Assembly: GCA_009908745.1 (NCBI GenBank)
Contig: JAAAOU010000100.1
Coordinates: 1-41,120 of the forward strand
Source: Bacteroidota bacterium
Lineage (GTDB): Bacteria > Bacteroidota > Bacteroidia > Chitinophagales > Saprospiraceae
Reading direction: 5' to 3'
Length of the DNA: 41,120 nt
Shown: positions 1 to 41,120 of the stretch, piece by piece
Layout of the letters: the number at the start of each line of letters is the position of its first letter
Position numbering within the stretch: position 1 is the stretch's first letter
Notes under the pieces: model-generated
Databases searched by the model: none
What the model was told of the DNA's origin: nothing
What the model saw: only the letters and a program-made list of their open reading frames with translations
Position numbers and translations under genes: made by a program

Positions 1-2499
1 TTCCTCGGCGGTAAAGCCCTCCGTACGCACTTTTTCGATTTCTTCTTTGAAAGCTTTTTCCAGTGCCTCTACATTCTCCGGGGCGTAGATGGCATAAGCT
101 TGCCATGCGGAAGAACGGTCACGGCTATCAGCTGCCAGAAAAGAGCCCACGCCATAGCTGAGCCCTTCTTCCTGACGGATACGGGTTGCCAAACGGGAAT
201 TCAGGAAACCACCGCCAAGCATGAAGTTGCCGAGCAGCAAGGCGGGGTAGTCCTTGTCGTCTTTATTCAGGTTGAGCGGCTGGCCAGCCAGAAACATAGC
301 ATTGGCTTTATCCGGCGTCTCAATTTCCACATTTGCTGGTTCGGGCTCGTAGTATTCGTCCTTCATCCGCTTGTACGGGGCAGGGCTTTCCCAAGACTTG
401 AAGTTGCGGTCCAGCGCGGCCTCCGCTGCTTCGGCATCAAAATCGCCGACAATAGCTACGGTCGCATCCGTTGCTCCGTAGAAATCTTCGTAGAAAGCCC
501 TCACTTCGTCCAGCGTCAGGGCGTTGATCGCCTCGATTTCCTCATCAAACGTCATGGTGTAGCGTGGATCATCCTTGGGATAGTTGCTCATCCGACGCTG
601 CATTTCCATAGAGGCTATAGCGTTAGGCTCGGAACGGGATTCCTCTAAGGAAGCGAGGCGCTCCGTTTTTAGCTTTTTGAACTCCTCCTCCGGAAAGGTG
701 GGATTCGTAAACATTTCTCCCAGCAAGTCAATTACTGCCGGCAGCTTGTCGCGCTCCGTTTCTACCATAGCGTAGGCACCAGAGCTGCCGCCGCCGATAT
801 AGACATTAGCTTTCAGCTCATCCATTTTGTCCTCAATTTCCTGTCGGGTGTACTTGCCCGTGCCTTTGTCAAGCATACGCCCGGCAAAGCTAGCGGCCAT
901 TTGCTTGTTCTTGAGGGCGTCTTTAGAGCCATAGCGCAGGCTCATACGTAAGTTGACGGAATTGCCGCGGGTTTCTTTGGGTAGCAGCGCGTACTCAATG
1001 GTTGGCTCCAGCGCTTTGCGGGTTGTGCGGGCTTCGATATTCTCGGGGGAGGGGTCGAAGGCTTCTCCTTCCGCCATTGCTTCTTTGCCCTCGTAATCTT
1101 TGAGCATGCTGGCGATATCCGGCCGGTCGGGCACCTCCACGCGATCGGGCTCGGGCTCGGGGTAGAAACGGCCGACGGTACGGTTGCTGGGTTTGAAGTA
1201 CTTTTTAGCTACTTCCTGCACCTGCTCGGGGGTTACTTGCTCTATGCGGTCCCGATACAGGAACGCCAGCCGCCAATCGCCCTGCGCGATGTACTCGCTT
1301 AGGCCACGGCCAAGGCTGGCACTGTTGCGGAAATATTGCTCCAGGTTTTTCAAGATACGGTTGCGGGCGCGCTCCACTTCTTCTTCCGTAGGCGGATTGT
1401 CGCGCAGCGCATCGATAGTTGACTTCATGGCCTCTTCGGCTTCTGCCAAGCTTTCCTCCTTCCGCACATCGGCAGAAAAATAGACGAACCCGGGTTCGCG
1501 CAAGCTGGCCGCCCAGCCCCACTGCGAGCTGGCTTTGTCGCTTTCGACCAAGGCTTCGTATAAGCGGCCCGAGGGCTCGCTCGTCAGCAGCTCGACCAGT
1601 ACGGAAATCGGGGCAAAATCAGAGTGGCTGCCGGGGCAAATGTGGTAGGCGCTACTGACCACCTGCACATCCCCTACCCGGCGCAGTTCGGCAAAGCGCT
1701 CACCGTCTTGCACCGGTTCGCGCGTGTAGGTCGGGATCAGCTCCCGCTCCGGCTTGGGTATGGGGCCGAAGTATTCCTTGATCATTGCCAACGTTTCTGC
1801 GGGATCGATTTTGCCCGCTACTACCAAGTAGGCATTGTCTGGCTGGTAATACTTGCGGTAAAAAGCCTGCAGGCGCTCAATGGGCACGTTTTCGATATCC
1901 GCCCGGGCACCGATGGTGGTCTTGCCGTAGTTGTGCCACATGAAGGCCGTGGAGAGCACGCGTTTCATCAGCACGCTGCTGGGGCGGTTTTCGCCCGACT
2001 CAAATTCGTTGCGTACTACCGTCATTTCGCTTTCCAGGTCTTCCTTGGCGATAAAGGAATTGATCATGCGGTCGGCTTCCAAATCCAAGGCCCAGCGCAG
2101 GTTTTCCTCCGTGGCTTTGAAGGTCTCAAAGTAGTTGGTGCGGTCGTACCAAGTCGTGCCGTTCGGGCGCGCCCCGTGCTCGGTCAATTCTTGCGGAATA
2201 TCCGGGTGGTCTGGCGTGCCTTTGAATACCATGTGTTCCAGCAAATGCGCCATACCCGTTTCGCCGTAGCCTTCGTGCCGCGAACCTACTAGGTAGGTGA
2301 TATTCACCGTGATGGTCGGCTTGGAAGGGTCGGGGAACAGCAATATGCGCAGGCCGTTGTCTTCCAAGGCGTACTCTGTGATACCTTCCACGGAAGTGAC
2401 TTTGGTGATGCCTTCAGGAAGCGCATCGCTTTGCGCAAAAATAGGACTGGAGAGCAGGAGCGAGAGGCAGAGCGCTCCGATAAGGTGTTGTAATCTCAT
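1..2499 (-). CDS. M16 family zinc metalloprotease (insulinase/PqqL-like), partial
   Basis: Reads leftward from an ATG at 2499 and is still open at base 1, so 833 codons are present and the C-terminus is missing. An N-terminal signal peptide (about residues 1-22, ending FAQ) predicts export. Residues 85-89 are HLLEH, the inverted HxxEH zinc motif of M16 peptidases, and a NEFE segment about 75 residues downstream fits the third zinc ligand. A second, non-catalytic M16 half follows, with GNFMLGGGFLNSRLATRIR and EGLSYGVGSF near the window edge, typical of two-domain periplasmic M16 proteins of about 900 residues. Its role is probably peptide degradation in the periplasm. It is divergent from rlmD. 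Family assignment is firm; the substrate is unknown. Confidence 0.93.
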   Translation of the reverse strand, partial: MRLQHLIGALCLSLLLSSPIFAQSDALPEGITKVTSVEGITEYALEDNGLRILLFPDPSKPTITVNITYLVGSRHEGYGETGMAHLLEHMVFKGTPDHPDIPQELTEHGARPNGTTWYDRTNYFETFKATEENLRWALDLEADRMINSFIAKEDLESEMTVVRNEFESGENRPSSVLMKRVLSTAFMWHNYGKTTIGARADIENVPIERLQAFYRKYYQPDNAYLVVAGKIDPAETLAMIKEYFGPIPKPERELIPTYTREPVQDGERFAELRRVGDVQVVSSAYHICPGSHSDFAPISVLVELLTSEPSGRLYEALVESDKASSQWGWAASLREPGFVYFSADVRKEESLAEAEEAMKSTIDALRDNPPTEEEVERARNRILKNLEQYFRNSASLGRGLSEYIAQGDWRLAFLYRDRIEQVTPEQVQEVAKKYFKPSNRTVGRFYPEPEPDRVEVPDRPDIASMLKDYEGKEAMAEGEAFDPSPENIEARTTRKALEPTIEYALLPKETRGNSVNLRMSLRYGSKDALKNKQMAASFAGRMLDKGTGKYTRQEIEDKMDELKANVYIGGGSSGAYAMVETERDKLPAVIDLLGEMFTNPTFPEEEFKKLKTERLASLEESRSEPNAIASMEMQRRMSNYPKDDPRYTMTFDEEIEAINALTLDEVRAFYEDFYGATDATVAIVGDFDAEAAEAALDRNFKSWESPAPYKRMKDEYYEPEPANVEIETPDKANAMFLAGQPLNLNKDDKDYPALLLGNFMLGGGFLNSRLATRIRQEEGLSYGVGSFLAADSRDRSSAWQAYAIYAPENVEALEKAFKEEIEKVRTEGFTAEE

Positions 2500-2681
2500 G
2501 CTAAGAGGGTTTGTGAAAAAGTGATAATTTGACATCAAAAGATAGGGAAAATACTCCATTGGACCATTCAAATCCGCGAGATTATCGATGGTTTAACAAA
2601 TTTCGGGGATAAACAGCGGGAAACGGCCTACCGCCTCCGGAGGATAATGCCTAGTTTTGCAGTTTTGAAAAGCACACGCAA
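2500..2681. promoter_or_regulatory. Divergent intergenic region with a -7 element for rlmD
   Basis: This 182-bp gap separates two divergent genes. TAGTTTTG at 2652-2659 matches the Bacteroidota -7 consensus TAnnTTTG and lies 22 nt before the rlmD ATG, implying a short leader. I see no convincing -33 TTTG at the usual spacing. On the other strand only a one-off variant (CTATCTTTTG, around 2540-2550) is visible for the protease gene. Confidence 0.45.
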
Positions 2682-4088
2682 ATGGGAAGAAGAAAGAAGC
2701 CAAGGCTAGTGCCTGAAGTCCGGTTTACGGGCATTGCCGATAAGGGCCGGTCGGTAGGCCGCACGGAGGACGGGAAGGTTATTTTTGCGGAGGGCGTTGT
2801 GCCCGGCGACATGGCCGACGTGCTGGTACGGCGCAAGAAAAAAGGCGTCCTCATGGGGGAAGCGCAAACGGTGCACGAATACGGGGAAGAGCGCGCCGAG
2901 CCTTTCTGCCAGCACTTCTGGAATTGCGGAGGCTGTAAATGGCAACACCTGCAATACGACGCCCAGGCCAAGTACAAAGAGCAGGTGGTACGCGACGCCC
3001 TAGAGCGTATCGGCAAGGTCGAAGTCGACCAGTTTTTCCCGATCAAAGCAGCGGAAAAGACCCGCTACTACCGCAACAAGCTCGAATTTTCCTTTTCCAA
3101 CAAACGTTGGCTGCAACCTGAGGAACTGAATACCGAGATCAGCAACAAAGCCGATGTCCTTGGCTTCCATCCGGCCGGGGCATTCGACAAAGTGATAGAC
3201 ATCGAGCACTGCTGGCTGCAGCCCGACCCTTCTAACCGCCTGCGCAACGGCATTCAAGAGCTGGCCATCGGGCAAGGCCTGAGTTTCCACGATGCCCGGG
3301 CGCACGAAGGCTTCATGCGGCAGGTGATGTTCCGCATTACCACCACGGGGGAAATATTGGTGCTACTGAGTTTCTACCAGGATAAACCGGAGCTGTACCA
3401 GCCGCTGATGGATGCCGTGCTGGCGCGCTTTCCGGAAATCAACACCCTCTGCTACTGCATTAATACCAAGAAAAACGACTTTATGTACGACTTGGAAATG
3501 CACACCTACGCCGGGCCGGGCTTTGTGTCCGAACAACTGGGGGGGCTGCGCTTCAAGGTAGGCCCCAAGTCGTTTTTCCAAACCAATACCCACCAAGCCA
3601 AGGCGCTGTACGATACGGTAGTGGACTTCGCCGAACTCAAGGGCACAGAAAACGTATACGACCTGTACACCGGTATCGGTAGTATTGCACTGTACATTGC
3701 CAAGCACTGCAAGCAGGTCGTCGGCATTGAGGAAATCCCCGAAGCCATAGCCGATGCGGAAGAAAACGCTGCACTGAACAATATCGACAACACCGTTTTC
3801 TACGCAGGGGACGTCAAGGACATCTTGAGCCCGGCGTTCGCCGAACAGCACGGGGCACCGGACCTTTTGATTACGGACCCGCCCCGGGCAGGTATGCACC
3901 CCAAGGTAGTAGCGTTGTTGCTCGAACTCCGCGCCCCCCGTATAGTGTATGTGAGCTGCAACCCGTCTACTCAGGCCCGTGACCTGCAAGTGTTGAGCCC
4001 ACACTACCGGGTCCGGAAAGCGCAGCCCGTGGATATGTTCCCCCACACGCATCACATCGAGAACGTGGTGCTGCTGGAAGCACGGTAG
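2682..4088 (+). CDS. rlmD: 23S rRNA (uracil-C5)-methyltransferase RlmD/RumA family
   Basis: SAM-dependent enzyme that methylates C5 of a uridine in 23S rRNA. The 468-residue protein has the family layout: an N-terminal TRAM-like RNA-binding domain (about 10-70), an iron-sulfur cluster domain with C76, C82, C85 and C177, and a C-terminal Rossmann methyltransferase. Motifs include DLYTGIGSIAL (SAM binding), TDPPRAGMHP (motif IV) and VSCNPST, whose C426 is the catalytic nucleophile; E460 in HHIENVVLLE is the expected general base. The ATG at 2682 is chosen because the TRAM domain begins just after it. Bacteroidota often carry more than one RumA/TrmA-like paralogue, so the exact uridine target is less certain than the family. 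Confidence 0.93.
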   Translation: MGRRKKPRLVPEVRFTGIADKGRSVGRTEDGKVIFAEGVVPGDMADVLVRRKKKGVLMGEAQTVHEYGEERAEPFCQHFWNCGGCKWQHLQYDAQAKYKEQVVRDALERIGKVEVDQFFPIKAAEKTRYYRNKLEFSFSNKRWLQPEELNTEISNKADVLGFHPAGAFDKVIDIEHCWLQPDPSNRLRNGIQELAIGQGLSFHDARAHEGFMRQVMFRITTTGEILVLLSFYQDKPELYQPLMDAVLARFPEINTLCYCINTKKNDFMYDLEMHTYAGPGFVSEQLGGLRFKVGPKSFFQTNTHQAKALYDTVVDFAELKGTENVYDLYTGIGSIALYIAKHCKQVVGIEEIPEAIADAEENAALNNIDNTVFYAGDVKDILSPAFAEQHGAPDLLITDPPRAGMHPKVVALLLELRAPRIVYVSCNPSTQARDLQVLSPHYRVRKAQPVDMFPHTHHIENVVLLEAR

Positions 4089-4151
4089 CCGGAGGAGGTT
4101 GGCAATTCCGGAAAAAGAACCGTATATTATTGATTTTAACCGACGAATATC

Positions 4152-4514
4152 ATGAACGAGCATTTTGTCCGCTCCAAGATCGAAAAGCTGGAAACCGAAC
4201 TCAAACCCTACCTGGAGGTGATGGGCAAAGCCGCCGATGCTATACTCGACCAAAATGTGAGTTTATACCCCATCTTTGTGGTCCATCAGCATACGGTGGA
4301 TATTGGCCTGCCGCTGATCGAACGGGAAGAAGGCGGTGCCAACTGGTCTGTGAATGCCACCACACTGGAGGAGCTGGCTACCAAGAAGATCGTGGAAATG
4401 AGCAAAGTGGAAAACTTCAAAGAGGTGTATAAAGACCCCCACGATCAGCTCTGTCTGTTTGTACTGAGCGACTTGGGGGCCAATTTCGTGTTCATCCCCC
4501 GTTATATAGTCTGA
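4152..4514 (+). CDS. Conserved hypothetical protein, 120 aa, ending inside a repeat element
   Basis: Starts at an ATG 63 nt after rlmD. The product is small, soluble and acidic, without signal peptide or membrane segment; a helical N-terminus (NEHFVRSKIEKLETELK) is followed by a mixed alpha/beta body. I do not recognise a functional family. Its last codons and the TGA stop (4512-4514) lie inside the left terminal repeat of the 163-bp element at 4505-4667, so the final residues (YIV) come from the element and the original C-terminus may have been longer or different. It may be co-transcribed with rlmD. Confidence 0.72.
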   Translation: MNEHFVRSKIEKLETELKPYLEVMGKAADAILDQNVSLYPIFVVHQHTVDIGLPLIEREEGGANWSVNATTLEELATKKIVEMSKVENFKEVYKDPHDQLCLFVLSDLGANFVFIPRYIV

Positions 4515-4667
4515 CAACCCGAAATTTGTGAATTCTGACTTGCTCTTTTTCCGCCTTGCTGCGTTGGAAAGCCTCGACAGAACTTAGGCTATGCCTACGT
4601 TTTCCGCCTTGCCAGCCGAAAAAATAGCGGCGTCATATTTTCACAAATCCTGAGTTGTCAGACTATA
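4505..4667. repeat. 163-bp palindromic MITE-like element, copy A
   Basis: Bounded by perfect 14-bp terminal inverted repeats: TATAGTCTGACAAC at 4505-4518 and its reverse complement at 4654-4667. The imperfect palindrome extends about 35 bp inward on both sides, and a TAGGC-TAT-GCCTA hairpin sits near the centre. The reverse complement aligns end to end, without gaps, with copy B at 35467-35629 (about 84% identity by hand count). There is no room for a transposase, so if mobile it is non-autonomous. TA at both edges is compatible with a TA target duplication as in IS630/Tc1-type MITEs, but the ends are ambiguous. Confidence 0.85.
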
Positions 4668-4927
4668 AGCAGGTTAGGGCAAGTCTCGGTCCCGAAATCC
4701 GCCCTCAGCGAAAGCCTATCGGACGCTTAAAAGGCACCACAAAGCTAGAAACTGCTACATTGCTGCGGCAAAACCAAACAGCCACGGTGGCCTTTCTGCA
4801 CCACGCCTAAGCGTTCATCCGCCACGCCTCACCCGGCAGTTGACTATTGCACGACCAACTTTACCGCCCATTAATGGTGGATTTTCGCAGAAGCTATTAT
4901 CTTTAGGAGGATAAAAAACTGAGCACC
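4668..4927. other. Intergenic region after copy A, no gene seen
   Basis: 260 bp with no plausible ORF, tRNA or other RNA gene. TATCTTTA at 4898-4905 is one base from the Bacteroidota -7 consensus, and AGGAGG at 4905-4910 is an unusually good Shine-Dalgarno for this phylum; both probably serve the receiver-domain gene that follows. Confidence 0.5.
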
Positions 4928-5296
4928 TTGAAGAAAATTCTTATTTGCGAAGACGAAGAGATCCTGCTTACCGCGCTCAAATTCCGTTTGCAGAAGCAAG
5001 GCTACGAGCTCACCCTAGCCGACGATGGGGAAAAAGCTCAAAAGCTGATCAAAGACGAAAAACCAGACTTGGTGGTGACTGATATTGATATGCCAAAAGT
5101 CTCGGGTATTGAACTTGTAGATTTTCTACGGCAGGATATGAAAAAAGCAACCCCTATAGTGCTGATCGCCCCCATGGAAAACGATGACCTTATCATGGAA
5201 GCCATGAAAAAGGGAGCAACCGACTTTGTGACCAAACCGTTCAAGCCGGTGGAGCTGGTGCTTCGCATCCGCGCTATTTTCCAGAATGAAGGGTAA
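4928..5296 (+). CDS. Single-domain response regulator (CheY-like receiver)
   Basis: A 122-residue stand-alone receiver domain with no output domain. It has the acidic pair E8/D9, the phosphoacceptor D52 in VVTDIDMP, and K103 in VTKPF. The conserved Thr/Ser of strand beta-4 aligns with A81 (VLIAPMEN), which is atypical and should alter the phosphorylation switch. There is no ATG at the N-terminus: TTG at 4928 gives MKKILICEDE, while in-frame CTG at 4919 sits 8 nt after AGGAGG (4905-4910) and would add three residues. It is 44 nt upstream of rmlA on the same strand and could be co-transcribed; no histidine kinase is nearby. Confidence 0.88.
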   Translation: MKKILICEDEEILLTALKFRLQKQGYELTLADDGEKAQKLIKDEKPDLVVTDIDMPKVSGIELVDFLRQDMKKATPIVLIAPMENDDLIMEAMKKGATDFVTKPFKPVELVLRIRAIFQNEG

Positions 5297-5340
5297 GCCC
5301 ATAGTACGACGCTATCCTCCTAACAAAAACCAATATTTAC

Positions 5341-6204
5341 ATGAAAGGGATCATTTTGGCCGGTGGCTTGGGTACACGCCTTTACCCGCTTACGCTCGCG
5401 GTGAGCAAACAACTGATGCCGGTCTACGACAAGCCCATGATTTACTACCCGCTTTCTACACTGCTGTCAGCGGGGATCCGCGATATTCTGATTATTTCTA
5501 CCCCCCACGACCTGCCTAATTTCGAAAAATTGCTGGGTGACGGCAGCCAAATCGGTTGCAACTTTTCTTACATCCCGCAGTATGAGCCCAACGGCCTGGC
5601 GCAAGCCTTTGTGCTTGGGGAGTCTTTCATTGGTGACGATGCCGCCGCCCTGATTCTCGGGGACAATATTTTCCACGGTGCCGGGTTGGGCCAATCCCTG
5701 CAGGAAAGCACCGATCCGGATGGCGGGGTGGTGTTTGCGTATTGGGTAGCAGACCCGGAGCGCTACGGTGTAGTAGAGTTTGATGAAAGCTTCAACGCTT
5801 TATCCATAGAGGAGAAGCCTGCCCGGCCAAAGTCGCACTATGCTGTACCGGGCTTGTACTTCTACGACAATAATGTGATCGAAATTGCCAAAAACCTCAA
5901 GCCCAGTGCCCGGGGGGAGTACGAAATTACGGATGTCAACAAGCATTATCTTGCGGCGGGGCGGCTAAAAGTAGGGGTGCTCGGCCGCGGGGTGGCTTGG
6001 TTGGATACCGGCACCCACAAGTCCCTCATGCAGGCCGGGCAGTTCATCCAAGTCATCGAGGACCGGCAAGGGCTGAAGATTGGCTGTATTGAAGAAGTCG
6101 CTTACGAAAGGGGATTCATTGACGCTGAGCAATTAGAAAAACTGGGGCATCAATACCTCAAAAGCGGTTACGGCGAGTACCTGCTGAATTTGCTGAAGCA
6201 ATAA
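5341..6204 (+). CDS. rmlA: Glucose-1-phosphate thymidylyltransferase RmlA/RfbA
   Basis: Catalyses dTTP + glucose-1-phosphate to dTDP-glucose, the first step to dTDP-L-rhamnose and related surface sugars. The 287-residue length is normal for the family. The nucleotide-binding signature [11 protein letters not shown] begins at residue 8, followed by K23 and [23 protein letters not shown] carries the metal-binding Asp, and [10 protein letters not shown] and the EYEITDVN segment are RmlA hallmarks. No rmlB, rmlC or rmlD is in the window. The 3' end overlaps the convergent glycosyltransferase gene by 47 bp. Confidence 0.96.
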
Positions 6205-7258
6205 GCCACCTTATGGCCGCTTCGACCTTACTGTCCTCTTGATGTGCCGACAGCCCGCCTCGGCGCTCAGCAGCAGCTATACCTTCTCGGAGATGGATGT
6301 CCCCTTGCCGCTGTACGGCAGCCCAGCCTTGCTTAAAGAGCCGGCTTGCTAAGTACTCCTGTTCGGTTTGGCCCGGCGTAGGGATGAGCAGCACGCGTTT
6401 GCCCATTGCCGAGAGGTCCATTAGGCTGCTGTAACCGGAGCGGCACACGACTACCCGGGCTGCTGCCAATAACTGCCCCAAGGCTTCGCTTCCTAGGTAA
6501 TTGTAAATGGTCAACCCCTCCGAAACCTGCAGTTGCTCTCCCACCATAGTCCCTCTTACCAGCACCTTGCGGCCCGCTATTGCCCGGAGCTGCGGCAATA
6601 GCTCCTTTTCCAAATAGGTCCGCTGCGGCTCGGGGCCCGACAGTAGGGCGAGTACGTCTATAGGCTCAGATGCCGGGTTTCGGCTTTGGTTTGTAAAACG
6701 GGATAGCAGCCCGAGATGGCGATAGGCCAAACCCGCCGGCGGGACCGAAAGTGCCCCGCTAAGACTTTCTTCCCCTGCCCTGTCGGGTATCCAGCATTGA
6801 TCGTAGCGCTTCAGCAAGTAGTGGTTCAGCGTATTAGCCAGCCTAGTCAGTACCGGCACCGGCGTCCGCAGCTGCAATTGATGGCTGAGAAAGATACTAG
6901 GCACCGCACTCGACCAACAGCCAAACCGGTTGTCGGACACTATAGCTTGTATATGGTGGGTTGCAATCAGCCGCTGTATCTTTCTATGCTCCATTATCGT
7001 CGCACGCGCAATCTTAGGCAACTGTATAGCCATGTTAGCCACCATGTTCTGATAGGGGTACCGGATATTGTAGGCCGGCAACTCGATGTACGGGAGCGCC
7101 GGCAACTCCTGCTGCAAGTAGTGCCCGGCATCGCCCGCCGAAGCAACCACCGGCAAGGCGCCCTGCCGACAAGCCTCCTGTATGAGCGGCAAGCTCCGGG
7201 TCGCGTGACCCAGCCCCCAATCGAGCACGGCAAATAAAATGCGGGTTGGCTGCTCCAC
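6158..7258 (-). CDS. GT-B family glycosyltransferase (MurG/GT28-like)
   Basis: 366 residues starting at GTG (7258); no ATG lies upstream near the conserved N-terminus [20 protein letters not shown]. The N-terminal Gly/His-rich loop and the C-terminal segment [19 protein letters not shown], followed by [14 protein letters not shown], match the donor-sugar binding region of MurG-like and UDP-GlcNAc transferase-like GT-B enzymes. No membrane segment is evident. It probably builds a cell-surface glycan or glycolipid, consistent with rmlA next door. The gene runs convergently into rmlA with a 47-bp overlap, so the last 15 or so residues are antisense to the rmlA end. Exact donor and acceptor are unknown. 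Confidence 0.8.
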
Positions 7259-7276
7259 TGCGAATCCTTATCTTTG
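7246..7276 (+). promoter_or_regulatory. Bacteroidota-type promoter of the small lipoprotein gene
   Basis: TTG at 7246-7248 (-33), a 20-nt spacer, then TATCTTTG at 7269-7276, a full match to TAnnTTTG. The ATG follows 14 nt later, so the leader would be very short. The promoter overlaps the start of the divergent glycosyltransferase gene. Confidence 0.6.
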
Positions 7277-7290
7277 AGTAAAAACAGTTT

Positions 7291-7434
7291 ATGCCCAAAA
7301 TTAAATACTTTGCGCTGCTTCTAGCCTTGATGGCAACGCTTTCTGCCTGCAAAACCCTCGACTGCGGATGCCCGATGAGCGAAACAACACCCGAGCGAAT
7401 AGATGCTAGGCCGCCCGTTACGGTGACGAAGTAG
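7291..7434 (+). CDS. Small lipoprotein, 47 aa
   Basis: A short ORF that translates to a lipoprotein signal peptide: MPKIKYFALLLALMATLSAC, with the lipobox LSAC placing the lipidated Cys at residue 20. The mature part is only about 28 residues, with a CGCPM motif and a Pro/Thr-rich tail. A strong consensus promoter directly upstream supports it as a real gene. Its function is unknown; the Cys-Gly-Cys-Pro-Met sequence might bind a metal, but that is speculation. It would be anchored in the inner or outer membrane. Confidence 0.7.
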   Translation: MPKIKYFALLLALMATLSACKTLDCGCPMSETTPERIDARPPVTVTK

Positions 7435-7624
7435 GCCATAAACCAATTTTTTGACTGTTTTTTGCTCGGGTCTACCGCGTACAGCCCTCTTATTTTTGAC
7501 AATCTCTTCTTTCGTATTTAGTGTTTTATAAATATGAAGTGCTAACCCTTTTGTTTACTTGCGCTTCACCTAACCCAGTGTGCCGCTCACCTACATATTG
7601 CCTTGACAAATCCCTTTTTTTGTA

Positions 7625-7656
7625 TTTGCTTGCCCCTCGCTTTGCCGGTATGTTTG
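7625..7656 (+). promoter_or_regulatory. Consensus Bacteroidota promoter of the PepSY-like lipoprotein gene
   Basis: TTTG at 7625-7628, a 20-nt spacer, then TATGTTTG at 7649-7656: both boxes fit the Bacteroidota sigma consensus TTTG / TAnnTTTG. The predicted transcription start is near 7663, leaving a leader of about 57 nt before the ATG at 7720. Confidence 0.65.
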
Positions 7657-7668
7657 CAGTGTAGTTAA

Positions 7669-7685
7669 GCCGATAGACTATCGGC
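7669..7685. promoter_or_regulatory. 17-bp palindrome, possible operator in the 5' leader
   Basis: GCCGATAG-A-CTATCGGC is a perfect inverted repeat of 8 bp around one central base. It lies a few bases downstream of the predicted transcription start of the PepSY-like gene, a position suited to a dimeric repressor or to an RNA hairpin in the leader. It lacks a U-tract, so it is not a standard terminator. Confidence 0.45.
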
Positions 7686-7719
7686 AATGCTCAATTTTTT
7701 AACCAACAATCAATTTGCT

Positions 7720-8802
7720 ATGAAAAAGATGATTTTCGCCGTACTTGGTATGGCTGCCTTACTGACCTTCAACAGTTGCGAACTGCTTGACACTTTCAAC
7801 GACAGTGATGACTCAAGCAATCCCTTTTCTACCGTACTCAACAACGATCTCGACTATAGCCCCTGCGAAGAGGATATCGACATCAGCTTCGATGCACTTC
7901 CTGATGCTATAGTCAGCTACCTGGAGTCCAACTACGCTGGATATGACCTCGACGACGTAGATGAATACCTCAGCGACGGTAGTCAGCGATTTGGCGTTGA
8001 GATCACTTATCAGGGGCAAGAACTAGAGTTGCTCTTCAGCGCCAATGGAGACCTGATCAACTCCGGAGTAGATACAGAGGATGTATATGTAGATGTCAGC
8101 CAACTGCCGCAAGCCGCTCTGGATTATCTGGACACCGAGTTCCCCAATGCGGCAATCGAAGAAGTCAGTATAGAAGTTGAATTTGGCTGGGAGTTTTTCG
8201 ATGTAGACCTCTCTAATGACGTCGACGTTTACTTCACCGCTGACGGCACCTTCGCCTGTAGCGAGGATGACGACGACGATGAGGGTGAGGATGACGACGG
8301 TAACGACGATGAAAGCGACGATGACGATGAGGGCGACGATGACGATGATGACGGCGACGACGATGACGAGGGCGACGATGATGATGACGGCGACGACGAT
8401 GATGACATCAACCTTCCAGAAGCCGCAGCAAATTACATAGAGAATAATTTCCCTGGCTACACCATCGATTATGTCGACCGGGAGGACTTTTGCGACGGTT
8501 TTGTTATAGAAGTTGAAATTGAGATGGGTTCTACAGACCGCGATCTGTACTTTGCCCTAAATGGCGACTTCTTGTTCGAAGCCGATGATATCAACATCAA
8601 TGACCTGCCACAGGCTGTTGCTACTACCCTTCAGTCTGAATACCCCAACTTCCAAATTGAAGATGCAGAAGTCTTGACGATGCCTGACGGCAGCAACCGC
8701 TACTGGGTGGAAGTAGAAAACGAAACCGATGATGATGATGATGACGAGTACGATGTAATACTCGAAGCGGATGGCACCATCGTTTGCAGCTTTGAAGACT
8801 AA
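7720..8802 (+). CDS. PepSY-like repeat lipoprotein with a long Asp/Glu tract
   Basis: 360 residues from the ATG at 7720; an in-frame ATG 33 nt upstream would spoil the signal peptide. MKKMIFAVLGMAALLTFNSC is a lipoprotein signal with its lipidated Cys at residue 20. The mature protein has four diverged units that begin LPxA and contain a pattern like YLExxFPxY...V...F...DGxF, as in PepSY-like (DUF2874-type) periplasmic proteins of Bacteroidota. Units start near 7894, 8107, 8416 and 8605. Between units 2 and 3 lies a tract of almost only Asp/Glu with some Gly, Asn and Ser (8263-8406), and unit 4 has a second short Asp run. The acidic tract could bind Ca2+ or other cations. It has its own promoter and probable terminator; its role is unknown. 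Confidence 0.82.
   Translation: MKKMIFAVLGMAALLTFNSCELLDTFNDSDDSSNPFSTVLNNDLDYSPCEEDIDISFDALPDAIVSYLESNYAGYDLDDVDEYLSDGSQRFGVEITYQGQELELLFSANGDLINSGVDTEDVYVDVSQLPQAALDYLDTEFPNAAIEEVSIEVEFGWEFFDVDLSNDVDVYFTADGTFACSEDDDDDEGEDDDGNDDESDDDDEGDDDDDDGDDDDEGDDDDDGDDDDDINLPEAAANYIENNFPGYTIDYVDREDFCDGFVIEVEIEMGSTDRDLYFALNGDFLFEADDININDLPQAVATTLQSEYPNFQIEDAEVLTMPDGSNRYWVEVENETDDDDDDEYDVILEADGTIVCSFED
8263..8406 (+). repeat. GAT/GAC triplet-rich low-complexity tract in a coding region
   Basis: About 48 codons, nearly all GAT, GAC, GAG or GGC, with overlapping imperfect repeats such as GACGATGACGA. It encodes the acidic linker of the PepSY-like lipoprotein. Such a tract can change length by slippage in multiples of three without breaking the frame. 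Confidence 0.85.
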
Positions 8803-8827
8803 CTAAATTGTTCCCTACCCCCCAAGG

Positions 8828-8858
8828 ACAGCCGCCCCTCAATTTTTGGGGTGGTTGT
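8828..8858 (+). terminator. Probable terminator of the PepSY-like lipoprotein gene
   Basis: ACAGCCGCCCC (8828-8838) pairs with GGGGTGGTTGT (8848-8858) to give an 11-bp stem with two G-U pairs and a 9-nt loop. A T-rich but interrupted stretch follows, including TTATTTT and CATTTTTT. It lies 26 nt after the stop codon. Confidence 0.5.
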
Positions 8859-9143
8859 TCCTTATTTTACCCCATTTTTTAGCGCGTATTCAAGCCTTGG
8901 GTAAAGGCCAACCCATTTTACGGGGAAATAAAAGGGCTTAAAGCGCTTAAAAAAGCACGATTAGAGTATGTTATAGTTTTAAACACCAATTACAAACTAC
9001 TGGTAAACAATTATTTATACCCACAAAACAAAATAAACCTAATACATAATTGATTTCCAACAAACCCAGCTTTAAAAATCCACCCTCACACCTAATTTTA
9101 ACACTTTTGCACTGATAAGCTCTTTTTAAGGGCATAAAGCAAA
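8859..9143. other. AT-rich convergent intergenic region, no gene seen
   Basis: Lies between the 3' ends of the lipoprotein and M1 peptidase genes. Apart from the two flanking hairpins I find no ORF with coding character, no tRNA and no repeat shared with the rest of the window. Confidence 0.6.
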
Positions 9144-9171
9144 AGAGGCCAGCCCGGAAGGGGCAGCCTCT
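9144..9171 (-). terminator. Rho-independent terminator, probably of the M1 peptidase gene
   Basis: AGAGGC and GCCTCT form the outer stem and GCCC/GGGC an inner stem around a short loop. On the minus strand the hairpin is followed by TTTTGCTTT, and on the plus strand by TTCATTTTT, so it could work in both directions. It lies 27 nt past the peptidase stop. Confidence 0.65.
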
Positions 9172-9197
9172 TCATTTTTCGCACAGCCGGACCAATT

Positions 9198-11537
9198 TTA
9201 GTTCGTCCCTTCTTCTTTGGCTTTCGCCCGGCGGGCCCGCTGCATCGGGTTTTCCCCGCCACCCCATCGGCTGCGGTTGCGTTTGTAGAGCTCGAAGCGA
9301 TTAAGCTGTGTGCGGGGTGGGTAGTAATTATCCTCCGTATCCACATCGGCCGTTTCCAGATACGGGTCTAGAACAATCTGCTGAATTTCTTTTTCCGTGA
9401 TAAACACTTTGCTCACCTCCTCGTGGTTGCGCCGCCAGATTTCTGCGGGAATGTAATGGTCTTCGGTAGAACCATCTGTAAACTGGAATTGCAAAATGAT
9501 CGGCATCACCAGCCCACCCTCGTTTCGGAAGCTCAGTTCGTAGTAATTCTGCCCAGCCTCCAGCAAAGCACGGCTGTCTTTATCCAGGCTGTTGAGGTAG
9601 CGCTCGTACTCCTCTTTATCCAGTATAGTCACTTTAAGCGGGTCGTATTCCGTATAAAAATCACGGATACTCGGGTCGATTTCGTCTTGTGTTTTGGAGA
9701 TCATCTGCTCATTGCGGATGCTGCTGATACCCCGCGGCGCTTCCTCCTGCATCTTGCGGGTACGCTCGTTTTCCACCAGGGGGTCTTGCGTATCCACCTG
9801 ATACCACGCTACGCTCTCCAAAGCGATGTCTACATGATCCGTGGTAAAAAACCAGCCCCGCCAAAACCAGTCCAAGTCTACCGCCGAAGCATCCTCCATA
9901 GTCCGGAAGAAATCAGCGGGAGAAGGGTGCTTGAACATCCAGCGGTTGGCGTAAGTCTTGAAGGCGTAGTCAAACAATTCACGCCCCATAATCGTCTCCC
10001 GCAGGATATTCAAGGCCGTGGCGGGCTTGCCGTAGGCGTTGTTGCCAAACTGCCAGATCGACTCCGAGTTGGTCATAATCGGGGAGATTTTATCCTTATC
10101 GCCCTTCATGTAATCGACAATTTTGTGGGCAGGCCCACGGCGGCTCGGATAGTTGCGTTCCCATTGCTGCTCCGTGAGGTACTGCAAGAAAGTGTTGAGC
10201 CCTTCGTCCATCCAAGTCCACTGCCGCTCGTCTGAATTGACGATCATAGGGAAGTAATTATGCCCTACTTCGTGGATGATCACGCCAATCATACCGTACT
10301 TGGTACGGGCAGAATAAGTGCCATCCTCCTCCGGTCGGCCGAAGTTAAAGCAGATCATCGGGTACTCCATGCCGATACTCTTCGCGTTGATAGACCAAGC
10401 GACGGGGTAAGGGTAATCGAAAGTGTAGTGCGAATACCACTTTAGCGTATGCGCAACGACCTTGGTCGAGTAGCGGCCCCAGAGCGGGTTGCCCTCCTTG
10501 GGGTACATCGACATCGCCATTACCACGCTGCCGTCGCTCTGCTCTACGCCCATCGCGTCCCAGATAAATTTGCGGCTAGAAGCGAACGCAAAATCGCGCA
10601 CGTTTTCGGCGGCAAATATCCAAGTCTTTTTCTTGGTCGACTTGTCTTGCTCATTCTTTCTTGCCTCTTCTTCCGACACGATAATGACAGGCTCGTCGCG
10701 CTCTTTCCTAGCTTCTTCCAGTTTTTCCCGCTGCGCTTTGGTCAGCACCTTCTCCGGGTTTTGCAGTGTACCCGTGGCGGACACGAGATGGTCTGCCGGC
10801 ACAGTTAGGCTCACTTTGTAGTCGCCAAACGGCAGGGTAAACTCCCCACGGCCGAGAAACTGCTTGTTCTGCCAACCTTCCACATCGTTGTAGACAGCCA
10901 TGCGGGGGAAGAATTGCGCGATGGTGTAGAGGTAGTTGTCATCTTCCTCGAAGTATTCGTAGCCGGAGCGCCCGCCGATTTCCATGCGGTTGTTGATATT
11001 GTACCACCATTTGATGTCGAAGCTAAGCTGCTCGCCCGGCATCAAGGGCTGCGGCAGATCGATGCGCATCATGGTTTTGTTGACCGTGTACGGTAGAGGC
11101 TGGCCAGAGGCATCCTTCACGTAATCAAGTTTAAACCCGCCGTCGAAAGTAGGGGTGAGGCGTTTAAGCTGCCCGGAGGACATACGCTCGTCCATGCCGC
11201 TCTGCTGTATCTTATAGGTATCCGAGTCTTTAGCCCGGCGGTTTTGCTCAAGCTGCACCCAGAGGTAGCCCAGCGGGTCGGGTGCATTATTGTGGTACGT
11301 AATGGTCTCCGTCCCGTAAATCCGCTGTTTCTCGTCGTCCAGCTCAATGTCAATCTGGTAGTCGGCACGCTGCTGCCAGTATTCGTGGCCCGGCGCGCCG
11401 GCCGCGTTGCGGTACACGTTGGGCGTGGGCAGCTCGTTGTACAGTTGCCTGAACTTGTTTTGGTTGGTGTTTTCTTGCTGCGCGTAGCCCACCAGGCACA
11501 GGCTAGCTGCAACGGCAAGGAGCAGTAGTCGCTTCAT
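9198..11537 (-). CDS. Secreted M1 family metallopeptidase (aminopeptidase N-like)
   Basis: 779 residues with a signal peptide (MKRLLLLAVAASLCLVGYAQQ). The zinc site is H422-E423-V-G-H426 with the third ligand E445 in WTWMDEG, the exact HExxH-18-E spacing of M1 gluzincins. Upstream, GMEYPMICF is the counterpart of the GxMEN exopeptidase motif. The N-terminal part resembles the M1 beta-saddle domain (YQIDIELDDEKQRIYGTETITY). A Lys/Glu-rich insert (about residues 265-305) sits inside it. It most likely trims peptides outside the cytoplasm. The start is supported by a promoter 27-60 nt upstream and the signal peptide. The C-terminus is basic and Arg-rich, with no evident T9SS tail. Confidence 0.94.
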   Translation of the reverse strand: MKRLLLLAVAASLCLVGYAQQENTNQNKFRQLYNELPTPNVYRNAAGAPGHEYWQQRADYQIDIELDDEKQRIYGTETITYHNNAPDPLGYLWVQLEQNRRAKDSDTYKIQQSGMDERMSSGQLKRLTPTFDGGFKLDYVKDASGQPLPYTVNKTMMRIDLPQPLMPGEQLSFDIKWWYNINNRMEIGGRSGYEYFEEDDNYLYTIAQFFPRMAVYNDVEGWQNKQFLGRGEFTLPFGDYKVSLTVPADHLVSATGTLQNPEKVLTKAQREKLEEARKERDEPVIIVSEEEARKNEQDKSTKKKTWIFAAENVRDFAFASSRKFIWDAMGVEQSDGSVVMAMSMYPKEGNPLWGRYSTKVVAHTLKWYSHYTFDYPYPVAWSINAKSIGMEYPMICFNFGRPEEDGTYSARTKYGMIGVIIHEVGHNYFPMIVNSDERQWTWMDEGLNTFLQYLTEQQWERNYPSRRGPAHKIVDYMKGDKDKISPIMTNSESIWQFGNNAYGKPATALNILRETIMGRELFDYAFKTYANRWMFKHPSPADFFRTMEDASAVDLDWFWRGWFFTTDHVDIALESVAWYQVDTQDPLVENERTRKMQEEAPRGISSIRNEQMISKTQDEIDPSIRDFYTEYDPLKVTILDKEEYERYLNSLDKDSRALLEAGQNYYELSFRNEGGLVMPIILQFQFTDGSTEDHYIPAEIWRRNHEEVSKVFITEKEIQQIVLDPYLETADVDTEDNYYPPRTQLNRFELYKRNRSRWGGGENPMQRARRAKAKEEGTN

Positions 11538-11570
11538 GAGTATTGGTTATGTTATACTAATCGGAAACCC

Positions 11571-11599
11571 CAAAAGTAGGGAAATCAACGGAAAGACAA
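11571..11599 (-). promoter_or_regulatory. Promoter of the M1 peptidase gene
   Basis: On the minus strand TTG (11599-11597), an 18-nt spacer and TACTTTTG (11578-11571) match the Bacteroidota -33/-7 pattern. The ATG at 11537 lies 33 nt downstream of the -7 box. Confidence 0.55.
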
Positions 11600-11643
11600 C
11601 AGTGGAAGCGCGCTCATGGTTTTGAGGGGACAGGGTTGCGAGC

Positions 11644-11661
11644 GTGTTCCACGTGGAACAC
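11644..11661. promoter_or_regulatory. parS-like ParB-binding site 1 (intergenic)
   Basis: The 16-mer TGTTCCACGTGGAACA (11645-11660) is a perfect palindrome, extending to 18 bp with one more pair. It matches the widely conserved chromosomal parS pattern TGTTnCACGTGnAACA; the C/G variant is the form used in Pseudomonas. It lies between thrC and the M1 peptidase gene. A second site is 373 bp away. Confidence 0.8.
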
Positions 11662-11678
11662 ACGCGCCGCAGACAAAC

Positions 11679-12995
11679 TCAGCCCAGGCTCGCCAGCAGC
11701 CAGTCTTTGAAGCGGTTGAAATCAGCTGGCAGCCCGACGGCCTCCTTGGGTTGGTCAGCGAGCCTTGCCAGCCGCTGCGGCACCTCGATCTGCTGCCCCA
11801 AGGCCGCTTCTACGTCTGGCAAGAACTTGGCAGGGTGGGCGGTCTCCAGCACGACGCCCTTGGTACCCGGGTTCGCCAGCTGATGTTCTTTGAGCGCTAG
11901 GTACCCGACCGCCCCGTGCGGGTCAATCACGTAGCCGTACCGCTCGTACACCTCCTGCAGCCCGGCCTTAGTCTGCTCATCGTCGTAGGCATAACCGGTG
12001 ATGGACGCCCGCATTTTGTTCCACGTGGAACGTTCCTCCAAATCGTGGTACAGGTCCTTCATGCGGGCAAAATTAGAAGGGTTGCCGACGTCCATGGCGT
12101 TGCTCAGGGTGCGGCGGGAAGGGCGGGGGCGGTACTCGCCGGTCTCCAAGTAGGCCGGCACCACGTCGTTGATATTGGTTGCGGCCACAAAATGCCGGAC
12201 GGGCAGCCCCATACGCTGGGCGAGCAGGCCGGCAGTGAGGTTGCCAAAGTTGCCGCTGGGCACGCAGAACACGGCATCGCTGCCTTTGGGGAGTTGCTTG
12301 TAGGCTTCAAAGTAGTAAAAGGACTGTGGGATGAGGCGGGAAATATTGATGGAATTGGCGGAGGTCAAGCGGATACGGCCCGTCAGCTCTTCATCCAAAA
12401 AAGCCTTCTTGACCATCGCCTGGCAGTCGTCAAAGGTGCCGTCAACCTCCAAAGCGGTGATATTGTGCCCCAGGGTAGTCAGCTGCTTTTCCTGCAGCGC
12501 AGACACCTTGCCGCTAGGGTAGAGGATGACCACCCGCGTGCCCGGGGTCTGGTAAAAGCCGGCAGCTACCGCGCCGCCGGTATCGCCGGATGTAGCAACA
12601 AGGATAACTAATTCTTGGGCTTCGCCGCGGTTGAAGTAGCTCATCAGCTGCGCCATGAAGCGCGCGCCAAAGTCTTTGAACGCCAGCGAGGGCCCGTGAA
12701 ATAACTCCAAGACGTACTTGTCCTCGTCCAGCTGCACGAGCGGTGCCGGGAAATTGACCGCCTCCTCAATGATCTTCCGGAGGTCGGGGTCAGGTATAGC
12801 CCCTTGCAGCAAGTTGCGGGTTACCTCAAAAGCAATATCCGCAAAGGGCAACTGACGCAGGTTGCGGAGTATATGCTCAGGAAGGGCCGGTATACGCTCC
12901 GGCATGTACAAGCCGTTGTCCGGCGGCAACCCCCGCAGTACGGCTTCTTTCAAATCGGTATATTGCCCGCGGCTTTTTGTGCTGTATAGTCTCAT
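11679..12995 (-). CDS. thrC: Threonine synthase
   Basis: PLP enzyme converting O-phosphohomoserine to threonine, the last step of the pathway. The 438 residues show the family start RLYSTKSRGQYTDLKEAVLRGLPPDNGLYMPE, the PLP-binding Lys K107 in HGPSLAFKDFGARF, and VATSGDTGGAVAAGF for phosphate binding. It is the third gene of the minus-strand operon thrA-thrB-thrC, with only 2 nt between the thrB stop and this ATG. A parS-like palindrome (12017-12032) is embedded in the coding sequence over the codons for RSTWNK. Confidence 0.96.
   Translation of the reverse strand: MRLYSTKSRGQYTDLKEAVLRGLPPDNGLYMPERIPALPEHILRNLRQLPFADIAFEVTRNLLQGAIPDPDLRKIIEEAVNFPAPLVQLDEDKYVLELFHGPSLAFKDFGARFMAQLMSYFNRGEAQELVILVATSGDTGGAVAAGFYQTPGTRVVILYPSGKVSALQEKQLTTLGHNITALEVDGTFDDCQAMVKKAFLDEELTGRIRLTSANSINISRLIPQSFYYFEAYKQLPKGSDAVFCVPSGNFGNLTAGLLAQRMGLPVRHFVAATNINDVVPAYLETGEYRPRPSRRTLSNAMDVGNPSNFARMKDLYHDLEERSTWNKMRASITGYAYDDEQTKAGLQEVYERYGYVIDPHGAVGYLALKEHQLANPGTKGVVLETAHPAKFLPDVEAALGQQIEVPQRLARLADQPKEAVGLPADFNRFKDWLLASLG
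12017..12032. promoter_or_regulatory. parS-like ParB-binding site 2 (inside thrC)
   Basis: TGTTCCACGTGGAACG contains the perfect 14-bp palindrome GTTCCACGTGGAAC at 12018-12031, one outer base short of the full 16-mer. It is read through as thrC codons. Pairing with the site at 11645 makes chance unlikely; clustering within a few hundred bases is typical of origin-proximal parS sites. Confidence 0.78.
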
Positions 12996-12997
12996 GG

Positions 12998-13930
12998 CTA
13001 GATGATTTTTGCGCCCTCCTGATTAACCGGCGAAGCGTAAGGGTCGTTGGGTATGTTTTGCCGGGTGAAAATACTGCTAATTGCTTTGGCTACCGCGGAA
13101 GCCGTCTCCGCCCCTTGGCATAAAGCAAAAACGGAAGGCCCGGCACCTGAAATACTGCACCCTAGAGCGCCCGCATCCAAAGCGGCTTGCTTGACTTCCG
13201 CGAAATGGGGGACAAGCGGCGCGCGCTGCGGCTCTATAATGACGTCCTCCAGCGAACGGCCGATGAGCCCGTAGTCTGACTCGTATAACCCTACCATGAG
13301 CCCAGCCAAGTTGCCACACTGCTGTATGCTCTGCTGTAGCGTGACCCTCGGGCTGAGCACGTCGCGGGCATCCTTGGTGAGTATGCTAACGTGCGGGTAT
13401 ACCACTGCGGCGTGCAGCGCTTCCGGCACTGGCAGGCGGTGTACGTCCAAGGCCTCATTTGCCCGGATAAGGATGATGCCGCCAAGTAGGGAAGGGGCGA
13501 CGTTGTCCGCATGGTAAGCCCCATCCGCTACCTGCTCCCCGAGCACCGCGCAGTGCAGGGTATCCATTTTCGAAACCGGCATACCGAGCAGGGCATTCAC
13601 CGCCATGGCTCCAGCCGCCGAACTCGCCGCGCTAGAGCCCAGGCCCGAGCCAAAAGGCATCTTCTTGTGAATCTCCAGCTCTACGCCTATCGCTTCTGCT
13701 TCTAACTGCCGGAGCAAACAGCGCGCCGCAAAACCAGCGGTATTCTTATCCACTTCGTAGGGCAGCTTGCCGCCGTCGCCGGTGATGGTCTTGATATGCA
13801 GCCCGGCTTTGTCCACCCGCCTCGCTACGATCTCGTCGCCCGGGGCCTGCAGGGCAAACCCTAAAATATCAAAACCGACCGCAACGTTCGCCACAGTTGC
13901 CGGTGCGAACACTCGTACTTCTTTTTTCAT
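12998..13930 (-). CDS. thrB: Homoserine kinase
   Basis: GHMP-family kinase that phosphorylates homoserine with ATP. The 310 residues include the ATP loop PFGSGLGSSAASSAAGAMA (about 90-108), an N-terminal VFAPATVANVAVGFDILGFA and the C-terminal GCSISGAGPSVFAL motif. The start ATG shares its A with the thrA stop (TAATG), a translational coupling signature, and thrC follows 2 nt after the stop. Confidence 0.96.
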   Translation of the reverse strand: MKKEVRVFAPATVANVAVGFDILGFALQAPGDEIVARRVDKAGLHIKTITGDGGKLPYEVDKNTAGFAARCLLRQLEAEAIGVELEIHKKMPFGSGLGSSAASSAAGAMAVNALLGMPVSKMDTLHCAVLGEQVADGAYHADNVAPSLLGGIILIRANEALDVHRLPVPEALHAAVVYPHVSILTKDARDVLSPRVTLQQSIQQCGNLAGLMVGLYESDYGLIGRSLEDVIIEPQRAPLVPHFAEVKQAALDAGALGCSISGAGPSVFALCQGAETASAVAKAISSIFTRQNIPNDPYASPVNQEGAKII

Positions 13931-16386
13931 TAAACCAGGTAATTTCCAATCGTTATGATTTCGGCAAACACGCCCGCCGCCGTTACCTCCGCACCCGCAC
14001 CGGGGCCGCGTACCACCAAAGGACGCTCTTTATACCGCTCCGTGGTGAAGACGATCATGTTGTCGCTTCCGCTCAAACTGTAGAACGGGTGCTTGCTATC
14101 TACCTTTTGCAAGCTGATCCGGGCTTTGCCTTCGGCCAGGCTCGCGACCATACGCAAGGCCTTTCCCTCTTGCTCGGCTTCCTGCCTCAATTGCTCGAAG
14201 GTGTCATCCGCTTTTTCCAGCTCGGCAAAGAAAGCCTCTACGGTCTCCGCTTGCTGGCAAGCCGTCGGCAGGATATTTTCTATCTCCACATCGGCCGCTT
14301 CCATAGGCAGGCCCGTCTCCCGGGAAAGGATGATCAGTTTGCGCTGTACGTCAAGGCCATTCAGGTCCACCCGCGGATCGGGTTCGGTATACCCCAGCTC
14401 TTGCGCTTGCTTGACAATATCACTGAAGCGCGTGCCCGATTTGAAATTGTTGAAGATGAACGATAACGAGCCCGAGACTACCCCCTCGATCTTCAGGATG
14501 CGGTCCCCACTGATGATAAGGTCGTTCAGGGTGGAGATGACCGGCAGGCCGGCACCGACGTTGGTTTCGTATAAGAACTGTACATCCCGCTTTGCCGCAA
14601 TGGCCTTCAGACGTTGGTACTGCGCAAAACCTGAGGATATGGCAATTTTGTTCGGCGTAGAAATCGGGATGCTAGAATCGAGTATATCTTCGTAGTAGGC
14701 CGTCACCTGATCGCTAGCGGTATTATCGACAAAAATCGTATTCGATAAATTCATCTCTTTCATTTTCCCGACGAAGATGGCGGGGTCCATGTTGACCTCG
14801 CAGGCGTCCAGCGCTTCCCGCCAGTTATCGAGATCGATCCCTTCTTCCTGGAATAGCATCTTGCGGCTGTTGGCTAGGCCCACGATGCGCAATTCCAAAC
14901 CACGCTTTTCTTTCAGGAAGGCCGCCTGCGCTTTTACCTGCTCGATCAAAGTGCTGCCAATCAAACCTACACCAATCATGAAGAGGTGCAGTTCTTTCGT
15001 TTCCGACAGGAAGAAGGCCTCGTGCAATGCATTGAGCGCTTTGGCCTCATCCGAACGGTTGATGACCACGGAGATATTGAGTTCGGAAGAGCCCTGCGCA
15101 ATGGCCACCGCGTTGATCCCATTTTTGCCCATAGCCTGAAAAAGCCGGCCGGATATGCCCGGCTGATACCGCATATTTTCGCCTATGATGGCCACCACCG
15201 ACAAGTCCGCTTCGATCTTGACGGGGTCGACCACGTTCATGCTCATCTCGTATTCAAACTCCGCTTCCACTCGTTTCCGGGCACGGTTTGCCACACTCGG
15301 CTGCACCGCGAAGCTGATCGAATGCTCCGAGGAGCCCTGCGTGATGAGAATGATATTGATATCCGCCGTCGCCAAAGAGGAGAATAGCCGGCCAGCGATG
15401 CCCGGGACCCCAAACAACCCGCTTCCCGACAATGTGAGCAAGGCAACATTCCCAATAGACGAGATGCCTTTCACCGCGTGCGCGTCCGAATCGGGGCGGT
15501 CGGAGATAAGCGTACCCCGGAAACTTGCATTAAAAGTGTTTTTAATATAAAGTGGAATCTTTTTAAGCAGCGCCGGCTGCAAGGTAGGAGGGTATATGAC
15601 TTTGGCACCAAAGTGCGACATCTCCATAGCCTCCGCGTAGGTCATGCTCGGTATAGTGAACGCCCGTCGGACCCGCCGGGGGTCAGCCGTGAGCACACCG
15701 TCGACATCGGTCCAGATTTCTATACCGCTTGCATCCAGCCCGGCGGCTATGAGCGAAGCGGTATAGTCGGAGCCGCCCCGCCCGAGGGTGGTTGTCAAGC
15801 CCCCTTTGGCGGAAGCCACAAAACCAGTCACCACCTGCACATCAGGGTGCTGCGCGTAGTGCTCCCGAATCTTCTGGTAGGTCAGTTTGAAATCCACCCG
15901 GCCCGCCCCGAAGGTTTTGTCGGTTTTAATGATACGCCGGGCGTCCAAGTAGCTGGCATTGATACCGCTCTGCCGCAGCACATGGGATATGATGAAGGCG
16001 GAGTTGCGCTCGCCAAAGCTCAGCACGTAGTCCATTGTCCGCTTTGAAGCTTCCCGCACCAAAAAGATGCCGTACAGCAGGTTTTTGAGCACTTCGTTGC
16101 TGCGCTCCATCTCTGGCAGGACCATCGCTTTGTATTCCCCCTTCAATAATTCATCTACCGCGTCAATGTGCCGTTGCCGGAAGGCGTCGAATTTTTCCTG
16201 ATAGGCTTCGTCCCCTTTCGCAGCCAGATTGCCCATCTCAATGAGCATATCCGTCACGCCGCCAAAAGCGGAGAATACCACAGTAAACTTTTCCCCTTTG
16301 GTGTAGTAGCCTTTAAGTATATCTACGATAATGCGGATCCGCTCTGGTTCAGCAACGGAAGACCCACCGAATTTCAGCACTTTCAT
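13930..16386 (-). CDS. thrA: Bifunctional aspartate kinase / homoserine dehydrogenase
   Basis: 818 residues, the usual size of the fused enzyme. The N-terminal aspartokinase begins VLKFGGSSVAEPERI and has GRGGSDYTASLIAAGLDA. Two ACT regulatory segments lie at about 315-460 (SGLFGVPGIAGRLFSSLA and MRYQPGISGRLFQAMG). The homoserine dehydrogenase half begins near residue 467 with the NAD(P) loop IGVGLIGSTL and contains NKIAISSGFAQYQ and GSLSFIFNNF. It makes aspartyl-phosphate and later homoserine, and is probably feedback-regulated through the ACT domains. It is the first gene of thrABC. I saw no Thr/Ile-rich leader peptide or attenuator upstream. Confidence 0.97.
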   Translation of the reverse strand: MKVLKFGGSSVAEPERIRIIVDILKGYYTKGEKFTVVFSAFGGVTDMLIEMGNLAAKGDEAYQEKFDAFRQRHIDAVDELLKGEYKAMVLPEMERSNEVLKNLLYGIFLVREASKRTMDYVLSFGERNSAFIISHVLRQSGINASYLDARRIIKTDKTFGAGRVDFKLTYQKIREHYAQHPDVQVVTGFVASAKGGLTTTLGRGGSDYTASLIAAGLDASGIEIWTDVDGVLTADPRRVRRAFTIPSMTYAEAMEMSHFGAKVIYPPTLQPALLKKIPLYIKNTFNASFRGTLISDRPDSDAHAVKGISSIGNVALLTLSGSGLFGVPGIAGRLFSSLATADINIILITQGSSEHSISFAVQPSVANRARKRVEAEFEYEMSMNVVDPVKIEADLSVVAIIGENMRYQPGISGRLFQAMGKNGINAVAIAQGSSELNISVVINRSDEAKALNALHEAFFLSETKELHLFMIGVGLIGSTLIEQVKAQAAFLKEKRGLELRIVGLANSRKMLFQEEGIDLDNWREALDACEVNMDPAIFVGKMKEMNLSNTIFVDNTASDQVTAYYEDILDSSIPISTPNKIAISSGFAQYQRLKAIAAKRDVQFLYETNVGAGLPVISTLNDLIISGDRILKIEGVVSGSLSFIFNNFKSGTRFSDIVKQAQELGYTEPDPRVDLNGLDVQRKLIILSRETGLPMEAADVEIENILPTACQQAETVEAFFAELEKADDTFEQLRQEAEQEGKALRMVASLAEGKARISLQKVDSKHPFYSLSGSDNMIVFTTERYKERPLVVRGPGAGAEVTAAGVFAEIITIGNYLV

Positions 16387-16502
16387 GAGTTATCTATTTT
16401 CAGGTTACCCTACTGTTGCGAAACGGTATGCTCCGATGGACTACCGGGGCAAACCATTCCTGCTTTAAGTAGGTGTTTTGGCTAAGGCGAGATCGTACAC
16501 GG

Positions 16503-16510
16503 CAAATGTA
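16503..16510 (-). promoter_or_regulatory. Possible -7 element of the thrABC operon
   Basis: On the minus strand TACATTTG (16510-16503) matches TAnnTTTG, about 115 nt upstream of the thrA ATG. No matching -33 box is seen, so this is weak. The stretch between it and thrA encodes only a 15-codon ORF without Thr or Ile enrichment. Confidence 0.3.
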
Positions 16511-16593
16511 TAGGCTTTTGCGGGAAGTTGGTAGGAATTGAACGGCTGTTGTCATGCCACTGCTAGTATTTTGGCGATAAACGCAAAGAAAAC

Positions 16594-17829
16594 CTAAGAA
16601 CGGCGTACGGGCCGCCGCCCGTTCGCGACCGTCAAGGCCATGGCCCCTGCTACTGCGGCAAAGATGGAGACGAAGGTCCAGCCTGCATCGAGCATAATGC
16701 CAAAGGTGACCGGCCCTAAGGCTGTACTCACCACCATCACCGTAGTGAATACGCTCCGCACCCGGCCAATCACACGTATGCCGTACACCTCCGCCAAGAG
16801 CGCGTTTTTGATGGTACTGCCGGCCCCGTTGGACAGCCCCATGAACAGCAATGCGATCGGATAGGAAACAGCTTGATCGTAAAAGATGAGGATACCCAGG
16901 CCCGCCAAGTAAGGAAACATAAATGCGGGGAACAGCCGCCGCGCCGAAAGCCGGTCGACCAAAGGGCCGCTGCCGGCCATACCCAACGCGCTGGCCAAGG
17001 CGAAAGCGGAGAGCGAGCCCGCCACCCATTCTGGGCTCCAGCCCCGCGCCTCGCCCAGCTTGAGCTGGAAAAAGAAAATCGCCGTATTGGTATACCCGAT
17101 GATGAAGACTAAAGGTGCTATTACCCAGAAACGCCGTTCGCTAATAATTTGCCAAAGCCGCGTATCGGGCGCTTCGGAAGCCGGGCTTTCCGCTACGCTG
17201 TCGTGGAATTGCTGCAGCCGTGTTTTGGAGCGGTACAGCAGTAACAAAGACAGGGGGAGGACCACTACCGCTACGCTCAAGGCGGAAAACTGCAGCGTGG
17301 AACGCCACCCTACCAGGCCGATCAGCAGCGTGACAAGCAAAGGCAGCGTAGCTTCTCCCACCGGATGCCCAAGGGTAGCGACCCCGATGGCCTTTCCCCG
17401 GTTCCGCTCAAAGTACCGGGCCATGGCGGAAACCGATGTGTGGCTCATCAAGCCCTGCCCAAAGAGGCGTAAGCCGTAAAAGGCCAATACCACCATAATG
17501 ATATGCGTGGAAAAAGACAGCAGCAGCAAAGCGCCCGTCAAACCCGAAGCCACCATCACGGTATAGTAACGGATATCCATCTTGTCGAACCGGCCGCCTA
17601 ACCAAGGCAAGGTAAAAGCGCTCGACAAGGTAGCCGCAGCGTAAAGGCTTCCAAAAGTCGTGTTGCTGATGCCCAGCAGTGATTCGATGGAAGGCACATA
17701 AAGCGACAGCAGGAATGTCTGTCCAAAACTGGAGAAAAAAGTAAGCAGTAGACCAAATGCCAAAAGCGGTGCGCTGTACCGGAAAAGTTGCCAGCGGCTT
17801 TGAGCCTTGGGTTTGGGGGCTTGAGCCAT
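16594..17829 (-). CDS. MFS transporter
   Basis: About 411 residues from the ATG at 17829 (MAQAPKPKAQSRWQLFRYSAPLLAFG); a TTG 48 nt further upstream is also open but less likely. Roughly twelve hydrophobic segments flank a hydrophilic central loop (KTRLQQFHDSVAESPASEAPDTR). Loop motifs after TM2 (GGRFDKMDIR) and mid-protein (GPLVDRLSARRLFP) fit the major facilitator A-motif. It resembles monocarboxylate/oxalate-formate type MFS carriers in layout, but the substrate cannot be told. It lies between thrA and kynU, both on the same strand; 66 bp separate it from kynU. Confidence 0.85.
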   Translation of the reverse strand: MAQAPKPKAQSRWQLFRYSAPLLAFGLLLTFFSSFGQTFLLSLYVPSIESLLGISNTTFGSLYAAATLSSAFTLPWLGGRFDKMDIRYYTVMVASGLTGALLLLSFSTHIIMVVLAFYGLRLFGQGLMSHTSVSAMARYFERNRGKAIGVATLGHPVGEATLPLLVTLLIGLVGWRSTLQFSALSVAVVVLPLSLLLLYRSKTRLQQFHDSVAESPASEAPDTRLWQIISERRFWVIAPLVFIIGYTNTAIFFFQLKLGEARGWSPEWVAGSLSAFALASALGMAGSGPLVDRLSARRLFPAFMFPYLAGLGILIFYDQAVSYPIALLFMGLSNGAGSTIKNALLAEVYGIRVIGRVRSVFTTVMVVSTALGPVTFGIMLDAGWTFVSIFAAVAGAMALTVANGRRPVRRS

Positions 17830-17895
17830 ATGGTTGTTTAATTGTGGTGCTCTTCGTGGTAGAGTTTCATACACCAATCAGAATCACATGCTTTG

Positions 17896-19191
17896 CTAAT
17901 GCCCGAGCAGCTGACTAAAAGTATATACCTCCTCAAACGTATTATACAAAGGCGTGGGAGCCACCCGTATCACCCCAGCCTCGCCCGGTGCGACTTGCTT
18001 GCCGCTCAGGTTGTCCTCCCGCCAGTCGCAGACAACCCCCTGCTCGGATAGGCGGTCAAAGAGCTGTTTGCCACCGGACTCCGTGTAGATCGATAACTGG
18101 CAGCCGCGCTGCTTCGGGTCTCCCGGGGTTATGATACGGAAGCGCCCGGAATCCTCCGAAGCCTGCTGTACCAAGAACTCCAAGTAGCCAGTCAGCAGCT
18201 CGCTTTTGGCGCGCAGGGCAGGCATACTGGCCTGGTAGAAAATATCAAGGCTCGCCTTGTGCACCGCAAAGCTAAAAATCTGGGCGTTGCTCAACTGCCA
18301 GCCCTCAGCCCCCGGCATCGGCTTAAAGCCCTTGCGCATCAGGAAGCGGTCATCTTCATCGTGCCCCCACCAGCCGGCAAAGCGGGGCAGCTCGGGATTA
18401 TTGCCGTGGCGCGCGTGCACAAAAGCCCCGCTCGGCCCGCCCGGCCCCGAATTCAAGTATTTGTAGCTGCACCAGACGGCGAAATCGGCACCCCAGTCGT
18501 GCAATTGCAATGGCGCATTGCCCGCAGCGTGTGCTAGGTCGAAACCCGCGTATGCCCCCACCCGGTGGGCTGCCTCCGTGATGGCTTTCATGTCAAAAAG
18601 CTGCCCGGTGAAGTAATTGACGCCGCCGAACATGACCAAAGCGGTAGTTGTCCCGTGCTGCTCGATGGCGTCGACGATATCTTCCGTGCGTAAGGTCTCC
18701 TCGCCTTCCCGCGGCTTTACTTCCACTATGGCCTCTTCCGGGTCAAAGCCGTGCCAACGCACTTGGCTTTCCATGGCGTACTGATCGGATGGGAAAGCAC
18801 TGGCCTCCATAATAATTTTGTACCGCTCCGCCGTGGGCCGGTAGAAGCTGACCATCATGAGGTGCAGGTTGGTCGTCAGGGTATTCATGACCACCACCTC
18901 CTTTTCTTGGGCACCGACCACGTGAGCAGACTGCCGGGCCAAAAACTTATGGTAGTCTTTCCAGGGCATATCGCCGCGGAAGTGCCCCTCTACACCGTGC
19001 GTTTTCCAGTGTTCCAGCTCATGCTGCAGGGCCGCTTCGGCGGATTTGGGCTGCAAGCCTAGGGAATTGCCACAGAGGTAGAGGCTGTCCTTCCCATTGT
19101 GCGGCGGAATGTAGAATTGGTCTCTGAAGTGACGTAGTGGGTCTTGCTCGTCCAGCGATTTGGCGTAAGCCAGGGTGGCTTGGTAGGGCAT
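17896..19191 (-). CDS. kynU: Kynureninase
   Basis: PLP enzyme cleaving kynurenine or 3-hydroxykynurenine to anthranilate or 3-hydroxyanthranilate plus alanine. The 431 residues carry the family signatures LYLCGNSLGLQPKSA near the N-terminus, FDLAHAAGNAPLQLHDWGADFAVW and the PLP lysine K244 in CSYKYLNSGPGG. C-terminal VAPTPLYNTFEEVY is also typical. In Bacteroidota this enzyme serves tryptophan breakdown and de novo NAD synthesis. No other kyn gene is adjacent, but a cyclase-family hydrolase and nadK lie at 32362-34008. Confidence 0.96.
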   Translation of the reverse strand: MPYQATLAYAKSLDEQDPLRHFRDQFYIPPHNGKDSLYLCGNSLGLQPKSAEAALQHELEHWKTHGVEGHFRGDMPWKDYHKFLARQSAHVVGAQEKEVVVMNTLTTNLHLMMVSFYRPTAERYKIIMEASAFPSDQYAMESQVRWHGFDPEEAIVEVKPREGEETLRTEDIVDAIEQHGTTTALVMFGGVNYFTGQLFDMKAITEAAHRVGAYAGFDLAHAAGNAPLQLHDWGADFAVWCSYKYLNSGPGGPSGAFVHARHGNNPELPRFAGWWGHDEDDRFLMRKGFKPMPGAEGWQLSNAQIFSFAVHKASLDIFYQASMPALRAKSELLTGYLEFLVQQASEDSGRFRIITPGDPKQRGCQLSIYTESGGKQLFDRLSEQGVVCDWREDNLSGKQVAPGEAGVIRVAPTPLYNTFEEVYTFSQLLGH

Positions 19192-19218
19192 GCTCTTTTG
19201 GTGGCGAAGATAAGGAGA

Positions 19219-19707
19219 TTAAAACAAACTCCCCTGTCTGGCAAAACTCATCGGGTTTTCTAACTCCAGCAATTGCCGTTTGGTATCCAGGCCGTAGAAG
19301 TAGCCTTGCAAGTCGCCGCTCTTGGCGATGCAGCGGTGGCAGGGCACGATGATAGCTATAGGGTTGTGGCGATTGGCCTGCCCTACGGCGCGCACGGCTT
19401 TCTTGTCGCCTAGCTTTTCGGCTATAGCCTGGTAGGTGGTGGTATGGCCGTAGGGGATGTCCATGAGCAGGTTCCACACCCGGCGGTGGAATGGCGGCGC
19501 GTCCCCAAAGTCTAACTGTAGGTCGAAGGTTTCCCGCTCTCCGCGGAAGTAAGCTGCTAGCTGTTGGATGCAGGGCTTCAGTACCTCCGGGATAGGCCCT
19601 GTCGGGCAAGGCTTGGTGTCCACCCGCTGCACTGCGCTGATGCCTTCTGCGCTGCCTTCTACGCGAAGGCAGCCGATAGGGGACAAGAAATGCGCATAGG
19701 CTGTCAT
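19219..19707 (-). CDS. ogt: Methylated-DNA--[protein]-cysteine S-methyltransferase
   Basis: Suicide DNA-repair protein that removes alkyl groups from O6-guanine. The 162 residues hold the C-terminal MGMT domain: RRVWNLLMDIPYGHTTTYQAIA, the DNA-binding AVGQANRHNPIAIIVPCHR with acceptor C123, and the helix GLDTKRQLLELE. Position 126 after PCHR is Cys rather than the usual Val, a minor variation. There is no Ada N-terminal domain. TATTTTTG (19734-19727, minus) 19 nt upstream matches the -7 consensus. Gene symbol chosen by similarity; ogt-like naming is conventional. Confidence 0.92.
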   Translation of the reverse strand: MTAYAHFLSPIGCLRVEGSAEGISAVQRVDTKPCPTGPIPEVLKPCIQQLAAYFRGERETFDLQLDFGDAPPFHRRVWNLLMDIPYGHTTTYQAIAEKLGDKKAVRAVGQANRHNPIAIIVPCHRCIAKSGDLQGYFYGLDTKRQLLELENPMSFARQGSLF

Positions 19708-19757
19708 GGCTTTTTATTGGTTATCCCAAAAATACGGAAAAAAAGGATACCGCGCCA

Positions 19758-20669
19758 CTACTCGGCTACGAGCAAGGCCGCGCCAAACACGCCCGCGCTG
19801 TCCCCCAGCTCCGGGCTAAGGAAACGGGTATCTAGGCGGTTGTTAAACACATTGGCGCGCACAGCTTCCCGCCCTTTGGTGTACAGCTGCGGGATATTGC
19901 CAAGGCCGCCGCCGAGCACGACCGCGTCTGGGTCCAGAATATTGATGACCTGAGCCATCCCTTTGCCAAAAAAAGAAATCAAGCGGTCAAGCGTAGCCTG
20001 AGCAGCGTCGTCCTCATCGATAGAAGCGACAATTTGCTTCATTGTCATTCGGTTGCCGGACAGATGCTCGTAGTGCCGTTCCAATGCCGGGCCTGATATG
20101 ACCGTTTCCACGCAACCGATCTGGCCGCAGTAGCAAGGGCCCCCGGAAGCATCGAGGAAATTGTGCCCCCACTCGCCGGCGATGCCTTGCCGGCCGTTGA
20201 GCACCTTACCTTCTACCACGATACCGCCCCCTACGCCGGTGCCCATGATACTGCCAAAGACGACCGAAGCCTCTTCCATCTCGCGGGCAACCACCCCGAG
20301 TTGGGTTTCAGCAATAGCAAAGCAGTTAGCGTCGTTGGCGATCTCCACCGGTATGCCCAAAGCCGTTTCCAAGTCCCCTTTAAGAGGACGGTCTAGCAAA
20401 GCCGTCGTATTGGAGTTTTTCATCAAGCCCGTGATGGGGTCAAGGGTGCCGGGGGTGCCTATACCAATACGCTCCGGGGCTTTCCCGCTTTCTTCCTTCA
20501 GCAAGTCCACCACCCGGATGATTTGCCCGATGATGTGGTCATAGCCCTGTTCTTTGCCGGTTGGCACACGGAGGCGAGAAAGGACTTTAAGGGGGAACAC
20601 CCGCTCCAAAATGGCCCCTTCTACCTTGGTTCCGCCCAAGTCAATCCCCCAATAGCAATCGTTTTCCAT
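19758..20669 (-). CDS. ROK family sugar kinase (glucokinase/fructokinase-like)
   Basis: 303 residues. The N-terminal phosphate loop GIDLGGTKVEGAI, NDANCFAIAE with the catalytic Asp, GTGVGGGI, and the ROK zinc signature (Gly-His, then CYCGQIGCVE at about 178-187) are all present. No DNA-binding helix-turn-helix is fused at the N-terminus, so it should be an enzyme rather than a NagC-type repressor. The sugar is likely glucose or fructose; sequence alone does not decide. Confidence 0.9.
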   Translation of the reverse strand: MENDCYWGIDLGGTKVEGAILERVFPLKVLSRLRVPTGKEQGYDHIIGQIIRVVDLLKEESGKAPERIGIGTPGTLDPITGLMKNSNTTALLDRPLKGDLETALGIPVEIANDANCFAIAETQLGVVAREMEEASVVFGSIMGTGVGGGIVVEGKVLNGRQGIAGEWGHNFLDASGGPCYCGQIGCVETVISGPALERHYEHLSGNRMTMKQIVASIDEDDAAQATLDRLISFFGKGMAQVINILDPDAVVLGGGLGNIPQLYTKGREAVRANVFNNRLDTRFLSPELGDSAGVFGAALLVAE

Positions 20670-20856
20670 ACACTACTTCGCTGTTTATGTTTTTTGTCTG
20701 AAATACAGGCGTCGTAATTTTGGAGATTTTTCGCTAAAAACAGAGAGCACGAGCGATTTTTTTTAGATTTTTGCTAGCTTAGTTCAGTGTTGAATATTCT
20801 GCACTTGCTAAACAACCATTAACAGGGGCTAGATACCTGACAATCGATTGTATATT

Positions 20857-21990
20857 ATGACGGAAGGCTCTTCTTCGCATCTTCAACAGTACTCCAACGA
20901 ACACCAGCTAAGTCTGAAGCTCAAGGTGCCCGCAGAAGACAACGGCCGCCCAGTGTATGTGAGTGGCAATTTCAACCAGTGGCGTACGCGAGACGAGGCT
21001 TACCGCTTAAAGCAGACCGGCCCCGGCGAATACAGCTTCCACTTTCCCAAGCATGAAATCTTGCCCCGCCAAATGGAGTATAAATACCACCGGGGCGGTT
21101 GGGATCAGGTGGAAGTCGACCGCTATGGCAACGCCGTAAACAACCGAAGGCGAAAATGGAATGGGCAGCGGACGATCATCGACCGCGTGGAACGTTGGTT
21201 GGTAGACGGCAAAGCTTACCGCCCGGGTTACCTGCCTAAAATTGAAGTGCTGACGGAGGATTTCGATATTCCTGACCTTATAAAGACGCGGCGCATCGCC
21301 GCCTTGTTGCCGCACGACTATGACCACACAGACAAGCACTACCCCGTGCTGTATCTGCAGGATGGCCAAAACCTGTTTGACGACCACGCGCCCTTTGGCA
21401 ACTGGGGGGTGAACAAAAAGCTGGCACTGATGGCCGAACAAGGCTTCGGCGACATTATTATAGTGGCGATTGACCACGCGGAGGAGGACCGCATATCCGA
21501 GTTCACGCCTTCCTACCATACCCAACTGGGCTCCGGCGACGGAAAGAAGTACGTCCGCTTTTTGGCCGACCGGCTCAAGCCCTATGTCGATGAGCATTTC
21601 CGCACCTTGCCGGGGCGGGAGCATACGGGCATAGGAGGCAGCTCCATGGGCGGGCTCATCAGCATATACGCCGGCCTGATGTACCCCGAGGAGTACGGCA
21701 AGTTGATGATATTCTCCCCTTCTTTGTGGGTAGCCCCCAATATACATTTCCACTTTATGGACATGTATGCCCCACACGATATGCGGGTCTACGTGTACGC
21801 CGGGGAAGGGGAGAGCGAAAATATGGTCCCGAACATCCGCCGGTTCATGAACGCTTTCGAAAACAGCAGCGAAGCCGCTTTCACCTTCGAGCTTTCCCTT
21901 GATCCGGAGGGGGCGCACAACGAAGCCCGCTGGGGCCAAGAGTTCCCCAGAGCCATCGAGTGGCTGTTCTTTCACCAAAATGACACCTGA
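20857..21990 (+). CDS. Alpha/beta-hydrolase esterase with N-terminal CBM48/E-set domain
   Basis: 377 residues from ATG 20857; a TTG 9 nt upstream is also open. The N-terminus (about 15-110) resembles a glycogen-binding E-set domain: KVPAEDNGRPVYVSGNFNQWRTRDEAYRL with EYKYHRGGWDQVEVDRYGN. The C-terminal part is an esterase-D/enterochelin-esterase fold: VLYLQDGQNLFDD, the nucleophile S263 in GGSSMGG, and a likely catalytic His in EGAHNEARWG. No signal peptide, so it is cytoplasmic. Family members hydrolyse acyl esters including trilactone siderophores; the substrate here is unknown. Its end overlaps the next gene by 11 nt if that starts at 21980. Confidence 0.88.
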   Translation: MTEGSSSHLQQYSNEHQLSLKLKVPAEDNGRPVYVSGNFNQWRTRDEAYRLKQTGPGEYSFHFPKHEILPRQMEYKYHRGGWDQVEVDRYGNAVNNRRRKWNGQRTIIDRVERWLVDGKAYRPGYLPKIEVLTEDFDIPDLIKTRRIAALLPHDYDHTDKHYPVLYLQDGQNLFDDHAPFGNWGVNKKLALMAEQGFGDIIIVAIDHAEEDRISEFTPSYHTQLGSGDGKKYVRFLADRLKPYVDEHFRTLPGREHTGIGGSSMGGLISIYAGLMYPEEYGKLMIFSPSLWVAPNIHFHFMDMYAPHDMRVYVYAGEGESENMVPNIRRFMNAFENSSEAAFTFELSLDPEGAHNEARWGQEFPRAIEWLFFHQNDT

Positions 21991-23479
21991 GAACATGATT
22001 ATTAGTACCAAGATAGACCTAGACCAATACCCGCCCTCTTTGATCGTCCCCCTTTCTGCCGGGGAGCATTTACCCAAGGCATTAGGCCGGATCGCCGACG
22101 AAACCGGCGTACCGCTTTCCGCTCTGCAGCAAGAATTTAAAGCGGAGCTGTCCGACATACACACCTTATACGTAGGTGAGAGCCGTATGCACCTCTTGGG
22201 GCTGGGCAAACAGGCGGGCTTTCCCGAAGCACTGAAGGCCTTCCGTTCTTTTGCCCATCAGTACGCCAAGCAACTCCACACGCAGATTGGCGTGAGCTTA
22301 ACGCACTACCATGGAGAACTGCCCGCCGCGCAGACCACAGAAGCTGCCGTCAATGGCCTGCTTTTAGGCACCTACCAGATTGGGCGGTTTAAGACCAAGG
22401 ACCTCCCCGAGCTGCATCCGCTGCGCTCCGCCGGGGCACGATTGGAGCTCATCGTGCCAGCGGCAGCCAAAGACGACTGCCAAATCGCCGCGGAACGGGG
22501 TTCGGCTATCGCCATGACGCAAATGCGCATCATGGACCTGGTCAACGCGCCAAGCAATAAAAAACTACCAGCTGTCTTGGCGGAATGGGCACAGCAGTCG
22601 GGCGAGCAATACGGCTACAGCGTACAGGTGATGGACAAAGCGGAGATAGAAGCCACCGGCTTGCACGCCTTGCTCGCCGTCAACCGCGGCAGTGAAGCCC
22701 CGCCTTTTTTCATCATTATGGAATACAAGCCCAAGGAAGCTGCCGGGGACCTTCCCAAAGTGGGCTTGGCCGGCAAAGGGGTGACTTTCGATACGGGCGG
22801 CCTTTCCATCAAGCCTTCGACCAATATGCATTACATGAAGAGCGATATGGGCGGGGCTGCGGCTGTTTTGGGTACGATGGAAGCCGCTGCCAAGCTGCAG
22901 TTGCCGGTACACTTGATTGGCATTGTGCCCACCACGGACAACTCGGTGGACGCCGCAGCCATCAAACCGAGCGACGTGATCGACTCCTACAGTGGAAAGA
23001 CCATAGAAGTCATTGACACCGACGCCGAGGGCCGCTTGATTTTAGCCGATGGGCTGGCATACATGACCAAGCATTTCCAGCCTGACACGCTGATCGACTT
23101 GGCTACGTTGACCGGCAGCTCCGTACGGACGCTGGGCTATCATGCCGCCGCGCTTTTTTCCAACGACGATGCATTGGCAGAACAACTCTACCAAGCTAGT
23201 GAGCGTACGGGCGAACGCGTTTGGCGGCTACCCACTTGGGAAGTGTACGGTGACGAGCTCAAGTCGGACGTAGCAGATATCCGCAACCTGGGTATCCGCC
23301 CAATGTCCGGGGCGATAACCGCCGCTAAATTCTTGGAGTTTTTCACCGCCGACCATCCGCACTGGGCGCACTTGGACATTGCCGGCGTCGCGTTTGGCGA
23401 TTCTGAGTATACTTCCCAGAAAAGCGCTTCGGGCTACGGCGTACGATTGCTAATCGACTATCTACAGCACAACACTTAG
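21980..23479 (+). CDS. pepA: Leucyl aminopeptidase (M17 family)
   Basis: Di-metal cytosolic aminopeptidase. The ATG at 21980 overlaps the esterase end (11 nt); ATG 21995 is an alternative and both keep the whole domain. The C-terminal catalytic domain shows GLAGKGVTFDTGGLSIKPS, the metal-binding MKSDMGGAAAV and the family signature DTDAEGRLILADG (usual form NTDAEGRL). The N-terminal M17 domain is divergent, as in many Bacteroidota. Length about 499 residues fits. It likely completes peptide degradation begun by the exported proteases. Confidence 0.95.
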   Translation: MTPENMIISTKIDLDQYPPSLIVPLSAGEHLPKALGRIADETGVPLSALQQEFKAELSDIHTLYVGESRMHLLGLGKQAGFPEALKAFRSFAHQYAKQLHTQIGVSLTHYHGELPAAQTTEAAVNGLLLGTYQIGRFKTKDLPELHPLRSAGARLELIVPAAAKDDCQIAAERGSAIAMTQMRIMDLVNAPSNKKLPAVLAEWAQQSGEQYGYSVQVMDKAEIEATGLHALLAVNRGSEAPPFFIIMEYKPKEAAGDLPKVGLAGKGVTFDTGGLSIKPSTNMHYMKSDMGGAAAVLGTMEAAAKLQLPVHLIGIVPTTDNSVDAAAIKPSDVIDSYSGKTIEVIDTDAEGRLILADGLAYMTKHFQPDTLIDLATLTGSSVRTLGYHAAALFSNDDALAEQLYQASERTGERVWRLPTWEVYGDELKSDVADIRNLGIRPMSGAITAAKFLEFFTADHPHWAHLDIAGVAFGDSEYTSQKSASGYGVRLLIDYLQHNT

Positions 23480-23482
23480 ACC

Positions 23483-24697
23483 ATGAGCCGACCACTATCT
23501 TTTCTGTGCATTACCTGCTACTTAAAAGGGCAGGATTTTCTGCGGGCCTGCAAAGCGGCGGGCAATACCGTTTATTTGCTTACCGCCAAAAAGCTGGAAA
23601 ACGCCGACTGGCCACGCGAATCCGTAGACGAGTTTTTCTATCTGGAGACCGATGAAAACACGCCGGATAACTTCGACAAGATGGAAAAAGGCCTGGCGTG
23701 GCTCATGCGCAGCAAACGCATCGACCGCATTGTATCGCTCGATGATTTTGATGTGGAAAAAGCCGCTTACCTACGCGAGACGTTCCGCATTCCCGGTATG
23801 GGGCAAACCACCGCCCGGCATTTCCGCGACAAGCTGGCCATGCGGATGAAAGCTGAGGAAGCGGGAATCAACGTGCCTGCGTTTGCGCCCCTCTTCAACG
23901 ACGAAGTGGTGCACGAATACACGCAGCGGGTCGCCCCGCCCTGGGTCGTAAAGCCCCGGGCGGAAGCCTCCGCCACCGGCATCAAAAAAGTACACAGCAG
24001 CGAAGAACTGTGGGCCGTACTGGAAAGCTTGGGTGGAGACCGCCACCGCTATCTGGTGGAGCAGTTTAAGCCCGGCGACGTTTACCATGCGGATGCGCTC
24101 ACCGTAGACGGGAAGAATACTTTCTGCCGCATCTCCAAGTATTTAGACACCCCCTTCGAGGTGGCGCACGGCGGCGGTATATTCCGGTCGGCTACCGTGC
24201 CCTTCGGCGGGGAGGAGGACGAAGCCCTGCAAGCGCTCAACGCCAAAGTAATGAAAGCGTTTGGCATGCGGTTCAGTGCCTCGCATACCGAGTTTATCCG
24301 GGCGAAGGAGGATGGGAAATACTACTTTTTGGAAACCAGCTCCAGAGTAGGGGGTGCCCACTTAGCGGAGATGGTGGAGTATTCTTCCGGTATCAATCTC
24401 TGGGCCGAATGGGCCCGGCTGGAAACGGCCATGGCAAAGGGGCATGCTTACGAAGTGCCCACGGCCAAGAAAGACCATGCCGGCATCATCGTTTCTCTGT
24501 CCCGCTTTGAGCAGCCCGATGATACTTCTTTTGCCGCCCCTGAAGTTGTTTGGCGTTTGTACAAGCCTTACCATATCGGCATGATACTGCGGTCGGGGGA
24601 ACGGGAGCGGGTGCTGGAATTGCTAGACCAATATGCGGAACGGATACACCGGGATTTTCACGCTAGTGCCCCGGTACCGGATAAACCGCACGATTAA
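23483..24697 (+). CDS. ATP-grasp domain protein (carboxylate-amine ligase-like)
   Basis: 404 residues starting 3 nt after pepA, so probably the same operon. The ATP-grasp features are visible: RDKLAMRMKAEEAGINVPAF (start of the ATP-binding half), WVVKPRAEASATGIKKV (glycine-rich loop region), LVEQFKPGDVYHADAL, and the Mg2+-binding FLETSSRVGGAHLAEMV. The N-terminus (LSFLCITCYLKGQDFLRACKAAGNTVYLLT) resembles a pre-ATP-grasp fold. It probably ligates a carboxylate to an amine or thiol; partners and product cannot be told. No signal or membrane segment. Confidence 0.82.
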   Translation: MSRPLSFLCITCYLKGQDFLRACKAAGNTVYLLTAKKLENADWPRESVDEFFYLETDENTPDNFDKMEKGLAWLMRSKRIDRIVSLDDFDVEKAAYLRETFRIPGMGQTTARHFRDKLAMRMKAEEAGINVPAFAPLFNDEVVHEYTQRVAPPWVVKPRAEASATGIKKVHSSEELWAVLESLGGDRHRYLVEQFKPGDVYHADALTVDGKNTFCRISKYLDTPFEVAHGGGIFRSATVPFGGEEDEALQALNAKVMKAFGMRFSASHTEFIRAKEDGKYYFLETSSRVGGAHLAEMVEYSSGINLWAEWARLETAMAKGHAYEVPTAKKDHAGIIVSLSRFEQPDDTSFAAPEVVWRLYKPYHIGMILRSGERERVLELLDQYAERIHRDFHASAPVPDKPHD

Positions 24698-24704
24698 AAA
24701 GGGG

Positions 24705-26280
24705 TTACTCCGCCACAAATTCACTGGTGAAGTGGAACTGCACTTCGGGGTGGTTTTCCTGTGCCATTTTCAACGACCAAGCCGATTCTGCCAGGTAGAC
24801 CAGCTGCCCATGCTTATCGCGGGCGAGGTCTTTGGCGCGGCGGCGGCGGAAGTTTTCCAGCGCTTTGCGGTCTTTGCAGCTAACCCAACAGGCCTTGTGC
24901 AGCCGGAGCGGCTCGTAGGAACATTTGGCGCCGTACTCGTGCTCCAGCCGGTACTGAATCACTTCGAACTGCAACGCCCCTACCGTACCAATAATCTTGC
25001 GGTTGTTGTCCTCTTTGACAAATAACTGGGCCACTCCCTCGTCCATAAGCTGCGTCAGCCCTTTATCCAGTTGCTTGTACTTCAGCGGGTCGGCATTGTT
25101 CACATAGCGGAATTGCTCGGGGGAAAAACTGGGGATGCCCTTGAAATGCAGTACCTCGCCTTCCGTGACCGTATCCCCGATTTTAAAGTTGCCGCTGTCA
25201 TACAGGCCGACCACATCGCCGGGGTAAGCCTCATCGACTACCGTCTTGCGCTCTGCCATGAAGCTGGTTGGGTTGGGGAATTTCATTTTGCGCTGCTGCC
25301 GCACGTGCAGGTAATTGGTATTACGCTCAAATTTGCCGGAGCACACCCGCATAAAAGCGATACGGTCGCGGTGCTTGGGGTCCATATTGGCGTGTATCTT
25401 GAATACGAAGCCGGCGAATTTGTCTTCATCCGGCAATACTTCCCGCTCTTCGGTATGCCGGGGCAGGGGCGGCGGTGCAATTTCTACAAAGCAGTCCAGC
25501 AGTTCCCGCACCCCGAAGTTGTTGATGGCCGAGCCAAAAAATACCGGGGACAGCTTTCCCTCTAAATAGGCTTGCCGGTCAAAGTCGGGATAGACCGAAT
25601 TGATCATCTCTACCTCTTCGCGCAGTTCGTCAGCGGCTTCTTCACCGACCAACTCATCCAGGGTGTCACTTTGCAAATCGGTGATTTCGATAGACTCTTC
25701 CTCCTGCTGCTTGCCGTGGGGGCGGAAGAGCACCAGTTTCTTTTCGTACAGGCTGTAGACACCTTGGAAACGCTGCCCCATACCTACCGGCCAGCTCAGC
25801 GGGCAGACGGTCAGGCCGAGCTTTTGTTCCAGCTCGTCGAGCAGGTCGAAGCCGTCCAGCCCTTCGCGGTCCAACTTGTTGATGAAGACCATGATGGGGG
25901 TTTTGCGCATACGGCAGACGTTGACGAGCTTTTCGGTTTGGGCCTCTACGCCTTTGGCTACGTCTACGACCACGATGGCGCTGTCTACGGCAGTAAGTGT
26001 ACGGTAGGTATCTTCTTGGAAGTCTTGGTGGCCGGGTGATTTTCAGGTTCCGGTACTCAAAGGCCATGACGGAGGTCGCCACTGAAATACCCCGCTGGCG
26101 TTCGATCTCCATAAAGTCGGAGGTCGCGCTTTTTTTGATCTTGTTGGATTTTACGGCGCCGGCTACCTGAATAGCGCCGCCGAAGAGCAGCAGCTTTTCT
26201 GTGAGGGTAGTTTTGCCGGCGTCTGGGTGGCTGACGATGCCGAAAGTACGGCGTCGGCCGAGTTGTTTGGTATTTGACAT
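24705..26280 (-). pseudogene. prfC: prfC (peptide chain release factor 3), frameshifted by a 14-nt deletion
   Basis: RF3 is a GTPase that recycles RF1/RF2 after termination. The first 81 codons read normally from ATG 26280: G1 loop SHPDAGKTT (17-25), then [28 protein letters not shown]. The other frame resumes with [19 protein letters not shown] and continues through FINKLD (G4) to the normal C-terminus at 24705. Between Ile81 and PGH the family has five residues (NLLDT in E. coli; 15 nt); here only one base (26037) remains, so 14 nt are missing, including the codon of the G3 Asp. The frame shifts, and neither piece alone could be an active GTPase. A homopolymer read error cannot explain it, though a clone or assembly artefact could. 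Convergent with the ATP-grasp gene, 7 bp away. Confidence 0.88.
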
Positions 26281-26422
26281 ATAAAAACCTGAGTATTAAG
26301 AGCCTGCAAAGATAAGCAATTTTCTGCAGAGTGCCATTTGGGCTTTCCAATTAAAACACAAGGAGCAAGGGTATGGAGAACTAAGCGGAAAACCAGTCGT
26401 TATTGTTAAGTAACTCCTGCTG
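26281..26422. other. Divergent intergenic region between prfC and the antiporter gene
   Basis: 142 bp, AT-rich. It should carry both promoters, but I see no full TAnnTTTG match with a -33 partner on either strand. Confidence 0.4.
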
Positions 26423-28360
26423 ATGACGACCAAATCAAGTATAGGGTTGCGCAACGACAAAGAATTCAAACAAAGCGGAATGCTCGAACTTGCTGGAATT
26501 ATTGTCTTAGGGATCATGGCCCAATGGGTAGCGTGGCGCGTACGTGTCCCGGCGATATTGCCGCTGATCATTATTGGGTTGTTGGTGGGGCCTATTTCCA
26601 CTTTTTTCACTTCAGACGGGGAGAAGTTGCTAGAACCCATGCTATCACGCACAGAGGAAGGCACGATCGGGATTTTCCCGGACAAATACTTATTCTCTTT
26701 CGTGTCCTTGGCCATAGGTGTTATTTTGTTTGAAGGGGGGCTTACGCTGAAACGCAAGGAAATCGCTGGGGTAGGCCCGGCGATTCTCAAAATGATCACC
26801 ATCGGCTCGCTGATCACCTTTGTGGGGGCGGGGCTGTCTGCGCACTACATCGTGGGATTGAACTGGGCGATATCTTTTTTGTTCGGAGCTTTGATCATCG
26901 TGACCGGCCCGACGGTGATCGCCCCCATACTGCAAAACATCCCCCTCAACCGGAATGTGAGCACGGTGCTGAAGTGGGAAGGCATTTTGATCGACCCCAT
27001 CGGTGCTTTGGTAGCGGTACTGGCTTTCGAGTTCATCCGCTCGGCGGAAGGTGGGGTGGAATTCACCTCTCATGCCTTAATCTCGTTTTTCCAGATCATA
27101 TTTATCGGGTTGGCACTGGGTGCAGTGGCTGCCTACTTGCTGTATCTGCTGATCAAAAAAGAGCTCATCCCACACTACTTATTGAACGTGTTTACACTGG
27201 CTTTTGTACTGCTTATCTTTGTGTTCTCCGATATCCTAGCGCACGAGTCGGGCTTGCTGTCCGTAGTAGTCATGGGCATGGTGCTTGGCAATACGGATGT
27301 GCCCCGGCTGAAGGAAATTCTCTCTTTCAAAGAGTCGTTGAGTGTGCTTTTGATTTCCATCCTATTCATCATACTGGCGGCTCTGATCGACATGGAGGAT
27401 ATCAACATTATCATCCACGACTGGTGGGCGCTGGGCCTGTTTTTGATCATCGTGCTGGTGCTGCGGCCTTTGGGCGTTTTCCTCAGCACTTACCGTTCTG
27501 ACCTCAGCTTCCGCGAGAAAATATTCATATCCTGGGTAGGGCCGAGGGGGATTGTGGCGGCGGGTATTGCTTCCCTGTTTGGCTTGACCCTTACCGCCAC
27601 GGAGCCCAAGGTAGACGGGGCTGATTATTTGGTGCCGCTTGTATTTATGATCGTACTGGGGACAGTTTTGATCAACGCCACCACGGCGCGCGCTTTGGCA
27701 AAAGCCTTGGGGGTAACCATGGATACCTCCGAGGGCATACTGATCATTGGGGCCAACGGTGCCGCTCGGATTATTGGCCAGTACTTGCAGCAGCAGGACC
27801 GCCACGTGGTGCTGCTCGACAACAACGAAGGCAGCGTCCGCAAAGCTAAAGAGCTGAAGTTGGAAGCCTTCAACCTGAATATTTACACCGACGATTTGGG
27901 CGAGCAATTTGAGCTGCTGGATATGGGCTACATGATCGCCATGACGAGCAGTGCGGACGTAAACCGTTATGCCGTGCGTAAATACCAGCATGAGTTCGGG
28001 GAAAACGGGACCTTCCGTCTGCTCTCCCCGGACGAGCTGAAGAAAGACCGGGAAGAGCTGCCACAGCGGGGTATCTTCTCCTATACGGATGACTACCTCA
28101 ACTTTAACGAAGTAGCGCGGGACTACCCGTTCGTACACGAGGTAGAGATTGCTACCAAGGAAGATCTTGAACGCTTGATTGACCGCACCGCTGTCAATAA
28201 TCAAACGGCTCCGCTCTTTATGCGCTTTCCAAGCGGCAGGCTGGAGCCCATTCCGCCTACACTAGATGATTTGGAGTTTGAAGAAGGGCTCGCGTTTGTC
28301 TACTTGGGAAAGAAACTGGAAGAAGCTAGCATAGCAGAAATCATGGGCGAAAAAACGTAA
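26423..28360 (+). CDS. CPA1-type sodium(potassium)/proton antiporter with RCK_N domain
   Basis: 645 residues. About twelve membrane segments make up residues 20-425, with GLLVGP, ILFEGGLTL, the unwound-helix motif GPTVIAPIL and EGILIDPIGA carrying the ion-binding Asp, all typical of NhaP/NhaK-type CPA1 exchangers. From about 435 a Rossmann RCK_N (TrkA-N) domain follows: GILIIGANGAARIIGQYL, then VVLLDNNEGSV and the TSSADVNRYAV region, suggesting control by bound nucleotide. The last 120 residues are a divergent regulatory tail. It exports Na+ or K+ in exchange for H+, fitting a marine or osmotically variable habitat. Confidence 0.92.
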   Translation: MTTKSSIGLRNDKEFKQSGMLELAGIIVLGIMAQWVAWRVRVPAILPLIIIGLLVGPISTFFTSDGEKLLEPMLSRTEEGTIGIFPDKYLFSFVSLAIGVILFEGGLTLKRKEIAGVGPAILKMITIGSLITFVGAGLSAHYIVGLNWAISFLFGALIIVTGPTVIAPILQNIPLNRNVSTVLKWEGILIDPIGALVAVLAFEFIRSAEGGVEFTSHALISFFQIIFIGLALGAVAAYLLYLLIKKELIPHYLLNVFTLAFVLLIFVFSDILAHESGLLSVVVMGMVLGNTDVPRLKEILSFKESLSVLLISILFIILAALIDMEDINIIIHDWWALGLFLIIVLVLRPLGVFLSTYRSDLSFREKIFISWVGPRGIVAAGIASLFGLTLTATEPKVDGADYLVPLVFMIVLGTVLINATTARALAKALGVTMDTSEGILIIGANGAARIIGQYLQQQDRHVVLLDNNEGSVRKAKELKLEAFNLNIYTDDLGEQFELLDMGYMIAMTSSADVNRYAVRKYQHEFGENGTFRLLSPDELKKDREELPQRGIFSYTDDYLNFNEVARDYPFVHEVEIATKEDLERLIDRTAVNNQTAPLFMRFPSGRLEPIPPTLDDLEFEEGLAFVYLGKKLEEASIAEIMGEKT

Positions 28361-28363
28361 TTC

Positions 28364-28858
28364 CTACCACCCCCAAGTACCAGGCCCGCCCTTGAAAGGC
28401 CCAACAATTTTAGACGTAATCCAGCCGCCGTAGAAGTCGCCTTCTTGGGCTTGCACTTTTTCATCGCCAACGTAGCATTCATCCACTTTGCTGGGGTAAA
28501 AAGCCAAATAATCCTTAATGGGCTGAAAAGCAGCGGTAGGCTCAGGGTAACTCCAGGCTACACCGTTGATGTTTCGGTCGCCGATGCGGAGGTTCCAGTA
28601 GCGGGCTTTGCCTTTGAACTCGCAGTGGCTTTGGAACTTGGGGTCTAGCTTCAGGTACTCCATTTTGGCATCCTCCTGCGGGATGTAATATACCGGGGGG
28701 TGGCTGGTTTCCACCACACGGTAGCCTTTATTTGTGGAAGCTATGACTTCCCCGTTCACTTTGACGGTAAGGTGTGCGCTGACGGGTTCCAAACGCGGGG
28801 GGCGTGGGTAATCCCAAACGCTTTCCTGCCCTGCTTTGGGTTTTATTCGTTTCTTCAT
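28364..28858 (-). CDS. DUF427 domain-containing protein
   Basis: 164 residues. Features of the DUF427 family: VKVNGEVIASTNKGYRVVETSHPPVYYIPQEDA, then CEFKGKARYWNLRIGD and VAWSYPEPTAAFQPIKDYLAFYP. No signal peptide. Function is not established for the family. It is convergent with the antiporter gene (3 bp between stops) and divergent from the flippase gene. Confidence 0.88.
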   Translation of the reverse strand: MKKRIKPKAGQESVWDYPRPPRLEPVSAHLTVKVNGEVIASTNKGYRVVETSHPPVYYIPQEDAKMEYLKLDPKFQSHCEFKGKARYWNLRIGDRNINGVAWSYPEPTAAFQPIKDYLAFYPSKVDECYVGDEKVQAQEGDFYGGWITSKIVGPFKGGPGTWGW

Positions 28859-28938
28859 ATTCGCTTAACAGTGAAAGATGTCATTTGTTAGGCTTAGGCC
28901 AAAGCATTTTCGCGGCCGGTGCGCAATTGATTTTTACT

Positions 28939-28946
28939 TAGCTTTG
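28939..28946 (+). promoter_or_regulatory. -7 element of the flippase gene, possibly leaderless
   Basis: TAGCTTTG is a full TAnnTTTG match only 6 nt before the ATG at 28953. With transcription starting about 7 nt after the box, the mRNA would begin at or next to the start codon. No good -33 box is seen. Confidence 0.4.
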
Positions 28947-28952
28947 CAGCTG

Positions 28953-30446
28953 ATGTCGCTACTGAAAAAACTTGCCGGCGAAACCGCCATCTACGGCACG
29001 AGCAGCATACTGAGCCGGCTGCTCAACTTTGTCATTCTCACCCCCCTGCTCACCCGCGAGTTTGAGGAAGGCGGCTACGGCATTGTGTCTGACCTCTACG
29101 CTTGGGCGGCTTTGCTGATGGTACTGTTTACCTACCGCATGGAGACGACCTTTTTCCGCTTTGGCAACCGCAAAGAAGACTTAGAACGCAGCTACGCCAC
29201 CGCCTCCTTTTCACTCATCGCCTCCACCTCCGTTTTTCTTACCTTATTTTGGGTGCTGGCCCCCGAGGTTGCAGCATGGTTGCAGTACCCGGATCATCCG
29301 GAATACGTACGCTGGTTTGCCTTGATCATCGCCTTTGACACCCTGGCGGCTATACCTTTTGCTAGGCTGCGATTGGAAAACCGCCCGATTTACTTTGCTG
29401 TGGTCAAGACGCTGAATATTGTGGTCAATATTGCGTTCATCTACTTTTTCTTCCGGGTTTGCCCTTGGTTATCGGAACGGGGGTACGAGTGGGCTTCTGC
29501 CCTATTCCGGGAAGAATACAAAGTGGGGTATGTGGTCATTTCCAATCTTATCGCGAGCACGTCCGTGCTGCTGTTGCTCATCCCCGAGTACCGCAAGCTG
29601 CGTTGGCAATTCGACGGTGTGCTATGGCGGCGGATGATGCGGTACGCTGCGCCTTTGATCATCGTGGGCATAGCCGGTGTCATCAATCAGCTGGTGGGTA
29701 TCCCAATGCTGAAGCGCTTTGCGTCGGATGACCTCAACTACAATTTGGCCATGGCGGGCACTTACGGGGCGGCCGCCAAACTGGCTGTACTGATGAATCT
29801 GTTTACCCAAGCTTTCAACTACGCTGCCGAGCCATTCTTTTTCCGGCATTCAGAGCGGGAGGACAAGGCAACGGTCTACGCGCAGGTAGGGCAAGGTTTT
29901 GCGCTGGTAGGTAGTTTGGCTTTTTTGGGTATCATGCTGTACATGGATATTGTCAAGTACTATCTGGGGGAAGATTTGCGGGGTGGTATAGGGGTGGTGC
30001 CCCTGCTTCTACTGGCTTACTTGATGCTGGGCTTGTATTATAATTTCTCTATCTGGTATAAACTGGCGGACCGCACGGGCATCGGGGGGTATATTGCTGT
30101 GGGCGGTTCCATCATTACCATCAGTTTGAATTACTGGCTGATTCCGGAGCAGGAATACATGGCACCGGGCTGGGCGGCACTGGCCTGCTATACCTTTATG
30201 GCGGGCATCAGCTACTGGACGGGGCAGCGGTACTACCCTATCCACTACCCGATTGGGCGGATGTTGACGTATATTTTGGTGGCAGTAGGGCTTTACGGCC
30301 TAAGCGTGTATACGGAGTCGGCTTTGCAACCAGACTTCTGGCCGGGCTTGGCGCTTAATACCATATTCATGTTGGTATACCTGACGTTTATTGCTTTGCT
30401 GGAGCGGGAGCAGTTGCGGCAGTTGGTAAGTGCATTCAAGGGGTAG
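28953..30446 (+). CDS. Polysaccharide flippase, Wzx/MATE-like (MOP superfamily)
   Basis: 497 residues from ATG 28953, where MSLLKKLAGETAIYGTSSILSRLLNFVILTPLLT is the classic Wzx N-terminus; the frame is open 75 nt further upstream but with no hydrophobic or conserved sequence. About 12-14 membrane segments throughout. It probably moves undecaprenyl-linked or similar glycan units across the inner membrane. No polymerase or glycosyltransferase adjoins it, but rmlA and a glycosyltransferase lie 22 kb to the left. It ends directly against the stop of the next, convergent gene. Confidence 0.9.
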   Translation: MSLLKKLAGETAIYGTSSILSRLLNFVILTPLLTREFEEGGYGIVSDLYAWAALLMVLFTYRMETTFFRFGNRKEDLERSYATASFSLIASTSVFLTLFWVLAPEVAAWLQYPDHPEYVRWFALIIAFDTLAAIPFARLRLENRPIYFAVVKTLNIVVNIAFIYFFFRVCPWLSERGYEWASALFREEYKVGYVVISNLIASTSVLLLLIPEYRKLRWQFDGVLWRRMMRYAAPLIIVGIAGVINQLVGIPMLKRFASDDLNYNLAMAGTYGAAAKLAVLMNLFTQAFNYAAEPFFFRHSEREDKATVYAQVGQGFALVGSLAFLGIMLYMDIVKYYLGEDLRGGIGVVPLLLLAYLMLGLYYNFSIWYKLADRTGIGGYIAVGGSIITISLNYWLIPEQEYMAPGWAALACYTFMAGISYWTGQRYYPIHYPIGRMLTYILVAVGLYGLSVYTESALQPDFWPGLALNTIFMLVYLTFIALLEREQLRQLVSAFKG

Positions 30447-30992
30447 TTACATCTTAGGCGTGCTGTGGAACACCACGAGAAAGCTGAGCATCATACGCAT
30501 GGGCAAGGGGACATCTGCCGGCAGTTCATCCACAATCACCCAGTCCCTAGGGTCTCCTTGGTAATACGTGTACATTTCAAACCAGCCGTGGCGGTCGCTC
30601 TGCAGCATCCACTCTTCGAAGAGGTTTTGGTATCTACAGCGCAGCGTGACGGTGTGCGTGCCATCTGTGACCCGCCATTCCCGGAAGTTGTTGCGGTAGA
30701 GCGTGCGGGCAGTAACGATATGGTTGTCGCCCCGGGCTTCCCACTGATTGGGGTTTTCTGGCCATTTGAGCTTGATGGTCCCGGCGGCTTCCCCGAGGCG
30801 GTAGCGCCATTCGGTCCAGTTGTCTTGCCCCTGCCAGATTTGAACGAGCTCGCCTTCCAGCTCTTCCGCAGCGGTAAGGATACGCCATTCTGTGAAGCTG
30901 TCGCCCCATCGTGTGCTCAATCCTGTAAGCACTTGCGCGCTCAGGCTTAGTGGCAGTAGGCAGCAAAGGAAGATGTAGATACGTCGTGGCAT
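30447..30992 (-). CDS. Secreted Trp-repeat protein, unknown function
   Basis: 181 residues from ATG 30992, giving the signal peptide MPRRIYIFLCCLLPLSLSAQ; an upstream start would put 19 extra residues ahead of it. The mature part is a series of short units with a shared core of the type (D/N)xFxEWR: DSFTEWRI, DNWTEWRY, NQWEARG, NNFREWRV, NLFEEWML, GWFEMYTY and DPRDWVI, alternating with beta-like stretches. This suggests a small beta-repeat fold exposed in the periplasm or outside. I do not recognise a named family. Convergent with, and abutting, the flippase gene. Confidence 0.72.
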   Translation of the reverse strand: MPRRIYIFLCCLLPLSLSAQVLTGLSTRWGDSFTEWRILTAAEELEGELVQIWQGQDNWTEWRYRLGEAAGTIKLKWPENPNQWEARGDNHIVTARTLYRNNFREWRVTDGTHTVTLRCRYQNLFEEWMLQSDRHGWFEMYTYYQGDPRDWVIVDELPADVPLPMRMMLSFLVVFHSTPKM

Positions 30993-31113
30993 GTAGGAAA
31001 TGGCTCGTTCTGGTATAAAATGCGACGGGACGGAATTTATTGCATACAAAAACCTGACAGCGGCAGCTCTGCGCCACTGTCAGGTTCTGATATGATCCGC
31101 TTGCCAGCCCGCT

Positions 31114-31488
31114 TTAGAACGGCAGGTCATCGTCGGCTTCCGCTGCCGGCTCATCGTCGGCGGAGGGGAAGGTGTCGTCGGAGGCAGGAGGGGTCGCGCT
31201 CGCGGTTGGTGCCGCTTGCGCTTGCCCAGCTTGCTCCAGACGCCAAGCGTTGAGGTTGGTGAAATACTTGCCATTCCACTCACGGCCCCGCAGGTCGAAG
31301 TGGACTTTGATCATCTGCCCTTCTTCAAAGGGGTCGAGCAAAGCACAACGGTCCTGCACCAACTGGAATTTTACGAGCTGTGGATAATTACCTTCGGTCT
31401 CGACCACGAAATCGCGGGCCTGAAAGGTCTCCGTCTTGCTTTCGGTGTCGAATTTTTTATGGAGTTTTCCTTCTACTTCAAATGACAT
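31114..31488 (-). CDS. DUF3127 protein with SSB-like acidic C-terminal tip
   Basis: 124 residues from ATG 31488 (MSFEVEGKLHKKFDTESKTETFQ); a TTG 39 nt upstream is an unlikely start. Residues 1-85 match the DUF3127 fold known in Bacteroidota, likely OB-like: FVVETEGNYPQLVKFQLVQD and IKVHFDLRGREWNGKYFTNLNAWRLE. After a flexible Ala/Pro/Ser linker it ends DDEPAAEADDDLPF, strikingly like the DDDIPF tip by which single-stranded DNA-binding protein recruits repair enzymes. That suggests a DNA or RNA-maintenance role, by inference. Confidence 0.85.
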   Translation of the reverse strand: MSFEVEGKLHKKFDTESKTETFQARDFVVETEGNYPQLVKFQLVQDRCALLDPFEEGQMIKVHFDLRGREWNGKYFTNLNAWRLEQAGQAQAAPTASATPPASDDTFPSADDEPAAEADDDLPF

Positions 31489-31573
31489 AGCGCTGCTGTG
31501 GTTATTTTCAATTTTGAAAGTGTTCAAAAATACAAAAACATAAGGGGCTGGAAAAGAACTTGCCTAAAAACTA

Positions 31574-31620
31574 CTCACAGTGGGCAAAATCGCCCTTTTC
31601 CGCCTGTCCCTTACTGTGAG
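31574..31620 (-). terminator. Terminator hairpin downstream of the nadK operon
   Basis: CTCACAGT (31574-31581) and ACTGTGAG (31613-31620) form an 8-bp outer stem; GGGC/GCCC (31582-31595) may form an inner hairpin. On the minus strand the stem is followed by TAGTTTTTAGG. It lies about 85 nt beyond the stop of the 31703 gene and before the DUF3127 gene. Confidence 0.5.
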
Positions 31621-31702
31621 CACCATAACGGTTAATTATGGGGTTAGGTTTCCTCATCAGAAGGCCCCAAATACGGTAGGAGCCTACCAATAACCACAAA
31701 AT

Positions 31703-32359
31703 CTATCTATTTTCCCCCACGAACCCCTCCACCCGGCGCTCCACCCGCAGGCGGTGCAGCAGCACTCCCCCAAGCAGCGACAGGCAGCCGAACAAGAAGA
31801 TCCCATTCCGGCTCCACTCCACCGTTTCCGTATACATGGCGTAGAACGGCCGCACCAGCAGCACCTCCGCGCAAATGATCGCCGCCGCCAGTAAAAAGCA
31901 AAAGATACTGAGCGCCTTCGCCCGGTTCAAGAACAGGGGCTCCTTGCGGCGCAGGCATTTTTTCAGGAATAATATCGCGTCTTCGCGGTAAGGGTTGATG
32001 CGGATGAGCTCCCGCAGCACATAATCACAGCGGTCGAGCTCCACACAACGGTAGTGGGAGGCGGCTTTGCGGAAGAGCAGCTCCTCGAAGATATCCTCGC
32101 CGGCGTAGTACTGCACATTATTGTTGATAGCTTCTTCAATAGCGACGTCCACCATCAACAGGTGCTTTTGGTGAAAACCGACTTCAAACAGGCTGTTGAC
32201 GTAGGCGATCAGCATCTCAAAGTACTCATCAAAGTCCAGCCCCCGTATCTTGTCTTCCCGCTCCTCGTAGAAATGTATGATACGCCGGTAATTGTCGAAT
32301 TCAATCTCTTTGAAATCGCGGAAGGTCTTGGAATGGTAGGTAGACTGGTACAGCGGCAT
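31703..32359 (-). CDS. Membrane protein with helical N-terminal domain, unknown function
   Basis: 218 residues. The first 145 are soluble, helical and Tyr/Glu-rich, perhaps TPR-like (HYRCVELDRCDYVLRELIRINPYREDAILFLKKCLRR). Two membrane segments follow (about 150-170, LSIFCFLLAAAIICAEVLLV, and 185-202, IFLFGCLSLLGGVLLH) and a short basic tail. Last gene of the tight minus-strand operon with the BamA-like, nadK and cyclase genes; the start lies 2 nt after the cyclase stop. No known function. Confidence 0.78.
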   Translation of the reverse strand: MPLYQSTYHSKTFRDFKEIEFDNYRRIIHFYEEREDKIRGLDFDEYFEMLIAYVNSLFEVGFHQKHLLMVDVAIEEAINNNVQYYAGEDIFEELLFRKAASHYRCVELDRCDYVLRELIRINPYREDAILFLKKCLRRKEPLFLNRAKALSIFCFLLAAAIICAEVLLVRPFYAMYTETVEWSRNGIFLFGCLSLLGGVLLHRLRVERRVEGFVGENR

Positions 32360-32361
32360 AT

Positions 32362-33120
32362 CTACGTTGGTTCTAGTGAATACAGTACCGGCTTGCTAGG
32401 ACTTGCGTCGATTTCAAAGCTGGCGATCTGAATGTTCAGTAAATATAATCCATCTGGGATAGAATTGTTTACATAAATCAGCTCCGTGATGGTACTGTGC
32501 GCCCGGGTTGGCCCCGGATACTGCCAGAAGGTGTGGTGGGCAGCCAGTTCGCCCCCGTCTTCCTCCCGGTCCACAGAAGGCAGGTCTAGCAGCAAATGCT
32601 CTACGCCGCGCTCCACGAGGTAGGCAGCCGCCCCGTGGTGCAGGTAAGGCGGGTTGGCCCCGGAATGGTTGGTGCGCAATTTGAGCTCGTCGTTGGGCAG
32701 GGTACGCAAGACCAGTGCTTCGGTCGGCGCCGTGTCGGCCAGCAGTTCCTCCAGTTGGTGCCGGAAGACCACCCGGTCGCCCGCCGCCGTTTTCTCCGGA
32801 TACAGGCTGATGAGGCGCGCCGGGAAGTGGAATTGCTGCAGGCTTTGGTTAATGGTGTATCGCTCCTTAGCGATGTGGCCCACGCATTCCGTGTGGGTGC
32901 CGTTGCCGTGCACGTTGAATTTGATATTCAAAAAATTGAGCGGTCCGCCCTGCTGCGTGGACCCCACGAAGTCCCCCGCCACCACCGGGCTGGTCTCCAT
33001 GGGCGGCGCGTAAAAACAATTGACCGTCTCCAGCCCTTCCCGCAGCGGGATGCCGATGTCAAGGGGCTGCGCCAGGTCAGCCCGGTATGCCTGCCCCGCG
33101 ATGTCTACCGTGATTTGCAT
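32362..33120 (-). CDS. Cyclase-family metal hydrolase (kynurenine formamidase-like)
   Basis: 252 residues of the PF04199-type cyclase fold. The metal region reads FNVHGNGTHTECVGHI, a variant of the kynurenine formamidase motif HxGTHxDxPxH with N in place of the first His (a His lies one residue earlier), E for D and V for P. Other typical segments are DIGIPLREG near the start and LLLDLPSVDREEDGG near the end. Kynurenine formamidase activity is plausible, given kynU in the window and nadK directly upstream, but a different amide or lactone hydrolase is possible. It starts 3 nt after nadK. Confidence 0.8.
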   Translation of the reverse strand: MQITVDIAGQAYRADLAQPLDIGIPLREGLETVNCFYAPPMETSPVVAGDFVGSTQQGGPLNFLNIKFNVHGNGTHTECVGHIAKERYTINQSLQQFHFPARLISLYPEKTAAGDRVVFRHQLEELLADTAPTEALVLRTLPNDELKLRTNHSGANPPYLHHGAAAYLVERGVEHLLLDLPSVDREEDGGELAAHHTFWQYPGPTRAHSTITELIYVNNSIPDGLYLLNIQIASFEIDASPSKPVLYSLEPT

Positions 33121-33123
33121 AGT

Positions 33124-34008
33124 TTAAAAGTTTCGAGTGTCTGCCCCCCAGGCCAGTTTGCTGCGTATAGTATCCATAAAGGTGACGTCATTGAGGTGGA
33201 CCAGGCGGAGGCAAAAGTCATTCTTGCGCACCGCCAGCTGATGGGCAGCGGTAATGGTCTCGAAGCGGGAGTCGAGCGTGCACAGGAAATTTTCGGCCCG
33301 GCCCTCTATTTCAAAGGAGATCACCGCATCATCCGAGATGACGATCGGCCGCACATTGAGGTTGTGCGGGGCTACCGGCGTGATGACAAAGTTACCGGAG
33401 TTGGGGAATATAATGGGGCCGCCGCAGCTCAGGGAGTAGCCGGTAGAACCGGTAGGCGTGGCCACGATGATACCGTCCGCCCAGTACGAATTTAGGTAGC
33501 TGCCGTTGATAAAGGTATGGATGGTGATCATAGAGGAGGTATCCCGCTTGAGCAAAGTGCAGTCGTTGAGGCCAAAGCGGATTTCCCCGAAAATGGGCAA
33601 ATTCGATTCCATGTAGATCATCGTGCGCTCCTCGATGGCGTAGATGCCCCGTTTGAGTAAGCGCACCGCTTCGGTGATGCGCTTTTTCTCTATGCTTGCC
33701 AAAAAGCCCAGCCGCCCCAGATTGATCCCTACTATAGGTACCAGGCTGTCTCGGATATGCGTGGTGGCGGAGAGTATGGTGCCATCCCCGCCTAGCGTGA
33801 TGAAGAAGTCGAACTTCCCCTCGCGGATATCCACGTACCCGCCAAAACGGCCCACTTCAGCCGGAAAGCGGATGGTATCCTTGATTTGCTCCAAATAGGG
33901 AGAATAGACATAAGGCTTGATGCCCTCCTCGTGAAGGGCGTTGAAGAGGTGCTGTATATGTGGGACGTCCTTCTCTTTGAGGACTTTGCTGTAAATGACT
34001 ACTCGCAT
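33124..34008 (-). CDS. nadK: NAD kinase
   Basis: Phosphorylates NAD to NADP. The 294 residues contain the family hallmarks GGDGT (73-77) in FFITLGGDGTILSA, GINLGRLGFLAS, the LNDCTLLKRD stretch that takes the NE-motif position, and DGIIVATPTGSTGYSLSCGGP. Its ATG overlaps the BamA-like stop by one base (TAATG), and the cyclase gene follows after 3 nt, so it is in the middle of an operon. Confidence 0.96.
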   Translation of the reverse strand: MRVVIYSKVLKEKDVPHIQHLFNALHEEGIKPYVYSPYLEQIKDTIRFPAEVGRFGGYVDIREGKFDFFITLGGDGTILSATTHIRDSLVPIVGINLGRLGFLASIEKKRITEAVRLLKRGIYAIEERTMIYMESNLPIFGEIRFGLNDCTLLKRDTSSMITIHTFINGSYLNSYWADGIIVATPTGSTGYSLSCGGPIIFPNSGNFVITPVAPHNLNVRPIVISDDAVISFEIEGRAENFLCTLDSRFETITAAHQLAVRKNDFCLRLVHLNDVTFMDTIRSKLAWGADTRNF

Positions 34009-35429
34009 TATATATTCATGCTAAGGTGTAAAAATAAGCCATTTTCCAGTAAATCATTGACGCTGTATTCTATTCTTATGACTTTATCGAAAAACAGGAC
34101 GATGTCCAAACCCACACCCCCGCCCCATAACAAGCGGTTGTCCAGGAAGTTGTTCAGCTCTGCCGAGGCGTGTGGGCTGTTGACGTATCCAAAGTCGCTA
34201 TTGAAGGTAAGATGCAGGCGGAAGGGCATGTTCCGGAAAGCGCTGATCGGCATCAGTTTGCCGAAATTGATACCGCTGTCCCAAAAGCGGAACCGCAGGC
34301 TGGACTTCAACATCCCCATGTCCAGCCCGTCGATTATGTAGTATTCAAACCCTCTGAGGTTGGTGTCGCCAAAGCCGATCGCCCGGTTTTCCCGGTAGGG
34401 CTGCTGACTGCGGATCAGCGATACTTTGCCCCGGGCTTCCATGCCCAGGCTCCACCGCTCCCCAAACGGAAAGTACTGACCGTAGCCGGCAGTAAGCGTC
34501 AAGCCACTGCGCTCTTTCCAAATCCCCAGCCCTTCTTTTTCCAGCTCTGCCGACAGGAAAGAGCCTTCCCAGGGGTAGGGGGCGACATCGCGGTTTTCGT
34601 AAAAAAACTGGTAGCGCAGGGCAAGAAAGCGTTGCAAGTGCCGGCCGTTGAGGAAAAAGCGGGGGTTGAGGTCCTGCGCGACTTCCTTACCCACCCGGTT
34701 TTGGTGAAAGCGGAGGTTGAAGCGGTGGAAGGTTTGAATGGCCGGGCGGTAGACTGCCCCCAAATTGGCACTAAAGCGGTCCAGCATAAAAGCGTCCTCC
34801 CGCTCGAAAAAGGCTTGCTTGTTTTCCTCCGTCTGGTAGTTGACTTCCCGGTTGCGCAGAAAAGCCACATCGGCAGACAAGCCGAGGGTGCGGGCTTTAT
34901 TGACGTAAGGCATGGTGTAGGAAAGGGAGTAGCGCCGGGTGTAACCGTATTTTAGGGAAGCTTTCAGCCGGTCGTTGCGGCCCGAGACGTTGATATGGGC
35001 AAAGTCCATGCCGTAGTTCGTCCGTTTCAGGGAGCGGTTCTGCTCTACCCACCACACATTGAAGTTGCGGTCGGCCAGCTCGAAGATAGGGATGGGGTAG
35101 ACAAACCAAGTTTCTTCCACGGTCACCAGCAGGTGTACCCTTCCGGTGGCCCCTTCCCACGCTTTGAAGCTGATGCTCGCCCGGTTGAAGAGGCCCGTGT
35201 TGAGGATCATCTGCTCGCTCTGCTCAATGGCATTGGACAATTGGTCGACCGCTACCGTGTCCCCTTCGCGCAGGCTCATCTCGCGCAGGATGATTTCCGC
35301 CTTCGTCTTTTGGTTGCCTACCACGCTGATGCTGTCGATGTATACGCGATCTTCCCCATTGGCTGCCCAAGAGCAGCAATGCCCAAGCAGGCAAAGCGTA
35401 ATCGACAACAGGAAAATACGTGGGTGCAT
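34008..35429 (-). CDS. BamA/TamA-like outer membrane protein with one POTRA domain
   Basis: 473 residues. A signal peptide (about 1-22) is followed by one POTRA domain (about 28-105, VYIDSISVVGNQKTKAEIILREMSLREGD...) and a 16-strand-type barrel region with alternating aromatic residues and the surface-antigen segment FGDTNLRGFEYYIIDG. It is much shorter than BamA (five POTRAs) and resembles the single-POTRA BamA-related proteins common in Bacteroidota. Probably helps insert or export outer-membrane proteins or lipids. First gene of the operon with nadK; its promoter region is the gap of 37 bp plus the repeat element copy B. Confidence 0.9.
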   Translation of the reverse strand: MHPRIFLLSITLCLLGHCCSWAANGEDRVYIDSISVVGNQKTKAEIILREMSLREGDTVAVDQLSNAIEQSEQMILNTGLFNRASISFKAWEGATGRVHLLVTVEETWFVYPIPIFELADRNFNVWWVEQNRSLKRTNYGMDFAHINVSGRNDRLKASLKYGYTRRYSLSYTMPYVNKARTLGLSADVAFLRNREVNYQTEENKQAFFEREDAFMLDRFSANLGAVYRPAIQTFHRFNLRFHQNRVGKEVAQDLNPRFFLNGRHLQRFLALRYQFFYENRDVAPYPWEGSFLSAELEKEGLGIWKERSGLTLTAGYGQYFPFGERWSLGMEARGKVSLIRSQQPYRENRAIGFGDTNLRGFEYYIIDGLDMGMLKSSLRFRFWDSGINFGKLMPISAFRNMPFRLHLTFNSDFGYVNSPHASAELNNFLDNRLLWGGGVGLDIVLFFDKVIRIEYSVNDLLENGLFLHLSMNI

Positions 35430-35466
35430 CGGTTTGGGTTATCACTTGGTTTTGCAAACGCTGTTA

Positions 35467-35629
35467 TATAGTCTGACAACATGAGATTTGTGAAAATATG
35501 ACGCCGCTATTTTTTCGGCTATCGAGTCAAAAAACGTAGGCATAGCCTAAGCTACGGCGAGGCTTTTTGGCGAAGAGAGGCGGGAAAAGAGCAAGTCAGA
35601 ATTCATAAATCTTGCGTTGTCAGACTATA
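35467..35629. repeat. 163-bp palindromic MITE-like element, copy B
   Basis: Same length and the same perfect 14-bp ends as copy A: TATAGTCTGACAAC at 35467-35480 and the reverse complement at 35616-35629. It is inverted relative to copy A and aligns with its reverse complement without a gap. Differences cluster in the internal arms, while both ends and the central TAGGCATAGCCTA are conserved. It lies 37 bp upstream of the BamA-like start and may carry that operon's promoter or insulate it from the region to the right. Confidence 0.85.
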
Positions 35630-35744
35630 ATTTACGGCTTTTTAGGGAAAGGCAAAATTTGGGGGTGTTAAATAGAATAGTTAACAATCGATTGGAGGTG
35701 ATTTGCGATCAAAGCTATACTTTGCCGTTTCATCGCCTCCTCCC

Positions 35745-35876
35745 TGCCCAGTCCATCCCCTGCGATGGCCGGCTGATGGTCATCAATGGTTTTGGCAATG
35801 CCAATGTCTACCCTATTTTGATAGACCGTACGAATGGTACGAGCACGACCGGCCAGCCGATAATAGAGCGAGAAAC
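35745..35876 (+). pseudogene. 132-bp fragment of a T9SS type-B protein gene
   Basis: Matches 39018-39149 of the intact 38929 gene over 132 bp without gaps and with 7 differences, all of them synonymous in the shared frame. It covers the codons from the signal-peptide cleavage region through QSIPCDGRLMVINGFGNA to PIIERET. There is no signal peptide upstream and the reading frame after it ends quickly (stop at 35911-35913). It is a remnant of a paralogue rather than a functional gene. Confidence 0.82.
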
Positions 35877-35909
35877 ACACGTCACAAATACTAGCGCAGG
35901 CAGGCTTTT

Positions 35910-36016
35910 CTAGGAATTCTTCAATTCATTTAAAAATGTATCTGCATCAATAACTTCTACAGGTGGGAAATCAATCTCTTCAAATATATTACATTCGTAT
36001 CAATTACGACTTTCAT
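35910..36016 (-). pseudogene. PIN-domain toxin gene remnant (VapC-like), internally deleted
   Basis: Starts at an ATG 2 nt after the antitoxin stop with MKVVIDTNV, the N-terminus and first catalytic Asp of PIN-family toxins. The reading frame stops 10 codons later. Another frame from about 35995 reads IFEEIDFPPVEVIDADTFLNELKNS and ends at TAG (35910-35912), which resembles the C-terminal segment of PIN toxins. About 100 of the usual 135-140 codons, including the other catalytic acidic residues, are gone, so the toxin must be inactive. Confidence 0.78.
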
Positions 36017-36018
36017 TA

Positions 36019-36240
36019 TCAGCTATATTTTGTCCTCATATGTTCTTTTGACCATTCTTCAATTTTCTCTTCACCCCAATTATTTTCTTCGAAAAGCTTA
36101 CCAATATCACTGGTCACTTTATCGGCAAAATAATTCACCAAAAGACTTCTTATTTCTTTTATTTGTTCTTCGCTCAGTTCGTATTTAAAAACTTCAAGAA
36201 GTTCTATTTGTAGGTTTGTTAATCTTTTTTCGGCACCCAT
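36019..36240 (-). CDS. Antitoxin-like protein, partner of the PIN toxin remnant
   Basis: 73 residues from ATG 36240 (MGAEKRLTNLQIELLEVFKYELSEEQIKEIRSLL...); the frame is open to 36267 but those nine codons overlap the operator palindrome. Small, charged and helical, with ...WGEEKIEEWSKEHMRTKYS at the end, closely resembling a widespread small protein family seen upstream of PIN-type toxins in cyanobacteria and Bacteroidota, from memory. The antitoxin is intact while its toxin is deleted. The stop is 2 nt before the toxin ATG, as in TA operons. Confidence 0.75.
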   Translation of the reverse strand: MGAEKRLTNLQIELLEVFKYELSEEQIKEIRSLLVNYFADKVTSDIGKLFEENNWGEEKIEEWSKEHMRTKYS

Positions 36241-36247
36241 AACTTTA

Positions 36248-36287
36248 GTATTTTTGTAAAAATACATATAAACTTACTTTTTGTCAA
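36248..36287 (-). promoter_or_regulatory. Promoter and operator of the toxin-antitoxin pair
   Basis: On the minus strand TTGACA (36287-36282), a 17-nt spacer and TATTTT (36264-36259) form a sigma70-like promoter, unlike the Bacteroidota type seen elsewhere in the window. An 18-bp palindrome, GTATTTTT-GT-AAAAATAC (36248-36265, plus strand), covers the -10 box. Autoregulation by the antitoxin is the obvious reading. Confidence 0.5.
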
Positions 36288-36548
36288 CTATTGACTTACA
36301 AGCCATAAAGAACTTCTACACTGAGAGGCTATAGCCCAATAAACATATAACAAAATAGATCATGTGTTAAATTTCAAGGATAGCATTGCATGTTATCGTA
36401 AAACAGTGTATTATTGTAGCATTGTTTTTACGCTCAAAATTAAAAAATAAATAGGTGCGTTCATGCCTATCTAAATACTTCAATTTTAAACAAGAGGGTG
36501 CTATTCTTTGTCAGGCTCTCATTTCATAACACGTTAACCTTATTAACT
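36288..36548. other. AT-rich intergenic region, no gene seen
   Basis: About 260 bp between the divergent antitoxin and T9SS genes. No ORF of coding character and no structural RNA recognised. It is markedly more AT-rich than the sequence left of 35.4 kb. Confidence 0.6.
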
Positions 36549-37699
36549 ATGATTTATTTATTCACCCCCCCCACCGTTTAAAGAATAAGTGTCTTTTGAC
36601 ACTGTTCTTTATCCTCATCTTGGCAGGTTTAAATTCCGCGTCTGCTCAGTTTGTATTGACTCATAAATCTTGTGATGGTATAAGAGGAGAATGGCCCCTG
36701 CTACCGCCTCAGCCCAGAATCGTAGCGCAATCAGCATGGGTTTTTTGCACTGCAACCGAAACAAGAGCCATAGGCGCATTATCAGGTATTCATCGCTTTA
36801 AATACGACCTTCAAAAGCTTGAGAACGGTGTATTTCAAACGATTAGAACAATTAGAACCGATTCAAGGTGGGTAGAATTTGACGACTTAGACGACGGTAC
36901 ATATCGAGTAGCTGGTTGGATAAATGGAACAGACAATGTAGATGTTTGGCCTTACCAAGACCCGTGCGGTGGCTCTCCTCCTTTGGGGAAAAGGCTTAAG
37001 TCTGAAGAAGGAACTAGCTTACTTTCTGTTAATACATTGACCTTGGGAGAGCCGCAGGTTGGATTTGTACTTGCAGATGTAAACTTTAATAATAGATTTT
37101 GTAAAGATGAAATTGCAACAACAGGAGGGATTTATATGGTAACAGATTTATCTGTCCTCCTTCCACAAGGAAATGACCTGACGGTGGGAGAAACGGATTG
37201 GAGAATTGATATTTGCCGAGAAGATGGAGATGGAGGCTGCACGCACTGGACTTCTACCTACTGGCAAGAAGGAGAAGTACCGGATGTAGTCAACCTTTTG
37301 ACTGATGTTTGGCAACTCCATCATGAGTGGACTTTTTGGGGTGGTGACTACAGGGTTACACTAGCCATTGGTCAAGACAACTGCGTTCCTTATAAAAGCA
37401 TTACACAACAATTTTACGTTAGAGATGAGAATTGTCGTCAAGCAAAAGTTGATCAAACCCTACAAATAACAGTTTTCCCTAACCCTGCAAACCAAAAAAT
37501 CATTTTCGATGGTTTGCCAACATATTCATCTGATGTACCGTATCGTATCGTAGATTTTTCTGGTAGGCAAGTCTCTACTGGCGTTCTTCCAACCTTCAAT
37601 TCTTCGATTAATGTCAATATGTTGCCTCCGGGCATGTACGTTATCATGCTTGAAATAGAAGGAGCAGTGAGTTCAGAGCGGTTTGTGATTGCCCGCTAA
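36549..37699 (+). CDS. T9SS type-A cargo protein; start separated from its frame by an 8-C run
   Basis: The body reads from about 36593 to the stop at 37699 and ends in a type-A sorting tail (TVFPNPANQKIIFDG ... GRQVSTGVL ... LPPGMYVIMLEIEG ... SERFVIAR), so it is predicted to be secreted by T9SS. The only in-frame start in the sequence as given is TTG at 36596, whose signal peptide lacks a basic start. ATG at 36549 is one base out of frame, and the shift lies at a run of eight C (36565-36572). With nine C it would read MIYLFTPPHRLKNKCLLTLF and on through a normal signal peptide ending SASAQ. The 250-residue middle is Trp-, Cys- and Asp-rich and unrecognised. Listed from 36549 as the probable intact form. 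Confidence 0.7.
36565..36572 (+). repeat. Poly-C run of eight bases near a start codon
   Basis: TTCACCCCCCCCACC: eight consecutive C between a candidate ATG (36549) and the signal-peptide coding sequence. The intact frame needs nine, or six. Runs of this kind can slip during replication and switch a gene on and off, and they are also a common read error. Confidence 0.75.
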
Positions 37700-37720
37700 G
37701 CAATTATGTGAAATACAAAG

Positions 37721-37764
37721 GCGTTTCTACTTTGCCTTTTAGGTTGGGGTGGAAACGCTTTTTT
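37721..37764 (+). terminator. Terminator after the first T9SS cargo gene
   Basis: GCGTTTC (37721-37727) pairs with GAAACGC (37752-37758), followed by TTTTTT (37759-37764). The loop is 24 nt. It lies between the 37699 stop and the next start at 37786, so the two genes may be separate transcripts. Confidence 0.55.
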
Positions 37765-37785
37765 CTGTAAGAAAAACTGATCCTT

Positions 37786-38919
37786 GTGCGTCCGATATTC
37801 CTTTTATTGATGAGCTTACCATTGGGTATGTTTGCTCAGCAAAGGCATTGTGTTCACAAAGAGTTTGTGCCTGAGCTTGCTACGCAGAATGAGTCGCTGA
37901 TTTATAGGTCAACAAAAGTCATCCCTGTTGTGATTCACATTGTGAGCAATCAGCACGTTCATGTAAGTAACTTACAGGTATACGCTCAAATAGCTGCACT
38001 GAATAGAGACTTTAATAGGGAGGGTGAAGAATGGAGACGACTCCCAAGTGCATTGCAGGAATTAGCAACTGATGCTAATATCACGTTTGAATTAGCGAAG
38101 CATGATCCTGATGGCAAACCTACTATTGGGATAAACCAGAAAGTAACAAGCAGAAATAATATAGGGCTTTACGATGATATCTTTTATCAAGATAAGGGTG
38201 GTATTGATGCTTGGGACACTCAGCGCTACCTGAATATATGGGTAGCTGAAATGCCCGAAGGCTTATTGGGGTATGCATCTTCACCAGAGGATGTAGGGAC
38301 GCCAACCGATGGTGTGGTGATCAATATTGATTACTTTGGTACAAGTAGAGCAGAAGCCTCTTATCAATTGGGACGTACGCTGGTGCATGAGGTGGGGCAT
38401 TATTTAGGGCTTTCTCACCCTTGGGGTAGTATACAACAGGAGTGTGAAGAAGACGATGGTTTAGAAGATACCCATGCTTTGGCTGCTCCTCATTATGAGT
38501 GTCCTCCTTTTGAGGATAACACTTGTGATACGATGCCTTTCTACTGGAACTTTATGGATTATACTCCAGACTGTTGCATGGCATTGTTTACCCATCAGCA
38601 AGTTTTACTTATGCACCATGTATTGGAGCAGTATCGCCCTTTGCTTAGGGTAAGCAGTATTCGGTATGAGGAAGATACAACTGAGTATTTAATGCTCACT
38701 CCGAATCCTGCTATCTCAGCAGTACTTATTTCTTGGGCAAAGGAAGTCAACCTTATTGAATTTTACACAATCAGTGGTCGTCGTATCGACTTTTTCAGGG
38801 CTACTTCCAATGAGCGGTACAAAAATTTATGCCTTGACCATTATCCCAAGGGTGTTCTTATTGTCGTTTTTCATACTGAAAACGGTGAAAAAAACACTAA
38901 AAGGCTAATCCACTTATAA
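37786..38919 (+). CDS. Secreted pappalysin-type (M43) metalloprotease with T9SS sorting tail
   Basis: 377 residues from GTG 37786, giving the signal peptide MRPIFLLLMSLPLGMFAQ. The zinc motif is H201-E-V-G-H205-Y-L-G-L-S-H211, and the Met-turn NFMDYTPD has M257, as in M43 (cytophagalysin/ulilysin-like) metzincins. Cys residues around it (EC...YECPPFEDNTCDT, DCC) are typical for the family. The C-terminus (LMLTPNPAISAVLI ... FYTISGRRIDFF ... YPKGVLIVVFHTENGEKNTKRLIHL) is a type-A T9SS sorting domain. Base composition is AT-rich, unlike most of the window. It starts 22 nt after the terminator. Confidence 0.92.
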   Translation: MRPIFLLLMSLPLGMFAQQRHCVHKEFVPELATQNESLIYRSTKVIPVVIHIVSNQHVHVSNLQVYAQIAALNRDFNREGEEWRRLPSALQELATDANITFELAKHDPDGKPTIGINQKVTSRNNIGLYDDIFYQDKGGIDAWDTQRYLNIWVAEMPEGLLGYASSPEDVGTPTDGVVINIDYFGTSRAEASYQLGRTLVHEVGHYLGLSHPWGSIQQECEEDDGLEDTHALAAPHYECPPFEDNTCDTMPFYWNFMDYTPDCCMALFTHQQVLLMHHVLEQYRPLLRVSSIRYEEDTTEYLMLTPNPAISAVLISWAKEVNLIEFYTISGRRIDFFRATSNERYKNLCLDHYPKGVLIVVFHTENGEKNTKRLIHL

Positions 38920-38928
38920 ATATTCTTG

Positions 38929-41028
38929 ATGATGATTTGGTCTATCCGTTTGACATACAGGCGCAGTATTAAGCTTTTCGTTCTCCTTACTCTATCTACT
39001 GCTTGTGAAATTTCATCTGCCCAGTCTATCCCCTGCGATGGCCGGCTGATGGTCATCAATGGCTTTGGCAATGCCAATGTGTATCCTATTTTGATAGACC
39101 GTACAAACGGTACAAGCACGACCGGCCAGCCGATAATAGAGCGAGAAACGCCGGTTGAAATTTGGAACCCAGAATCCTATGGCTACCGCTGGAAAGACAG
39201 CACTTTTTATGGGACAATACTGTATCAAGCTATCAACTCTATTGACTTTTTTGTTCTGGACAAGTCAGGGGTGTTTTCGTTGTCAGAGGTTACTGATCCT
39301 GAACTTGAAGATGGTTCAAGATTACTCGCTGGTTGTGTATCCAATGACCAGCAGCATCTTATTATTATAGAGAATAGAAAAATTCCACCTATCCAAGGTG
39401 GAGGCTACGACCCCACGCTACCAAATTTACTACACAAAATCAATCTAGAAACCGGGAATTATGAATTTGACGAAACCATACTGCTGCAGGGTATGGCTAA
39501 CTCCGATACCATTGGTATTGTATCGACTGACATAGCCGTGGATCCTGTTTCCGGCCTAGCTTATTCCTTTGATGGTTTTTCCAAGCGGCTTGTGACCATT
39601 GACCTTGAAACCGGAATGGTAGACAACACGAGCTATCCCATCATAGACTTTGATGCCACTTACGATAGTAAAACGCCTAGGGGATTATTTTTTGACGCAT
39701 TCAACCGGCTGTACGGTATCGCGCATGATATGTACAACCAATCTAGCGGAAGCTATCTATTTGAATTTGACAAAAGCACTGGCACCATCGCTCATGTATA
39801 CCCCTTTACGCCCCCTAGCGATACGGCAAAAATATACGATGGTTGTTCTTGCCCCATGACGGTTGCACTCGAAAAAGAGCTGCGACAGGAGGAGTTGAGG
39901 CAGTGCCAAACTACAGAAGCGGTGATCAAGGTGGCTTTTATGAACCAGTTTATACTCGCTAGCCCTGTCAATTTCAGAGACAGTTTCCCTCTTGGCGTTG
40001 AGGTGCAAGAAGTCTTGTACAATCCCTACGGGGGGAACATTAGCGGGATAGGCAGCAATGTGCTGGATATCAAAAACCTGCAGCCCAAGCTTGGGGTAGA
40101 CAGTATCATAGTGCGCTTATCTGTTTCCGAGCAAATGACTGGAGGGGATTACACCTGCCAAGCCAGCCTCTACGATGTCAATCTTAGTGAAATGGGGGAT
40201 GAGCGCACCGCCATATTCTCCGACTATCTCCCCACTCCTGCTTTCAATGATGCGACACCCTTTTCGGTTACGGAATTGGAAGCCTTAGCTCCTATTTTGT
40301 CTTACGAAAAATGTGAAGACGCGCCTTTAATCCTACGCCCCTTTGAAAACACGGCCGGCTTGAGTTTTTTGTGGGAAAACGGAGCGACATCGGACACCTT
40401 AGAAGTCAGCGAGGCTGGATTTTACGGTGTCACAGTGGATACCGGCTGTGAGTCATTTGAATACACCGTAGAAGTGGATGAGAATCTACTGTCGGTTGAT
40501 TTAGGCCAAGACCGGGCACTGCTATTTGGGGAGTCCATCGTTTTATCCCCTGCCGTACAGCACTCCCGTCCTCTCGCTGACTACCTATGGAGTTCAACGG
40601 ATACCTCTGCTTTATCTTGTTACACCTGCCCCACTGTAGAGGCCATGCCAACGCAGACGACCTCCATTATATCTCTTCGCGTTGAAGACGAAAACGGCTG
40701 CGTCGCTGAAGATGAAGTGGAACTCGTCTTGGAGCGGCCTGTTTATGTACCCTCCGCTTTTAGCCCTAATGATGACGGCCGCAATGACCGCTTTTTATTA
40801 CAAACGCCATCCGGGGTAGAGATCATTTACTTTAGAGTCTATGACCGGTGGGGAGGAATGATCTGGGAAACACAAGAAGGCGTTACCAATACGCCTGACT
40901 ATGGATGGGGCGGTACATTTAGTGGCAATAAAGCGGTGCCGACGGGCATTTACCTTTGGTCGGCTAGGCTAGTATATCCTGATGGGAAAAAACAAGAGCT
41001 GTCAGGCGAAGTCAGTTTAATCAGGTGA
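38929..41028 (+). CDS. T9SS type-B sorting domain protein (gliding-motility-associated C-terminal domain)
   Basis: 699 residues from ATG 38929; TTG 38926 and ATG 38932 are alternatives and give the same signal peptide, ending SSAQ. The N-terminal part (to about 330) looks like a beta-propeller or WD-like domain: LIDRTNGTSTTGQPIIERETPVE ... DQQHLIIIENRK ... DIAVDPVSGLAYSFDGFSKRLVTID. The middle has Ig-like/PKD-like beta segments (VDLGQDRALLFGESIVLSP ... YLWSSTDTSALSCYTCPTVEAMPTQT). The end, VYVPSAFSPNDDGRNDRFLL ... VYDRWGGMIWE ... YLWSARLVYPDGKKQELSGEVSLIR, is the CHU_C/type-B tail. Expected on the cell surface or in the medium. Part of its 5' end is duplicated at 35745-35876. Confidence 0.9.
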   Translation: MMIWSIRLTYRRSIKLFVLLTLSTACEISSAQSIPCDGRLMVINGFGNANVYPILIDRTNGTSTTGQPIIERETPVEIWNPESYGYRWKDSTFYGTILYQAINSIDFFVLDKSGVFSLSEVTDPELEDGSRLLAGCVSNDQQHLIIIENRKIPPIQGGGYDPTLPNLLHKINLETGNYEFDETILLQGMANSDTIGIVSTDIAVDPVSGLAYSFDGFSKRLVTIDLETGMVDNTSYPIIDFDATYDSKTPRGLFFDAFNRLYGIAHDMYNQSSGSYLFEFDKSTGTIAHVYPFTPPSDTAKIYDGCSCPMTVALEKELRQEELRQCQTTEAVIKVAFMNQFILASPVNFRDSFPLGVEVQEVLYNPYGGNISGIGSNVLDIKNLQPKLGVDSIIVRLSVSEQMTGGDYTCQASLYDVNLSEMGDERTAIFSDYLPTPAFNDATPFSVTELEALAPILSYEKCEDAPLILRPFENTAGLSFLWENGATSDTLEVSEAGFYGVTVDTGCESFEYTVEVDENLLSVDLGQDRALLFGESIVLSPAVQHSRPLADYLWSSTDTSALSCYTCPTVEAMPTQTTSIISLRVEDENGCVAEDEVELVLERPVYVPSAFSPNDDGRNDRFLLQTPSGVEIIYFRVYDRWGGMIWETQEGVTNTPDYGWGGTFSGNKAVPTGIYLWSARLVYPDGKKQELSGEVSLIR

Positions 41029-41068
41029 ATAGCACTCGATCTAAGGGTAAACGTTGCAATATTAATCC

Positions 41069-41120
41069 CTACACATTCAAATACCGCATCAGCCCCTCGT
41101 ACCGCTCTTTCAGGCCCTCA
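41069..41120 (-). CDS. C-terminal end of an unidentified minus-strand gene, partial
   Basis: On the minus strand the frame ...EGLKERYEGLMRYLNV ends at TAG (41071-41069). The short peptide looks like a genuine protein C-terminus and the frame runs off the window edge. Sixteen residues are too few to name a family. Convergent with the T9SS gene. Confidence 0.4.
   Translation of the reverse strand, partial: EGLKERYEGLMRYLNV

Follow-up and report, generated by a model that had tools for sequence, protein, structure and literature searches.

MITEs are usually viewed as decayed insertion sequences in which the ends are retained and the middle is arbitrary. REP and REPIN sequences with RAYT are defined by a GTAG or CGTC tag together with a RAYT gene, and the integron attC site is defined by its core sites and an integrase. 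The Correia elements (CREE, NEMIS) of Neisseria, described in 1988, are TA-ended non-autonomous hairpins of approximately 105 or 155 bp, and a 2009 paper gives their mobilising mechanism as undetermined. ERIC sequences (IRU, RU-1) of enterobacteria are TA-ended hairpins of 127 bp. RUP of Streptococcus pneumoniae is described as a MITE of about 107 bp that inserts at TA and has ends matching those of IS630-Spn1 (PMC2229807).

The element reported here is likewise a TA-ended hairpin. It has a TA duplication in common with IS630/Tc1-mariner insertion sequences, and three sister subfamilies also have IS630 ends, but it encodes no transposase. It was found in a stretch of 41,120 nt (termed the window) from a draft genome, G000, of 541 contigs that is 95.4% complete.

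The two copies in the window

Both members of the pair in the window are copies of a hairpin that is transposable but non-autonomous, i.e. a MITE. The features are as follows.

4505–4667, plus strand: copy 1, with a length of 163 bp when the duplicated TA is counted at both ends; its minus strand folds better
4505–4518, plus strand: left terminal inverted repeat of copy 1, TATAGTCTGACAAC
4654–4667, minus strand: right terminal inverted repeat of copy 1
4534–4636, minus strand: conserved core of copy 1 (model R1, which was partly built from copy 1: 94.7 bits, E = 2.1e-21)
4558–4566, minus strand: 3′ loop strand of the copy 1 core, CAACGCAGC on minus and GCTGCGTTG on plus
4605–4612, minus strand: 5′ loop strand of the copy 1 core, GCAAGGCG on minus and CGCCTTGC on plus
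35467–35629, minus strand: copy 2 of the element, 163 nt, inverted relative to copy 1
35498–35600, plus strand: core of copy 2 (model R1, with copy 2 outside its training set: 72.3 bits, E = 8.2e-16)
35523–35575, plus strand: inner hairpin of copy 2 with a changed loop, CGAGTC on the 5′ side and GGCGAAG on the 3′ side; a divergent sub-lineage

The original prediction described two inverted copies of equal length (163 bp) with the same 14-bp ends and a gap-free alignment of about 84% identity. This is confirmed for both copies, which have 84% identity and 30,799 nt between them. The prediction also placed a TA outside both copies on both sides, which is incorrect: the TA that is duplicated forms the outer edge of the 163 bp itself, and the flanks beyond it display no common duplication. 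Both copies fold far better than dinucleotide shuffles (z = −6.8 for copy 1 and −8.2 for copy 2), with 0 of 200 shuffles equally good in either case. A search of Rfam with window positions 4300–4900 gave one match up to E = 10, at 10.5 bits where the gathering score is 70.

Copy number and target duplication

At least 41 forward places in the window's genome match the element, and at least 30 of these are full-length; both counts are lower bounds, 40 of 82 candidates having been scored. Among so many copies the 4505/35467 pair is not special as a candidate site for the suggested inversion of the 31-kb segment. The finding is the opposite of just two copies with likeness limited to the ends. 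The proposal of a MITE-like or structured-repeat family is supported by the many copies, the matching ends and the TA duplication. The element has the properties of a MITE, i.e. a length of 163 bp, 14-bp terminal inverted repeats, dispersed full-length copies in this number and absence of a transposase. Among 27 loci with ends matching at 15–16 of 16 positions, several of them copies within one genome, 25 span 161–169 bp. The 163-bp query gave no match to plasmids and phages.

A strict loop pattern is missed by 11 of 30 copies in this genome, one by a single letter and ten by changes on both strands. Some pairs among these 11 are 98%–100% identical, thus a lineage without the canonical loop has been amplified in the genome.

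The target duplication is TA, because a single TA restores open reading frames at two loci. Joining the flanks of copy L009 (contig C506) with one TA gives a 350-codon open frame, which has a DUF234 similarity slightly below the cut-off, C-terminal to the junction. L302 is a copy having a second end type with the same core; here a single TA re-creates a frame for an amine oxidase (PF01593, 1.8e-41), and the best stretch crosses the junction. The base-precise evidence thus comes from one copy of the window's own subfamily and one of the second subfamily. One core with two end types coexists in G000; 2 of 3 copies of the second type are without a clean TA on the right. When the copy 2 site is compared with three members of the genus, alignment of the gene on the left stops 121–173 bp before the element and the right side is non-syntenic. 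The TA duplication expected from the sequence is thus supported by frame restoration, whereas the search in relatives gave no base-precise empty allele.

A core shared across phyla

An internal core of approximately 100 nt is conserved from phylum to phylum, whereas the ends vary. On the better-folding strand it displays CAAGGCG, a stem-loop and then CAACGCAG; this strand folds into a hairpin having a fixed two-strand loop with CAAGGCG opposite CAACGCAG. The same core, flanked by ends that are unrelated, occurs in Bacteroidota, Proteobacteria, Clostridia, Binatia and others; one cultured carrier is Phaeodactylibacter xiamenensis. A covariance model matches it in 136 of 398 genomes of one proteobacterial phylum. 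No prior report of a shared core was found in the open-access literature, a body from which subscription papers are mostly absent.

The Correia core has the same strand and the same loop. R1, which was built without Correia sequences, scores it at 42.2 bits (E = 5.6e-8), and R2 at 41.9 bits. Of eight loci carrying Correia elements, six are matched by R1 with E-values of 0.02 or lower, and the same six by R2; those unmatched by R1 are a short, internally deleted form (L251) and a truncated one (L256). The ends of both the Correia and the window's elements start with TATAGT, but the remainder of the terminal repeat is unrelated, and the 155-bp Correia form has an extra internal stretch. The description of the element as uncharacterised is thus appropriate for the window's subfamily but not for its core, which it shares with the known Correia elements.

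ERIC is a less clear case. The published E. coli ERIC consensus includes the exact GCTGCGTTG and CGCCTTGC (PMC2759123). R2, which was built without ERIC, finds three plasmid ERIC copies when run unfiltered, at 25.5, 22.0 and 18.3 bits (E = 8.7e-5 to 5.2e-3). The ERIC copies on which R1 was tried were two from the E. coli chromosome; these match neither R1 nor R2 and their loop is eroded. The ERIC inner hairpin is also longer than that of the window's element. A relation of ERIC to the core is distant at best. Repeats regarded as unrelated may form one family.

Strand and fold of the core

In 43 core representatives, each of less than 80% identity, 86.3% of cells are paired as compared to 65.8% in shuffled alignments, and covariation is 0.524 versus 0.164. 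For 44 further matches at loci outside R1 the values are 91.0% paired and covariation 0.725 versus 0.172, the alignment in this case being fitted to the model. The minus strand folds better in 43 of 43 representatives, which are non-independent due to the shared loop. The complement of any hairpin folds too. The alignment folding energy in the better alignment is −45.5 for the minus strand and −36.8 for the plus strand. The default plus-strand alignment gives −0.04 kcal/mol with RNAalifold; however, because the better alignment yields −36.8, the plus strand is merely less fitting and not unstructured.

It is conceivable, although rather doubtful, that the core is functionless baggage, conserved by descent from one element that recently spread between phyla and changed its ends with the transposase. 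The amplified changed-loop lineage in G000 is in keeping with this, as is a patchy distribution, with covariance model matches in 21 of 395 genomes of the window's phylum. However, stem pairs have been altered on both sides many times while the loop letters are nearly invariant, in matches that were selected by the model and not by the pattern. The asymmetry of G-U (77) and A-C (24) pairs, which favours one strand, also argues against passive descent.

Neighbouring genes

Two reading frames lie next to the copies.

4152–4514, plus strand: open frame of 120 codons that matches nothing in Pfam; its stop codon falls within copy 1
34008–35429, minus strand: Omp85/POTRA gene; its start is 37 bp away from copy 2

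The position of the Omp85 gene would suit a core that is a cis-acting regulatory RNA for adjoining genes (a processing site, terminator or promoter) and is maintained by the host. Promoter, IHF and RNase III roles of Correia elements point in the same direction (PMC10969869, PMC2649163). Against this, no orientation bias toward neighbouring genes is seen for 34 elements of the window's subfamily and 79 others using crude gene calls, and 8 of the 79 sit within long open frames, also by a crude call. The patchy distribution and recent amplification are likewise contrary, and already make cis regulation an improbable explanation of why the core is conserved.

Terminal ends and IS630 transposases

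Of 42 genomes searched, 16 carry PF13358; in 3 of the 16 a non-exhaustive comparison shows a resident IS630 with ends matching those of the element. The element ends are CTAGTGGCGCGAAAT in G028, CTAGTGCTGCGTCAAG in G236 and CTAGTGTGGTGTTTCAGA in G820, the last with one mismatch per element end. The G820 IS630 protein is 365 aa and carries DDE_3. The RUP/IS630-Spn1 partnership is of the same kind as these three; the likeness is one of description and carries no claim of core kinship.

IS630 ends are unlike the element's ends in G001, G002, G005, G006, G019, G059 and G452, clear IS630 ends were not seen in G011, G161, G529 and G832, and G004 and G455 have IS630 fragments only. A partner IS630 was not found for the window's own subfamily: the G000 draft gave 0 matches to PF13358, and the IS630 ends in G001, G002 and G005 differ. 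The original statement that no transposase fits therefore stands for G000 as searched, but not for the three sister subfamilies that share resident IS630 ends.

Other candidates were rejected. An IS1634-like transposase fragment adjoins half of an element at L037, but is represented in the genome by one broken copy and a 20-residue match. Lone ends, inspected at some of the places with ends in G000, resembled copies that had been truncated, random matches or the edges of contigs and not an autonomous copy. TATAGTTCTCCAAGG is present in G001 and G005, and in G001 24 of 25 such ends make 12 short pairs.

It is quite improbable that the element moves as single-stranded DNA by means of an enzyme that reads structure (an HUH transposase or integron-like recombinase) instead of by IS630. 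A strand-specific hairpin with unpaired loop bases would suit such an enzyme, and 26 of the 42 carrier genomes searched are without PF13358, but the TA duplication and the IS630-shared ends in three genomes speak against it.

The preferred reading, with a probability of roughly 0.8, is a non-autonomous MITE moved in trans by IS630/Tc1-mariner and built round an old structured core. A DDE_3 transposase encoded elsewhere would recognise the ends and move the element. Shared ends show IS630 mobilisation in the three sister subfamilies, and it seems to extend to the window's own subfamily. The folded single-stranded core, as RNA or as DNA at replication, may aid persistence or spread by way of a widely conserved host factor, and a core that acquired the ends of another IS630 element would give rise to a new subfamily.

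A possible superfamily

The core likeness between phyla is very improbable as a chance resemblance of long palindromes, although every member is a palindrome and the model E-values are rough, being calibrated on random sequence: at least 117 stretches carry a 24-letter gapped core pattern where about 0.4 are expected (own arithmetic), unrelated hairpins in E. coli loci reach at most 9.1 bits with R2, and covariation is strong. The pattern is found in one stretch from viral contigs.

A tentative wider proposal, which has less than even probability, is that Correia, ERIC and many unnamed repeats together make up a single superfamily of mobile structured hairpins in bacteria, which is either ancient or has passed between phyla repeatedly. 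The unit of inheritance would be the strand-specific core. This would be a motif that functions as RNA or single-stranded DNA, is recognised by a near-universal host factor and travels by adopting the ends of whichever IS630 is available. This is the reverse of the usual MITE view, as the middle is retained and the ends are exchanged. If true, Correia and perhaps ERIC are one family, present in approximately one third of the proteobacterial genomes sampled, and IS630 becomes a testable candidate enzyme. The core would then be a widespread structured nucleic acid, not recognised by the Rfam search, that calls for a binding partner.

The element and its copies in G000

The two inverted 163-nt copies are as the original prediction had claimed, i.e. 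aligned without gaps at 84% identity and with the same 14-bp ends. Both fold far more stably than shuffled sequences. Features of the window:

4505–4667, plus strand: copy 1 of the palindromic element, 163 bp
35467–35629, minus strand: copy 2, 163 bp
35744–35876 and 39017–39149: direct repeat, 133 bp, 95% identity, close to genes with secretion-signal domains
8252–8419, in open frame 7687–8802: short repeats, GAC/GAT/GAG-rich codons, an acidic stretch

The genome that contains the window, G000, is a 5.39-Mb draft assembly of 541 contigs (95.4% complete), and the window is its contig C365. The 163-bp query gives at least 67 rows in G000, i.e. 41 forward places and 26 weaker rows that are mostly the same palindromes read on the opposite strand. 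At least 30 of the at least 41 forward places are full-length; the counts are lower bounds, with 40 of 82 candidates scored. The 14-bp end with up to two mismatches is found at 55 and 57 places, versus 7 and 6 for the reversed pattern (control). At least five full-length copies, copy 1 itself counted, are 99% or more identical to copy 1, which suggests that the element was active recently. The same ends are also present on copies of 48, 110, 170, 175, 183, 187 and 196 bp.

Contigs C189, C205, C288, C310, C378, C389, C435, C447 and C363 start or stop within the element or at its edge, and the element therefore breaks the G000 assembly.

A common core with different ends

The element has a match in 19 of 59 genomes, G000 counted. 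Many match rows are limited to the inside of the element (positions 16–148, 24–140, 38–124 and 40–122), here termed the core (about 100 nt). Twenty stretches from the matching genomes are palindromic elements whose ends are unlike those of the window's copies.

Examples of ends of palindromic elements that contain the core
TATAGTTCTCCAAGGC: genomes G001 and G005
TAGGAATGCTAC: genome G036
CTAGTGGCGCGAAAT: genome G028
TAAGGGCCCGGAGAA: genome G006
TATACTCCCCTCGGG: genome G004

A gapped 24-letter core pattern is found in at least 117 stretches of the genome contigs versus about 0.4 expected by chance (our own arithmetic). Eighty core-pattern loci were taken, L120 being excluded as coding-like and with no palindrome around the pattern; the records they lie in are labelled Clostridia, Gamma- and Betaproteobacteria, 'Deltaproteobacteria', Binatia, Acetobacteraceae, Opitutales and Bacteroidota. 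The TA-to-TA span is 161–169 bp in 25 of the 27 loci with ends matching 15–16 of 16, the exceptions being L144 (131 bp) and L168 (224 bp).

R1, a covariance model of the core built from the first representative set, was run at E 0.001 per genome. In the window's phylum it detects the core in 21 of 395 genomes, G000 counted; in the phylum of G452 (the genome of locus L187, labelled Sulfuriferula multivorans) it does so in 136 of 398, G452 counted. The survey E-values are rough. Positive genomes often have several copies (10 or fewer candidates scored per genome).

Locus L270 (G240:C1:477446-477812) displays a direct tandem of three core matches at about 121 bp spacing. Paired core matches with about 400 bp or less between them are found in L265, L312, L314 and L322, as though the elements tended to cluster; in the first three the two matches lie on opposite strands. 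A viral contig (L258) has the core at its end (5–109, 65.6 bits with R1) and is similar to L156.

Fold and loop of the core

The 111 core sequences were reduced to 44 representatives of less than 80% identity, and to 43 by removal of L088 for length. Single-sequence folding shows the minus strand to be more stable in 43 of 43, which are not independent as the loop is common to all. RNAalifold gives next to no structure with the default plus-strand alignment; with an improved alignment the minus strand reaches −45.5 kcal/mol versus −36.8 kcal/mol for the plus strand. The minus-strand outer stem is unbroken, and one of its column pairs is U-G in 25 of the 43 and another standard pair in 18.

Among the 43 representatives 86.3% of cells are paired, versus 65.8% when shuffled and 45% after a one-column slide, and covariation is 0.524 versus 0.164 shuffled. 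The second set (44 matches from 39 further loci, none in R1) is 91.0% paired with a covariation of 0.725 versus 0.172, figures to be read as from an alignment fitted to R1. The unfitted alignment has 77 G-U against 24 A-C (P 1e-7), or 51 against 24 with the strongest pair removed (P 0.002), and the fitted alignment has 81 against 6. Thus the core fold suits one strand better, i.e. RNA or single-stranded DNA.

The core loop is 5'-GC AAG GC G / C AAC GC A GC. In most of the first set the selecting pattern dictates the loop letters, and in the second set they hardly vary. The strict loop pattern is failed by 11 of 30 copies in G000. L007 misses it by one letter, and ten full-length copies, including copy 2 (35467–35629), have the loop altered on both strands. 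Pairs at 98–100% identity occur among the failing copies, and a sub-lineage with a non-canonical loop has been amplified in G000.

In the G000 copies L008, L011, L012, L019, L020, L024, L030, L051 and L056 an extra small palindrome, TCCCGAT..ATCGGGA, TCCCGCTTTTT..AAAAAGCGGGA or TCCCGAAAGCATTCGGGA, is found in place of part of the inner hairpin. These copies appear to be hairpins exchanged within hairpins.

Target site and IS630 ends

The flanks outside the outermost TA display no duplication common to the copies. Joining those of L009 (contig C506) with exactly one TA gives a single 350-codon open frame that spans the junction, with a Pfam DUF234 match, slightly below cut-off, C-terminal of it. 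L302 (contig C507) has ends TAGACATTATGAA around the same core and is inside an amine oxidase gene, whose frame is repaired by one TA (PF01593, 1.8e-41, best stretch crossing the junction). Since one TA restores the open frame in both, the predicted frames show a TA duplication for one copy per end type. Two more copies, L058 and L059, have ends of the L302 type and no clean TA at the right side. G000 carries two end types around one core.

Sixteen of 42 genomes searched, all core-matched save G003 (end match only), contain the IS630 transposase domain DDE_3 (PF13358). In three genomes the element shares its ends with a resident IS630. In G028 the element end is identical over 15 bp to one IS630 end and has one mismatch to the other, and a TAAGTTT block is also shared at equal spacing. 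In G236, 16 bp of the end of the one element examined are identical to the IS630 end; six IS630 copies bear it. One of these has it at both ends, and in the remaining five the opposite end differs at two positions. The one element examined in G820 has one mismatch in 18 per end. Because these three sets of ends differ from one another, the core has met IS630 elements on at least three occasions.

Neither G000 nor the genus members yielded an IS630 partner with the ends of the window's element. Insertion sequences are often absent from draft assemblies like G000, so the missing partner is weak evidence. L037 (G000:C392, 1631–2184) is half an element fused to a fragment of what resembles an IS1634-type transposase.

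Correia and ERIC elements

Correia elements on viral contigs were picked by a Correia end pattern. R1, which is free of Correia sequence, matches them in the same register and strand, with a best score of 42.2 bits (E 5.6e-8); six of eight Correia loci are at E 0.02 or better, and R2, a second model built from the second set, gives 41.9 bits. The lengths of the fetched elements (107 and 155 bp) and their core ends (CCGGTACGG, TCAGGACAA) agree with PMC2649163. Correia is counted as related through the core.

The published ERIC consensus contains both loop strands exactly. Two E. coli ERIC copies, in which the loop is eroded, have no match with R1 or R2. When R2 is run unfiltered, three ERIC copies from plasmids match on the right strand with 25.5, 22.0 and 18.3 bits, and the next match has 9.1 bits. 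The negative controls for R1 and R2 were a few unrelated hairpins. ERIC is probably a distant relative.

Possible role of the core

Orientation to genes (same/opposite, from crude gene calls) is 13/17 upstream and 12/18 downstream for the copies in G000, and 37/29 and 30/33 for the other loci. This even orientation argues against an element acting in cis on its neighbours. A literature search found no published account of the shared core, its fold, or a link of Correia and ERIC with elements of other phyla. The mechanism class is a known one, e.g. RUP with IS630-Spn1 (PMC2229807). The core may aid persistence or spread of the element via a host factor.
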